A stretch of DNA of 64,000 bases. Source: Phaeodactylum tricornutum CCAP 1055/1 (Eukaryota > Bacillariophyta > Bacillariophyceae > Surirellales > Neidiaceae). Positions 1 to 64,000 of this stretch are shown here, one piece after another. The notes under the pieces are model-generated. The model was given only the letters and a program-made list of their open reading frames with translations. It was not told where the DNA came from and made no database searches. The position numbers and the translations under genes are program-made. Position 1 is the first letter of the stretch, and each line of letters opens with the position of its first letter. The DNA is taken from assembly GCF_000150955.2 (NCBI RefSeq), contig NC_011675.1, positions 697,150 through 761,149 on the forward strand, given 5' to 3'.

Positions 1-1247
1 GAGCTTTGTATGGTTTAAAGTCCAGTGGTGCCGCTTGGCGTGCTCATCTGGCCTCGACGATGCAGGAACTTAACTTTATTTCGTGCCTGGCTGATCCAGA
101 TGTATGGCTTCGTCCAGCACAAAAGGCCGACGGTACGGAACATTATGAATATGTGCTAATTTATACTGACGACTTTCTTTGTATCAGTTCAGATCCGAGA
201 AACATCCTAGATTCTATCGGAAAGCATTTTAAGTTGAAGCCGGACTCAATCAAGCCCCCTGATCATTATCTAGGAGCTAATATTGCGCCATTCTCGTTGC
301 CGGATAATCCGACAAAAGAGCGATGGTCAATGAGTTCTACAGATTACGTTAAACAAGCCGTGAAAAATGTCGAACGAGACTTGCATGAAATCGGAAGAGC
401 CTTAAGCAATCGTGCTTCGTCTCCAATGTCCACCAGTTATCGCCCCGAGTTAGATGTTTCTACTATTCTCGATCCTGATCGCGCTAATTATTTCCAATCA
501 CAAATTGGAGTTTTGCGTTGGGCAGTTGAACTTGGTCGAATCGACATCATGTGCGAAGTGTCAATGTTGTCTTCGTTTCTTGCGATGCCGCGTGAGGGAC
601 ATTTAACCGCTGTTTTCAATGTCTTTGCTTATTTGAAATCTCACAATCGGTCACGCTTGGTTTTCGATGATACTTATGCTGTGATCAATAACCAATTTAA
701 AGAGAATGTGGATTGGACGGATTTCTACGGTGATGTTAAAGAACCGATTCCTCCAAATGCACCGCAAGCTCGCGGTAAGGCTGTTGAGATCACAACTTTT
801 GTTGATGCTGACCATGCGGGAGACCGTGTTACTCGTCGTTCTCGTACAGGTGTTTTGATTTACGTGAATCGCGCTCCGATTATGTGGTTTTCTAAGCGCC
901 AGAATTCTGTTGAGACCTCTACTTTCGGAAGCGAATTTGTTGCACTTAAGACCGCTACTGAGATGATTCAAGGTCTACGATACAAGCTACGTATGATGGG
1001 TATTCCTATTGACGGTGCTGCTAGAGTTTTGTGCGACAATATGTCTGTGGTTTATAATACTACAGCTCCAGAATCGATGTTGAAGAAGAAGAGTAATGCC
1101 ATTGCATATCACTTTGTTCGTGAATGTGTCGCCGCGAAAGTTATCAAGATTGCGTATGAACCTACGGATACGAATTTGGCTGATGCTCTTACGAAGGTCC
1201 AGCCTGCACCGAAGCGTCAAGAACTCATACGGCAAATTTTGTGGTGA
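1..1247 (+). mobile_element. Copia (CoDi-type) LTR retrotransposon, 3' part of pol
   Basis: Fossil element entering from the left edge. The readable part is the end of a Copia polyprotein: late reverse transcriptase with a YTDD box, then a Copia-type RNase H (a DADHAGD stretch, SKRQ, and a conserved DNMS segment). The frame is open to 1247, so this part looks whole; the rest of the element lies outside the window and its state cannot be judged. The family call is from the RNase H pattern and order of parts; the CoDi subgroup is inference. Confidence 0.85.
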
Positions 1248-1650
1248 CATTGGCTTATTGAAGGGTTTGCCGACTTTCCCGTTCTCGACCGTCTTTCCGG
1301 TTGGGACAAATTGCATTGCATTTGTCATATTGCATGCAGCGTCGTGTGTGTGTGCCTCTATTTTTCCCGTTGTGGTTTTGAGGGGACACATCGTCCTATG
1401 TTTGTCATAGTTCCAATGTGAGGGGACTAGAAAAACCCCACGTCAAGCGTCTGTCAGGTGTACGTTAGACTAAGACTGTTCTACTCATGCAGATAATGGT
1501 ATAATTTGTGTTTTGCTCTGTTTCGTAACTACACTAGTGATCTTGTGCTATTCTAGTACGATTCTGGTCGGTTATCGTTGCAGTTTTCTACGGGAACAGA
1601 ACGCAACAGTCAAGACCCAGATTTTCCCTGTAGTGTGTGCTTAAATTTGC
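1248..1650 (+). repeat. Probable 3' end of the Copia element (purine tract and LTR)
   Basis: Downstream of pol there are two GAGGGGAC purine-rich tracts (about 1379 and 1421), as expected just before a 3' LTR. I could not fix the LTR ends because the 5' copy is outside the window; a start near 1453 is only a guess. Confidence 0.4.
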
Positions 1651-2341
1651 GAGGGAGTCCCTCTCTAGCGAATGCTAGCGCTCATAATGATTTCCAGTTA
1701 GCCGAAATCATGTCTGTTTTGCGATTGGGATTGGATACCATCCGACAAGGCCATCCGAGGATACACAACACGGGCACGATCCGATGGAAAGAAGTGAAGC
1801 GTGGTGCGTTCCCGTTCGGGGGAAGCGACCAAGACTTACACTTAACACTTACAAGATGGAGATATTGGATGATTAATTGAAAACAGTCCCGAGTACAAGC
1901 CATGCTACCCACGACGGTTAATATCTTAACCGTATGTGGAGTGGTAGGGAATTGCAGAGAGAAAATCACTATAATCGACACATTGAGAGCTACTCGATCT
2001 TCCCTGCTAATTGACATTTTATCATAGGCAAAATAAATATCGATAACTGAAAAGGGCTTATTCATGATAAAATGCATCTGCTTTTATTTTGCGCGTGCCA
2101 CGACTAGTCTGACTGTGAATGAATGAACGACACAACTCCATTTTCTCACGTGGGGCAGAGTCGGCTCATCCAGGCAGTCCAAATCCTTCCATGTCTGAGT
2201 CCACTCACAGTCTAACCGTTCCACAGCAATCGTCAGCGAAGAGAAAGAAATTGTGGTTAAATCGAGAGCGCTGTTGTCTTGAAAAGGAGAGAATACTGCT
2301 TGAATTCCGAATCAGATAGCGTTGTCTTGCCTGACAACAAT
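1651..2341. other. Intergenic / leader region before the Ser-rich gene
   Basis: No gene recognised. A short open frame from an ATG at 2119 runs to about 2319 in a different frame from the gene that follows; it is Ser-rich and could be a first exon, but I found no convincing splice pair joining the two. Confidence 0.4.
2110..2119 (+). promoter_or_regulatory. TGACTGTGAA word
   Basis: One of the recurrent 9-mers described in the findings; lies 232 bp before the ATG at 2342. Confidence 0.45.
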
Positions 2342-3532
2342 ATGTTTTCGCTCAGATTGCGTAGATTGCTCATTTCTGGCGATAGCGATACTAATAAAGA
2401 GGACAAGCCGACACCCACGACGGAAGATGATTACCGTGTGCAGATTGTCTCAAGTTCGACGCGGAGCAATCGCACTGCCATGAAAAAGGAGTACTCGAGA
2501 CGCGGTAGCACTTCCGGAATATTCGGTCGCGCCAAGGAGCCCCCCTCGAAGCGCACGCCGTCGAGTAAGGAGTTGGCAGTCCTCGCGACGACTGCATCCA
2601 CGGACTCCAAATGCACCACAGAACGTACCCAATCAATATGTTCCATACAACCAGGTCCCGAGAAAATTGTCTCAAAAACACGTTCGCATTGTTCAATGGT
2701 GAACAGTAAACATAATTCTTCTCGAACTAAACAGACTGTGGAGACTTTGGACGTGGATACGCCTTCACCGAGTGTCCATAGCCGCTCTTTACCCAATGGA
2801 CGGAGCGGCCGAAGGAGATCGCTGCTGTCAAACGATACATCATCGTCGAAAACGAGGGAATGGGACCCGGCTATATTCGTAGTTGATTTCGCTGGACAAG
2901 CCAACAAAGCGCCTGCAAATTTGGTATCGCCATCGTGTGCACGCGAATCTCCTTTGTCCACAAACACTCATTATTTTATTCCAGATAGCAATCACGGGCA
3001 ACGGTCTACCTATACATTACCGAAAGAATGCTCCGTACAAGATGGGGGCTTGGAACTGCTGAACGGACGCACCCAGATACCTTTACGACGGCGAAGTTCT
3101 CTCAGTGGCCAAATTCGGATGCCTGCCCTTTTGACTACGTCGATCACCAAAACACCGTGGAATCAAAATCTCTTTACCGTTGACTGTAACTCCATATCTG
3201 ATGATCGAAGCGACGACCACGTTTTATTGATTGAAAACAAGCCAACCAAACAAGGAGAGATTATGCTGGGGGGACGAGATCTTGACGACACGGAAGACCC
3301 CTCTATGCTGTTAAACGCTGATGCTGTGAGTGTCGTTACTGCCAGTACTTGCAGCGATCTAACCATGGGAGATCCTACTATGATCAAGCTTTATGACAAA
3401 AACGGTTGTCTCCGCAAAGATCTGCTCATTGCTATGGAGAATGGTAGACCTACCATGAGAAAACAAGCCGATGCCAAATTTGTGAAGCCCAAGTATATAA
3501 CGTTTCGGCGTAAAGAGCGACTGCTGCTGTAA
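2342..3532 (+). CDS. Ser-rich hypothetical protein
   Basis: A single open frame of 396 codons from the first ATG that fits. The protein is rich in Ser, Thr, Arg and Lys and looks disordered for its first 300 residues, with several basic patches next to serines (for example RRRSSLSG near residue 250), which would suit phosphorylation. The last 80 residues are more ordered and end in a basic tail (FRRKERLLL). I do not recognise a family. The frame stays open 21 codons upstream without another ATG, so an unseen 5' exon is possible. It is flanked by the Copia end on the left and a gap of 660 bp on the right. That it is a real gene is inferred from length and codon-like composition only. Confidence 0.6.
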   Translation: MFSLRLRRLLISGDSDTNKEDKPTPTTEDDYRVQIVSSSTRSNRTAMKKEYSRRGSTSGIFGRAKEPPSKRTPSSKELAVLATTASTDSKCTTERTQSICSIQPGPEKIVSKTRSHCSMVNSKHNSSRTKQTVETLDVDTPSPSVHSRSLPNGRSGRRRSLLSNDTSSSKTREWDPAIFVVDFAGQANKAPANLVSPSCARESPLSTNTHYFIPDSNHGQRSTYTLPKECSVQDGGLELLNGRTQIPLRRRSSLSGQIRMPALLTTSITKTPWNQNLFTVDCNSISDDRSDDHVLLIENKPTKQGEIMLGGRDLDDTEDPSMLLNADAVSVVTASTCSDLTMGDPTMIKLYDKNGCLRKDLLIAMENGRPTMRKQADAKFVKPKYITFRRKERLLL

Positions 3533-4196
3533 ATCTGGAAGAAAAAGGAATTTCTATGGTTGTGGAAGGGGTAGAATTGACACACGAAATGCGTCTTATC
3601 CAGAGTGGTTCTGACTGCTTCCTCTAATATTTACTCATCTATTTTTGCCGCTTAAAAAACAAAAAAGTCTATTACCGATAGTGTTTCCTTTTACTGTTAC
3701 TCAGCCGACAAAATGTCACAAAATCTAGTCAGCTCTATAAAGTAGTGTCGGAGCGTACGCCGATTGGAGCGGACAGGAACACCTCCAATGTTTATCAATT
3801 TTGAACAAATGGAGGTAAAGTCAGCCCAATCTCTGTCGGTATCTGACAGTGAATAGGTCAGTAGAGTCCACTTCACAGCTAAACATTTGAGCTTGGCGAG
3901 CTATCAAATGTGCTAAGGTTACATTAAATCCGTTTACAAGACCAACTCAACCTTTCAGTAATATAAACAGAACCAGCCTCGGCTTGTCCGTCTTCCTGTA
4001 TCACCTCGTAAAGCATTGGTTTTGACGCGCGTGGGCTAGTTCTTTGTCCTTCCAGAATTATGGTGTACATCACTTATCGATATCTACCGTTTATTGTATC
4101 TGGCCCTTCATGACTATGACTGACAGTGAGTTCAAGCAAAAAGTCATTCAGAGTAGCTCTTTCAACCCTATATACAAATGGCAGCCAGCAAAGCAA
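3533..4196. other. Intergenic gap between convergent genes
   Basis: No gene seen. It holds two TGACAGTGA words (3844 and 4121, plus strand) that are not close upstream of any annotated start. Confidence 0.5.
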
Positions 4197-5066
4197 TCAT
4201 GGAAGAAACAAGGAATCGGTTGGGGTTGGTAGTGCATTGCTAGCTTGTTCCAATTGTGATGCCGGCACTTGCGTTAAATACCGATCTAATGCATGAATGA
4301 CTTCTGAAAGAGGATCCAGCAAGTCTTTCGAGCCGTAACTGGCTTGGTTTTGTAGATGGAAGTTGTACTCAGCAAGGAAATTGTCCCATGCAATCCAGGC
4401 GTCGTTGCGTGCACCATACTGACGTGGTTGGCGGGTTGGTAAGTCCTGCTCAATTGAAGCTCGTCCAGGGCCATCAAAGCCCTTAGTGTAGTAAACTAAG
4501 AAAGCGTTCTGGTCGACAAAGCGCTGTTTGTAGGAAACGGGGTCGGAATAGGCGTCAAATAGAGCTTTAAAGGCTCTCTCGTCTTTTGGAACTTCTCGCA
4601 GCGTACTCGCAATATTTACTTCACCCTGAGTGTTCTTTAATTTGCTTTCCACATTCTGCAAGCTGCGTTGAAGCGCAACAATAGGGATCAGCGCTTCCAC
4701 TGTCCCCACTTTTGACCTATCAATACTACCAGACTCCGGGAGATTACGTGCCTGTGTTTCCAAGGAACTGAACCTTATTCCGGAGGATACCAGAATGCTT
4801 GTTAAGAATTGTCTCCTGCTTGTTGGAGTATTCAGAACGTTCCAGCATAAACAAAATGAAAATTCTGTCAGAACGAAAAGTACTACCAATAAAAATCTAT
4901 TGACTGTGAGACCCTTCCCTCTGTGCCGTATTCGTACGGCAGCTGTTATCGGAGGAGTCGCACTATTGCATCTGGTTTGACAAAAGGTGGTCCAAATAGC
5001 CACCCCATTCATTTTCTTTGCAAACAGCCTATTTTGCCTTTGAGTGTTTGTTGGCATAGTGCTCAT
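4197..5066 (-). CDS. Predicted thylakoid-lumen protein with Tat signal
   Basis: 289 codons on the minus strand. The N-terminal part reads as a three-step address: a hydrophobic ER-type segment (NRFLLVVLFVLTEFSFCLCW, about residues 56-75), a short transit-like stretch, then a twin-arginine segment (SRRQFLTSILVSSG, about residues 82-95) with a possible cut after ETQA. That layout is expected for a diatom protein sent by the Tat path to the thylakoid lumen. The mature part is about 190 residues, mainly helical, with a conserved-looking block NAFLVYYTKGFDGPGR. It resembles small plant lumen proteins, but I cannot name the family. The start is uncertain: the ER-type segment is preceded by about 55 residues that look like leader sequence, and a TGACTGTGA word (4901-4909) lies inside them, so transcription may start nearer. 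Confidence 0.65.
   Translation of the reverse strand: MSTMPTNTQRQNRLFAKKMNGVAIWTTFCQTRCNSATPPITAAVRIRHRGKGLTVNRFLLVVLFVLTEFSFCLCWNVLNTPTSRRQFLTSILVSSGIRFSSLETQARNLPESGSIDRSKVGTVEALIPIVALQRSLQNVESKLKNTQGEVNIASTLREVPKDERAFKALFDAYSDPVSYKQRFVDQNAFLVYYTKGFDGPGRASIEQDLPTRQPRQYGARNDAWIAWDNFLAEYNFHLQNQASYGSKDLLDPLSEVIHALDRYLTQVPASQLEQASNALPTPTDSLFLP
4901..4910 (+). promoter_or_regulatory. TGACTGTGAG word inside the putative 5' end of the lumen-protein gene
   Basis: If this word marks gene starts, the N-terminus given for the minus-strand gene is too long. Confidence 0.3.
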
Positions 5067-5540
5067 CCGGTATACGGGCTAACGAAGAGTAATGTTCGAA
5101 TATGTGAGAGTCGGATGGTGGAGAGCCTCTAAGTGAAGGAGCTAAGCGCGGTTACGTCTGTCAAGAACGCCAACTGTGTTGACAGCAACAGAAGAGATGA
5201 ACAAGGGCCATAATGTAGAGCTCAATGAACTTTTGGATGCCCGAATGAACACGGCATAGCGATCTTGCAATTTTCGTCGCAAAATAATTATTTCTGGCCA
5301 GCAGAGTGGACGAAGCATGTGACACAAAAAATGCATTGAAAGGAAAAGTCTTGATTTGCTACAAAATAATGAAACGGTAATTTTATTTTTAAAAGTTTGA
5401 AACTCCGGAGGGTGCTGTTCACAAAACGTATTTCGTATGTTCTTCACCGGCCATGAGCCGTTTCTTTCCACCATTGGCACAGCGCATGGCATACATAATA
5501 AAGGTACTCTATGCTATTTTTGCGCTCAGAGTTTCATTTC
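5067..5540. other. Divergent intergenic region
   Basis: Lies between the starts of the minus-strand lumen-protein gene and the plus-strand DTW gene. No reading frame here looks like a protein. Confidence 0.5.
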
Positions 5541-6569
5541 ATGAAGCTATTCATGATCCTAATCGTCTTGAAATCGTCACTTTCGTTCCCTCAGTTAAGC
5601 CGATCTCGGTTGATGTCGGGGCAATCCGGGAGCTTCCGCCAAAGACTCAGGGGTCTTTCTGGTGGTCGGACGATGGTACGGTTGTCTCCCGTTTTGGAAC
5701 ACGGCGATACCGAAAGATTCCTCAAACAGGTAGAAACCACTGTATCTCATGTCTTGACTCGCTATGAACCAGACGTTGAAATACTCAGTCTACCTCCACC
5801 GGAGCGTGAAGCGCTGGGCGTGGCCCGAAATTTGGACGACCGTCTCCGAGCATTTCGTCGGAATAATGACTGTCCTCGATGCTGGCTGCAGCGCACCCAC
5901 TGTATATGTCCGGAGTGTCCGTCTTTGGAAACGCCAGCAGAAAATGTTGCTCTTGCCGGTCGCATCAATAGAATTTTTGTCCTCATGCATCACAAAGAAA
6001 TTTGCTTGGCAGTCGACACAGCAAAGCTTATCTTGGCCGCTTTTCCACAACGCTCTCGACTCATTGTTGGCGGGATTGGGCCAGAGTTCCAAGAGAGCAT
6101 GGAAGAGTTTTTAATTGCAATGAAAGGTGACAGTTTGGTTTTGTTTCCCTCTGACGAAGCCAAAACATTTGATGCACTTAAATGTGAATACGACGACAAC
6201 AAAACTTTTGACGTATGCGTTATTGACGGGACGTGGGAACAGGCTCGAAAATTGTACAAACGTTATATTCCAGACGAAGCCGAAAGTGGTCCAACACGTG
6301 TTCAACTAAGCCAAGCATCATTGCGTCTGCTTGAGAGTCCTGGTCACAACGATACGGTATCCACATGGCGACAGCTTCGACGTCACCCTCTTGCGTGGAG
6401 AGAGATTAGCACCTTAGCTGCAACAAGACTGCTATTGAAAGACTTGGATACGGATCCTTTAGCTGACTGGAGTCGCTTGGCCAGCTACCAACAAAAAGCT
6501 GACGGAGGAGCTCGCGAGCAACTTGGGGAGCCACGAGCAAAAGGGTTCATTTGTGCAGCTTCTCAATAG
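5541..6569 (+). CDS. DTW-domain tRNA-uridine aminocarboxypropyltransferase
   Basis: 342 codons. The DTW family (E. coli TapT, human DTWD1/DTWD2) adds an aminocarboxypropyl group from S-adenosylmethionine to uridine in tRNA (acp3U). Visible here: a four-Cys zinc-like block CPRCWLQRTHCICPEC (about residues 113-128), then the fold core with MHHKEI and, in the C-terminal half, the family signature DGTWEQARKLYKRY. The first 20 residues (MKLFMILIVLKSSLSFPQ) form a signal-like hydrophobic segment followed by a Ser/Arg-rich stretch, which suggests import into the plastid; this is inference. I chose the ATG at 5541 because it opens this leader; another ATG 30 bp earlier is in frame. The family call is firm; substrate tRNA and compartment are not. 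Confidence 0.85.
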   Translation: MKLFMILIVLKSSLSFPQLSRSRLMSGQSGSFRQRLRGLSGGRTMVRLSPVLEHGDTERFLKQVETTVSHVLTRYEPDVEILSLPPPEREALGVARNLDDRLRAFRRNNDCPRCWLQRTHCICPECPSLETPAENVALAGRINRIFVLMHHKEICLAVDTAKLILAAFPQRSRLIVGGIGPEFQESMEEFLIAMKGDSLVLFPSDEAKTFDALKCEYDDNKTFDVCVIDGTWEQARKLYKRYIPDEAESGPTRVQLSQASLRLLESPGHNDTVSTWRQLRRHPLAWREISTLAATRLLLKDLDTDPLADWSRLASYQQKADGGAREQLGEPRAKGFICAASQ

Positions 6570-7446
6570 CTAGTTTCTGCTGCTGCCCTTCACTGAGAGT
6601 CCTCAGCACTGTCCTATTCCACAACAAAGAATAGTTCTTGCCCCACAAGGCAAAAAATGCCAATGGGACATGAAGCAACAAACAAGAGAACTTGCCATTC
6701 CCGGAATCGAGGGCGTCGCCCTGGCCACGCTGAATATCAAGCGATCACCAGTGTCGAAATGGCCGTTGTCACTTACAGTTAATGTAAGTGATTTCGTACC
6801 GGAGTTCGAGAAGTCAACACAAAACATCACTCATTCTTCTTCAGTGGAGCCAAAATGTACTACTCACTGTCAATGCTATACATGTGCATGATGTGAAGTT
6901 GACATAGTTTCCGATGTAAGTAGTGAAAGTAATATGGCCAGTTCCAACACTCATTCATACCATATGACTTCGATATATTTACGTTACTGAAATTGCATAG
7001 TGAATTCGCACATTTACGCATTCTTGTAGTCTTCTTACAAAAGTCCTCATGAGATGTCGGAGGATGGGAAGCACAAAAGAAGCTGGCCATCTGACAAAAT
7101 AGGAAAGGAAGCAAAAGCTTGCTTATTTCATGGTCCAGTTCCGGGATTTTCGAGGGTAAATGGGTTCCTGTGTGGCACACTAACACACAGAAATGTGATT
7201 AATATAAACAGAGCCGTCGAAAGATATAAATACCAGTACACTCATTGGTTCGTTCACAGAGGTGCTGGTCGCATGATGTCCACGCTGAAACTTAATGAGG
7301 AATGTTGACAGATTCACGTCCACGGTGGTCGAATTTGAGGAGGCGTGTCCATGCCATTAAGAGCTTCAAAGCTAAATACAAACGGAGATGAGATGCAATC
7401 GCTGCTGCGCGACTACGGTCAATACAATCGAGATTTATGAAGATGC
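6570..7446. other. Intergenic gap, no gene recognised
   Basis: Contains a perfect inverted repeat with 8-bp arms (TCACTTAC ... GTAAGTGA, 6770-6792) and a TCACTGTCA word at 6864-6872. Several short frames here are not convincing. Confidence 0.5.
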
Positions 7447-8586
7447 ATGGATTCGGTACGCCACTTCAGCCGTGTGATCGTAGACAAAATGTATTTGCTC
7501 ACTGCTTTCTTTTGCATTGATGCCAGAACTGGTGGCGGTACTCCTTCTTCAACTGTGAAACTTTGCGGACTTTGTCTGGTCGACAAAAACGTCCCTGTGT
7601 TTCGGCAGAATATTCAAAAATGGTCGTTTGGGCAAGTGGAAGCATATCGCAAGGATACAAACATGTTTTGCTTCTGCTTCGGAGGCAGTACACGTGAATG
7701 GCTACCGTTGGATGAGTTCCCATTTCTCGCTTACACTCGCCACCATCGCCTGTCGGAGCCCCAGTCAGTTGAGAAGATCGCTTTTCCAAGACTAGATGGA
7801 AATGGATTGAAAGAGCATTCATACCTGGAGAGTATTGGGAGTCCCACAAACGAGTTGTCAGATATATTATCCTCTCCCGGGCATGCGCGTATATTAGATA
7901 ACTGCATTTTTAGGTCGAGGAATGGGCAATTCCCGGTCGCCTCTTCGAGAATGAAACATATCGCGACCACAACCCCTGGAATGAATGATATAGAATCACT
8001 GCGGTCTCCCTCCGAAGCATATCAAGATTCAACCTACTCGGCGAATGGAAGAAAAAATGTGCCATCGCCGCAAATGTCGCATTTGAAAACGGAGACGTTG
8101 AGTTTCACACCTCCTACTCCATCTGATGATTTTTCGATGGCAACGCCAAGTCCTCCCCGAATAGAAGCTCGTCCACGATGGACTCCAATGGAAGATTCCT
8201 TGCTTTATCGTGCTTCCCACACTTCGACAGGGGGCTCTCCAGCATTAATACGATTATTCCCGAAGCGAAGCCACAATGATGTAGAAGCACGCCTCCAGGA
8301 GCTCCAGTGGCTAACGCCTGACTGCTTAGGCGAGACGTATACAAACACTTCATTGGGCGTATCCGTTATCAATGCGGTGAATAGCGAAACGCCTGGCAGG
8401 TTTTCGTTTGGCCCTTTTTGCGAGACGAAAGACACTTGTGTCAGGTGTGCATTTCTTGTTCCATCAATTCAGACCGGGCGAACTCTCTGCCAGGCAGCCG
8501 GATGGTGCGAAAGATGCTGTCGTGCATCTACACGACTCGATGGCGATTCACTTCGCTGGCATCACATCCATTCAATATCCAACTAA
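7447..8586 (+). CDS. Protein with a Myb/SANT-like segment
   Basis: 379 codons. Most of the protein is low-complexity and Ser/Thr/Pro-rich. Around residues 242-285 there is one Myb/SANT-like unit: RWTPMEDSLLYRA, then LFPKRSHNDVEARLQELQW, with the spaced tryptophan, acidic pair and DV.AR helix expected of such DNA-binding or chromatin domains. A role in transcription is therefore possible but not shown. The last 70 residues are Cys-rich (CVRCAF, CERCCR) and overlap another open frame reaching 8605; a frame switch through a 28-nt gap near 8442 would give a smoother tail, but that is too short for a normal intron. The start is uncertain, since nothing conserved is seen in the first 60 residues. 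Confidence 0.55.
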   Translation: MDSVRHFSRVIVDKMYLLTAFFCIDARTGGGTPSSTVKLCGLCLVDKNVPVFRQNIQKWSFGQVEAYRKDTNMFCFCFGGSTREWLPLDEFPFLAYTRHHRLSEPQSVEKIAFPRLDGNGLKEHSYLESIGSPTNELSDILSSPGHARILDNCIFRSRNGQFPVASSRMKHIATTTPGMNDIESLRSPSEAYQDSTYSANGRKNVPSPQMSHLKTETLSFTPPTPSDDFSMATPSPPRIEARPRWTPMEDSLLYRASHTSTGGSPALIRLFPKRSHNDVEARLQELQWLTPDCLGETYTNTSLGVSVINAVNSETPGRFSFGPFCETKDTCVRCAFLVPSIQTGRTLCQAAGWCERCCRASTRLDGDSLRWHHIHSISN

Positions 8587-8648
8587 CCAGCTAGTGGGGG
8601 GATAGCACGGTGGCGTTTAAAGCTTTGCTTATAGTTCTCTGGCTCCAT

Positions 8649-10236
8649 TTAATCGCTATCGCTGTCCATCATCATTGCGGCAAAAACACCCCCTCCTGCT
8701 GGTTTGCTTTTTGTGGGGGCTTTGGACCACGCAGATTTTTTTGGAGCAGGAGTAACCCATTTTGGTGCCGAGGCTGTTCCACTAGCTACGCTACCTACCG
8801 GTTTTTTCTTTGTTGGCTTCTTGTTCCTTGCTGCAGCTTTCCACGCAACGCAGGCTGCTTCCACTCGTGTTGCAAAAGCGTCATCACTTTCGAACCATCC
8901 GCGGCTTGAACGCTGTATAACCACCACGAATGTATATTAGCTCACGTTACAAACAGACATTCACTCTCCACAGGGAAAGTGTTACTTACCTCCAAATCTT
9001 CAATCTCTTCTTGAATCTCGTCCTTTCGACCAATAGCCTGTGATTCTTTCAATGTCAGAAGTCTACCTTTCGCGTTTTCCTCCATCTCTAGAAGCGGAGC
9101 CATTTCGGTTCGTAGTTTATTGATTTCCAGTATATTCTTTAAAAGCGGAGGGGCTTGTGGTGATATACTTTCAAGTTTTTCTTTTCGCGCGGTTGCTTTC
9201 GTTTGAACATTTTTCAAGTTGTCAACACGCTTCGCTTTGCCTTCGCTCTCGGCCTCGACAATATCCTTTCGTAGCGTTGCGAGACGATCGTTGACTTGAG
9301 CAAGAAGCTCGATCTTTTCTCGACTCGTGATCTTGCCTGTATCGACTTGCGCGTGCATCAACTCTTTAAGGAGTGTCAGCTTCTCTTCCAGTGAGGTAAT
9401 CGATACAGCATCGTAGAAATCTTGCTCAGACTCCGACAAGGGCGTGCCGGTCAAAAGCTTCGTTTCTAACACTTGTACCATGCTTTTAACCGTTTCAACT
9501 GCCGCAACACATCCTTTCTTCTGTGACCAAGTCGGACATTTACTTTCTACCATCCGCTGAAACACGTTGGCGGACGAATACGCAATTTTGTATTCCGCAC
9601 TATCTTCCGCCAACAGGGCCGCTGTGGCTACTTGAGTCGTGTTCTCACTCTCACCGCCACTTTTGGAAACGTGGGGATATACCACCACTGTTTTAAGATT
9701 CTTCCCCGTATCGTGTTGGAGTTTGAAAGTTCCGGCGCCACCCCCGTGATCCTCTTGGTACCCCAGCTCCCGTAAAGGCGAAGTGATCGCTTTGGCGGCA
9801 CCGTCGTCGTATTTCTGTCGAGCTAGCTTGCCCGCTCCGGTCACAAAGGTGAGTCGAATCGTCTCCGGTAACGCAAACGCTTCACGAAAGGCGTCTTGTA
9901 CGGCATTTTCAATGGTGGAAGCATTCTTGCCGGCTAAATCAAACGTTTCGTTGTCTGTGGAGGCATTGAGAGGAGAGTACGATAAAGAAAGACGTGTCCA
10001 TTCTGCGAGGTGAGGATACCCTTTCCATTCATCACATACACACAAGAAACATTCTACCCTACTGTGATATCTCTCAATCACGCAAAAGGAGGATGCGGTC
10101 TGGCGCAACAATAAGTGACACCGACCAGATCAACGCTCGAGAAAATCGGCAACACCCTGTCGTTGTCTTTACATTCAAGGAACGTACCGACAGCTCGGCG
10201 GATGGAAGCGGCAAGACCACTCACTGCTTGCGACAT
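8649..10236 (-). CDS. Coiled-coil hypothetical protein, three exons
   Basis: Minus strand, exons 10236-10188, 10002-8990 and 8912-8649; the junctions are GT-AG (donors gtacgt and gtaagt) and phases close to 441 codons. Residues 1-17 come from the small first exon. Residues 40-200 look like a compact N-terminal domain; residues about 215-340 are a long charged helix region with heptad-like spacing, likely a coiled coil. The C-terminal 50 residues are Lys/Ala/Pro-rich and end in DSDSD. A short tail motif WFESDDAFATRVEAACVAWK starts exon 3. I do not recognise the family. It is transcribed divergently from the PSI-like membrane protein gene, sharing a gap of about 490 bp. The exon model is strong on sequence grounds; function is unknown. 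Confidence 0.75.
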
Positions 10237-10722
10237 GATGATGGTGCTTTTAATTATACTAACGGGAGAAGAAAGGAATGTGTGCGACGATGATCTGGTC
10301 CATCTAGCTTGATGGGAACGGTGAGCAGTAGTAGTCCGGACAAGGCTCACAGGCATTCTTCCTCGCTTTCGTGCCCTTGGCCGATTGTCGAGTGTGTGTT
10401 CCCATTTCTGCGATTCTTGTTGGTCGCTGTGCTCCAAAGACGAATTGTATCTTCCGACAGTCTAAAATTGGAACACAGCACGCTCGTATTAGTTGAAAAA
10501 TGTCGTTTCCTGTTTTGTGGACACGATTGACACCGAATCTTGGAACGGTTGGGATTTCCGTGCCGGCATTCACAGAGATTTTCTCACGAAGGAACACCAC
10601 AATGCCTTACTACTCCACGCGCGGTTTCTCTTCGTGGAAGTCCCACAAACATTGTTTACTTTCGTGTCCGCGTTGGAAAGGTTCTTTCTAGCTTTTTGAT
10701 CCCGTTGTCAATCAAAGAAAAG
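10237..10722. other. Shared divergent promoter region
   Basis: Lies between two start codons facing away from each other. Several short frames overlap here; none is convincing. An in-frame extension of the downstream gene back to 10540 exists but lacks protein-like character. Confidence 0.5.
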
Positions 10723-12414
10723 ATGTCAGTCCGTATGAGAGTTGTTGCAATCGTCGTGTTGTGGCTAGGTTGGACTGCAGCCGCGTTGGGTGATGCCCCA
10801 GTAGAACGCGCGACCGTACCGTACCTCCGAACCGAACCGGCACTCGTTGTCGCCACCGTGCGGAAAGATTCGTTCCCGGAACATAACAACACCGCCACAG
10901 TCCGCGTACTCGATGACGCGATGCCTTACTCGTACGAAGAGTCGTTGACGATTGAGTTCTTGGAGTATACATCCTGTGCCGGCAACGATGTCTGTGTGGA
11001 TTGCAACCATGCCGTTGGTTGTCACTGGTGCTCACACGACGATTCCTGTCACGCCATTGGAAGTGTACACGGTTGCACCTTTGGAGCTTCTTGTGATTCC
11101 GGCAATGATGACAACAACAAGAATAATACCGACACGTCGGGCTGTTTGCAGCACGAAACTTGCTCCGATTGTGCGCTTAGTTCCAAGCTTTGTCACTGGT
11201 GTGGTCACGACAATGCCTGTCACGCGATTGGTTCCGTCTACGGATGCGTCACGGGGGTGGACTGCTACTCTAACGAGCGCTGTCACCGCAAAGTTCCCGA
11301 AGCGCTTAACAAGCACGACTTTACCTTTACCCAGATGGGATTCCTACCCATGATGCTGGTCATTCTAGTTGGCTCTTGCCTTTTTTGTTGTCTGTCCAGT
11401 TGCTTTTGCGTAGCGAGCGGTGTCAAGGGAGCGTATGATGATTTGGCTGATTTGGCAACGACGGATCACCGTCGTTACGACGGTGACGATTTGGTGGCGC
11501 TCGGGGAACCCCTTTTGATGGTACAATCGACCGAAAATGAACCAGTAGCAACTGATGGCGATAGTGACAATGCACGGGAACCAACGCAGGGGCAAGTGGA
11601 TACCGAACAGCCTCTCAATGTAACGGACGAAGCCAACGAAGATCAGCTGTCTCCGGAAACGGAAGAAACCCCTCTAGTGGAAGGACAGGAAAACAATCCT
11701 ATCGCAACCGGTTACGTACAGTTGTGTGACATGTTCCATACACCGGCCGGACAACAGCCAGAGTTGGTTCTCGCTCCACCACGCCACTCGATCCGGTCTC
11801 GCCAACCCCGCCATATGCAACGACTCTACAATATGTGCGTAGTCATGTACATCCTTTTGACGACACTGGTCGTCGGTTTGGTGGTGGCCGCCATTCGCTA
11901 CTACCCCAAGGCACCAGTGTACAATATTTGCAACGATTCCGTTGCTTGGAAATCGCTCATTGATAGTATGGCTTCCATGAAAGTTTCCGCGGATTTTGAA
12001 CTGTTGGCATCGATTTCGAATCCCAATCATTTTGATGTCGCCCTAGATATGGGCAAGGGATCGTTTACTCACGATCACGCCTTTGTTGGAACCTTTGAAA
12101 TTCCCCCGGTCACGGCCAAGGCCATGAGTATCACCGACATGATGATTATCGCTTCGTTTTCCCCAGATAAATGGGACGCTCTGTCGCTGACGGCAGAGTA
12201 CTATAGGGGTAAGTTAGTGTTGGCGGTCGACGCTGAGGCCACTATCCGGGTACCGGTATTGGCCGACTATTCATTTACGACGACCGTCAAGAACATGAAG
12301 GTGAGGGTCAACGAAATGGCGGACCGGAGTCTTTGTGCTTGCCCAACTTGGAACGAACCCAAAAAGATCTACTTGGCCGGGATCGAAAGTGTGCCAGACT
12401 TCATGCATTTGTAA
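10723..12414 (+). CDS. Membrane protein with two PSI-like Cys repeats and a LEA2-like domain
   Basis: 563 codons. The start at 10723 opens a clear signal peptide (MRVVAIVVLWLGWTAAALG). Two Cys-rich repeats follow, about residues 84-126 and 139-182, each with the pattern C..C..C......CHWC.HD..CHAIGS..GC, like plexin-type PSI modules. A first membrane segment lies near 205-231 and ends in a Cys-rich stretch; an acidic loop of about 140 residues leads to a second membrane segment near 372-394. After it, residues about 420-545 resemble a LEA2/WHy domain (a stretch LLASISNPNHFDV is typical). The layout suggests a surface or endomembrane protein with both ends outside the cytosol. The domain names come from pattern recognition; the function is unknown. 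Confidence 0.7.
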   Translation: MSVRMRVVAIVVLWLGWTAAALGDAPVERATVPYLRTEPALVVATVRKDSFPEHNNTATVRVLDDAMPYSYEESLTIEFLEYTSCAGNDVCVDCNHAVGCHWCSHDDSCHAIGSVHGCTFGASCDSGNDDNNKNNTDTSGCLQHETCSDCALSSKLCHWCGHDNACHAIGSVYGCVTGVDCYSNERCHRKVPEALNKHDFTFTQMGFLPMMLVILVGSCLFCCLSSCFCVASGVKGAYDDLADLATTDHRRYDGDDLVALGEPLLMVQSTENEPVATDGDSDNAREPTQGQVDTEQPLNVTDEANEDQLSPETEETPLVEGQENNPIATGYVQLCDMFHTPAGQQPELVLAPPRHSIRSRQPRHMQRLYNMCVVMYILLTTLVVGLVVAAIRYYPKAPVYNICNDSVAWKSLIDSMASMKVSADFELLASISNPNHFDVALDMGKGSFTHDHAFVGTFEIPPVTAKAMSITDMMIIASFSPDKWDALSLTAEYYRGKLVLAVDAEATIRVPVLADYSFTTTVKNMKVRVNEMADRSLCACPTWNEPKKIYLAGIESVPDFMHL

Positions 12415-13668
12415 GACACCTGCGACTTGGAAGAACGAACACTGATTTCTTGCTGCTTCGCCGGGTGTATTTTACGTAGCTGCTTTGTCAACACACTATT
12501 TTACCTTTAAGACTGGTAACTTGCGGACGCAAAAAAAGATCGGAGCATAGGATGGTGTAATACCTGTTACCAGCTTTTTCCATGATTGTCCACAATCTCT
12601 GCTGTTCTAGATGCTCATCAAAGGGATCTCGGTACAAGTAGGAATGGCTCAAATCGTTGGTTTCCGAGAAGAGCGCCGAACTGTCGCTTTTCAACAGCAC
12701 AAAAAAGCTGTTGAATAATTAGTAGATCAGTATGAAAAGTAGGTAATTCTTATTCGTACAATTTCTCTGCACAAAGAAAGGTCAGCTTTTGCTACGGGGC
12801 TCTGCGAAAACTTCTACTTTCATTCCATCATCGGATAAAGGGATCTGTTTCACTTGACAGTGAGTCCAAGTTTGATGACATTTGGCAATAGATAACATAT
12901 GCAGAGTCAAAGCTTACCCTCTTGGTATACTTCAATTTGTTGGCAATTCACGTGGCGCTTGGGTTTCTTAGAACAGCTTGGCCCGTGCCTGAGTCAGAGA
13001 GTTTCGGTTTTTTGACCAGTTAAGGCACCTTCAGGGCATATGACAATAGTGGTTTCCTGTTACTTTGGATCAACAAGACCATTCCAAGTGACAAAAGATT
13101 TACCACGAATATAGTCAACACTCTTGTGGTCAGACTGTTGCACAAGTCTTCCCAAGATTGGATTAGGACGGGAGCATAAGTCTGTCAATATCATGTTTGA
13201 AGGAGTTCCATACATTGTTTCAGATTGGGTAAGACAATGAGAGTTCGGCTTGTCTAGCATTGCAAATGGGCTAATGCTAGGGTGCACTTTGGGCCTCATA
13301 AGTAGCAGAACCGGCGGGGTGACTGGCGAAGTAGAATCGCTATCAGTACTTCGTTGCAATCATCCTTTCAACTTGCAAAGGAATCTCGCAAAGGTCCCTT
13401 CTTTTCACCTGATGCACACTTCCATGTTTCAATTACAGTTTTTACTGCTAAAACAACTATAAACCCTGATGGCCTGATGAATGGGCTTTGGTGTTCTCTG
13501 TTTTGTGACGGTTTGTCGCAATTATACAGTTGAGGCGTTTCTGGCTATGAAGATTTCGACTCATTCGACTAATTGTGATCGAAGCCTTCACTGTCAATCT
13601 TACTGCAAGTCCGAAAGTGAACAAGTCTGTTCAAAGACGATCTTCCAACGGCGTCTATCAATAGGAGG
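12415..13668. other. Intergenic stretch of 1.25 kb
   Basis: No gene supported. A minus-strand frame at 13060-13359 (99 codons) is open but has no family I know. A TGACAGTGA word sits at 12855 and another, reversed, at 13588. Confidence 0.4.
13588..13596 (-). promoter_or_regulatory. TGACAGTGA word (reversed)
   Basis: 81 bp before the ATG at 13669 and 132 bp before the in-frame ATG at 13720. Confidence 0.4.
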
Positions 13669-14418
13669 ATGGATAGGCGCTGCTATCTTTGTCCGACATG
13701 TGTTGGAACTTACGCTTCCATGCACATGGACTCGCTCCGCAAGATTTTGAACCATTTACTGATGGTAATGATGATGTGTAATATTTTTCTGTTTGTGGCG
13801 TCTTGGAACGTTTCCTTTCTACCGATAATGGGATTCAACACAGTTTTGGTAGCTTTTTTTCTGTGCTTTCAAAATATCGTGGTATGGCTCATCCTCAACA
13901 ACAATAGGATTTCTGCTCTTTCCTTTCTGGCACCAACCGATTTTATGGTTGGCGTGTCGCTGGGTATTACAGTCGGAGGGGCCATTCTGTCCTTTGTCAT
14001 TTCCAGCGCTTACCGCCATATGTCGCGGTGCGATGCGGTACAACCCATCCCGGTCTACGAGTACGTCTGCGCAGAACGAAAATCAAGCATGGCAGGGATA
14101 TGGTTCTGGAGTGGCCTTGTTTTCTGGTTGAATTTTTGTTCAAGTTTGCTTTTGGCAATAGGACGAGACGAGTTGACTCAACAAAATCATTATGAGAACA
14201 TTGGATTGTCGATGGACGATTACGAAGGGCATTTTCACCAACATCATCAACAAGAACACGGAAGAAACGACTTTCTGGGAGACGCGATGAGCGGCATACC
14301 CCCCTTCGTCGGAGACTACTCGACGGTGCCCGAGATTCGGTCTGCTATGGAAGAGGCTGAACGAAGGGCATCCAATAACAAACCGTCTGTTGAAAAGGCT
14401 TACATCCAACAAGTATAG
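13669..14418 (+). CDS. Four-TM membrane protein, unknown family
   Basis: 249 codons (232 from the second ATG at 13720). Four hydrophobic segments are visible: about residues 28-46, 52-78, 90-114 and 140-165, with short loops. The C-terminal 80 residues are soluble, His-rich in one patch (HFHQHHQQEHG) and acidic. The layout recalls tetraspan or MARVEL-type proteins, but no signature of either is visible. The first 17 residues (with two CxxC-like cysteines) may be leader or untranslated; I keep the longer start at low certainty. An upstream exon cannot be excluded, because another open frame overlaps the 5' end. Confidence 0.6.
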   Translation: MDRRCYLCPTCVGTYASMHMDSLRKILNHLLMVMMMCNIFLFVASWNVSFLPIMGFNTVLVAFFLCFQNIVVWLILNNNRISALSFLAPTDFMVGVSLGITVGGAILSFVISSAYRHMSRCDAVQPIPVYEYVCAERKSSMAGIWFWSGLVFWLNFCSSLLLAIGRDELTQQNHYENIGLSMDDYEGHFHQHHQQEHGRNDFLGDAMSGIPPFVGDYSTVPEIRSAMEEAERRASNNKPSVEKAYIQQV

Positions 14419-14929
14419 TATACACGCAAGCTACCTAGTAAATCATTGGACAGAGTGATGTTTACATTAGTTTTTGAATTTCACTAAAGGATGCGGTGTT
14501 TCGTTAGGCTTTTGCGTTTCCTCTAGGTAAAAATCCCCGGAAGCAACTGTCCGTGTCAAGCCGAGGAATCGTTTGTTGTGAAAGTATAGGTGATTCGAGC
14601 GACTTCGGCTATGTTAACGGTAAGGTAAATCAGAAGAGCATGTTGTATTCATCGCATTTTATCAAATGTCTGTGCGGCTCGGACTCGACTTCAAAGAACT
14701 GCATTCCTTCTTCCAAGAGGCGTTTGGTCCATTTCGTGAATACGCAAGAACTACGAATGAAATTGACACAGACCATGAAGGCGAGGTAGATAGAGGTTAC
14801 TGTCAAAAGAACAAGATACATTTGACGACGGTAAATAAGCGTTCTTACAATTTTATTGATTTATTCATTTATTATATAGATAAAATACACTCCCGATAGC
14901 ACGATGACACACCTAGGGCTGGTACGGAT
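14419..14929. other. Intergenic gap before tRNA-Gln
   Basis: Only short frames (up to 78 codons) with no recognisable product. Confidence 0.5.
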
Positions 14930-15000
14930 GGACTTATAGTGAAGCGGTTATCACCCAGCACTTTGAATGCTGTATCCCGGGTTCGAATCCCGGTAGGTCC
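14930..15000 (+). tRNA. tRNA-Gln (UUG)
   Basis: 71 nt folding as a cloverleaf: acceptor GGACTTA with TAGGTCC, D arm GTGA/TCAC, anticodon stem CAGCA/TGCTG around loop CTTTGAA (anticodon TTG at 14963-14965), and T arm CCGGG/CCCGG around TTCGAAT. A T-rich stretch follows directly, as expected for polymerase III termination. No intron. Confidence 0.95.
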
Positions 15001-15092
15001 TTGTTATTTTTGCCATTTTTAGCGAAGCTGACACAGTCAACTTTCAGAGTAAACTGTTTTTGTCTGTGATTGCTTTCTTGATGCCTCATCCT

Positions 15093-15103
15093 TTGACAGT
15101 GAG
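15093..15103 (+). promoter_or_regulatory. TTGACAGTGAG word
   Basis: 60 bp before the ATG at 15153; it falls inside the longer open frame, which argues that the longer frame is leader and not protein. Confidence 0.45.
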
Positions 15104-15152
15104 TCGTCAAAGAAGGCCAGTAGCAACAAGCTTCTTACACCATTTTTGGAAG

Positions 15153-16625
15153 ATGAAACGAGCTCTAGTTATCTTTACTTTAGCTACCGCTCGAAATCCT
15201 TTACGTGTAAGGGGGTTTCAAGTCGCTTCCTTATTGCCAAAAACGAGCTCTGCACGTCTCGATTGCTCCCACGTAGCCGCTTATCGAGCTTCTCCTCATT
15301 TGTCACGATCAAGCTTTGTTTCCGGTTCGTTCACTGAACAGGACTTCCTATCGTTTCCTGATAGAAGACCCCCGCACTTCATTTTTCATCGAGTTTTCAC
15401 AAGATTTTTTCACCTAATTTCTCAACTGCGGAAATCCTTTGCAAAGGTGGCTTTGGCGCTCATTATTGCGTTTTCGCTAGTGTCAAATCCGGCCTTAGCC
15501 GTGACAGGTGGGCGAATGGGCGGATCCTTTGGTAAATCGAGCAGTGCTTCCATGTCTCGTCCCATGACCCGTCAATCGTCGCCACGATCCGGCAGTCGAG
15601 GAGCTCCTCGAGTTGCTATTCACAACCACAATTCGCGGCCCCGCTACCGCTACCGCTCGACGAGTATGTACGGGAGTTTCGATGATGCACTCTTAGCGCC
15701 ACGTTGCCACCGTCCCGTGGCTGCGAGATTTTCCGCTTCTGATGTTGTCTTGTTGACGGGGACGTCCGCATTGATTTTCTACGGTGTAACCAATAATTTT
15801 AGAGGCAAACGTGACGGTGACGAAAGTGCTCTGGGACCGGGAGCATCGGTTGCATCCGTCACAATTGCGTTGGATGTTCCCAGTCGAAAAAATCCGAACT
15901 CAGTTTTACACAGACTGAAGCGTATTTCAGAACGAGCCAATATGGCATCCCGAAAAGGTGTGCAGGATTTGGTGTCGGAAGGTAATTGGAATGTGTTTTT
16001 TGGCGGTCTTTCCAGTACTCGTTCCTTACTATTCGTCCATTTCTATGCTCCCTTTCCTGGTTTTTGTCCTAATGTAAATAGTCTCCTTGGAATTGTTGCG
16101 GCAAGAAAAGGCAGTTTCATCAGGCAAGACGTACTCGCAGCATTTCTCGAGTGTCACTCCAGCCGAGCGTGATTTCCAGCGACAATCAATCCAAAGTCGG
16201 AGCAAATTTGACCGTGAATCAGGTAAGTTGCCGCAAGCATTGCTACGCGCCAGAAAGTATCACTAGTAGATGCAAAACTCATGAAGGCTTTTCTCGTTCG
16301 AAAATGTACAGTGAATAAATTTGGATCCGAGGACCGTTCGGAACGTTCACAGGGCGCACCAACTTCGTTGTCCCTATCGAAAGACCGTTCTCAAGCCACG
16401 AAGGCAGTTGTGACATTGCATTTGGCCATTGAGGGTGATTCAACTCTTCTACCTCCCGTGCGTACCCGTACGGATTTGCTCTTGGCGCTGAAGAAAATAG
16501 CGGCTGATGTGGTCGTGTCTGACTGCCTATTGTCAGCCGAAGTCTTGTGGGCGCCCGAGGAAGACTGGGACATGCTTACGGAACGAGATATTTATGCGGA
16601 CTATCCCGATCTGATTTCAGTGTAA
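15153..16625 (+). CDS. DUF1517 plastid membrane protein, three exons
   Basis: Exons 15153-15981, 16082-16222 and 16312-16625 (427 codons; phases close; donors gtaatt and gtaagt, acceptors aaatag and gtacag). The family is known from plant chloroplasts and cyanobacteria. Seen here: a signal-like start (MKRALVIFTLATA), a long transit-like region, a hydrophobic segment ending NPALA, the family hallmark GGRMGGSFG right after it, a second hydrophobic segment (VVLLTGTSALIFYGV), then the soluble domain with KTYSQHFSSVTPAERDF across exon 2 and the closing block VLWAPEEDWDMLTERDIYADYPDL in two parts in exon 3. The plant family ends in a very similar EVLW...L.E..L..DYP, which supports the splicing. Its biochemical role is not established. 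Confidence 0.88.
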
Positions 16626-16794
16626 TGGACAACTCGCAACAGATTACTGAAAATCAATAGATATTGATACAACAATCCATCCATGGGCGTTGGTATACTA
16701 GGTTACTTTATTGTGGAGACTTGTAGATCTCTAGCTAGATAACAGTTAGTGGTAGTGCACATGGGATTGGTGTAGATTTCGAAAAAAAGTAAGA
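16626..16794. other. Short gap between DUF1517 gene and tRNA-Lys
   Basis: On the minus strand a run of seven T lies just past the tRNA end, a likely polymerase III terminator. Confidence 0.6.
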
Positions 16795-16867
16795 CACCCG
16801 ATGTGGGGATCGAACCCACGACCACACGATTAAAAGTCGAGCGCTCTACCGACTGAGCTAACCGGGT
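16795..16867 (-). tRNA. tRNA-Lys (UUU)
   Basis: 73 nt on the minus strand. Acceptor ACCCGGT pairs with ATCGGGT, the A/B-box regions TTAGCTCAGTCGG and GGGTTCGATCC are canonical, and the anticodon loop CTTTTAA gives anticodon TTT. No intron. Confidence 0.95.
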
Positions 16868-17393
16868 TGCTCTTTCAAGTCCTGGTAAAATGTTGTATAA
16901 TAACTGATTTTTTTATTTCTCTATCTCTAAATGAAGCAAATGCAAAGAATGTACAGAGTATCGAGCACAGGCGGGACCACCGGAAAGCTAGAAAAAGGAT
17001 TGGAAATGGAAGCTGGGTGGTTTTTAGGATGGGAGGTGTCACTGTCAACGCCATTTTGTGTCGTCAGTGTAGGTTAGGGTGCGTAAAGAAACCCTATCCA
17101 ATTAGTAGATTAGGGGCTTTGCTGGACGTCCGGATGGGAGCGACATCGCGCCAAACGGCAGAAAGTTCTGTACGGTGAGGCGCGAAACAGACGACCGGCG
17201 TCCCTTTGGAGCGCTAGCCGGACACCTTTGCATCTCGTCCGATCGACGCAAGCCGAACAATGGGCAAAACCCGTGACATACTCGCACGCACACTTTGCTT
17301 GGACCTTACCGGCTCCTTACTTCGAACAAACGCCTTTGGTTCGTCTCCTCCACTATTCTAGAGTGTTGCTCCCGTGTACTCGCCTCCGCAAGA
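16868..17393. other. Upstream region of the polymerase alpha B-subunit gene
   Basis: No gene seen. A TCACTGTCA word lies at 17039-17047, 355 bp before the start codon. Confidence 0.5.
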
Positions 17394-19713
17394 ATGAGCA
17401 GTCCTACCGTGAAGGCATTGCGTGACGAAATCGAGTCGGCATTGGCCGATGCCGGACTGTCCAAGGTCGACCCGGATATCTTGAGCAAGTGTAAGTGAAG
17501 TTGGACACCCTTTGGTTGCGACTACTACTGTTGCTTGGGAACGCTTTTTTTCACCGCGAGTACTCACAGTCTTTCCAAAACATCGGCAGGTGTCGGTTTG
17601 GCGACTTCTCTGCAACTGTCGCCGCAAAAGATGGCCGTTTGCTGGGAAACTCTGAGTTTGAACCGCAAACTGCAAACCTTGAACGCCACCGCCTTTCATT
17701 CGTACCGACAGGCCTTGATCAAAGAGTCCGATGCGGTGGACCGGATGGAGGGTTCGTTCGCCGCGAGCACGGGTGTTGTGGGGACCGTCTTGGGTCGCAA
17801 ACACGCATTGCCCAGCGTCACGCCCCCCGCCAAGCGTTCCCCGCATCTACCCGCATCCGGACGGAACCAGTCGACGCATTCTTCGGCCATCGACGCGATC
17901 GCCACCGATCGACGAGTGTCACTGAGTCCGGAACCTCCTAGACCCCGCCAACCGTCCACGCATTTGCCCAAGTTTAGTGAGCGCACCAACGCTGGTAAGG
18001 TAGTGGTGACGTACAATCCCGGTAACCGCAATCCGTCCGCCCCTTCCAAAGTCCCGCGAATTTGCAACATTACACACGCCTTCGCTACCAATGTGGACGC
18101 CCCGTACCGTCACATGTTTACCCCCTTGGATGAACGTGCCAAAGCGTTGGATCGCCAGCTGGTGGAACTCGGGGATGCCATGGTGAAGCAGTACGGACTG
18201 GGACAGGAGATTCCCCTGGAAGGCGTTGGTGTACCCCGCCAGGAAGTCATCTGCTGCATCGGACGCATATGCAATGCGGTACGTTGTGCGTCGGTCACTG
18301 CTTTGTCTTGCCCAATTTGGTGTGTCCTGGTATCCCCCTTTGTGACTCTTACACAGGGATTCCGTCATTTCTATTGCGCAGGCCCACGAAGGACGCATCA
18401 ACGCCACATCCGTCCTGTTGGAAGGGTCGCGGCAAGTTTCGGGTGGTGCACGTATTGAGCTCGACCTGACGGCGCTACAGAACGAATCCAAACCTTTTTC
18501 GCTCTTTCCGGGTCAAATCGTTGCCGTGGAAGGAATGAACACGTCCGGTCGAAAATTAGTGGCTCACAAAATTTACGAAGGAGTCGCCAACCCCGTTACC
18601 AAAACTCCGTCGAAAACCCTGCTTCGCTATTACCACGACGACGCCTTTCAGGGGGGACAACCCTTGCGCATCATGACCGTCTGTGGCCCTTACACGTCGA
18701 GCGACAATTTGGACTACGAGCCATTTTTGGATCTAGTCAATGTCATTAATGCCGAAAGGCCAGACGTTGCCATACTAACCGGCCCTTTTGTCGATACCCG
18801 ACACGAAGCGATCCGGACTGGCCAGACGATTCTGAAAGACGTCGACAATGGTACCGACATTGTTGTCCCGTACGAAACGTTGTTTGCCCAAAAGGTGGCG
18901 GCTCTTTTGGAAGATTTGTTCCAAGAAGACGAGCATTTTTCTACACAATTTGTCTTGGTCCCCAGTTTGAACGATGCCACCGCAGAATGGGTGTAAGTCT
19001 ACCAAAGTTGCAATGCATATATATATTTGTTTGTATGCGTGCGTGTGTGTATGTTTGTCCGAAACGCAAACCTAATCAGACTCTCACGACTCTCTTGTTG
19101 TATTAGTATCCCGCAACCACCCTTAAAAAACAATGCAGCCACCATCTCTGATATTCAAGGCTCAGAAGGAATAGAGATTGGCAGCCTGGGCTTACATCAT
19201 ATTGAGAACGTAAATCGAACCGATCAAAAGATGCACCGAGTACACTGCGTTTCCAATCCCTGTACTTTGCAAATCAATGAGCTCGTCATTGGAGTTTCCT
19301 GCACCGACACTCTGTTTGATATCAGTACGGACGAAACAAACGCCAACTTGGAGCCTGGTAGTCGGCTCGGTCGTATTTCGCAGCACATGATCCATCAGCA
19401 AAACTATTACCCATTGTTTCCACCGAGTATGGGAGTAAATTTAGATTGGAAGAAGAGGAGCCAATGGAAGATGCCGTGTCAGCCTGATGTGCTGATTGTA
19501 CCTTCCAAATTAGCCTGCTTTGCAAAGACTATTTTGTCGCACACCGTCGTGGTCAATCCGGGGCATTTGACCCGCGAGACGACGGGTGGAACGTACGCTT
19601 TGATGGAAGTGCATCCGATGTTAAGGGATATAGTAGAAGATTCGGGGAGCTCCGAAGTGCAGCTTCAACATGGAGCACCCAGTCGAACCAAGGTGGAAAT
19701 CAAACGCATCTAA
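17394..19713 (+). CDS. POLA2: DNA polymerase alpha subunit B
   Basis: Four exons: 17394-17490, 17590-18278, 18382-18992 and 19107-19713; phases close to 667 codons, usual for the family (about 600). This is the non-catalytic B subunit that ties the catalytic subunit to primase and the replisome. Visible hallmarks: an N-terminal helical segment (residues 1-40), a Ser/Pro-rich linker, an OB-like part with NATSVLLEGSR and LFPGQIVAVEGMNTSGRKLV (about residues 270-330), then the inactive phosphodiesterase-like domain with GPYTSSDNLDYEP, LTGPFVDTRH, PSLNDATAEWV/IPQPP across the third intron, HMIHQQNYYPLFPP, and VVNPGHLTRETTGGTY near the end. The third intron holds a TG-rich stretch (about 19017-19055). 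The call is firm. Confidence 0.95.
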
Positions 19714-20077
19714 AGTTCACAATAGGGGCATGTGCGAGTATTTGATGTCATATGAATTGCACTCCGTAAATCTCTTTTTGTGCTGTCTTGCTCATTGCTT
19801 CCCTATTTACATTAGTCTAGCGCGATTGATGCTCATGGAGACTTAGTGTTAGTGCTTATGTAAGTCAATTTTTGCTAGTTTTGATGAGTGTCTGGACGCG
19901 AACTGGCACCTATGGCTTCGAGACTTCACGGTCACGGCTCACATCCACACAAGGTCGAACCCAATTGGCTCGCTTTTGTTCGACCTTATTGGCAGTAAGT
20001 TACCTTTAGTCCTTGCTACGAATAGCTTTCACAAATTGCTACAGACAGTTGATTTTTGCAAAGTCGAGATCCTAGTA
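19714..20077. other. Intergenic gap before truB
   Basis: No feature recognised. The frame of the next gene stays open about 100 bp upstream of its first ATG. Confidence 0.5.
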
Positions 20078-21256
20078 ATGCTGTTGGCGATTCTGGCGTC
20101 AAAGATCTCATCGATCCGACGCCACAGATATCTCTCTTTGATAATTGCATTGACCTTGTCAAAAAGTCCGGTTTTAGCCTATACCATTCAACCCGTGGAA
20201 GCTTTGAGCCCAATGAGTGCAGCGACCGCAGCCAGGCATTTGAAACTCAGCTCAACTTTACCCAAATCCGGTAGAAACCTGCGCCTGTGTCACCGATACG
20301 TAGCGCCTTTGTATTCAACGGTCCGCGAGTTCTCCGACTCTGCGGACGCCGCCGGAGATGATGACATCCCTCTGTATCGCTCGCAGGGAATCTTAGCGGT
20401 GGCCAAGCCACTTGAGTGGACTTCTAGTAACGTCGTTTCCTACCTTCGTGGGATCTTAGAGCAGGATGCCCGCGATCGAGGCGCTAAACCAGTGAAAGTT
20501 GGTCGTCGTGGAAACAAAAAGAAAATGGTCAAAGTCGGACACGGTGGTACTCTAGACCCCCTCGCAACGGGTGTACTCGTCATTGGCGTTGGATCTGGAA
20601 CGAAAGAGTTGCAAAGGTGAGCACAGGAATCACGTACGTAATTTGCTTTTCTCGGTTTTCTCTGTCTGACTTTCATGTTATGCCGCTGCGTTGGCAGGTA
20701 CTTGACCGGATCGAAGAGGTATATTGCTGGTGCAGAGCTCGGCTTCGAGACGACAACGCTAGATTCGGAGGGAAATGTGACGAAGACTGCATCTTTTGAT
20801 CATCTGAGTGTGGATGCGATCGAGAATGTTCTTCCAGATTTCACTGGTCCGATTTCACAAATCCCACCGATCTTCAGCGCACTTCGAAGAAACGGCAAGA
20901 AACTTTACACATTAGCCCGAGAGGGCGTTTCCGCGGATGAGATAGAGATCGAGGCACGTCAAGTTGAGATTTATGACCTGACGCTTGTTGCTAAGGCTAC
21001 CACAAAGCTGCCAAGATTTCAATTGGATGTCGAATGTGGAGGTGGGACCTATATACGATCCTTGGTACGGGATATAGGGTACAAGCTCGACTCGGTCGCT
21101 ACCATGATCGCTCTCGAGCGAACGCAACAAGGACAGTTTGAGCTGGACAAGTGCCTCGCCAAAGATGAATGGTCTGCTGATAGCATTTACGCTGCTATCG
21201 ACCGTTTTAATCTATCCAGAGAGAACGAAAACGGCAATACCGAGAGCAACTTGTGA
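20078..21256 (+). CDS. truB: tRNA pseudouridine synthase, TruB family
   Basis: Two exons, 20078-20616 and 20698-21256 (365 codons). TruB/Pus4 enzymes make pseudouridine 55 in the T loop of tRNA. Visible: a family opening GILAVAKPLEWTS, the catalytic block GHGGTLDPLATGVL with the Asp near residue 159, then after the intron RYLTGSKRYIA, IPPIFSALRRNGKKLYTLAREG and a C-terminal CGGGTYIRSLVRDIG. About 105 residues precede the domain: a hydrophobic stretch (LSLIIALTLSKSPVLAYTI) and a basic/Ser-rich part, which suggests an organelle, probably the plastid or mitochondrion (inference). The 3' end is only 11 bp from the convergent J-protein gene. Confidence 0.93.
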
Positions 21257-21267
21257 ATGGTGTTATG

Positions 21268-22167
21268 CTACTCCACATTATCCACGAGCTTTCTGTATGC
21301 TATATTGATAGCGTGAAACTTGGCGGAAGTGTTCGATCTAGATTTGTCCGGATGATAAATTCTGGCCAAACGACGAAATTGTGACTTGATGAGGACCATA
21401 GATGCATGCTTTGGTAGGCCGAGACAGGAATGGGGGTCCTTCCATGTAAAGTGACTCGGGTAACTTGTTGCAATATCAAATACTGCCTGAGAAAATAGCG
21501 GTGCTCCTTGGAAGCATCTGGATTGGCGAACTCTTTCTGCAGCTTGTTGAAAAAGACTTTCCTGCATTTCTTCGGCAGCTTCTTGAGTTAAATGAAGATT
21601 GTAATTTCTCGTAAAGAAATCGTTTCTGAAAAGTGGAGTGGTTTTGGTAGATTTACTAGATCCAATTTTTGGTGCTGACCGAGGATTTCGTCCCGTTAAA
21701 TTTTCTTGATGTGCAAAGAGCGGATCCGTCCGACTTCCATCGGCGAGTGCTGCAGCAGGGGCTTGGTTTGGAAGTCCTGCCTCATCGGAATCTTCATCGA
21801 TGATGATAAAGTTACAGCCTCCTGGGATATTTGCGGAGTCGAAAGCATCTGGTGCTTTTCTCGCATAGCAGGGCGTCTTCTTTTTTGACGTTGCAGTCTT
21901 TCTAGCTTCAAGAAATCGCTTTCGTTTCCTCTCCCGTGCTACTTCCTTCAGTTTTCGAGGGTGCGTATTCTTTTTCGGCCCCATAGCAGTCTGATCGCCT
22001 TTTCGACCTGTTTGTTCATTAGCATGAACGTCATCGTCGCTGTCATTTAAGTCCACAATGTCGATCGAAATTTCTACTCCGATTGGGTCCGGTGGTTTAT
22101 GAAAAATCGACGACTCTGCCCACGGGGGAAAATCTTCTTCCGTCAAATCGATGATTTGGTACGCCAT
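21268..22167 (-). CDS. J-domain protein with the J domain at the C-terminus
   Basis: 299 codons in one exon. Residues about 230-297 form a J domain: SCLGLPKHASMVLIKSQFRRLARIYHPD is the helix II-HPD region read in two parts, followed by KFHAINIAYRKL. J domains stimulate the ATPase of Hsp70 partners through the HPD loop, which is present. The first 150 residues are acidic and Lys/Arg-rich by turns, with a bipartite basic patch (KLKEVARERKRKRFLEARK), so a nuclear location is possible. There is no Gly/Phe or zinc region, so it is a type III (class C) J protein. The client is unknown. Confidence 0.85.
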   Translation of the reverse strand: MAYQIIDLTEEDFPPWAESSIFHKPPDPIGVEISIDIVDLNDSDDDVHANEQTGRKGDQTAMGPKKNTHPRKLKEVARERKRKRFLEARKTATSKKKTPCYARKAPDAFDSANIPGGCNFIIIDEDSDEAGLPNQAPAAALADGSRTDPLFAHQENLTGRNPRSAPKIGSSKSTKTTPLFRNDFFTRNYNLHLTQEAAEEMQESLFQQAAERVRQSRCFQGAPLFSQAVFDIATSYPSHFTWKDPHSCLGLPKHASMVLIKSQFRRLARIYHPDKSRSNTSAKFHAINIAYRKLVDNVE

Positions 22168-22623
22168 CCTGAAGCCACCTAAGAAAATTGCTCTTTTCGT
22201 TCGCTTAGCAAGAAAGGCGATAATTTGAAAACGGGCTCATCGCTCGCTTTCATCGAGGTCCACAATATCGACCGCAATGGGTAAAACGTTATGACTTTCA
22301 TTCTAGTTGGTGCCGTGACAAGTAAGTATACATGATTTTTTACCCATGGCGATTGCCGTTTTGATCAGAAACTTGACGGACGGCCTTTCTTAAAAAAGCT
22401 AGCATCAAACACGGCCAGAGCGGACAACGGAAGAGAACAGACCAAAGGTCCTGCTGTTCGACTCTTTGCCTAATTTTTTTTGCTTCGACCTATGATTCTG
22501 AAGAAAATGCTATCATAGAACGTAGCGTATCCAGGCATACCAATTACAGGCTAAATTCAAACTCCTTGTGGACAATCCATTTTTGCAGAGAAGCTTATAA
22601 ACTCTCGCGGCAGATTGTAACAC
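22168..22623. other. Intergenic gap
   Basis: Nothing recognised in 456 bp. Confidence 0.5.
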
Positions 22624-23975
22624 TCAGTTTAGTGCTTTCTTCAGCCGTAGCTCACACGGATCTATTTCCCATCGGGCCAAAGCCTGATCAAGAAACTCAA
22701 CTGAGCTCACATGCACTCCTCCTGCATGAATAAAATACTGTCTTATCCATCTTGACGCATCTTTTCCTATCTTCAAGAGCACGTCGCGCAAGCCATCGTA
22801 TTTGCGATCGCATATGTTAATGCGCTTGTGAGCGTTCGGGAAAGTGCTCGTTTCCAAACCGCTCAATCTCCGACGACTCTCTTTATCTTCACTAAGAGGA
22901 GAAAATGGCTCGTCAACGTGCAGAAATCGTTGAAGATCGTCGCGAAACTGTCGTTGTCGTCTTTCATTGTTATCAGCTATTTGAGAGATATCGTACAGAA
23001 ATATTTCGTGCCCAGAGGATCCGGTCTGATTAACAAAAGAGCTGAATCCTTTCGGAAAATACTGCTGCTCCTCAGGTGTAGACATTTTTGTTTTCCCCAG
23101 AAGAGCGAGCGGTTCGTGAAACTTGGCTTGATGTGTACACACACCTCCAGTCTTGTAGCGAGGTCCCACTTTCTCACAATCTCCTATAAGCTCCAATGCT
23201 GGAAGCAGCTGAAACCTATCTAGTCTAGTGCGAACTGAAAGGGCAGCAATCACCTGTTAGCTGCACAACAACGAAATCAGGTTAATATCCCGCACAAAGT
23301 ACATACAATTATAAAATGACTCGAACCTGTTCTCGCGAGTGTGAGGCAAAGAATAAATTTAGACAGCAATTGACCGAAAACAAAGCATGGCACTTGTCCC
23401 ACGTACCACAAAACAGGGTGTCGCACCCCCACAACAAAACGAGCATTTGGAAATAGTGTAGATAAGGTGTGTAAGGCTTGGGGAATTTCTAGATAAGAGG
23501 GACATTTGGCGCCGCGAATGTAGTTTCCACGGGGGAGTTCTTCCGCCAACTTCTTGACTAGATTGGATGCGGCGTAGCCTTCGTCGCGGATTGAGCAATG
23601 TTCTCCATCCAACATCGAAATTTGAGGATGACGATCAAAATAAGCTTGCATGGCAGTGGTCCCACATTTGGCAAACCCAACCACAGCTAGATGCATTAGC
23701 CATGCAACATCACCGGTAATGTTGGGTCCATTGACGAGGCTTTCAACACGAGGGCGAGGGGTTGGTTCCAACGCAATGAAATTTGAAAGATTTTTGAAGG
23801 AAAAAGTATCTTGTCTTCCCTCGGGGTCAGGTTCTGTCGGTGTAAAGGAAGGATCGCGTGTATACAGAGGATCTGATTCGTCGAATAAGATAAGAGCTAC
23901 TTGAACACGATTCACCAGCAGCGCCATGACCGAGCCTGCTATCGTGAACATGAAAGTGGTGCGAAGGCGAAGCAT
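22624..23975 (-). CDS. Type II membrane sulfotransferase with a 20-nt exon
   Basis: Minus strand, exons 23975-23407, 23326-23307 and 23234-22624; phases close to 399 codons. The enzyme would move sulfate from PAPS to a carbohydrate or small substrate, probably in the Golgi. Visible: a membrane anchor near residues 8-30, the 5'-phosphosulfate loop VVGFAKCGTTAMQAYF (near residue 80), the 3'-phosphate site ARFVVGVRHPVLW, and, in the middle exon of 20 nt, the residues WFESFYN that complete the family pattern RHPV.WFESFYN(F/Y)R. The last exon carries the C-terminal block DRKYDGLRDVLLKIG. All three introns' borders are GT-AG. Without the tiny exon the frame does not continue, so the exon is well supported. 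Substrate unknown. Confidence 0.85.
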
Positions 23976-25059
23976 GCTGATTGCCTAATGTCAGACCCAC
24001 AGCAACGGACGTTTCCTGTTCATCAAAATACTCTGTTCTTATTGTTAAGCTGACATCGCCCTTCACTAATAAAGTCCATCAGTTATTCAAGCAAAGGGCA
24101 GTGCTTGTGAATTTGTGACTTCATTCTCATGCTGAAAGTTACCAACTGGAGTGGCGAACGATTTTCGTCCGCGGTCCGTGACTTGCTTATTGTTTGTGCT
24201 TACATATGTCTGTCATATGTTTTAGAAGGTTTAGAATGACCTGATTTGTGTCTTACCGGGAATAAGTGCAGTCATGTCATCGATGTGTCCTATTTGATAA
24301 TGTGGCGACGGCATCAGGTCTGATTGGTCAGTGAAACAGCACAACGGATTGAGCTCCCCTTAAATGTAAGCACAACCTTAGAAGAATCCAGCCACTATTA
24401 GTAGCCCTCCAAGTAGAGCCCTATCACAGTAAATTAAAATCATCAACCATGTAATGTAGACTCAGAGGGTAGCCAACAATCTTTACACAAGCCACAAAGG
24501 AAATAGTCTTGAGTTGGTATAGTAAAACATATACAATGGTAAAAACCTATGCTTTTAGTTGTACAGAGTACTATCAAAGTACAACTAACTGTAAATGCTA
24601 TGGACTATATTCAAATTGTGTGACTGACGGTAAGAGGTGATGATGCTTCCCAAACACCCATTCACATTACAATTATAAGTGCAAGAGCTACCACCATCAG
24701 ACCACAGTGCAACAGTTCTATGGTTTTTGCCAAGAAACCACTGACTATCAGACCCGACCCTGCAGTGTAGTCATGTACGCTGTTTTTGCATCAATAACTA
24801 AAAGTCTATATCTACATTCATCTTTCTCATCCTTCTTGGAAGATTTGTCTTCAATCTCTCAGGGTGTGCATCACTGACAAGCATGATGTAGTAGCCATTG
24901 CATAAAAAATAATTTACATCAGATAAATAAAAATATCATTTATTCAAACATGTGCAAAACCAAGTCACTACAATATCTTTCAGAGAATCCTATGAAGTAC
25001 AAATAAATATTCCCCCAAGCTACAAATGATGACAATTTTTGCCTAATTAATGTAAAAAC
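23976..25059. other. A/T-rich stretch, no gene recognised
   Basis: Over 1 kb with no open frame of note; it borders the decayed aminopeptidase gene and may hold older debris, but I could not identify any. Confidence 0.45.
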
Positions 25060-25197
25060 TCCTCAACTAGAACCATGTCTTCTTGACAATGTTTGCTTGC
25101 ATTTGAATGCCTTCTAACAATTGCATCAGATGTCATTGGGCCAAGCCTACCTCATGATTTGATTCCCCAAAGAAGCTTTCCACGTCATCCGCTTCAT

Positions 25198-25207
25198 TGA
25201 CTGTGAG
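25198..25207 (+). promoter_or_regulatory. TGACTGTGAG word in former coding sequence
   Basis: Lies in the 3' part of the aminopeptidase pseudogene, so presumably not a gene-start signal here. Confidence 0.2.
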
Positions 25208-25884
25208 TGTCAACAGCCCTTGACAGTAAAAAGCAATGCATAATTAGGGTTAAAGAAGGCCAAGACAGTCAGTGGCGCTTAGTGGAAGAATGAGGGTTTA
25301 TGATTTCTGACCTCTGCCATTGGGAAGCAGTATATGCAGCACGGTAAAACCCAGTCTGGTCAATGTAGTTTGAACAATTTGCCAGATCTAGTCCATTTGT
25401 AAATTTTGGTGGAAAGAGAATTTATCTTGTCACCATTTGGCCCATTGATGATCCTGGTCCTAGAAGTTTGTCAAAGCCTTCCACATGGGCAGTAACAGTA
25501 ATTGGCCATGTTGTACATTTTTGTTTGTCTGGACCAGAGACCAACATGTGGGAAATATTGATTGATCCGTCTTCCAAAAGTAGAAGTATTGGATTTCCTA
25601 TTTTCAGTGTCAAAGGAGCCATAAATTTGATGCAGGGATGCCCAGCACTGTTTCCAGAGCGGCCCACAGGTTGTTGATTGCGGCATTCCCAAATTCGATT
25701 TTTTTCAGACATGTTTGCATTCCTTCCATAAAGTTGTCCTTGCCAATCAGCAACAAAATCATGCCAAAAATTGACGCAGCTTTGGCATATAAAATAGCGC
25801 CAAAAATCTCGTAAATGTTGTTTGGATGCATTCTTCACCTCTACCGGGTGGCTTGATTCCATGGAGTCTGTCATGGTACACTAT

Positions 25885-26762
25885 TGTTACGGTACGCTAC
25901 CTTGCGGCATGTCCCTCGGACAGCTCCCACTTGATAAGGAAAGTGTAAGTGTGAGCCAATCCGATGGACGCAGCGGTTACGCGTCCCATATGGAGTTTGT
26001 GTCGGCCTTATTGCGCAAATATACCGTATTTGAGTTACCCTGTTGTGGTTTACCTCCTTGCGACATGTCTTGTGGAAATTATTCACTAAACGCGGATGTC
26101 TCAAGTGTGAGTCAAAACTATGCACATGGAGTTAAGGAGGCACGCACAGAAATGATACCAAAGCCTTGTTCCGTGGCCACGTGGACTCACAATAATCGAA
26201 GCGTTTGTACAATTGCTATGTTTCCGGAGCCGCATGTGCTTAGTCTCCACTTGTCGGTTTACACGACCAAAATGGACTGGGATATAATTGGAACATCGAA
26301 AATACGATTGAAGCAATAAAGGGGCTATCACAAGACACATGGTGGGACTGAAGAAGAACAGCTACTCACCATAGGTGTTGTGCATGGGACTCATAGTTCT
26401 GGAGGTATATATACATGTGGGAGAAAGATTGTCTATTGAGATTATGGAAGTTGGTGAAGATCAATGATGCGCTGGCACTTTGTGGGATTGTTCACTGGAC
26501 TGAACAACAGATTGACTAGTTTGTAGCATGTAATTTTCCACTCATTGTTTTATAAGTTCATTGATCCAAATATTGCATTATAGCATAGGTCCTTGCATCC
26601 GCTGTCTAACCCGTGGGGAGCGTCGTCAGTGAGTGAGTTTTACAGTCCCTAAGCTTGCTTAGGTGTATTGCAGGTTGTTCGTCATAACGCCCACCTTTGT
26701 TTACCACACACTGTCATAACAGCGATCCGTCCTCGGTTGTGCTTTGGTAGTACTCCGTAACA
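25885..26762 (+). repeat. 5' LTR of the young element
   Basis: 878 bp, ends form the inverted pair TGTTACGG/CCGTAACA. Directly repeated at 29188. Confidence 0.9.
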
Positions 26763-27402
26763 GATTAACAGTCTTGACAGCACGTCAAACCACTGCTGCC
26801 CATTGCACAGTCGTTTGTGGTAAACACATCTTGAGGTCTTCGCTCAAGACGGTTTCCAAACTTCGTACTTGGTGTACATTGTTTGGTTACTAACTGCTGA
26901 CATCTTTTGTTTGTTACATCAAGTGTCAGAGGTGCCACCTTAAGTGGGGTATTTATCGGCTTGTGTAACGCATTGGTTGGAAGCTGCTACCCTACTTCCT
27001 CACGGTAACTGGTATTGAGAACCCACTGGTACAGCTTCAGGGTTTGTCAATAAGTTTCCGTGGCCTCCCTACTTCCTCGGAATCACGGGTGTCGAGAGCC
27101 CATTGGAGTCTTCAGGGTTTGACAACAAGTTGTTTCGTGACGTCGGGTTGCTATAGTTGGGTGAGGTAGAAATACCAATAGGCTCAAGGACTCCATCCCT
27201 GATTCCGGTTGGGACGGGCTTACGACCCGGCTTAAAATAGTACAGGGGGACTATCAAACGCCCGACACTTCGTGTTTGCGTGTGTGCGGAACGGACACTG
27301 CCTACGGAGGCAGGGCAAGGGACCCAAACCCATAAGTGGTTCTTTTTTTTCGTTTTGAGAACCGCAAGAACCTTTCTTATTGGTTTGGCTACCCAACCCA
27401 TC

Positions 27403-29622
27403 ATGTCAGCAAGCACTGGACAAATGACCAGCAGCACTGTCTTCTCGCATTTTTTGGATAATGTTTTCTCAATTCCCCAAGGGCATCCAATTCGGCTTAG
27501 CTTTGCTCAGCAAGGGTATGATACCGTGGAAGACCTTCTCGGTATTTGTGAGAATGAACTTGGTACCTTTGGGTATGTTCCTCCAACAAGCTTGGACACC
27601 AATGACAACCCCCAGTGGACCCCATTGCTCATGGCACACCGACAGATCCTTCGCCATTTTCTACGTTGGCAGGCCTCACTTGAACGGAAAAAGGGAAGTT
27701 CTTTAGACAATTCTGAGCTTGTTGAGTTGACCAGTAGTGACTTTGCCTTCTATAAACGGTCGGCACTTGGCCAAGTTTCAAGCGTATTGACCACTGCAAC
27801 ATCTTCTTTGAGCGCCCCGGGCATACCTAACAAACCTCGGTCGGTTTTTTACGGACAGAAGAAACCTGTTTATTGTAAAGAAGATGCAACTACCCTGTCT
27901 GTCAACAACACCAATGCAATCACGTACTGTTCGAGTGTACATTCTGCATTGAGATCCGGAGCAACCAACCTTGACCTTATGCCACAGGATGGGGAGAGTA
28001 TTCCTAAACCCATCAGCTTTGTCAAGCCCCTTGGAACTGAAACCAACAATTCCTGTGCCTTTAAGGGTTTACCTGGTTTCACTCCTGACAACCTCATTGG
28101 AAAAACTTTTCTAACCGACAGTCAGGATGATGGGGAGCTATTTCGTGAACGGCAAACTTTCCCAACTGATACTCAGGATGATGGGGAGCAACTGTGTGAA
28201 TGCAATACAGGAAAATTTCTGGAATGTGATAAACCATCTGATGAAAAAATTTTGGAGGGACTTGTAATCAGTGATGACAAGTATGATGAAACTCTAGTTT
28301 GCAACGAAGTTCTAGACAATCACGAAACCAATCTAGATGAAAAGTTGCAAGACACAGATGGACCGTGGTGTTTTGAGGGCATTGTCGCATGCAAAGGACC
28401 TTTCCCCTCTTCACACACGTCAGAAATCTACAAAAGTTCTAGATACAATGTGTTTGATTGGGGACCTAGCTACGGATTGCTAGATGCCATACAGGTCAAC
28501 AACCTTGAAATATGTGCTACCTATGCTAAACACCAAGATCTACTAGACACATTGGGAGGGAATCATTCCAACTGGTTTGCAACTAGATTTGAAGAGTTTC
28601 AAGGACTTCTTGACCAAGATTGTCTGAGGTGCTTTCAACATTCCCCTGTCTTCAAATCTGAGTGCCAACTCCCTCATGACCCTAACAAAGCTGTAGCTAT
28701 TGACAAGTCAAATGGAAATAGCAACTGGCAGGATGATAAGAGCTTTGAAAGGGGCAAGCTTTGTGAGCATAACATTTTTATTGCGAAACAGGAAAATCTG
28801 GTGCACAGCAACCAAGTCTCAAACGCACCGGAAGAGTACAAGAATATCCTCATCCATATGGTCTACAATGTCAAGCATGACGGAAGGCACATTTCTCACG
28901 ACATGATAACAGTGCATTCCGTGACAGGAGTTCTTTGTCTCATCAACATACGGCATAACTCATTGTCCTACCCGCAAGTTTGCGAGGCAATCCCAGATGA
29001 TGTTACCTATGCTCTGAAGATCCTAAGTGGTGAGATCCTAAGTGGTGAGAACATAGATGACATGCTCAGCAAGTTTTGGAATTTTCTACAAATGTGGCCA
29101 CTTGTCAAACTTCTCCTGTTTGAAAAGGGGGACAAATCAAATTGTGAGGCAAGGACATCTATAGCATCAAGACAGGCCGATGGGGAGTGTTACGGTACGC
29201 TACCTTGCGGCATGTCCCTCGGACAGCTCCCACTTGATAAGGAAAGTGTAAGTGTGAGCCAATCCGATGGACGCAGCGGTTACGCGTCCCATATGGAGTT
29301 TGTGTCGGCCTTATTGCGCAAATATACCGTATTTGAGTTACCCTGTTGTGGTTTACCTCCTTGCGACATGTCTTGTGGAAATTATTCACTAAACGCGGAT
29401 GTCTCAAGTGTGAGTCAAAACTATGCACATGGAGTTAAGGAGGCACGCACAGAAATGATACCAAAGCCTTGTTCCGTGGCCACGTGGACTCACAATAATC
29501 GAAGCGTTTGTACAATTGCTATGTTTCCGGAGCCGCATGTGCTTAGTCTCCACTTGTCGGTTTACACGACCAAAATGGACTGGGATATAATTGGAACATC
29601 GAAAATACGATTGAAGCAATAA
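27403..29622 (+). CDS. Gag-like/Copia N-terminal ORF of the young LTR element
   Basis: Open for about 740 codons from the ATG at 27403, running past the internal region into the 3' LTR, so its last 145 codons are LTR-encoded. The N-terminal part (FSHFLDNVFSIPQGHP, then QGYDTVEDLL and a segment like TSSDFAFYKRS) matches the opening domain of diatom Copia polyproteins; the middle has GKTFLTD...DGE, NEVLDNHE and GPFPSSHTSEIYKSSRYNV, a block that in larger relatives lies between gag and the polymerase. The reading is whole by inspection. It is element-encoded, not a host gene. Confidence 0.75.
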   Translation: MSASTGQMTSSTVFSHFLDNVFSIPQGHPIRLSFAQQGYDTVEDLLGICENELGTFGYVPPTSLDTNDNPQWTPLLMAHRQILRHFLRWQASLERKKGSSLDNSELVELTSSDFAFYKRSALGQVSSVLTTATSSLSAPGIPNKPRSVFYGQKKPVYCKEDATTLSVNNTNAITYCSSVHSALRSGATNLDLMPQDGESIPKPISFVKPLGTETNNSCAFKGLPGFTPDNLIGKTFLTDSQDDGELFRERQTFPTDTQDDGEQLCECNTGKFLECDKPSDEKILEGLVISDDKYDETLVCNEVLDNHETNLDEKLQDTDGPWCFEGIVACKGPFPSSHTSEIYKSSRYNVFDWGPSYGLLDAIQVNNLEICATYAKHQDLLDTLGGNHSNWFATRFEEFQGLLDQDCLRCFQHSPVFKSECQLPHDPNKAVAIDKSNGNSNWQDDKSFERGKLCEHNIFIAKQENLVHSNQVSNAPEEYKNILIHMVYNVKHDGRHISHDMITVHSVTGVLCLINIRHNSLSYPQVCEAIPDDVTYALKILSGEILSGENIDDMLSKFWNFLQMWPLVKLLLFEKGDKSNCEARTSIASRQADGECYGTLPCGMSLGQLPLDKESVSVSQSDGRSGYASHMEFVSALLRKYTVFELPCCGLPPCDMSCGNYSLNADVSSVSQNYAHGVKEARTEMIPKPCSVATWTHNNRSVCTIAMFPEPHVLSLHLSVYTTKMDWDIIGTSKIRLKQ

Positions 29623-30065
29623 AGGGGCTATCACAAGACACATGGTGGGACTGAAGAAGAACAGCTACTCACCATAGGTGTTGTGCATGGGACTCATAGT
29701 TCTGGAGGTATATATACATGTGGGAGAAAGATTGTCTATTGAGATTATGGAAGTTGGTGAAGATCAATGATGCGCTGGCACTTTGTGGGATTGTTCACTG
29801 GACTGAACAACAGATTGACTAGTTTGTAGCATGTAATTTTCCACTCATTGTTTTAGAAATTCTTTGATCCAAATATTGCATTATAGCATAGGTCCTTGCA
29901 TCCGCTGTCTAACCCGTGGGGAGCGTCGTCAGCAAGTGAGTTTTACAGTCCCTAAGCTTGCTTAGGTGTATCGCAGGTCGTTCGTCATAACGCCCACCTT
30001 TGTTTACCACACACTGTCATAACAGCGATCCGTCCTCGGTTGTGCTTTGGTAGTACTCCGTAACA
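29188..30065 (+). repeat. 3' LTR of the young element
   Basis: 878 bp; preceded by the purine-rich tract GATGGGGAG, the expected plus-strand primer position. Its differences from the 5' LTR all fall in the last third. Confidence 0.9.
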
Positions 30066-31188
30066 ACTATTTTGCAGCGTGTCCCTTGGATGTATGCCAG
30101 TTAGTATGGAAAACGCAATTGTGAGCCAATCCAATGGGCGCGGCATTTAGGTGTCACATGTGGAGTTTGTGTTGGCCTTGTTGTGCAAATTCACCATATT
30201 TGCATTACATATGGAAGTCATTTGTATCCTGGAGTCATGAATACAGGATACATACAAATGGCAGTTAGGAAAAGATACTAAACCAGTCTCACAAATCACA
30301 TGACAAGCAAGGAGCAATATTCATTACTCACCATGGGATTCTGTATGGGATTTATATTTACAGGTTTTATGCACATGTGGGAAGATTCAAGACTAGCTAT
30401 GTTTTTGGTAAGACTGCTCACTGGATTGAACAGACTTTGCAAGATCAACTAGTTTATAGAATGTAATCTTTTACTCATTGTTATAGAAATTCTTTGATCC
30501 AAATATTGCATAATAGCATAGGTCCTTGTATCCACTGTCTAACCCGTAGGTAGCATTGTCAGCAAGTGCGTTTAACAGTCCCTAGGTGTGCTTAGGTGTA
30601 TTGCAGGTTGTTTGTCATAATGCCCAACCTGTGCTTACCACGCACTGTCAAACAGTGTTACTGTCCTACATACGTACATTGGTTGTACTATGTGAGAGTC
30701 CAACTGCATTGCCAGTCCATAAACAAATTGTACAAACTAAGTTTATGTCTCCCATTGAGCATTCTGGGATTCAGAAAGATTTTGATTAGATTCTTCTGTT
30801 ATACACAAGTTTAGCTCTATGGTGTATATACACCAACAAATTCCATGTATTGGGCAATGCCCTCCTTGAGCCATAATTGTCTCCAGAATTCTGTGGTTGC
30901 AAGGTTGCCAAACCACACGTGCGCAAGCTCATGACAGTATGTCTGAGCAATCCCCCATTTCAAACTTTCAGAAGATAAATTTGGTTTCATCAGAATTTTG
31001 CTTCCTTGTACCTATGATGCAGCTGCAGTTTACCATGGCACCTGCAGCAAAGTCAGGAATTGCAAGGAGGTTGCTTTTATGGAGTGGATAGGGAATCTGA
31101 CAAAGATTTTGATAGAGATCAAGGATCTGAGTCACCACATCCAGACAGAATTGACCTTGCTTGGTCTTGCAGTCACAGTGTAAACTGT

Positions 31189-31602
31189 TGTTGAAAACTC
31201 CGGTTTCTTCTGATCTTTTGACTGTCTGAGTGACTAGTCGACAACAGAGACGTAATAAATAGATTCTCTCTTATTTCTCCTTTACGTTTGATCTACTCTT
31301 TCACACTGCTCTAGTGCTTGTTGTTGTGATCTTTATTTTACTTTTCACTAGTTCTGTTTCCTCTCAAACCTTGCTGTTTGATCGCTAATCCTTCGCTATT
31401 TCATTGCTTACTCCGATGGTTACATCCAACACTTCTCTGTGTCTTACTTTCAATCCGTTGGCTTGTTTCATAGGATGATCATATCCCAAAATCCATCGAA
31501 CATATAATTTAGCTCGAGATGGGAGCTCGCTCTTTTTCAAATCTCTTTGTGTGACATGTCGCATTCTGCCGGACATGTCCCACTTGACTGCCAAACTTGA
31601 CA
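31189..31602. repeat. Solo-LTR-like repeat, copy 1 (inside the aminopeptidase pseudogene)
   Basis: Fossil repeat of 414 bp with ends TGTTG...TTGACA, flanked by AACTGT on both sides (31183-31188 and 31603-31608). The flanks match up with continuous aminopeptidase coding sequence, which places both borders. A diverged second copy in the same orientation lies at 57135-57558. TG..CA ends and a short target repeat fit a solo LTR; the parent family is not identified. Confidence 0.7.
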
Positions 31603-32290
31603 AACTGTAGTTAAGACACCATTGTGCATTTGTGAAACTCCATCAAATAGACCTACAGCCAGAGCAACAAGATACGTTGACATTACAGGTGTTGTCTGAA
31701 AGGTGACCATCTTGACATGTTTCCCTTCTTTGTATTCTGTATGAACTGTCACTGTCAGAGTGTTGCTAATGCTTTGCAACTCCAATGGAACCATCGCAGT
31801 AATGTTGCTTTTAGAGCGGGTTTGTTGAAACAAGGAAAAGCATGTTGAGCATTAATTGGTTCAAACTGTGTAGTAGCCATGATGTGAGTCTTTCTATCTA
31901 GTTCTACATAGGTTGGTCTGTAGAGCCCACACATTTGTTCATCCAAAATGCCATAGAAATTAATCTCCATAGTACATTTTTCGCCTTCCTTTCAACTGTC
32001 AATTGTGACAAACACAATTTTACAATGTTGCTTGTACATATTGTAACTCAATTTGGTAAATTCAACACAATAATTTTTGTTTGCTAGATACAATGTTGCT
32101 TTGACAAACTGTAGTTGGAAGGAATTCACCATGACACTCACAGCCCTGTAAGTCTTTCTAGTATGGTCCCTTGAATCAAGATGCTCCCTTTAAAGCTGGA
32201 ATTGCTGAAGTTCAATTGACTATACATCAAGTCGTAATGCAACGGCTTTAATTTCGCAGGTAAATGGGCCTCTTTCTAAAAGTTAGTGCA

Positions 32291-32727
32291 GCTTTTTGAC
32301 ATGACAACTGCTGATCCCAAATCAAACATTTGAAGCACTAAAGATTGCTGAAGGGTTGCAGGAGCAGTTATAGAGAGGTGACAGAGGTACTATTTTTGTG
32401 AATCCAGTCTATTATAAGTATCCTGCCAGATGAAATTTCAGAAAGCATCAAAGCCTAGAGTAAAGAGGTTTTAGGGTTTCCTACGCCAGATTTGAAAAGG
32501 CAATTTGAACCTGATATCATTTTGCAACAAGTAATTTGAAATATCGTTGTCGTTCACAGTCAATGTTGCATCATGTAAGTCTGAAATATCAGTATTGTCC
32601 CCGTCTCGACTTGACACAGTCGACAAAAGCGCACCGTGGGCATTGACCTCTTTGGCTTTTTGACATTATCCGACGCATTGTCGACGACACAAATTATTTG
32701 TCCTTTATCGATTCCAATCCAGTCAGC
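32291..32727. other. Gap between the pseudogene and the SpoU gene
   Basis: Possibly former promoter and 5' end of the aminopeptidase gene; nothing else recognised. Confidence 0.45.
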
Positions 32728-33312
32728 ATGCGCGCCAACGTTGCTTCTGCAACGAAAACCGAGTCTGCGGCTCCTCGTCAAGATAGCGAAGGTATTCCGA
32801 GAAAAAGAATACCAAAACTCTATTTGGTGATTACTAATATTTCCAAGCGCCCAAATATTCGTGCCTTACTGGAACTTGCTGCTGCTTTTGGGTGTGACAA
32901 AGTCTTAGTGGTCGGACAGCAGAAATTCGATATTTCGCCAAAGGGCACAGACATTCCTCGATCGATTCGAGAACATGTAGAGAGGGGTGGTCTACATATT
33001 GAGCGTTACTCTTCGTGGGAAGCATGTATCAATTTTTTGTCTTCGCACGGTATTCGACTGGTTGGTGTTGAGATCCATGTAGATGCAAGACCTATCGAAG
33101 CCTATCTAGATTACAAGGATACAGCCTTTTTGATGGGAAACGAAGGGCAGGGTATCAATGAGAAGCACATGAAATCGTGTGATGCTTTTGTAACTATACC
33201 ACAGTACGGTGGAGGAACGGCCAGTCTGAATGTGTACGTTGCCGCCAGTATTGTTTTACATTCATTTCATCAATGGCAGCAGGGTGAGTTTTCCAAACAC
33301 AATTCTAGCTAG
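32728..33312 (+). CDS. SpoU/TrmH-family RNA 2'-O-methyltransferase
   Basis: 194 codons from the ATG at 32728. The SPOUT knot is complete: motif 1 near NISKRPNIRALLELAAAFG, motif 2 AFLMGNEGQGI and motif 3 IPQYGGGTASLNVYVAASIV, which together bind S-adenosylmethionine and methylate a ribose in tRNA or rRNA. The chain is short and has no RNA-binding extension, so it looks like a stand-alone TrmH-like enzyme. The first 30 residues are Ser/Ala/Arg-rich and could be a weak organelle leader. The family is firm; the target RNA is not known. Confidence 0.9.
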   Translation: MRANVASATKTESAAPRQDSEGIPRKRIPKLYLVITNISKRPNIRALLELAAAFGCDKVLVVGQQKFDISPKGTDIPRSIREHVERGGLHIERYSSWEACINFLSSHGIRLVGVEIHVDARPIEAYLDYKDTAFLMGNEGQGINEKHMKSCDAFVTIPQYGGGTASLNVYVAASIVLHSFHQWQQGEFSKHNSS

Positions 33313-33796
33313 TGGTATCTCATATTCTGTATCCAGTTTATTGGCTGCATGGAAGACAAGAGCTCTCTAGAGAGCAAAGTGCTTTCAATGGAGGAAACAA
33401 CCTAGCTAACTGACGGTGAATAACTGCGATATAATACAAGGTTTTTCCTTGGTTTGTACACAATCAGACTATGTCTGACACTCTGAGAGCTTTCCGAAAT
33501 CGAGCTATGTCTGAATATGTGTGTCCGACTATAAGTCGGTAGTATAAGGAAACACAGCCTGATTCGCGTTTCATTCCGTTTGCGTCATCGCTTGCCATCC
33601 GAAGCGAATTTTCGTACCATACCGCGAACGCGCGAACGAAAACAAGTGCACTCCTCCCATCTCTGCAAGTCTGTCGTCTGCTGACTTTCGCGCTCTCGTA
33701 CATCAACACAGACTACAGTAGATGTATTACAGCATACTGACTGTGAAGATAATTTGAGGAAGCCTCTATTTTAGGAAGTCTGAACTGTCGAGTCAC
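33313..33796. other. Intergenic gap
   Basis: An 81-codon minus-strand frame (33464-33709) is present but has no features of a protein family. Confidence 0.45.
33738..33747 (+). promoter_or_regulatory. TGACTGTGAA word
   Basis: 59 bp before the start codon at 33797. Confidence 0.45.
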
Positions 33797-34297
33797 ATGA
33801 CGATCCCTGTTGAAACCGCGCCGCAGCAAAACGAAGACGGGACCGCTTTATGGGGCGCAAATCGGGCGGAGGAATCGGCCTCCACTACACCTTGCGATCC
33901 CGAGTCATCGGCAGCAGAAGATCCCGATTTGGAAATTGCCGCAGATAGCGACGATGATGACTTAACTGTCATTGTGCTGCATCCAACAAACGATGAGAAC
34001 AACAGGCAGCAAGAAATGATCTCTTGGATTGAACAGGCAGGTCCAGAAATGGAAAACCGCAGACGCAACGTACTGCTTCGCGAACTTCGTCGTGTACAGC
34101 GAGCTTCCTTCTTTCACTTTGCACTCTTGTGTCTTATTCCGACAATTTTGCTACTCATCGTGGTGGCAACAGTCGTCGGAGAAGATGAAAACTGCGAGTC
34201 GGAGGCCACCTTTTGTACTTTGGAGACACGTACTTTTATCAACGCTTTCACAACTCGCTGTATTTGCGATGCAATCCCTATACAGTCACTGGACTGA
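33797..34297 (+). CDS. Small single-TM protein, unknown
   Basis: 166 codons. Residues 1-75 are acidic and low in hydrophobics (a run ADSDDDDLT near 50-58). A basic helix (MENRRRNVLLRELRRVQRA, near 85-103) leads into one membrane segment (FALLCLIPTILLLIVVATVVG, about 107-127). The C-terminal 40 residues contain four cysteines. By the positive-inside rule the N-terminus is cytosolic. No family recognised; the start is supported by context and by a clean frame. Confidence 0.55.
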   Translation: MTIPVETAPQQNEDGTALWGANRAEESASTTPCDPESSAAEDPDLEIAADSDDDDLTVIVLHPTNDENNRQQEMISWIEQAGPEMENRRRNVLLRELRRVQRASFFHFALLCLIPTILLLIVVATVVGEDENCESEATFCTLETRTFINAFTTRCICDAIPIQSLD

Positions 34298-34785
34298 ATT
34301 TTTGCTGCGTCGACCTACTTTTTGACAAATGTGAATAGGTAAAAAAATTAAATTGGTTTGCGTATAAGATGATTCGACACTTCGCGCACTATGGCTCTTG
34401 CCAGTCTGAACTTGACAAAAGACGTTCTCCAATTTGTGCCACGACAAGTAAAAATGAATTGTTTTGATCATGAGAGCAAAATGTATGTGCAGTATTCACG
34501 TTCTTGTAAGAGAGTAGCTCTTTCACGAGTCTTCCGAAAAGGTCAAGAAAAGCTCGACGTGAAGATCAGGAGTCTCGTCGTTAGGTGTAGAGAATGTCTT
34601 CATAATCATGGTGACGGTGACGCTTGCGTCGCCGTAGTAATATGATGTGTAAATGTCAACGTTGGTTTTTGGCTTTGGTGGGTAAGCATTGAGCTGCACA
34701 CTAGAGCGCGAGTAAAAGCGGAATATTGTATGAGACTTGTAGTGACAGAAACTGCAGCAAAGCGCAATTCAAAGTGGCTCCCTAC
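34298..34785. other. Gap between convergent genes
   Basis: An 84-codon frame at 34391-34645 (plus) cannot be supported. Confidence 0.45.
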
Positions 34786-35682
34786 TTACGCTCGAACTTC
34801 ACGGATACAAAGATTGGGTACATCAGCTTCGTGACCCCATACCCGGAGCCCTGCTTCAATCTCGGCGACATCTGTGGGAATGAGCCGCACCTGCAAAATA
34901 CAGTCGCCCACAGCTCCGGCACGCGCCGAGAATTCTCTAGCCCGGTGCTTGCATGTTTCAATGGCAACATTACAAGCTCGAACTTTAATAGTTTCTGTCC
35001 GGCCGCTCAAAAGCTCGCGCGAGTTGAACTCAAACATAGGTTCGACTTTCACCGCTAAAGGAAAAGGTTTCTCCACTTTTGCGAGAGCAGTGGGACCTGC
35101 TGGAAGGTCGAACGCTAGAAAAGAGGATACCCAGGGAGAGATCCGAAACGAGAATTCGGTCGCCATTTCTCTGTGGAGTGTCTGCAAACGATCGGAGTTC
35201 AAAATCCTGTGAAGTTGCTTGTCGAGAGCGTCGCGGGGTGGGTTTTCCACAGCGGACTCAATCATGTCGAGATATTGCTCAGCCCGACGTAGTGCAATCG
35301 CCGATCGGAGCCTATAAATAGTTTTCGTAGAATCATCGTCACAATGGTACAGGCTAGCAACAAAAAGCCTGGCTTGGTGGAGGACGAGAGGCATTCGTGA
35401 CCGCAAGGAAACGAGACAGGCGTCAGTCACAGGCGAGTAATGATTGTCAATAGCCTCAGTCTTAGAAACAAGTGCATCCGAGCGGGTGACCAGGCTCCCC
35501 AATGTCACAGCGAAGTCTTGAATCTTTCCATTCGAGCCTTCAAACAAGGACGATGTCAAGGGAAACCGACAAGATCGAATGCTTTCTGCAGGACTGGCAA
35601 AGAAGTGTTTACTGTTCGCATCGCATTCGAAGTTACAAGGCTGTTTGTTAAGAGGATTCCCCTCGTTGGTCTGAGGAGGCAT
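34786..35682 (-). CDS. Hypothetical protein, unknown
   Basis: 298 codons from the ATG at 35682; the frame remains open 34 codons further upstream. Residues 60-180 look helical (LFVASLYHCDDDSTKTIYRL and similar), residues 190-290 mixed, with a stretch FRISPWVSSFLAFDLPAGPT. No signal peptide, no membrane segment, no motif that I can name. It is likely a real gene because of its length, lack of stops and low overlap with other genes; nothing can be said about its role. Confidence 0.55.
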   Translation of the reverse strand: MPPQTNEGNPLNKQPCNFECDANSKHFFASPAESIRSCRFPLTSSLFEGSNGKIQDFAVTLGSLVTRSDALVSKTEAIDNHYSPVTDACLVSLRSRMPLVLHQARLFVASLYHCDDDSTKTIYRLRSAIALRRAEQYLDMIESAVENPPRDALDKQLHRILNSDRLQTLHREMATEFSFRISPWVSSFLAFDLPAGPTALAKVEKPFPLAVKVEPMFEFNSRELLSGRTETIKVRACNVAIETCKHRAREFSARAGAVGDCILQVRLIPTDVAEIEAGLRVWGHEADVPNLCIREVRA

Positions 35683-36282
35683 AGTGGATAATGCAGTTAC
35701 AGCAAACACTTCGTGATAGCAAAGATCTGATTCGGGTGATGATAAAGTTTGGATGCAGATGCTTGGTGAGCATGTTTGTCTCACATCTGGACATGGGTGT
35801 CGCGCGATTTCGTCTTACATGAGGAAATTTTCTCTTCTCACGGGAAATCGATCCCTTCACGTGGGGTATCAAATCGCATCTTTCTGTTAACAGTAAAAGA
35901 TTGATGGATCGGCGGGCGCAGAACATGCTGAAGGAACGAAATTCGGATTCTAACAAAACAGCATCGACAAAGAAATCAAGACATGTCTCGAGCTAGTCGC
36001 CCGTTAATTAGAAATAGTGACGTGGATTTCCTTTTTTGGCCTGAACGAACAACGAAAGGAAGGAAAGGATGACGCAAGCCGCCAAGTCATGCGTTTTGGC
36101 CTTCCTGGCGAGAACAATTACCCCGATTGACTGTGAGACCGCATGCGACGGCTGATCTTGACAGCACCCAGCCATTCCAAAAAAAAAACACGTGAGGGGT
36201 TCGGCTTGCCACAATCAACTACTACCACCTTCCCGCACGCCACACAATCTAGATCAACAAGCTTTATTTGCTGCACCGAATC
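35683..36282. other. Divergent intergenic region
   Basis: Between two outward-facing starts. A run of eleven A at about 36178-36190 and one TGACTGTGAG word are the only features seen. Confidence 0.5.
36128..36137 (+). promoter_or_regulatory. TGACTGTGAG word
   Basis: 155 bp before the ATG at 36283. Confidence 0.45.
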
Positions 36283-36700
36283 ATGATGTCTTTTTTCTTT
36301 ACTAACGTACTTGTCCTATTGGTTCTGTGTTTGGGAATATCTGTTAATGGCTTTGTCCCCAAATCGGTCCTCGCACCCCAGACCTTTGCCGCACGTCGCT
36401 CAAGTACGACTCAGGTATACAACTTTTTCGGAGAACAAGAGCGCGATTCCTTAACGCGCGATTCAGAGCCGGAGCAGTTCTTTTCAACGTGAGTAATTTT
36501 ACTGCTCCGGAAATACGGGGTTAGTTTCCGGACTGGATCTGATTAGGAATTGTCTCACGATTGTGCTGTCTTCTTCTTCGAACTTCAGTAACACGGACAA
36601 AATGTCCGACGAAGAAAAGCTTCCTATTGCCATTGCTGGGGTCGCCTTTATCACCATTCCTTTCATCGCTGGTCTGATTGCTCTCTATGCTGCAAAATAG
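36283..36700 (+). CDS. Small plastid-targeted single-TM protein, two exons
   Basis: Exons 36283-36488 and 36589-36700 (105 codons; donor gtgagt, acceptor ttcag). The start MMSFFFTNVLVLLVLCLGISVNG is a strong ER signal and the cut region VNGFVPKS places a Phe just after it, the rule for diatom plastid import. The mature part is about 50 residues: a charged stretch (NFFGEQERDS), MSDEEKLP, then one membrane helix (IAIAGVAFITIPFIAGLIALYAAK). A tiny one-helix plastid protein like this could be a subunit of a photosystem or cytochrome complex; I could not match it to a known one. Confidence 0.8.
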
Positions 36701-37353
36701 GCATGTTACGCCGTCGATGAGCTCTCTACCATGCAAAATAAGACATTTCCTGTCACGCCGTCTCAATGCGAATGCCTTTTACCAATAGAACAGAATCAAC
36801 TTTTTACTCTAACCTGCAACTGTTCTCTTTGGACCAACCTGCGTCAGTCGACGTCTCTCATCAAAACGTTCAACAAATAAGCTATTAGTAGATGCACAAA
36901 TATTCGTATGTTTACAGGGCTACAATCTCGACATCAATTGGTTGCATGTAATGTAGGAACCGGTGCGGAATCCTCACTGGAGTGTCAGCAGGAATCCTTG
37001 CTTTACGGTTGCCAATAACATTCGCGTGTGCACGCGATAAGGCCTAAAGTGTTTTGTACCCATTTCGAATCGCGGTTCTTCATTGTCGAGGTATGGAATT
37101 TCGACGAGGTAAATTATAATGGGCCATTCGTATTCACTGTCAGCTGACAGGGAGACTGTGAACGTGTCCGTCCTTGGCTCGTGTGGATACTTTGACGAGT
37201 AAACATAAGGTAACGGTACTAGCGTTACTGCTAACCGTAAAACCAAAGGAAATCGGCTCTCATGTAAAGGGAAGAACATTACTGTTCGGTAAAGACCAAT
37301 GGACTATCGTGTTCAATCAACACAAATTGTCTACAACAGAAAGTCCATTGACC
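36701..37353. other. Intergenic gap before the ataxin-10 gene
   Basis: No gene seen. A dense patch at 37134-37160 holds TCACTGTCAG, an overlapping CAGCTG palindrome and GACTGTGAAC. Confidence 0.5.
37134..37143 (-). promoter_or_regulatory. CTGACAGTGA word (reversed) in a palindromic patch
   Basis: About 210 bp before the ATG at 37354; the neighbour GACTGTGAA on the plus strand is a near copy. Confidence 0.4.
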
Positions 37354-38997
37354 ATGACTGCAGATGTGGAAGCTCGCGTCTCTCCGGAATGGTCAGAAAT
37401 ATTGAAAGAAGCCCGCGAGTCGCTCCGAAGCGCGCGTGAAGATCCCCTAATCGAAAGGCACTTGAGCTTATCTCTGAGGCATGTCGATAAATTGGTATCT
37501 TCAATTCGTGCCTACGTTTTTTATTTGAAGCAAACTCGTAATGAAAACCGAGCTTCAGTGAGTGATGTGAAGAAATTGATCCTCTCTACCCGAAATGCCT
37601 TGCGTTTTGCATTGTGCTGCTTCGCTGTGGACCACGATGATCGATATCAACTACAAACCGTCATCTCTACGACAGAAGTTTCCGTATCCTTGGTCAAGGT
37701 GATTTCCTCTAAACGCGGAGACTCCAAATGCCGTACGCTTGCGGCTCGATTTCTTAGTAATCTGGTGACGTCTAACGCGACGACTGCTTCCCGACTCGTC
37801 TCGATGCTTCCCCTGAGTCCATCAGAAGACGACATAGATGCTCACATTCGCTCGACCGTATCTGATACACACTATGCAACGAATCAGCTAGCGCTAACTG
37901 CATCATGGGTCAGCTTACTGCTTAGCAGTGCCGGAGATCGCGAGACGCTAGCGGCCGTGGTCACGTCACTCCACAATTGTATAACATCCCTCGCTTCTGG
38001 TTCGATGGCATCGTTCAGCCGCGACGTGTCTTCGGATAGACTACTCATCAGTACCCTGTTACGACAACTTCTTTCTATGCAAGCTTTAAAGGGTTCGATG
38101 GGACAAAGTGGTACATCGGTTTCTCAGGATGATCCGGCAACAGAGTGGATCTTGATTCTCTTGATGAAATTGTGTCGGATGGGTCGATTTCCGGAAATGT
38201 ACCGAGCCGCTGGTCCTGGCAAAGACATTGTACCAGAACAAATTGTGTTATTACACGCGATACGAAGCGAACAGAATGGCGACAACATACTAGGATGTGA
38301 ATCTGGATCAAAAGCGATGTTATCATCCCATATGTTCTTAGCCAACTTGTACGTGAGTATTCAACAAGTCGGGGAGAGAGACAGCAATGATACGATGCAA
38401 CACGCACTTGTCGAGTCCGTAATACTTTCAGTTGTAGATATTTTGGGAGAAGGGCTTGGTACTGATACTGTCGAACTCGCGTCTGTTCGAGCTTGTCTTG
38501 GAACCGAAACAGAGCTTGTCCATTCGCTTGCAATTAACCTTGGGGTGATAACTGATACAATTTCCGTCAAGAATCAGGAACGAAAAGTGCGTGAACTAGA
38601 CATGTCGGTTGAAGAACAGCATCTGATTACCAGTTTAGTGCGCCTTATCGGCAATTTGTGCTATCAATGTCGAGACGTTCAGGATCTGTTGCGCACTACG
38701 CTGGTACCGCCAATAGATCCTGTGATCACAAAAACGGAACGTAGTGCTCTTCATGTGTTATTGTCGTGCACATCGCTAGCACATTCTTGTTTCACGCTAC
38801 GCGAGTGGGCCGTGGTTGCCATTCGCAACGCTCTGCACCAAAATGATCTCAATATGGCTGTGGTGGCCAACCTTGAGGCCCAGCAAGCCCTCCAGACTTC
38901 CACTTTAGGAGAACTTGGAATTCGCGTCAATTTGGATACGAAAGGTAACGTTTCAGTTTCTCCGGCGGAACCAGCAATCGAAGAGATAGACGATTAA
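37354..38997 (+). CDS. ATXN10: Ataxin-10-like armadillo protein
   Basis: 547 codons, one exon. The chain is nearly all alpha-helical repeats. The C-terminal third carries the ataxin-10 domain: LVRLIGNLCYQCRDVQDLLR (near residue 425), IDPVITKTERSALHVLLSC... and FTLREWAVVAIRNALHQNDLN (near 490), where human and fungal members read NP.IREWA..AIRN..E.N. The human protein acts in cytokinesis and cilia signalling; the diatom role is unknown. The start at 37354 was chosen as the first ATG in a frame that is open further up; the upstream part looks like leader. The 3' end is 30 bp from the convergent epimerase gene. Confidence 0.8.
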   Translation: MTADVEARVSPEWSEILKEARESLRSAREDPLIERHLSLSLRHVDKLVSSIRAYVFYLKQTRNENRASVSDVKKLILSTRNALRFALCCFAVDHDDRYQLQTVISTTEVSVSLVKVISSKRGDSKCRTLAARFLSNLVTSNATTASRLVSMLPLSPSEDDIDAHIRSTVSDTHYATNQLALTASWVSLLLSSAGDRETLAAVVTSLHNCITSLASGSMASFSRDVSSDRLLISTLLRQLLSMQALKGSMGQSGTSVSQDDPATEWILILLMKLCRMGRFPEMYRAAGPGKDIVPEQIVLLHAIRSEQNGDNILGCESGSKAMLSSHMFLANLYVSIQQVGERDSNDTMQHALVESVILSVVDILGEGLGTDTVELASVRACLGTETELVHSLAINLGVITDTISVKNQERKVRELDMSVEEQHLITSLVRLIGNLCYQCRDVQDLLRTTLVPPIDPVITKTERSALHVLLSCTSLAHSCFTLREWAVVAIRNALHQNDLNMAVVANLEAQQALQTSTLGELGIRVNLDTKGNVSVSPAEPAIEEIDD

Positions 38998-39027
38998 GAA
39001 GTAACGTATACTATTTTTTGCGGCGGA

Positions 39028-40252
39028 TTATTGCGATTCACAGGGTTGTCCGGCAAACCCGTTGGGGTTCTGGGTCTGCCAACACCACAAATCTCTACAC
39101 ATTTCGTCGAGATCCCTAGAGGCAACCCATCCCATCTCATTCTTGGCCAAATTTGCGTCAGCAAAGCATGTGGCAATGTCGCCTTGGCGCCGATTGCCAA
39201 CAACATACTTGATTTCGTGTCCACAGGCCTTGCCCATTGCTTTGACCATATCGAGTACGGAGTAGCCGTTCCCGGTGCCTAGGTTGAAGGTGAAAATACC
39301 ACTTTTCTTTTGCTTCATATAATCCATCGCGGCGAGATGGCCGTCCGCCAAATCCATGACGTGCAAATAATCGCGCACTCCCGTTCCGTCGGCCGTGTTG
39401 TAGTCGGACCCGAAAACGGTCAGATGCTCACGTCGTCCAATGGCAACTTGTGCCACGTATGGCATGAGATTGTTGGGAATGCCGTTCGGGTCTTCGCCGA
39501 TCTTTCCCGAGGGGTGGGAACCAACAGGATTGAAGTACCGCAGAATGGTAATGGACCAGTCCGTGGTACTTTCTTCCAGCGTTTGCGATTGGTAAAAGTC
39601 ACGCAGAATTTCTTCGATCATGTACTTGGTACGTCCGTAGGCGTTGGTAATGCCTGCTCCTACTGGTGTGTCTTCCGTGATAGGCATGTTCTCGGCAGCC
39701 CCGTAGACGGTTGCCGACGACGAAAATACCAAAGAGTGACACTGGAACTCGTCCATCATACGCAGGAGCACGAAAGTTCCCGACAAATTATTGTCGTAGT
39801 ACAGCAAAGGCTTTTTCGTACTCTCTCCGACGGCCTGAGCGGGAAAAAACGAAACGGTGAGAAAATCGATGGCTATAGATTCGACCGACCCCCTCGCACA
39901 CTGGAATGAGAAAAAGGAAATCGAAAGCATCTCGGGTAGGTTCACTGATCGGTTGTCGCACCTTGAGACCGGCAAAATGAATACAGGATTCGAATCGAGG
40001 CGAAGATTCAAAGACTTTACGGAACGCGGCTTCGTCGCATATGTCGACTTGGTGGAAGACGAGACGCGAAGCTCGGTCGTGCTCACTGAGTCCGACAATT
40101 TCGGCAACACGATCGAGACTAACGATACTGGAGTTGGAAAGATTGTCGGCCACGACAACATCGTAGTCCTTCTGTAAAAGACAGACGATGGTGTGTGTTC
40201 CAATGTAGCCGCAGCCACCGGTAACGAGAATTGTAGCGCGGGTGTCGCTCAT
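39028..40252 (-). CDS. galE: UDP-glucose 4-epimerase
   Basis: Minus strand, exons 40252-39962 and 39834-39028 (365 codons; donor gtgcga, acceptor ctcag). The enzyme interconverts UDP-glucose and UDP-galactose with bound NAD in the cytosol. Seen: the dinucleotide loop TGGCGYIGTH at residues 10-19, an NLSNSS segment for the NAD ribose, HFAGLK right at the splice, the catalytic SSSATVYG and YGRTK (the Tyr and Lys of the short-chain dehydrogenase triad), then RYFNPVGSHPSG, NNLMPYV, VFGSDY and DGTGVRDYLHVMDLADGH. Length matches the family (about 340-350). No leader is present. Confidence 0.95.
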
Positions 40253-40325
40253 GGTCCGATCGATTTCGAAGAATGAGAAAGTGCCCTTTCGGTCTTCGTT
40301 GTGTCGAAGACCGAGAGAGATCCAT

Positions 40326-40335
40326 TCACTGTCAG
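40326..40335 (-). promoter_or_regulatory. CTGACAGTGA word
   Basis: 74 bp before the epimerase start and in the same direction as that gene. It overlaps a second half-site (CAGTGACTG). Confidence 0.45.
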
Positions 40336-40670
40336 TGACTGCGAATCGGGCGAGTTCCTTGAGAACCCCAAGCAAGCGCGAAAAGTGAACAACTCAGTAT
40401 AATTAGGTCATAAACCCGGACGGCGTATTTTGTTGTCCTGTTCGATTATGTAATTTAACCGTCCAATTTACGAATCCTATAGCACACTAGACTTCTAGCG
40501 TTAATACGGTTATTTAGTATATCGTACCTATCGATAATTTGAATAAATAAGCTTATTACTCATACAAAAATGTTTTACAGTTATATACATATATGCTCTC
40601 CCTGCCCTCGCCGTCGAAATTTGACAGGCTGTCGGCTTTCGGGAACAGCAAAACAATCTCGAGTTGGCGT

Positions 40671-40680
40671 TCACTGTCAC
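40671..40680 (-). promoter_or_regulatory. GTGACAGTGA word (reversed)
   Basis: 57 bp before the protease ATG at 40737. Confidence 0.45.
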
Positions 40681-40736
40681 CGGCAGGTCTCGTTTCCGGT
40701 GTTTGCCCACTGTCTGCATTGCTGCAGACTGTCACG

Positions 40737-43333
40737 ATGGCGGCGGAACATAGCAATGACAGCTGTTTTACGGTCGACATGAGCGATCAGAGTCAAGATC
40801 TTGAGGATTTTCTCAATGACGATGAAGGATCATCGCAGGAATCGATGTCTGTGACGAACACGCACAGCGTGTCCAGTCCGGAACCCCGTGTCGCTTCCCG
40901 TAACGCCGCCACTCTGGCAGCGTTTGATCCGTTCAGTCCGCAACGGCAGAAGACGACTCTTGCTTCGCAAACGAAGTCATTAGTAGATGAAGAAGACGAA
41001 ATTTCGGTTTCCACCACGCAGTCTGTAGATCCAGGCACTCGGGATCTGGCCCAACTCTCTGCTGGAAAAGGACTGCTCGTCTCTCCCAAGCAGAACGCTC
41101 GTATTCCGGGTGCTGCGGGGTTTCTGGAAATGGAAGAAGAACCCCCACGAGATCTCTCCCGTCCCTCGCATCCGCAACAGCCGTCACCGTACGATCCCAT
41201 TCGAACGTCTTCGGGTTTGCTCTTGACCCATCGCAAAACGCTACCCGTTTCCCAGAATGCTCGAAACGAACACAGCGCCCGTCCTAGTGGTGCCTCTCCG
41301 TTACCGGATTCGTACCGATCTCCACCTGGTGAAGACCACGACAATAACGACAAAGCATACCGCGGAAATGGATCTTTCAGTCTTTTGCCTTCACCCGGAA
41401 TACGGCGGGCCTTACATCGGGAGCAATTGGAAGTGGAACATCCCTACAGCAGCAATCCGTACGTGACCGCCGAAGCGTATCCACACCGCTCGCTGTTCCT
41501 AGCCCAAACCCAGCGCATCTTGTCCTATATGAGATTGTCGGTTGTTTTGTCCGCCATTGTACTTATCCTCGGTACCGCCGTGGTCGTAGCGCACATGAGG
41601 CGGGCCGGATCTGGATCTTTCGTGGATGAGGCTTTGACTTCTAGCCAACAAGACTATCAGCCATCCCAAGAATCACTGCAAGTGGTTTCTTGGGATGAAA
41701 ACTTTGATCCTAAGCAAGCTATGAATGCATTGAAACCTGAGCTGGTTATCCTCAAACCGTTTCCACAACATCAACAGCAATATATCGATCAAACTGCCTA
41801 CGAGACGGAACCTTTGCCACTGGAGGAACAAAGGCCTCCGTCGCGGGGTATGCGACACCCGTTTCGCGGCTTGCGGGAAAGGTTTGAAACTTGGGCCCTC
41901 GACCATCGGAAAAGCTACCACACGGAGATCGAGAAGCAGAAGCGGTTTGAAATTTGGGCCGAAAATCATCGCCGCACATTAGAAAAAAACGAACGCCATG
42001 GCCCGTGCCGTTTAACTGAACAACCAGTCTTTGGTTCCAATCGCTTTCAAGACTTGACGGACGAGGAGTTTCAATCCAGCTACCTCACCGGATACTCCAG
42101 CTCGAATGCTAGGCGTCTTTCGTTTTCCAAAGATAGTGGAGTGCTTGACCCATCAAAAAATATGAAACGCCATCCCGAAGTACACCGACGTGTTGCTATG
42201 CAGCGCGAAGAAACAGGTAATATGGCACGGGGATCCAAGTGGCAGAATTGCGAATGGTGGAACGTGTCATGTGGTCTACGCTTTATCTTTGAGAACTACT
42301 TTTACGGATTCGGTCACACAATGGAACCTAAATACGACGAAAGCTCGTACCCGAAAGGTAATTCAAATGAGATCACCCTGTGCTTTTCCAATTCTCGTTA
42401 TCTAATATACCACGTCTCCTTCTGAAGCTGTGGATTGGCGCGGTATTGGTGCGGTCACTAGTGTGCATTCGCAAGGAGACTGTGGTGCCTGCTGGGCCAT
42501 TACGGCTGTAGAAACAGTAGAGTCAGCTGTCTTTTTGGCTACTGGAACTCTATATGATTTATCGGAAGCAGAAGTCACCCTTTGTCAAGAGAATTGTGAC
42601 ATGTGCTACGGTGGATGGCCGCAAGACGCATTTGACTATATCATGGATCATGATGGCCTGCCGTTGGAAAGTGATTTGTCGTACAACGGAAGCCTCCTGC
42701 TTAAACTATCACAAGCCAAGGTTGGTGAGAGCGACGAAATGAAGTAAGTTGGTAAAGACGAGGGCATAAACAGCGACTGGTATTCGTTCTTACCTACTGC
42801 TTATTTCTTTGTGCAGCGAAAGTTCAGTTGAATCATACATGAACGATTGGTGCCCAGCTAACGGGTCCAATACATTGAAGCGGTACGGACAGATTGAAGG
42901 CTATGGTTATGCCACATCTCGATGTGTTTGTTACACGGATGGATCTGGTTGCGACTGCGATTCACAGGATGAAGGTGTGGCGGTCAGAAATCTCGCTACC
43001 TATGGTCCAGCAGTCGTCTGCGTAGATGCTTCGACTTGGAAAGATTACAGCGGTGGCATCATAACTTCCGAATCTGGTTGCAGTCAAAAGTTTCTAGACG
43101 TAAATCATTGCGTTCAAGCTGTCGGCTATGCCTATACCTCTTCCGGAGGGGGCAGCGAAAGCGAGAATGGAAGCCACGATAGTGGTAGTCAAGACGACTC
43201 CGGATCCCGTCAAGGCTACTGGATTGTTCGGAATCAATGGAGCTCGTACTGGGGTATGTCGGGCTATGCATGGGTTGCCATGGGAGAAAACACATGTGGG
43301 ATCCTAAACGATTTCGTTCAAGCTTACGCATAA
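40737..43333 (+). CDS. Membrane-anchored papain-family (C1A) cysteine protease
   Basis: Exons 40737-42357, 42428-42743 and 42817-43333 (817 codons). Residues 1-260 are Ser-rich, acidic and likely cytosolic. One membrane segment (VVLSAIVLILGTAVVVA, near 267-285) makes it a type II protein. Then come an I29 inhibitor prodomain (FETWALDHRKSYHTEIEKQKRF in two parts, near 375-460) and the peptidase domain starting VDWRG: oxyanion Gln and catalytic Cys in SQGDCGACW (Cys near 561), His in VNHCVQAVGY (near 742) and Asn in RNQWSSYWG (near 784). All catalytic residues are present. A Ser/Gly/Asp-rich insertion sits between His and Asn. It probably acts in the vacuole/lysosome path or at the cell surface; an anchored form with a large cytosolic tail is not the common layout. 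Confidence 0.92.
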
Positions 43334-43389
43334 AAGCCTAACTTTGATTAACATTCGAAAGCAGATTGCAGACATGCTGCTTCATTCTT

Positions 43390-44517
43390 TCACCCTCTTC
43401 GAGGCGTTATCAATTTTCCCTTCGCAATCATGTCGACAATACGAGAGGCCGCTATAAACCCAAAGGTACCCGTCACAAAACATGCTGTTCCGAGAGCACC
43501 ATCACATCTTCGGAAGGAAGATGTATCGGCCACAGTCGGTACCGCTTTTTGCCCTTCCAGAGAATACACAGCAGCAATGTGCCATTTCTTCACTTTACGC
43601 TTTTCTCTCTGCATTTCGTGAAATGAAAGCCCTCTAGCAAAGCCGTAGGATTTTCGTAGCGTCTTGCGACAGATCCCGAGTAGTTTGTCGCTGAAAGCCA
43701 TTGTCAAATCTTCGCAAACAATCTGCGTGGGATCCGTGATTCCCGCAGCTCCTCCCACAGTCACCACGGGAATGCGGCGATCTACGCATGCGGCCAGTAG
43801 AGCCGCCTTTTCGTTGCTACCGTCAATGGCGTCCAGTACAGCACTCGGTCGACCGATTCGCTGAAATAGCTCATTTACATTATCGAGCCCGACAAAATCG
43901 TGAATCAGAGTAACATTACAATCGGGATTTATTCCGAGAAGCCGCGACTTCATTTCTTCGATTTTCATCCGGCCGACGGTGTTGGACAAGGTGTGCACCT
44001 GTCGATTAGTGTTGGAGATGCATATATCATCCTGTAGTAGTAGGTCAAGCTCCAAATGAGATACTTTTCTGTAGCTATCATTGATAGACTAAGCGACAGC
44101 ACATCTAGTCGCTCTTACCATATCAATAAGTACCAGATTGCCTATACCACTCCGACACAACGCTTCCGCGGACCAAGATCCTACACCGCCCAGCCCAATG
44201 ACGACGACCGTAGCCTTCATGAGACTGTCGAGTATTGTCAAATGAGGGTTTTCAGTCGGAAACGGCACGTTGTGGTCTGTGTAAAGCCTTCCAACTCCGG
44301 AAAATCGCAAATTGTGTTCATTCGCACTATCGATGTTCACGCTTGGCGACTCATCGTTAGATACGAAGAGTAGAGGAGATCTTCGATACGCGAAAAACGA
44401 AAGTACCTTTTGGTCTTTCCCTGCCTGATGTACCGTCGCAGGCTGAAGGGAAGACAAAAACGCAGTCACAAGCTGCGCATAAAATAAACTCAGGACTAAC
44501 AGTTTGCTTCTAGCCAT
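43390..44517 (-). CDS. tcdA: TcdA/CsdL-like E1-type enzyme (t6A dehydratase), organelle form
   Basis: Minus strand, exons 44517-44119 and 44031-43390 (346 codons; donor gtaaga, acceptor ctacag). TcdA uses ATP to cyclise t6A at position 37 of ANN-decoding tRNAs. Seen: RFSGVGRLYTD, the nucleotide loop VVVIGLGGVGSWSAEALCRSG, the splice in LIDM/DDICISNTNRQ (Arg of the family's NTNRQ), DAIDGSNEKAALLA and VTVGGAAGITDPTQI, all typical of TcdA rather than MoeB or Uba. The start MARSKLLVLSLFYAQLVTAFLSS is an ER signal with a Phe after the Ala-type cut, the plastid import rule in diatoms, so the product is probably plastid-located (inference). Its 3' end is 56 bp from the protease gene. Confidence 0.9.
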
Positions 44518-45192
44518 GGAAGCTCTCCGTCCTGACAGCCTCGTGGCCTCTTTGGTCTATTGATCATCTATGTACGAGTACAGATATGTTTTTCGTGTGT
44601 GCTCGACGTTACATGGCGAGCCATTGGTGGAGAGATCTTGGTCCTGGCCCCTGTTTTTACTTGTTTATGTTAGGTTTTGGTGCGGCACGGCTTATCTGTG
44701 GTCTTCTTGCTCTTGGTTTGCGCTCGGCGAAACCTGATACTCATTTCTCCTACAAATGTAAAAAGCAAAATCGTGTCCTCTAACTATAAGTATATTTCAA
44801 CACCTAAAACGAAAAGACATACGAAAGCCTTTCCGATGTGCCCCAATATAGATAGATGTGTTGTCGTCCCCGAACAGCGGCAGTGAATACAGCACGCCAA
44901 CTTTACTGTTGGCGCCCACTACAGTCAGTCAATCGGCAATCTTGTCGTGCTCAACTTCCGGCACTTCGGAGGACAGCGTGGCCAATATGTCCAAAAAGCG
45001 AAGTATGGACAGTTTTTGCGGTTCGGATTTGCAAATATCTCCAAAAACGCTTCCCCTCTTTCTGTTTCGACCTTCGTTAACAGTAAGATTCGTAGCCGGA
45101 TTTACAATACCACAAAAACTACCTTCTTCCTCTAGAATTTTATCAAGCAACGACGACCACATAATTTCGATTTTCACTACTTCTCTTTTGTC
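44518..45192. other. Divergent region before flavohemoglobin
   Basis: Several frames of 60-112 codons overlap; none has a recognisable product. Confidence 0.5.
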
Positions 45193-46473
45193 ATGAGCTC
45201 CATTATTAGTGACGAGTCCTTCCAACTTGTTCGCGCGACGGCTCCTGTCGTCGCCGAGCATATTGAGGAGATTACGGGTACGTTTTATCCCAAAATGCTT
45301 GGTCGCCATCCGGAGTTGTACCAATTTTTCAACGAATCCAACCAACGCGCGGTCCCCGGTCTCTGCCCCGCCGCTAGCGGGGTAGTAACCACCCGCCAGT
45401 CCAAGACTCTAGGAGATGCCGTAGTGCAGTATGCTCTCAACATTGATAAGTTGGAAAACTTGAACGAGGCGGTACTTCGAATTGCCCACAAGCACTGCGC
45501 ATTGGGCGTGAAGGCCGAGCACTATCAGATTGTCCATGACAACCTCATGGAAGCGATTGGCGAAGTTTTGGGTAGTGCGGTGACACCGGAAGTCGCAGCC
45601 GCGTGGAGTGAAGCTGTCATGGCTTTAGGGAAGATATTTATCGAGCAAGAGCAGAAATTGTACAACGAAGCCGAAAAAGTACAGTGGTCGGGACCGAAAG
45701 AATTCATTATCACGGATATTATTGATGAGACCCCCGTTGTGAAGTCATTCCGTATGAAGAGCAAGGATGGGCAGAAGGTCTGCCCCTTCAAACCGGGACA
45801 GTACCTTAGCATTTACGAGCAACCCAACAACAAGAAATATTTTGCTCCTCGTCACTATACGATTACTAGCCAGCCAGAAGATGATTTCTACCAGATTACC
45901 ATCAAGAAACTCATTGACCCAGCTGTTCCGGATGACCGCACTCACGACGGTATCCTCAGCCACTACTTGCATTCCAAGAACGTCAACGATGTCATCAAGC
46001 TTGGTCCCATCTTTGGTCCGGAGGTTTTACTGCAGGGGGAAAAATCCCGCGTTGCTGCTTTCATCAGTGTGGGCATTGGCATCACACCAACAATGGGAAT
46101 ACTCCCGACTGCCGTCAAGGAACGTCCTCGTACTGCCGTCTTCCATGGTGACGTTAACGGCTCAAATCACGTTTCTCGCGAAGCTTTGGAAGAGTTTGGC
46201 AACGAGCAAAGCCTGTTTTCATACTCTTACTTCAATCCCGATGAAGCTGATACAAAGCTGCAGCACTATTCGGAAGGTCTCTTAACGGGAAGCAAAATTG
46301 TCGATAAGTTGAAGGATGCTGGTGTTAATTTTGCGACAGGGACAGACTATTTCATCTGTGCTGGCCCCACAGTTGCACCAATTCTGGTCAACGAGTTACG
46401 TGAATTGGGTGTAGACAAGAAGCTTCTACATTTGGAGTTTTTTGGCCCGTTTGTCTCTCTGATTGAGGAATAG
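45193..46473 (+). CDS. hmp: Flavohemoglobin (nitric oxide dioxygenase)
   Basis: 426 codons, no intron. The enzyme turns nitric oxide and O2 into nitrate using NAD(P)H. The globin part (1-150) keeps the B10 Tyr (FYPKML), the CD1 Phe (FFNESNQR) and the proximal His (RIAHKHCALGV). Between the CD region and the E helix it has about ten extra residues (AVPGLCPAASGVVTTRQ region) compared with E. coli Hmp as I recall it. The FAD domain has RHYTI and PGQYLSIY, the NAD part GIGITPTMG and CAGP, and the end LEFFGPFVSL. All domains are complete. Closest relatives are bacterial and fungal forms; an old transfer is possible but cannot be judged here. No leader, so cytosolic. Confidence 0.95.
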   Translation: MSSIISDESFQLVRATAPVVAEHIEEITGTFYPKMLGRHPELYQFFNESNQRAVPGLCPAASGVVTTRQSKTLGDAVVQYALNIDKLENLNEAVLRIAHKHCALGVKAEHYQIVHDNLMEAIGEVLGSAVTPEVAAAWSEAVMALGKIFIEQEQKLYNEAEKVQWSGPKEFIITDIIDETPVVKSFRMKSKDGQKVCPFKPGQYLSIYEQPNNKKYFAPRHYTITSQPEDDFYQITIKKLIDPAVPDDRTHDGILSHYLHSKNVNDVIKLGPIFGPEVLLQGEKSRVAAFISVGIGITPTMGILPTAVKERPRTAVFHGDVNGSNHVSREALEEFGNEQSLFSYSYFNPDEADTKLQHYSEGLLTGSKIVDKLKDAGVNFATGTDYFICAGPTVAPILVNELRELGVDKKLLHLEFFGPFVSLIEE

Positions 46474-46878
46474 ATGAATGGGCTGATAGAAGCTATTGGC
46501 AGGAATGATCAAACGTAAAAAGAATAGAATACTATCAGAACTTCTCCTTACCCAAACCTAACTGGAATTGTCCTCCTGCATCCTTGCCGTTGTTCTGTCG
46601 TGCAAAACATTGGCTTTCTCATTCCGTGCTGACTGTGAGTTGAAATTAGATCTGTTTTTCTCGCTTCGTGCTTTACCAGTAAAGAAGCACCAAACTGTAT
46701 CCCCGATCGAGCTTGTTTACTTGCTGCTGCACTTTGTTAGTGCCCGAGAAACTTCCTGCTAAAATGTGCGTATCAAATGACATGCTCTAATTTGATCTGG
46801 GATATGACCTTCTTGCGTCTCGAGAAAAAATTCTGTGACAAAGTTTGACAGCTTACAATTCCTTATTCGCGATCTACG
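46474..46878. other. Gap between convergent genes
   Basis: One TGACTGTGAG word at 46630; it is at the 3' side of both neighbours, so it has no obvious target. Confidence 0.45.
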
Positions 46879-47944
46879 TTATTCCCCGCCTCCACCTCCG
46901 TCGCCGGAGTCGCCGCCGCCCGAGCTTGAGACTTTAGGTGGAAAGAGTGTACGCATTTTATCAATACTCATGCTTTGCATCCATATCTTTCCCGGACCAG
47001 TCATGGTAGTATTGAAGAGACCTTCTCCACCGCAACAGATGGCAGCCACGTTGCCTACCCATTGGATATCAATGGTGACCGATGATTCAAAGCAAAGAAT
47101 AGATTCAGTGTCAACCAAAAGTTTTTCACCTGGTTGAAGGTTCTGGCAAAAACGAAAGAATTCAGTGATTGAGAAATAAATGTCAGTGGGGATGGATGGA
47201 AGTTCACCTGACTTACCTTCTGGATCACAGTTCCCATGGCCATAAGGAACGCCTACCAGTAGAGAAGAGCAGTTATTGGTTTTATAGTTTTGCGGCTGAA
47301 TGGCTACGTTGGAAAGCTGCACTTACCCATTCACCGTTGCTTACGGTTTGTACGATAAAATCAATGCCGCTGCATAGGAAGCTACCGATACTTGAGGCCG
47401 GATTGAATCCAGCTCCAACTTCAGTCGTCAAATTATCCACGCCAACGGTTGCGCAAAGAAAAGAGTCTCTCATGGTGACAATCTTTCCTGCCGGACAGCT
47501 CGCCATATTGATGGGTACAATCACCCCCGGATAATCCGGAGTCATGGCAATGTAACCATCTTGATCCGTTTCGTTGGTGTAGGTCAACTGAAACAAGGAT
47601 CCACCGCCAGCGAGTCGACCAAATGTTTTTCCGAGACCCGCCAGTTTGGCTTCCATTTTCATACCATCACTCATGTAGGCCATGGCGCCGGAGAAACACA
47701 TGACTTGTCGTCGGGCCCGCAGGGGCAACTGAACAATCTGCGCGTCGGTTCCAAGAATTTCGTAAACGGGCAAACCATCCGCGTAAACGTTTGGCTTGGG
47801 AGGGACCCAGAGCTCGAATCCGGCGAGCATGGGCAGGCCGGGGGTAGGAGTCGGATCAGGCTTGGACACCGGTACGCCTTCCGCCACGGCAAAGGCGTTT
47901 GTGGGTTCGGGCGACAGGGCTTGACCAAAAGCTGGAGTTGTCAT
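46879..47944 (-). CDS. AIM24-family protein, copy A (36-nt middle exon)
   Basis: Minus strand, exons 47944-47327, 47252-47217 and 47142-46879 (305 codons; all introns gtaagt...ag). AIM24/TIGR00266 proteins are a beta-rich family found from bacteria to yeast mitochondria; their role is unclear. Seen: a Pro-rich start, then the domain from about residue 60: FSGAMAYMSDGMKMEAKL, GGSLFQLTYTNET, GYIAMTPDYPGVIVPI, TMRDSFLCATVGVD, the tiny exon AFLMAMGTVIQK, PGEKLLVDTESILCFE, and GGEGLFNTTMTGPGKIWMQS at the end. The tail is Ser/Gly-rich. The small exon is needed to keep the pattern shared with the two neighbours. Confidence 0.88.
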
Positions 47945-48379
47945 GGTAGTATGAATCCGTGGCAAATCAAAGTGAGTAACTTGCAGCAATAGAGATACAA
48001 ACACAAAGGTTATGCCGTCTTGCGTTCCCGAGGACTGCAAGTGTGTCGTTGCTCGGGAAAGCGAGAAGTAGGACGTATCGCAAGGATTGGAATGGCGTAA
48101 TTTACAGAGCGTTGTGCCGGCTAATAGCACTCGCACATGAAAAAATCAAGGATTCTGATGTTTAACGAAAAAAGGCATTGCTCACGCCAGCGTATCCGGT
48201 AAACCATAATTAAAGGAAAACGTGTTCCCATGCAATTTTCCATACATGTCTGGTGCGCATCAAAGCGAACTCGTAGTCCCTAACAAACGGACCGAGGCAA
48301 CGACCAAATTGGTCGGTTCTATCGTTCGGCTCGAAAGGTTCATTGCTCCGCGAGAGTGCAATCCTCTGCTTACCCTACC
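47945..48379. other. Divergent promoter region between AIM24 copies A and B
   Basis: 435 bp between outward-facing starts; no motif recognised. Confidence 0.5.
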
Positions 48380-49365
48380 ATGATGAAATCCTCGATTGAT
48401 AAGAAAGACTCAGCAGCGGTCCTCCACCATGCCGGATGGGACCATCTTAAGCCTCCGAAACCGGACGCTGCCAAGTTTGCTGTAACCGGACACGAAAGCC
48501 AGGTCGTCACCCTTCAGATAGGTGTCGGTGAAGCCTGCCAGGGTGAAGCCGGTACCATGATGTATCTAAGCCCCGGTATGCGACAGTCGGTGACCTACGA
48601 AGGATGCTGCCAACGTTGTTGCTCGGGTGAAAGCTGCTTTGTCGTGAACTTTACCAACAGCGGCTCCACCGGGAATCACGAGTTCGTAGCCTTGACTCCG
48701 AACTTTCCCACCGCCAAGGTGGTGCCCGTCGATCTCTCGTCACCTGATGTGGGTGGGAAGCTTGTCGCGCAGCAAGGAGCGGTACGTTTGGATCCGAGAA
48801 AATACTTTTGCTTTTTGCATTGTCTGGAAGAATCCGTTCTCATGTAGTCTGTGTGTGTGTGTCTCTCTCTCTCTTTCGCCTGCTCTCTCGGGATACAGTA
48901 CATGGCCAGTTACGGAGACGTCCGTGTGGGAATATCGTTGGATACCAACTGCATGCGCTGCTGCTGTGCAGGTTTGGGTTTGGTCCGACAGAAACTGGAG
49001 GGATCGGGAACGGTGTTCTTGGGCGGTACCGGAACGATTGTCCAAAAAGTATTGGCCGATGGTGAAACTATTTTGGTCGACACCAACTGCATCATGGCAT
49101 TTGCGTCTACGTGCAAGTTGGATTTGAAGCGTGCGGGAGGAATTCTGGTATGTAGCCTACTAGTTCTAGCAAATGTACACGGCAGCAAACGACCTTTTTA
49201 GGGACCCATCGCTCACGGTTCCCACTCCATTTCTAGGGCATGGTGGGAGGTGGAGAAGGAATTTTCAACACCACGCTGACCGGACCCGGCCTTGTCGTTG
49301 TGCAAAGCATGAATGAGACAGTCTTTCGAGAGGCCTTGGCGACACAAAAAATTTATCGCCGGTAA
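48380..49365 (+). CDS. AIM24-family protein, copy B
   Basis: Exons 48380-48781, 48899-49147 and 49237-49365 (259 codons; phases close). Same fold pattern as copy A: GTMMYLSPGMRQSVTYEG, FVALTPNFPTAKVVPVD, QQGAYMASYGDVRVGISLD across intron 1, GTGTIVQKVLADGETILVD, GGGEGIFNTTLTGPGLVVVQSM. It has two Cys clusters not usual in the family as I know it: CCQRCCSGESC near residue 75 and CMRCCCAG near 160. Intron 1 holds a TG/TC microsatellite (about 48850-48878). No leader or membrane segment. Role unknown; the clusters could bind metal or be lipid-modified (inference). Confidence 0.85.
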
Positions 49366-49958
49366 ACAACGTTTATGTGGCCTCTCAATTGCTAGGACCG
49401 TACGAAAAGAGTAGCTGACTGTAAATGCAAGCTTACTATTCATTAAACGAAACTATCGAAAGCAGTACAAAGGCTTGTTCCTTCTTTCAAGCTAGAGGTG
49501 ATACCCAATCCTCTAAAGTCTCGACTGCAATACCACGAACGGACCAAAGTTGAGAATACATCGTATGTGTCGACTTGGTCCCCAATCGCGAAAGGGTCCA
49601 TAGCCTGCCGGCGTGACTCGTGCCAGCGAGCTGGTGAAGCCGAAATGTAAGTACGCCGACTGTGACCGTGCCCGAATCAAAAATAATTTTGGGGCTAGCT
49701 AATTGGCCAGCCTGTTCCCAATGCCGGCGAAATAAACGTACAAGCCTCTTTTCATATTTACTTACTGTTAGGTATTGCAATCCGAATCTCATACTCAGCG
49801 ACTCACATAAAAATACAGGCACCCCACGAAATTGAGTATCCTATGCCCCAACCCGCCGCTGGACAGTGACTACCTTCCTTTTTCAGGTCGACACCAGTGC
49901 ACTATCAAATCTACACTCGCACTAGGTTTTGTTGGAAACATCCCACAACAACAACGAC
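49366..49958. other. Gap between AIM24 copies B and C
   Basis: A 111-codon minus-strand frame (49487-49822) is open but has no recognisable product; I do not call it a gene. Confidence 0.45.
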
Positions 49959-51197
49959 ATGAACGACGAACCAGAGATTGTTGTTGACTTTGCGGCGGCT
50001 GAGGAAGTCGCACCATTGACAGAGGAGATCCAAAACCATGCGGATCCGAGTAAGTGAAACCAGACCAAAGCCGATTGATTACCTGTCTGAATCATCCCTA
50101 CTATTGTTCTCATCATCCAAGCACTTGATCGTTGATTGTTGATAGTGGGCTCGGGGTTTCTCTGGTACACACCGCCTTTGGCGAGCACCAAGGAGCATCG
50201 TACGGGTGGGCATGAGTGGATGATATCGGGACACGATATGCAGGTGTTGACCACAACCGTCCCCCCTGGCGAACAAGTCGTGACGGAAATAGGATCCTTC
50301 ATGTACGGATCGGTCGACATGAAGACTAGCGTCGAATTGACACTATGCAGTCGGGTTGGTTTTGCCGGAGGGTTGTCGCGGATCTTGGGAGGCGAATCTT
50401 GTGTCAAAGTAATGCTCACCAACGCATCGAACGAAGAAGGTTACGTGGGTATTACACCCAACTTTCCAGCCAAGATTGTTCCCATCAAGGTAAGCATTGT
50501 TCGTAAGAAAGCTGATCGTCAACTCTTCACAGTGTTCTGCTCTAATGTGATGCCCTGAACCTAATGTATCGTCTACGTGTAGTTTGGACATCACATCAGC
50601 CCCGATCACGCTTTGATTTCTCAAGGCGGTGCTTATATGAGTCATCTCGGAGACGTAAACGTCGGTAAGTTACTTACGGGAGATAATTCAGGCAATCTCG
50701 AAGGAAACAATGCCTCATTGAAATACTTTGCTTGACAGGCTGCGATTTGGATGCCAGTCTCCGTACGTGTTGCTGCGCTGGCTTTGGCTGCTTTCGACAA
50801 AAGATTACGGGTAGCGATGAGAGTATCGCCTTTCTCGCAGCGGGTGGTACCCTGATTTATCGGTATTTGTCAGAAAACGAAACCATCACGGTGGATAGTC
50901 GCTCCGTTGTGGCTATGGAAGAGACCGTCACCTTGGGAATCGCTCCCAATGGTCGGATCTGCATGTGTTGTTTGGGAGGGGAAGGGTGTTTTTCCACCAC
51001 CCTCACTGGACCCGGAAAAGTCTTTATGCAGGTAAGATACGTTCGTAAATAGAGAACCCCTTACAAGGAATAACACGGACTAACAACAGAGTTTGCCTTG
51101 GGATTTACAGAGTATGAACTTTCAAAAATTCCGAGACGCTGTCCAAACAACAGTCATTGACGATCGGGGCGACGGGAGTGAGAGTGCTTTTAACTAA
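49959..51197 (+). CDS. AIM24-family protein, copy C (five exons)
   Basis: Exons 49959-50049, 50146-50489, 50583-50664, 50739-51031 and 51111-51197 (298 codons; phases close). Seen: GSFMYGSVDMKTSVELTL, GYVGITPNFPAKIVPI, QGGAYMSHLGDVNVGCDLD across intron 3, GGTLIYRYLSENETITVDSRS, GGEGCFSTTLTGPGKVFMQ at intron 4, then a short acidic tail. Cys clusters CCCAGFGCF and CMCCLGGEGC are again present. It is closer to copy B than to copy A in these clusters, and its introns are partly at the same places (for example between GGA and YM), which points to duplication. Role unknown. Confidence 0.85.
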
Positions 51198-51304
51198 AGT
51201 TCCGTATGGCGGTGAAGCATTCATTAATACGTCTCGTGGAAATACTTAAGTAATAGCAGAAAAAGTTTGTTTTATTCAGTATGTAAAACAAGCGACCGCG
51301 GCTC

Positions 51305-53005
51305 TCAGTCTATTACGGAAGCGGCACCGTAAGCCACGGTGATGTCCGGATCAATATGTGTATTCACAGATGCTGATGGCAGTGCCTGTTGAACGAGTTT
51401 TCGTATTTGTGGGATGCGGGTTGTCCCGCCCACCATGACAACCTCGTCAACATCATCGTGACGCAAATTCAAGTCGTTCAGTAGGCGTGTCACGGGCGAA
51501 ATGGAGCGTGCGTACAGCGCTTGCACACTCTGTTCGTACTCGCGAGAGGTTAGCGACAGCCGGAAAGTGGTCAGGTCGGTGCAAAAACCTTCGAGAGACA
51601 CATCTGGGTCAACGTAGTCTTCGGGAAATCCGAGACACTCCGCCTCGACTGTTCCGTTGCCATCCGGGTATGCCGACAACGCAATCTTGAGTTGTTCTCC
51701 TAACGTATGGAAGGATGATACGGTACAAAGCGGCACCGTTTGTAGAGACGTACACGATGCCGAAAGCTGGTCTTCTAGATCCACATTGCTGGGCAGAGCT
51801 TGGACCAGTGACTGTAACGCTTGTGAGACTCGAGAAACTACGGCCTGTCCATGGCGATGCTCGAGCAAAAAGTGAGCAATGGCCGCGTCAAAATCCGCAC
51901 CACCCAGTCGATCGTCTCCGTCGCTGCCCATGACGTCGACGAACCCGTCGCTCACGTGCAGCAAGGAAACGTCGAGTGTGCCTCCACCAAAATCGTACAC
52001 GAGGATGTGATCCACACCTTCTTTCCGATTCAACCCGTAAGCCAAAGCGGCTGCTGTGGGCTCTTCTACGACACGCGCGACGGTAACACCGGCTTGTCGG
52101 AAAGCTTGGTACGTGGCGAGTTTTTGCGCGGCATTGAATTTGGCGGGGACGCAAATAACGGCCGATTTGATGTTGTCGTGTCCCAAAAAGGTTTCGGTGA
52201 TTCTCATGAGATGACTGACGACGTACGATCCCACCTGCTGTGGTGAAATTGGCCGCGACGTCTCGGGCACACCAAAGACGACGCCGTGCTCGGGGTCGGC
52301 CGTCACGGCGAATTCGACCTCCTCCCGCAATTCCGTCATGGCGGGGTCGTCCGAGGGCCGCCCCAAAACGCGTTTGGCTTGATACAGGGTGTGGTGTGGA
52401 TGGGAATCAATCCGTCGTTTCGCAGCTTGCCCGACCACAACGGCCGTGGGGTGCGGGTCCAGTAAGGACGACACTTTGGACGAGGGTCCAACGGGGCGTT
52501 CGGAAATTTCGAGAAAGGACACGACGGAGGGTACAATGGGAGAATTTGTGAGCGGATCCGGTATGCACTGAATATCTCCGACACCCTTGGACGGGGCTTG
52601 TACACAAATAACACTGTTGGTGGTACCGAGGTCGATCCCGGCAACCGTCGCGCGTCCCCGAAAGCCCATTTTGGCCATAATGCCAAAGGCCAGAATCCCG
52701 ACCCCGATGAGAGAAGGCAGTAAAGCTTCGGCGCCACCCGAAGGTGCGTCTTGGCCGTGTTTTTGCAATGCTTTACTCGGACGCTTCCGCGGTGGGACTT
52801 GCGGTGGCGAGGCTTCGGCGGACCCCGAGACGTCATTGTGGGTGGAACTAGTCGAAGCCGAACCCGCGGTTTTGTCGCGTTTTCCCCGACGAACCCTCAT
52901 TGTCGGATGGAGCGTACGCCGCCTTTCCCCGCTATCGTGCCTTTCCGTACGGTGGTCACTGCTCGTCACGGATGCTTCGTTCGGTTCGGTGGTCGATTGG
53001 CACAT
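51305..53005 (-). CDS. HSPA13/STCH-like Hsp70 ATPase, membrane-anchored
   Basis: 566 codons from the ATG at 53005; an open frame continues upstream but without an ATG. A Ser/Arg-rich N-terminus leads to one hydrophobic segment (LLPSLIGVGILAFGIMAKMGF, near 94-113). The rest is an Hsp70 ATPase domain: IDLGTTNSV (near 124), VVEEPTAAALAYG, LVYDFGGGTLDVSL, MGSDGDDRLGGADFD and VVMVGGTTRIPQIRKLVQQ close to the C-terminus. The substrate-binding domain that normally follows is absent, as in HSPA13/STCH, a microsome-bound protein. Whether this one lies in the ER or another membrane cannot be told. A Ser/Val-rich insertion in the second lobe is unusual. Confidence 0.85.
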   Translation of the reverse strand: MCQSTTEPNEASVTSSDHRTERHDSGERRRTLHPTMRVRRGKRDKTAGSASTSSTHNDVSGSAEASPPQVPPRKRPSKALQKHGQDAPSGGAEALLPSLIGVGILAFGIMAKMGFRGRATVAGIDLGTTNSVICVQAPSKGVGDIQCIPDPLTNSPIVPSVVSFLEISERPVGPSSKVSSLLDPHPTAVVVGQAAKRRIDSHPHHTLYQAKRVLGRPSDDPAMTELREEVEFAVTADPEHGVVFGVPETSRPISPQQVGSYVVSHLMRITETFLGHDNIKSAVICVPAKFNAAQKLATYQAFRQAGVTVARVVEEPTAAALAYGLNRKEGVDHILVYDFGGGTLDVSLLHVSDGFVDVMGSDGDDRLGGADFDAAIAHFLLEHRHGQAVVSRVSQALQSLVQALPSNVDLEDQLSASCTSLQTVPLCTVSSFHTLGEQLKIALSAYPDGNGTVEAECLGFPEDYVDPDVSLEGFCTDLTTFRLSLTSREYEQSVQALYARSISPVTRLLNDLNLRHDDVDEVVMVGGTTRIPQIRKLVQQALPSASVNTHIDPDITVAYGAASVID

Positions 53006-53173
53006 GGTACGGTGACCCCGACACGCATTTCCGTCGTCAGGAACGCTCGTTTGGGTCTCGTTGTGGTATCGCAAAGGACCTAACAGTAAGATGAATGGGG
53101 AACCATCATCGTATGAGGGCGACAATTAGGCGTCTGCCGCAAGAACAATACACGTGGAAGAGATTAAACAGTC

Positions 53174-53183
53174 TGACTGTGAC
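53174..53183 (+). promoter_or_regulatory. TGACTGTGAC word
   Basis: 169 bp upstream of the minus-strand Hsp70-like start. Confidence 0.4.
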
Positions 53184-53623
53184 TTACCTATTCGAAAACA
53201 ATCTGTCGTACCGACACAGGGGATTTTCAACAGGTAGCAAGGCAATTACCGCTTAGAGGTTAACAGGTAGCTTTTCTAGCTAGCTCTAGATACTCTAATT
53301 AGAGCGCCGATAATGCACGACCGTGTGTATATGTGTGACACGCATTCATTTTTCTCCACACCGACGCTACGCGAGAACGAGGGTAGATTCGGTCCGTGTC
53401 GAAAAAGTAGCTTCCGGAATACCGTGTCTACCGTGGCGCTCACTGTCAGTCAGACCCTCCCTGACTTTCTTGGCAATCTACCGGCCGAATCTTACAGTTA
53501 GTCACTCTCAGGTATTGGATGGGAATCGGGACCGACAGAGTTTGGGTGGGGTAGAACTGTCGGGAGTGACCTCGAGACGGAGTTGTTTGTAACACACACA
53601 TAGAGAGAGACGACTCGACAAAT

Positions 53624-53633
53624 TTGACAGTGA
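53624..53633 (+). promoter_or_regulatory. TTGACAGTGA word
   Basis: 93 bp before the ATG at 53726, in the gene's direction. Confidence 0.45.
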
Positions 53634-53725
53634 CTACTCCCACTTTTCTTCGTCAAGAACGAGATTCTGGACTTAACGACCACACCCTCACTCGAGACGG
53701 TTTCCCACAACCCTGCTGGCCTGTG

Positions 53726-56700
53726 ATGGGATCCGGTCCATCGTCCGTCCTGAGCCTTAACACGGAGGATCCAAAGCAAGATGCGGCGGAACTCATGCAC
53801 ATATTTCCGAACCGTTTCGTGTCCGAACACGACGGCTCGTCGTGCATTCTCGTCGATGCCGAGCGGAGTAGGACGGTTCTACTGATACCGGCCGCGACTT
53901 CCTCCACAGCAACGTGGGTCTGCGAAGAGAATGAGATACAAGCAGCGGTGGGCAAACGTGATTCGGTGGTAGAACGTCGGATTTTGAATGATACGATAGT
54001 CGTTGCAGAAATTCAACTCCCGTCCGGTGGTAAGGTTGTGATGATTCCACCCACCTTGGTGCAGACCAGAGAAGGTCGTAGGGAATTGATGTCGCTCCTA
54101 AATAGACCTCTGACAGATGTACCGTCGGGTCCCGAATCGAACGGGGAGACGGAATCGGAGAAAACAGCTCAAGAAGAAAGGATGAACGAGGATTCCGCTG
54201 CTTCCGTTGGCCCGGGTGTATCCGAGTCCTTGCCTACCGCGACGCTTCCAAAGTTCACGTCACTGGACGTGCAGTTATTGCGGAAAGCCGGCAAGTTTGA
54301 CCCCAATTTCCCCACCAATTCACGAAATCCTGTCGAGTTTGAAACAGATCTGTTCAAGGGTAAAGTACTGTTGCTGATACGGCCTACCGATCCAGACGAA
54401 GATCCCTACTGGTCCGAGCGCCTCTTTGCCAAGAAAAAACGGAACGTTGTTTTACAAATTCAGGGAAAGTTCAAACGAAAACCCAAAGGCAAGCTTTTCC
54501 TAGGTGCCGAGATTTCTCAGAAAATGAAAGTTGGTCTCCTCACGCGAGGACTCTTGGGATTACTGATACGCTGTCTGGAACGTTTCTTTAGCGATTTGCG
54601 GTATTCCTTCGGAGACACAGAAGGATTGGAAATGCCGCGGGTTGCTGCACCGGCACATAGCTCGTTCGAACGCGTCGCGGTGACGCCTCGCGGCGAGGTG
54701 CCGCCCACCATATCGGAAGATCCTTTCCCCGAAAGCAAAGAGGCATCGTCGGCACGACGCAAGGCCAAAAATTGGGATTGGAACATGGAGGACACGTACT
54801 CGATGACGTACTATTCCATGTACATTGATCTTCCAACCTGGCATCTCGTGAACTTACCCATGTCCGGTGATATTAATCTCAGGACACTCTGGAGCGATTC
54901 GTTTTTGCGGATAGTACTTTACGAAAAGACGGGAAAGCAACAGCCTCATTTACAAAAGTATAACAATTATGCTTTTGCTATTCAGGTACGAAAAACACCA
55001 ATGACCACCACCCAGTGAATTGGAGGACCGCCATTCTCACCAATTTACTTTTCCTGCTGCAGGTAACCTACTTCGGCGATAAAGACCAATCGGCAGAAGA
55101 AGAGCTCGAAGACGAGGAAAGAGACAACATTTTTAGAGTAAGCGATAGAAGTCGCTTGCTGGAACGGGAGGAATCTGAGGGATCTGAAGGTGAAAATCAT
55201 AGTGCAGGCTTGAAACGCTTAGATAGTCAGTCATTCCCTGCACTCATGCTTGCAGATTCAGATGGTGAAGACTTCTACGATGCCGAGGAGACCAGTGTAT
55301 CTTTGGTTTATGAGCAGAGCGCCTCCGACAATGACCCAGCTGTCTCCGTGGATTTGCTTGTAACAATTGACAGTATTGTGCCTGCTTGGCTTGATGTTGT
55401 TTCCAACAGAGGAGGTTATTGTCGAACATTTGCAATTGTTGTTGGTTCGAACGTAACATTTCGCTCCGTTCAAGCTTGTGAATCGGCGATTGGGGATACT
55501 GGCGCTCAACAAAGAGTATCGAGGCTTGTCGACGAGAACTTTTCCCCGCGAATGTCCACGGCAGAACGAATGAGACGTATGCTCGGACTGGTCCTCGTGA
55601 ACGGAGACCAAAACAATCTACAACATTTCAAAAGGGAACAGAGTGATTTTGACGCCACTTTTTTGAAGCGAGCCCCGACTCCTCTCTCAGAGAAAAAGCA
55701 CTCCATTATTCGCGTTTCCGGTTTTGTAGCGAGAGCTGTCAGTGACCGGCATTGGATTGAGGAATGGGCAAAGATAACGGATTGCAATATTTCGTTTTAT
55801 CATCCCGAGAAGAGAAAGCCCCACTTTCGAATCACGATTTCCAGCATTATGCGCACCGAGCGAATGGAACCGAACGCATTTCCTCATCTTCCAGGATTCT
55901 GTTTTTTGGTTGTAGAAACTGTTGGTCGTTCCGTCTACTTGATGTTTTCTTCGGAGACTGACTGTAAAGCATGGTTGGAAGTAATTCTCCGTGTAAAAAT
56001 GTTGAATCAAAACGACGACCGTGACTCCGTTGCTTCACAAGACACGTCTTCACCGCAGCTCATGGAATTCGATAATCCAGCTGAGGAGTTTTTACACAAG
56101 AGTTCGATGTGGAATGTCAAGAATCGAAGGATATTGAACTGTGGACAGTTTTGCTTTCGGGCGCAAGTAAACGTCAAGAATCCTTTGATTCTGGCAGAAG
56201 AAGCGCTCAGACTGGCACTGAATCCGTCAAGCGATGAGGACTACCAAAGGCGACGACAATTTCTCAGTAGTGCTGCGGCATTGAAAAGAGCCAACGTTAG
56301 GGGGCTACCAGAAGAATCACGACTGGCATTTTTCTTGAACGTATACCATACTATGATTATGCATGCATTCTTGGTTCTGGGACCTCCCGGTTCTAGTCTG
56401 AAATGGATCGGCTACTTCAATAATATTGCGTATGAAGTGGGAGACGACGTCTTTTCGCTAACCGAGCTGGAGCATTGTATCATTCGCTCTAAAATGGCGT
56501 ATCCTTCTCAGTTTATATCGAGATTTGTTCTTCCTAAGTCACAATATGCATTCGCTCTTACAAAAGCTGACTATCGCATCAATTTTGCATTGAACTGTGG
56601 GTCTACCAGCAACCCGAGCTGTATCTTTATTTTCCGTCCCGAGCGATTAAACGAACAATTGGATGCAGCCTGCCGATTGTACCTTTCCAGCGTTGTTGTG

Positions 56701-56952
56701 ACTGTGCAAAAGAGCTCTCGTGAAGTGTATGTCCAGCTGCCACGCGTATGCCAGTGGTTTTCCGAAGACTTTGGGACGCAGACAGAGATGATATCCAAGA
56801 TTCAGCCATATCTTAAAACAAGTGAGCGGCAAAAACTTTCGTTGTGCTGGGCAACATTGCCACAAACATACGACATGAGTGCAGTAACAGTTCGATACAA
56901 GGATTATAGTTTCCAGTGTCGTCCGCTGACTTTGCTACCTGGGACAGTTTAG
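53726..56952 (+). CDS. Duc1/DUF1769 + PH + DUF547 protein
   Basis: Exons 53726-54985 and 55063-56952 (1049 codons; donor gtacga, acceptor ctgcag). The order of parts is: disordered start; a DUF1769/Duc1-like domain, about residues 204-420 (LFKGKVLLLIRPTD, QIQGKFKRKPKGKLFLGAE, TWHLVNLPMSGDINLR), a fold that in fission yeast Duc1 binds phosphoinositide; an acidic linker; a PH domain near 634-733 (IIRVSGFVARAVSDRHWIEEWAKI to CKAWLEVILRVK, read in parts); and DUF547 near 770-976 (RLAFFLNVYHTMIMHAFLVLG, FNNIAYEVGDDVFSL, INFALNCGSTSNP). Two lipid-binding modules next to DUF547 suggest a membrane-associated factor. Enzymatic action is not known for DUF547. Confidence 0.8.
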
Positions 56953-57717
56953 TACTTTATAAATAGAAATATCTTGAATATAACCCTCTGGACACCGCTG
57001 TGAATACCGCTTAGCAGACTACCAGCTTTCCTTGTCAAACATCCCAAAATCTTAGCGTGAAGGTTTACAGCATTGATTGGCACCACATCATAATCCTATC
57101 CTTGTAGGCACTATTTTCCCCCGAAGATTACAAGAGTTGACTGTGAAAACTCCGGTTTGTTCTGGTCTTTCGAAAAATGGTTGACAGTAAGTGACTCGTC
57201 AATAACCGAGACGTAACACACAGATTCTCTATTATTTCTTCTTTACGTTTGATCTACTCTTTTGATAGAGCTAGCGAATGCGTGTTATTGTGTGTTCTAT
57301 ATTTTACTTTTCACTAGTTCTGTATGCTCCCGAACCTCGCTGTCTGATTGCTGGTCTTCTGCAAGTACATCGATTCCTCCGATTGTTACATTTTTTAGTT
57401 CTTACATTCAGTCCGTTCCCTCCTTTCATCGAATGATCATATCCTCAAGTCCCATCGAAAATACTATTCTGCCGAAGGTGAGCTCGCTCTTTTCTAAGCA
57501 CTTCATGCGGCATGTCACTTTCTTCCGGACATGTCACACTTGCCTGCCAATCTTGATATACAAGGAAGATACAGATGTAACTAATGTAACTGTCACTGTA
57601 ACATACCCTGATACAGTCCCGAAAAAGCAGTCCATACATGTACGACGGGAACATGGTCCAAGTTCGCTCGCATCCCAAAGGTCTGTACATAAAGCCCTTT
57701 CCTTCAGTGGATTCGGT
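56953..57717. other. Gap upstream of the Sen34 gene, mostly an LTR-like repeat
   Basis: The repeat takes up 424 of 765 bp. The Sen34 frame is open through part of the repeat by chance. Confidence 0.55.
57135..57558. repeat. Solo-LTR-like repeat, copy 2 (upstream of Sen34)
   Basis: Fossil repeat related along its length to 31189-31602, same orientation and clearly diverged. TACAAG occurs on both sides (57129-57134 and 57559-57564), a candidate target repeat. A TGACTGTGAA word lies at its left end (57138-57147). It ends 159 bp before the Sen34 ATG, so it could shape that promoter. Confidence 0.65.
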
Positions 57718-58974
57718 ATGGAAGAGACGCAACAGAAACGCGTAGCGGCCGTCATCTTTTCGGCAGATTTGGCCCGTTGCGTCAGCAACCAACATCGTCT
57801 TGCTCCTACTTATATTGGGATTCGGCGTGTGCGCCCGAGTTCGAAGCTTGTCAAACAAGCTCTTCACGGGAAAGAATTTGGAAAAATAAAACCAACGACA
57901 CTTCCTAATGTCGTCTTCAAAATGATTGATGAAGAAACGGGCGAGGAGAGACGCATGACCAGTAAAGAAAAGAAAAAGGCCAAATCTAAGCGACGGAATC
58001 AACAAAGGGAGGCTTTCCAACAACAAAAAGCGTCGGAACAGGCACGTCCCCAAGCTAGCGATAATCCCATTGCCTCACATGAAAAGAATGAGGCAGAGAA
58101 AAATTTAGAGCGACTGACGAACAGCGAAGACGGCGATTGTGGAAAAGTGTGGGAATCGGAAGAAAACAACAACGATCGGTACGCCCATCTTTCTATCGAT
58201 CATTCCGCCTTGGAGCAAGAGCTGGCTGATTTGCGAGGTGAGAGAGATGGTGTGCCTCCGGTAGCGCTTTCTGCACCGCTGACCTTTACTGGAATACAGC
58301 TTGGTCTTTTGGGGGATGTACGTCATACCCCCGCACTCAAGATCGTCTTGGACGAGGACCTTGCCAGAAAATGGGGGGAAACGCTCAAAGAGAGTATGCT
58401 ACCAGCAGAAGCACAACGCAGAGCAGAAAACCTACGCGAAATGCCTTATCATTTGGTCCCCGAAGTTTGGATGCGCATGAAACCGCAAATGTTGGGTCAG
58501 CCTTTGCAAATAAATACGATGCCGACAGTGTCAGTCCCTGTTGGTCCAAGAGACGTGGCATTCTACGAGATTCGTCCGTCGCTGAGGGACACATACTCAC
58601 GGGATACAGCATCTGATGCAGTTGTTCAATTACTGCACAGTAACACGAGCCTCAATCTATCTTGCGGGGCAAAGTTTGGGAGTGATTTCTTGCTCTACGA
58701 TGGCAATCGTTCCGCACGGCACGCCTTTGCTGGGATGCGGGTAGTAGAGGGCGACGAGGAATTTCCTCTTCCCAAAGCGTATGATTTATCAGGCTACGTG
58801 CGTTGTTTGAACACAGCTGGAAAGCTTGCCCTTTTGGCTTGGGTGCAACGACGTGGCGATGTCCATCATGTTGCGATTATTGATTTGGCGCTTGAAAAAT
58901 TAGTCGACAGGGGTGCAAAGAGATCACGACAAACGGCCCTAGAACGGCGGTACAACACGCTGGCGAAAAAATAG
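57718..58974 (+). CDS. SEN34: tRNA-splicing endonuclease subunit Sen34
   Basis: 418 codons from the ATG at 57718. Sen34 cuts the 3' splice site of intron-containing tRNAs. The C-terminal nuclease core is complete: LNLSCGAKFGSDFLLYDGN, RSARHAFAG and GKLALLAWV supply the Tyr (near 325), His (near 334) and Lys (near 368) of the triad. The N-terminal part (VIFSADLARCVSNQHRL) resembles the family's first domain, and the middle (residues 80-170) is a Lys/Arg/Gln-rich linker. The open frame upstream reaches into the LTR-like repeat and I regard that part as non-coding. Neither tRNA gene in this window has an intron. Confidence 0.85.
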   Translation: MEETQQKRVAAVIFSADLARCVSNQHRLAPTYIGIRRVRPSSKLVKQALHGKEFGKIKPTTLPNVVFKMIDEETGEERRMTSKEKKKAKSKRRNQQREAFQQQKASEQARPQASDNPIASHEKNEAEKNLERLTNSEDGDCGKVWESEENNNDRYAHLSIDHSALEQELADLRGERDGVPPVALSAPLTFTGIQLGLLGDVRHTPALKIVLDEDLARKWGETLKESMLPAEAQRRAENLREMPYHLVPEVWMRMKPQMLGQPLQINTMPTVSVPVGPRDVAFYEIRPSLRDTYSRDTASDAVVQLLHSNTSLNLSCGAKFGSDFLLYDGNRSARHAFAGMRVVEGDEEFPLPKAYDLSGYVRCLNTAGKLALLAWVQRRGDVHHVAIIDLALEKLVDRGAKRSRQTALERRYNTLAKK

Positions 58975-59058
58975 GCGCATATAAAAAATAAATTGCGCGG
59001 AGGGTCCTAATGATGGTAGAAGCAGCTATAGTTCTTTACAAGGGACAGACACCGTTTC

Positions 59059-60669
59059 TTACGGGTCGGGGCCAAACTCTCGGGGAGTACATTGCCAGAC
59101 TGGACGACCCGCTGTTTCCTGAATCGGGCGCGCCACGCTATGGCCAAATTGTACACTGGTAGGTTGGCAATTTTCGTCAACATTCTTGAATAATATTGTT
59201 TTGACCTCTTCCAACTGGCTCAAACTGATTCTCATGGGAGTGTCAGAAACAAACCAAGAGACAAATTCGCCACACGGTGGCTCTGTCAAAGATCCATCGT
59301 ACCGATAAAAATGTATGGAAGGAATGAGCAGCTCGTGGTAAGGATCCCAATTTGATTTTCGAAGCGAGCGCTTGCTTTCCAATTCAACATCCTCAAGTCC
59401 CGTCGAGAAATCACCCCAAGATGAATAATCATGGAATTTGCTAGTCATGTTCTTTCCCAATATAATATGGGCATTCGAGACAAGACGACGTTCCTTTCTT
59501 CGAAGGGCCGAACATCGAGCTATATTGATGTCATATACCGCTCGAAAGACATCAATCGCCTCCTGGAAGTAGCTGTTGAAGCCTGTACTTGTGGCTCGAA
59601 TTGTAACGCTTTGTACCACCATACGTCGCCTTCCTCGATGAATGTGAAAAATCTGCATTTCCCCATCAAATTTTTCGCCTCGAATCAGATGCTCTCCTGG
59701 AACTTTGAAGTCAATATGGGTCACGTCTGCATAGCCACCCCAATTGTTAGGAAAGTCCGCATTCGGTGGATCCGGCTAGAGGATGCAATCTAACTTGTCA
59801 GTTCAAGTTTTTGGAATCAAAAATTGCACAGTAGACATGCTTACCTCTTGGCATGCCAGTTCATTCAGATTGCGACATGGACGTCGTTTGTATCGCAATC
59901 GTAGTTTGTTCGGCTGAATTTCTTTGGTTACCTCGTCTTCGAAAATTTGAAAATCTCCTCTCTGTAAAAATGATAAAGACAATTGATTAAAAGGAAGCTA
60001 CATTCACTGAGTTTCAGACGAACAGCATATATTCCTTACACGAGATCGAACCTCATGGTGTTCATCACAAACTGCCCCACTCGGCCGAAGGTCAATCGGA
60101 CTCTGCATCCCGACTCGATCACACATGTTTCGAGTAGGATTTCGGTTTGCCAAAATCCCTCTCCATGGACCGAATCCATTGTCCATAAACTCAGTCCAGT
60201 AATTGTTAGGAGGGTTTCCTACCGAGCCCCACCGATTGTTTTTGTATCCGACATTGAACTGGTTGTTCTGCTGTTGAATAATGCCAGCATGCCCAGGCCC
60301 ATACAAAGCATTTGCAGAGGTATCGTAGTTGAAATACCACTGCTCTGGATTTTTAGGTGGATCATTTGGTCTGTATGGATCAGATTCGCTTGGTGCGGTC
60401 GAAGGTGAAGGGGATGGCGCTACGGACGGTGAGGCCGATGGCGGAGCCGAAGGAAAGGATGACGGCCTCGATGAGGGAATGTCGGATGGCGTCGCTGTAG
60501 TTGGCATCGAGGTGGGTGCCGAGGTGAATAACGGATTGAACTCCATTCTCCAAATAGTACCGGAAGTGTCATTCTCATTCCAGCCGTGAAGAGGCTCGAT
60601 ATTGCGCCAAGATCGGCATCGCACCGTGCACGGCATCAAACAACAAAGCGAAATCGCAATCAGCCTCAT
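59059..60669 (-). CDS. Secreted alpha-carbonic anhydrase-like protein
   Basis: Minus strand, exons 60669-60040, 59961-59845 and 59775-59059 (487 codons; donors gtaagg and gtaagc, phases close). Start MRLIAISLCCLMPCTVRC is a signal peptide. A Ser/Pro/Thr-rich linker (about residues 50-95) leads to the alpha-CA domain: QSPIDL, THIDFKVPGEH, FDGEMQIFHIH, HFYRYDGSLTEPPCGE (the family has YRY.GSLTTPPC.E) and a long C-terminal part. Alpha-CAs hydrate CO2 with zinc held by three His. Aligned by eye to human CA2, the first ligand His is kept (THI), but the second falls on Asp (IDF) and the third on Gln (EMQIF). So zinc binding, and activity, are uncertain, unless nearby His (FHIH) substitute. Confidence 0.85.
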
Positions 60670-60884
60670 TCTTAATGTCAGTTCTATCCAGGATTATGTG
60701 ACAATCATCCTATTCAAAAAGACAGGTCATGGCAAAAAGGCCGGAGCATCCACGATTATGAAATGTGTGACTTTTCATCATTCGTCAAAGACAATCGTGT
60801 CGTGTCGACTCCTGGTCGACGAAAAGTCTATCAAAGACGGCCGAAATTATGAGGGACTTTTCGATGCCCTCTCGGCTCTAATTC

Positions 60885-60890
60885 TGACGT
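60885..60890 (+). promoter_or_regulatory. TGACGT (CRE-like) site
   Basis: 216 bp before the carbonic anhydrase start codon; identical to the CO2/cAMP-response core reported for the P. tricornutum PtCA1 promoter. Confidence 0.45.
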
Positions 60891-60943
60891 CTGTCAGACT
60901 GCCCTTTCCACATGGATTAGGGTTCTGGCACTCCATTTTTTGT

Positions 60944-60966
60944 CTGCGTCATAGCCTATGACGCAG
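60944..60966. promoter_or_regulatory. Perfect palindrome of two TGACGC sites
   Basis: 11-bp arms CTGCGTCATAG and CTATGACGCAG around one base. Each arm holds TGACGC, the third type of CO2/cAMP-response core described for PtCA1. It is about 275 bp upstream of the carbonic anhydrase ATG; a further GTCATAGG repeat follows at once. It could equally be a terminator hairpin of an unseen transcript. Confidence 0.5.
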
Positions 60967-61244
60967 TCATAGGTAGTTGTTTTGGGCACCCTGTCTTTCT
61001 GGTCTCGTTACTGTAAATTTGTTGACAGTACGATGAAGCCTGGATAATCTCTTCGCAATGTATAGGAAACTAAATCGTTTTCTCGGCATGGCCACAAACA
61101 ATGAGAAAAATGCTGAACTCATCGGGACACGTCAGGTGCTGTCGACTTCGATGGAACGCGAATGTAATAAGCCTGCACTGTGCGCAAGTGACGTTGTTTG
61201 ATTTTCTTATTAAATACAGCATATCTCAAGTCAGTTATAGGGAA

Positions 61245-62250
61245 TTAACCCATCAAAATGACGTTTTCGTCGATAAACTTGTATGGCGGAACTTCCAAGT
61301 TCAGCGGAGACGGTCCCTTTCGAATACGTCCGGACTTATCGTAGTGAGATCCGTGACACGGACAGAACCATCCACCAAAGTCACCTGCGTTGGACACAGG
61401 CACGCAACCCAAGTGGGGACAGATACCCAACACAACAATAAATTCAGGCTTGAGGGTACGGTCTGCGTCAGTTTCCTGATCACGAAGGTATTCCATTGGA
61501 ACGGCCGCTTCGGTGGCAATTTCAGCCGCCGATCGGCGTCGGATAAAAACAGGCTTTCCGCGCCACTTCGCGGTAATGGTCTTTCCCATTTCAATAGAAG
61601 AGAGATCAAATTCAGAGAACGCAAGAGCAAGAACATCGGCGGACGCGCTCATGGAAGCGACGAACTTAACGACCAGAAGACGGGCAGCCGAAGCGTAAGC
61701 GAAACGGACAGAAGAAAGCATCAAATACGTAAAAGCGCGGCGTTCAGGTTCGGCAACCTTGTCAACACGGTCTTCTTCAAACATGTGGTCAACGCTACCA
61801 AGCTCATGAAGAGCCGGAGTCTTACCAGAGAATGCACGACCTGCGGCTGAAGATACGCAAAATAAAATTGAAAAGACAGCGTTAGTGCTTTTCTGGGGAC
61901 CAGGCAAGTGAGCAGTAACTTCAATCTATCAAAACATCATCAATAAGTCAGCCAGTATTGGTAGGCACATTGCACGGCTTGTTGCACCAGATTAAGAAAT
62001 TGTAAATTCAGTTTTACTAGAGTGGGAGGCCAGACGGACACAGTAGAAATCCTACGAATTTGTACAGCTACGACACAAACATCGGCAGCATCTTCTCATT
62101 GCCCTCTATCTGGCTTCCTTGCTCGATGTTTCTTTCAACACGTCATGCCTCTCACTCACTGTTTCCAAAAAGGGGTCTGACATTAAAGTTTAGAGTAACT
62201 TGGCCGAACGCTCTCGGAGCCAAGCGGCTGGCAGCTCGAAAGGCGTTCAT
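61245..62250 (-). CDS. RIP1: Mitochondrial Rieske iron-sulfur protein (complex III)
   Basis: Minus strand, exons 62250-62160 and 61846-61245 (230 codons; donor gtgagt, acceptor cttcag). The protein carries electrons from ubiquinol to cytochrome c1 in the bc1 complex. Exon 1 encodes a classic mitochondrial presequence ([17 protein letters not shown]). Then come a membrane helix (about residues 60-95) and the Rieske head with CPHLGC and CPCHGSHYD, which bind the 2Fe-2S cluster through two Cys and two His, and the Pro loop [14 protein letters not shown]. The exon 1 assignment rests on the presequence, a good donor and matching phase; the 313-bp intron is longer than most here. The plastid Rieske protein would lack this layout. 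Confidence 0.9.
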
Positions 62251-62780
62251 GGTCGACATGCAGAGCGAATATGGCTGTCGATGACGTCGAAAGAGGATAG
62301 GCGGGTAGTTGCGCTTGCTGCTCGGCGAAATCTTTTAGTCGAGCGAATCCATATGGCCATTCCGTCGGTCCATGCAACCGTTTGTCGGACGAGCACCAAA
62401 CGCAAGACGATTCGATACACAGTCTGAAACGCAGACAGACGCACACCACGGGAACACCGCACAAAACCAAAAACCTAGCCCCCTTATTGGATCATCAATG
62501 CCGACAGCAACATCTTTCACAGCGCTGCAGATTAATTGGAGCTGTAACATGCTGTATTCTGAAACCGTGAAAATCTCCATACTGACTGTGAATGCCGATT
62601 GCGTACCGCCACTTACAATTTGTAATCCAATCTATTGATTTTGTGCAAACCTAAAACTAGATATTTTACAGTTCTAATGTCCAGTCACTTCCTGCAGATT
62701 GCGACGCCCTGTTAATTTTGTTCCATCATTAGACATCAATCCTACCAATTTTAGACGACGCTCTCGGCAAGGAATACACC
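62251..62780. other. Divergent region between Rieske and U2A' genes
   Basis: Short overlapping frames only; no gene supported. Confidence 0.5.
62583..62592 (+). promoter_or_regulatory. TGACTGTGAA word
   Basis: 189 bp before the U2A' start codon. Confidence 0.4.
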
Positions 62781-63609
62781 ATGCGGATTAGCGCAGAAAC
62801 CATACAGCAGGCCGAGCAGCGTGTGAATCCCGACGGTGAGCGCGAGCTTGTGCTTCGGGAGCTAGCGATTCCTTTCATCGAGAATATGGGCGCTGCTCGG
62901 GATGATTACGACGCTTGGGACTTGACCAACAATCGAATAGTGCGCCTGGAAAATTTTCCACGGGTACGAAGGCTCGCGACACTTCACTGCTCGGGGAACA
63001 ACATTGAAAGTGTGGACGCCATAAATATTTCCAAAAATGCAAATTGCATACGACATCTCTACATGAGTGACAACAACATTGCGTCTCTGGGGGAACTGGT
63101 TAATATCGGTGAAGCGTGTGCAGGCCTCGAGCATTTATGTTTAGTTGGGAATGCCGTAACTCGTAAGTGGAGTATGGTATGACTGTGAATAGTGTCTTGG
63201 CGAATCATGGCTTCTTACCAGACTTGCTTCTACACCAGGGCAACAACATTACCGACTGTTTGCTATTGCCAAGATTCCATCTCTTAAAGTTTTAGATTTT
63301 CGAAAAATTAAGCCAGGTGAGCGCGAGAAAGCTGCCAAGTTTGCTATCAGCACGGCTGGTGCTGCACTAGAGGAGGATGTGCAAAAGTCTTTGCCCAAAA
63401 CTTTTGTTCCTGGTGAAGCATTGGATGGCGGGCGGTCGTTTACTCACAGATTCACGGCGGCTGAAAAGGAAAAGATTAGAGCTATGCTTGATAATGCTAT
63501 GTCGGCCAAAGACGTAGAAGCAATCGAAAATGCCGTCAGCAACGGTGTTCTACCGGCAGGACTCGTAGTAGAAGAGAACCAGCCAGATTCGAAACGAAGG
63601 AAGATATAA
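62781..63609 (+). CDS. SNRPA1: U2 snRNP A' protein
   Basis: Exons 62781-63162 and 63239-63609 (250 codons, as in human U2A', 255; donor gtaagt, acceptor ccag). The protein is a leucine-rich-repeat partner of U2B'' in the U2 snRNP of the spliceosome. Seen: MRISAETIQQAEQRVNP (family opening), ELVLRELAIPFIENMGAARDDYDAWDLTNNRI in parts, LHCSGNNIESVD, LYMSDNNIASLGEL, LEHLCLVGNAVTR at the splice and QHYRLFAIAKIPSLKVLDFRKIKPGER just after it. The C-terminal helix region ends in KRRKI. The single intron (76 bp) contains a TGACTGTGAA word at 63180. Confidence 0.93.
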
Positions 63610-63918
63610 ATTTACACTGAAATTCAGTTTTTCGGAATTGCTATACTTTATTCTAATTTATAGAAAATGGGCAAGGTGAAAATGGTTGGTGCGGTGTGAT
63701 AAAGTTTGTTTCTGCTCTCGGTAGGTATGGATAACAATCCATTGTCGTAGCTGCAACGTTCACTGTCGGTTGATCGCTCGTATTTTGAGCGCACAAATGG
63801 GTATGTGTGCTCATTCGGTACCGATTCTGCATTTTGGTCGTGTCAGCCGAACATGACGAAAACGCTGTGACTTGCTATGCAGTTGCATTTACATTTACTG
63901 TTTGCATGACACAGCAAT
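63610..63918. other. Gap upstream of the last partial gene
   Basis: Contains TTCACTGTCGG (63759-63769), one base off the recurrent word, 150 bp before the next ATG. Confidence 0.45.
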
Positions 63919-64000
63919 GGTACGTAGAAGTCAAAGTCGTCGCTCCGAAACGGAAGAGACAAAGGAGGAGAGACTCCTGCGTAAAGCGCAAGAGTACATT
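63919..64000 (+). CDS. Start of a gene cut by the window edge
   Basis: 27 codons from an ATG (MVRRSQSRRSETEETKEER and on), open to the edge. Charged, Arg/Glu-rich; nothing more can be said. Confidence 0.45.

Follow-up and report, generated by a model that had tools for sequence, protein, structure and literature searches.

A nine-base word, TGACWGTGA, recurs along a 64,000 nt region of the Phaeodactylum tricornutum genome (here, the window), which raises the question of what placed it there. An earlier note on this DNA reported at least 23 exact copies. All 23 listed positions were correct, and the suspicion voiced there that reversed copies had been overlooked proved justified by one further copy (TGACTGTGA, minus strand, 32554), bringing the number to 24. 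Dinucleotide-shuffled versions of the window contained a mean of 1.59 and a maximum of 6 copies (100 shuffles), and the two forms of the word led all window 9-mers with at least six counts (13 versus 0.85 expected and 11 versus 0.78; order-3 Markov model, both strands). The genome-wide count that the note had suggested gave 5,675 copies in 27.45 Mb, compared with 497 for a reversed-pattern control. The excess of TGACTGTGA on the plus strand, which had been thought odd, looks like chance: 10 plus and 1 minus copies in the window. In a 200 kb block of C1 the same form is found 10 times on each strand, and genome-wide the two forms pooled number 2,848 forward and 2,827 reverse. TTACWGTTA, absent from the earlier note, is a member of the same family with 10 copies in the window. 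The copies in the window are as follows.

2110..2118, plus strand, TGACTGTGA copy
3691..3699, plus strand, TTACTGTTA copy
3844..3852, plus strand, TGACAGTGA copy
4121..4129, plus strand, TGACAGTGA copy
4901..4909, plus strand, TGACTGTGA copy
6773..6781, plus strand, TTACAGTTA copy
6864..6872, minus strand, TGACAGTGA copy
12855..12863, plus strand, TGACAGTGA copy
13588..13596, minus strand, TGACAGTGA copy
15094..15102, plus strand, TGACAGTGA copy; ORF 15153 starts 51 bp on
17039..17047, minus strand, TGACAGTGA copy
24586..24594, minus strand, TTACAGTTA copy
25198..25206, plus strand, TGACTGTGA copy
25493..25501, minus strand, TTACTGTTA copy
31749..31757, minus strand, TGACAGTGA copy
32554..32562, minus strand, TGACTGTGA copy; absent from the earlier list
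33738..33746, plus strand, TGACTGTGA copy; ORF 33797 starts 51 bp on
35888..35896, minus strand, TTACTGTTA copy
36128..36136, plus strand, TGACTGTGA copy
37134..37142, minus strand, TGACAGTGA copy
40326..40334, minus strand, TGACAGTGA copy; divergent ORFs on either side
40575..40583, plus strand, TTACAGTTA copy
40671..40679, minus strand, TGACAGTGA copy; within predicted ORF 40593-42425, close to its start, or upstream if the start is 40737, as noted earlier
45078..45086, minus strand, TTACTGTTA copy; precedes globin-domain ORF 45193
46630..46638, plus strand, TGACTGTGA copy
49762..49770, plus strand, TTACTGTTA copy
53081..53089, minus strand, TTACTGTTA copy; 76 bp ahead of a minus-strand HSP70-like ORF
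53174..53182, plus strand, TGACTGTGA copy
53440..53448, minus strand, TGACAGTGA copy
53492..53500, plus strand, TTACAGTTA copy
53625..53633, plus strand, TGACAGTGA copy
57138..57146, plus strand, TGACTGTGA copy
62583..62591, plus strand, TGACTGTGA copy
63180..63188, plus strand, TGACTGTGA copy

The full rule, part of which the earlier note had recognized, is T-N-A-C-W-G-T-N-A, in which both N are the identical base. Each form with one of the four identical N pairs was found 14-31 times versus 0.7-2.3 expected, and each unmatched pair 1-7 times versus 0.5-2.5. Genome-wide, the matched classes number 5,675 (GG/CC; reversed control 497) and 3,240 (TT/AA; 811), the palindromic unmatched classes 349 places (706) and 300 places (179), and two further unmatched classes that were counted 1,000 (TGACWGTAA; 550) and 574 (TAACWGTGA; 555). 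An unguided scan across 102 kb of non-coding sequence, with centre lengths of 1-5 bases and direct-repeat lengths of 2-5, recovered the same signal: 3-base repeats around CAG/CTG occurred 140 times versus 74.7 expected (z 7.6), 80 of the 140 being repeats of TGA, TCA, TAA or TTA. Once simple repeats and register-shifted versions of these sites are set aside, no other signal exceeded z 5, and the word family was the most enriched 9-base family outside simple repeats in a 264 kb sample.

The bases on both sides of CWG are thus identical, as in the target duplication of a transposon excision footprint, and CWG is self-complementary apart from the mismatch base, as the centre of such a footprint would be. 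T and A are about equally frequent at the middle base (65 and 60 of 125). Palindromy extends two to three bases into the flanks, where Y and R, rather than G and C, are found. The free base N is not chosen: its G+C to A+T ratio is 1.75 genome-wide (5,675/3,240) and 1.86 in the sample (80 sites), as in random non-coding YTNAR with word sites masked (1.74, n 1,102). An array in L032 (3994-5018, ~165-bp period) that contains six copies of the word was mostly or wholly excluded from these composition and flank counts. As a side observation, the bases at -3 and +3 show a weak tendency to be identical. Forms with a single mismatch are more frequent than expected whichever position is changed. Their ratio of transition to transversion excess is only ~0.6 by hand estimate, low for neutral decay, and decay should yield TGACWGTAA and TAACWGTGA equally, unless their backgrounds differ. 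The Markov background does differ likewise (~374 and ~208, hand-scaled), whereas the reversed controls do not.

The copies are overwhelmingly non-coding (82 of 88 in the 264 kb sample); the 6 coding copies in 162 kb compare with 4-5 expected by chance (hand-scaled), a density that rules out a coding effect as the cause of the excess. Gene models here are predicted ORFs with introns ignored, and distances were taken to ORF starts. The association with gene starts proposed in the earlier note is real, although weak and diffuse: of the 82 non-coding copies, 31 fall in the 300 bp preceding well-scored ORFs, where an even spread over the sample's non-coding DNA predicts 19.1 (binomial p ~0.002). 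Density reaches 1.5-1.9 copies per kb at 50-300 bp upstream, with no enrichment in the first 50 bp, and 33 of 91 well-scored ORFs are preceded by a copy within 400 bp. Distances to predicted ORF starts range from 13 to 1,977 bp with no sharp peak, and copies face either way relative to the gene. In the 300 bp after ORFs the density is close to the overall non-coding level (11 copies against 13.9 expected), and divergent and tandem gaps hold 0.91 and 0.95 copies per kb (gap size classes summed by hand). The note had held that equal density in coding sequence and in 3' gaps would speak against a promoter element; coding density is at chance, unlike that of non-coding DNA, and 3'-3' convergent gaps are sparser but not empty (9 copies in 21.7 kb, 0.41 per kb).

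These features led us to hypothesize that the copies are scars of a mobile element of the cut-and-paste type that has probably since been lost from the genome, a proposal in which our confidence is evenly balanced. Insertion would have been into palindromic targets resembling AYTNART and would have duplicated the target centre TNA as a 3-bp target-site duplication. Excision of the element would have left three terminal bases, C-W-G, between the TNA copies, giving TNA-CWG-TNA with the same N; W would be A or T since the middle bases of the two overhangs do not pair and repair could retain either one. Scars would then decay by mutation, and selection would clear them from coding DNA. A matched free base, a palindromic centre and palindromic flanks are the expected leavings of a TNA duplication around a CWG scar. 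What was observed is the matched-base rule, this palindromy, the base composition at N, the occurrence of single-mismatch forms at all positions and the non-coding location in the sample; insertion, excision, and the element's identity and loss are inferred. Against the model, there is no clear coding excess, although a 6-bp insertion preserves frame; the upstream excess would also be expected from a regulatory site.

Known transposons resemble the proposed element in part. The target preference of Sleeping Beauty is palindromic (A-Y..R-T), a likeness to the flanks of the word. The footprint of this Tc1/mariner element, TA-CWG-TA, likewise has the duplication flanking C-W-G with W either base (PMC4378557, PMC8151067), with TACAGTA and TACTGTA as consensus footprints (PMC4378557). 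However, its duplication is TA, of 2 bp, and that of the word is TNA, of 3 bp with N free; no matching element was found in the 264 kb searched here. A Tc1-type TA scar was rejected on the same difference, and TACWGTA is unenriched (12 and 12 versus 15.4). PIF/Harbinger and IS5-type transposons make a 3-bp target duplication, as inferred for the word. Maize PIF has the palindromic target CWCTTAGWG, and PIF/Harbinger excision is usually precise, unlike that proposed here. Harbinger elements are reported in the diatom Thalassiosira pseudonana (PMC2806351).

A search of 264 kb (~1% of the genome) revealed no element of up to 6 kb with matched TNA-CWG ends and inverted repeats (threshold 12/16 or 9/10 bases). 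The PIF/Harbinger transposase domain PF13359 (DDE_Tnp_4) had no match in the genome, its control matching in 1 of 14 genomes; PF02992 had none, and its controls gave no match either. The Tc1/mariner DDE_3 transposase gave four genome matches, three in open frames of 605-659 aa, with no link to the word seen and, around one of the genes (L045, L046), no inverted-repeat ends within 1.3 kb. Further scar types were tried and rejected: for TNA-CA-TNA, TTACATTA was high (21 versus 3.6) and TAACATAA somewhat so (7 versus 2.4), with the GG and CC forms not raised, and other centres were weak (CCG, 14 matched and 8 unmatched in non-coding DNA).

Duplicated paralogous stretches offered a comparison at 10 site positions, none of which showed the predicted 6-bp presence/absence of an empty/filled pair. 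Three sites were intact in both copies, the neutral expectation being ~3.3 (hand estimate), and the copies otherwise differed by substitutions, by a 1-bp gap or, in one case, by a replacement of equal length. By hand estimate, a still-active element would have made ~4 of the 10 sites younger than the duplication, so activity must have ended earlier. Omitted from the 10 were L031/L037, a near copy of L036; L036/L037 (97%), where four of five sites are intact on both sides, one of these four adjoining a 9-bp tandem gap, and one site has two substitutions; and L036 or L037 versus L038 (75-76%), with one site carrying one substitution. The remaining sites in the L038 comparisons had alignment gaps of 4, 4, 10 or 13 bases, none of 6. 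The L033/L034 pair, 6,041 bp apart, matched no further copies, making a multi-copy test uninformative. In the L032 repeat family, none of 21 near-full copies at ≥95% was more than 2 bases longer than the query (from coordinates only), which implies no new 6-bp scar unless offset by loss. One family copy 6 bases longer than most held no scar, and in an 87% copy (C5), 7 bases longer, the letters contained no site and the length was the sum of several gaps.

One form of the word has been described before. MOTIF 1, TCA[CT][AT]GTCA, has five listings in three P. tricornutum LHCX genes and was read as a possible cis-element (PMC4915529, 2016). The earlier note knew of no named diatom element; the TCACWGTCA form is already covered by MOTIF 1 (PMC4915529), whose treatment there is not known to include the matched-base rule or the genome-wide number reported here. 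The diatom CO2/cAMP-responsive elements TGACGT, ACGTCA and TGACGC (tabulated in PMC4915529) have TGAC in common with the word, but their spacing differs and they lack a matched variable base.

The chief rival to the scar reading is a binding site for an abundant, hitherto undescribed DNA-binding protein, a putative general regulatory factor that would act upstream of many genes, which we regard as possible though unlikely. Such a site fits the non-coding location, the 1.6-fold excess within 300 bp upstream, a site that precedes an ORF and is retained, flanks included, in a pair of paralogous stretches ~13% diverged, and the discovery of the same word by MEME in LHCX 5' flanks/introns (PMC4915529). 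However, independent contacts cannot force two positions to be identical; the matched N would need, for example, two sister head-to-tail binders (TGA-CWG-TGA and TTA-CWG-TTA), and head-to-tail binding does not predict a palindromic centre and flanks. A symmetric dimer would give complementary N and is ruled out by the scarcity of such palindromes. N merely at background composition, the lack of fixed distance or orientation, and the absence of excess retention in paralogs also argue against a binding site.

Generation of the word by duplication with no transposon, such as a nuclease cut at YTNAR repaired with templated CWG, or slippage of a TNACWG hexamer, would account for the matched N, and a few TNACWGTNACWGTNA tandem forms do occur (C1:130872/130878, C1:930988/930994 and 1544336/1544342). 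Yet blunt fill-in would yield TNATNA, matched forms of which are hardly above expectation, and slippage would lengthen the repeat, whereas the flanks are Y and R; we judge this route improbable. Simple or tandem repeats as a general cause are ruled out, CAG/CTG centres with TNA flanks being distinct from true simple repeats. The core-promoter, initiator-near or 5'UTR element proposed in the earlier note has in its favour several ORF starts with a copy no more than 100 bp away and the density at 50-300 bp upstream, but sharp spacing to predicted ORF starts is absent, both orientations occur, copies lie in 3'-3' gaps, the first 50 bp are unenriched and 58 of the 91 ORFs have no copy within 400 bp upstream, so that this reading appears very improbable.

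Returning to the scar reading, we tentatively suggest that the word family is the fossil trace of a single element, now vanished, that moved without amplifying and left ~8,000 intact free-base-TNA scars but few or no surviving copies. Biologists, and perhaps the cell as well, would since have taken some of these scars for promoter elements. If the copies are protein sites, a requirement for the same base at two positions would make for very unusual recognition and would suggest a major regulator that has yet to be described. If they are scars, thousands of places in the genome of a model diatom would log the past jumps of an absent element, so that one genome alone could yield an insertion-preference map and perhaps also a clock, and the word caught by motif finders in diatom promoters would be a relic rather than regulatory code.

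The recurrence of the word TGACWGTGA holds, and exceeds the extent first stated. The earlier note had listed 23 copies in the window; the word is present at every one of these positions, and a 24th copy, on the minus strand at 32554, had been overlooked. Dinucleotide shuffles gave a mean expectation of 1.59, and the two forms of the word top the window's 9-mer ranking (order-3 Markov model, 9-mers with at least six counts). The window lies at C7:697150-761149 in a genome of 27,450,724 bases and 88 contigs, across the whole of which we counted 5,675 matches to TGACWGTGA against 497 for the reversed pattern used as control. Two other words are over-represented in the window on both-strand counts, AGCATAGGT (6 times versus 0.26 expected) and the palindrome GACATGTC (14 versus 2.7).

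In a 264 kb sample comprising the window and an uninterrupted 200 kb block of contig C1 (loci L009-L028), TTACWGTTA/TAACWGTAA was enriched as TGACWGTGA is. We tabulated T-x-A-C-W-G-T-y-A for all 16 x/y pairs in this sample. The matched pairs AA, CC, GG and TT were each seen 14-31 times versus 0.7-2.3 expected per form, and unmatched pairs 1-7 times versus 0.5-2.5, which shows that x and y are required to be identical. Genome-wide, the GG/CC class accounts for the 5,675 matches given above, the TT/AA class has 3,240 (reversed control, 811), and the unmatched classes counted were TGACWGTCA (349 places; control, 706), TCACWGTGA (300; 179), TGACWGTAA (1,000; 550) and TAACWGTGA (574; 555), the remaining unmatched counts coming from the 264 kb sample only. 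When 102 kb of non-coding DNA was scanned blind for short direct repeats (2-5 bases) flanking a centre of 1-5 bases, a single signal had z > 5, namely 3-base repeats around CAG/CTG, aside from simple repeats and the same sites re-registered as 2-base repeats around ACAG/ACTG. TGA, TCA, TAA or TTA made up 80 of the 140 3-base repeats around CAG/CTG, and in XNY-CWG-XNY the ratio of matched to unmatched was 6.9 for TNA versus at most 1.8 for other outer letters. In the same sample TTACATTA/TAATGTAA occurred 17 times versus 3.1 expected; this is apparently a word of its own, since its counterparts with GG and CC are not elevated.

The flanks were read from 125 distinct sites in 321 kb of loci, with an array in locus L032 trimmed (L032:3994-5018, tandem units of about 165 bp, six of which have TGACTGTGA at the same place). 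In strand-symmetrised counts, the base just outside the word is T or C (196/250), the second is A (115/250) and the third is weakly C (82/250), with little signal further out; the 88 sites of the 264 kb sample have the same pattern. The full consensus is about AY-TNA-CWG-TNA-RT, with W near-even (T 65, A 60). It is palindromic save at the two N: a palindrome would need complementary bases there, and instead they are identical. Bases three positions outside the word are often identical on both sides (94/250 counts versus ~60 expected by hand).

The earlier note had taken the word to mark many gene starts. Using 136 ORFs predicted by hexamer score with no introns modelled, we placed 6 of the sample's 88 copies in coding and 82 in non-coding sequence. 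Coding density is 0.037 per kb, about chance; convergent gaps hold 0.41 copies per kb (9 in 21.7 kb), versus 0.91 in divergent (30 in 33.0 kb) and 0.95 in tandem gaps (42 in 44.1 kb; size classes summed by hand throughout); one more non-coding copy lies beyond the outermost ORFs. Around 91 well-scored ORFs, upstream density rises from 0.67 per kb within the nearest 50 bp to 1.5-1.9 between 50 and 300 bp and drops to 0.7-1.0 farther out; downstream, most bins have 0.3-0.8 and a single one reaches 1.84. Non-coding copies within 300 bp upstream number 31 of 82 versus 19.1 expected (p ~0.002). A mild association with upstream regions is supported; the core-promoter reading is without support. Ten ORFs scanned near window copies had no common functional theme (globin/FAD, HSP70, epimerase, tRNA endonuclease, cathepsin-propeptide, Duc1 and Atx10 domains; three lacked a family match).

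Neither the matched-base rule nor the genome-wide number was described among the matches listed for the four strings, alone or with Phaeodactylum, for diatom promoters, motifs and factors, or for diatom or 3-bp-duplication footprints, and term searches of PMC4686930, PMC10967249 and PMC12113381 returned nothing on word or rule. Part of PMC4915529 describes TCA[CT][AT]GTCA as MOTIF 1 of non-coding sequence in LHCX1, 2 and 3, where, according to its authors, no motif matches a known factor site.

A putative factor binding the matched sites seems to us the less likely explanation. The contacts of a symmetric dimer leave symmetric positions complementary or independent, not identical. To our knowledge, only copying yields two identical bases regardless of which base. 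We give roughly even chances to the sites being excision scars, in which a TNA target site would have been duplicated and CWG left in between. Such a duplication would account jointly for N being matched, for the centre being self-complementary with a free W, and for the flanks being palindromic. It also leads us to expect random-target composition at N; the ratio of G+C to A+T there comes to 1.75 over all sites of the genome (5,675/3,240) and 1.86 at the sample's non-coding sites, and in non-coding sequence with sites masked it is 1.74 for YTNAR (n=1,102), 1.75 for AYTNART (n=55) and 1.45 for all TNA. The template for this model is the scar of Sleeping Beauty, a transposon with target preference AY..RT, in whose scar W arises through mismatch repair. 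Passages of two papers give its two consensus forms as TACAGTA and TACTGTA (PMC4378557) and derive it from terminal bases remaining after cleavage (PMC8151067).

In the 264 kb sample, ~1% of the genome, we found no TNACWG...CWGTNA pair that combined equal N with inverted ends over a distance of at most 6 kb. Profile searches of the genome gave no match for PF13359 (Harbinger type), nor for PF02992, for which controls also gave none. PF13358 (DDE_3, Tc1 type) gave four matches, three of them in stop-free open frames of > 600 aa:

DDE_3 transposase genes with a PF13358 match (genome G000)
C6:467515, DDE_3 transposase gene
C6:715962, DDE_3 transposase gene
C12:741165, DDE_3 transposase gene
C3:1432260, DDE_3 transposase gene

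The small flanks read beside one of these genes held no element ends. A section of PMC2806351 reports Harbinger elements for T. pseudonana; for P. tricornutum it names two Mutator-like families along with two types of uncharacterised transposase.

Decay was counted in 291 kb holding 105 sites. The eight core words gave 210 both-strand counts versus 14-17 expected, their single-mismatch neighbours 570 versus 322-354, with an excess at all positions (ratios 1.3-2.8), and two-mismatch words 3,766 versus 3,340-3,451. The single-mismatch excess thus about equals the intact excess, which fits relics diverged by about a tenth (hand estimate); the transition share is low, which speaks against plain neutral decay.

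The window holds two copies of an 878-bp stretch (25885-26762 and 29188-30065), which are 99.2% identical and lie 3.3 kb apart; a third, diverged piece is close by at 30442-30655. Contigs C45 and C53 share at least 4.7 kb of identical sequence (locus L032:5200-6009 lies on C45). The first 810 bp of this shared stretch is a repeat, of which 21 near-full copies match at ≥95%; several of them lie close to where contigs start or end.

We followed 10 sites through three pairs of paralogous stretches, 87-89% alike (L031/L036, L032/C19 and L038/L040). Three sites are intact in both members (neutral expectation ~3.3, by hand), five differ by one or two substitutions, one by a 1-bp gap and one by a same-length replacement. 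The 6-bp presence/absence that would mark recent jumps was seen at none of the 10, versus about four expected under ongoing activity (hand estimate, steady state), nor in the 21 near-full repeat copies, judged by lengths only, nor in one 87% repeat copy read in letters. As a fit to these comparisons and not a proof, the scars would be older than the compared duplications, and the element would have been lost since then.
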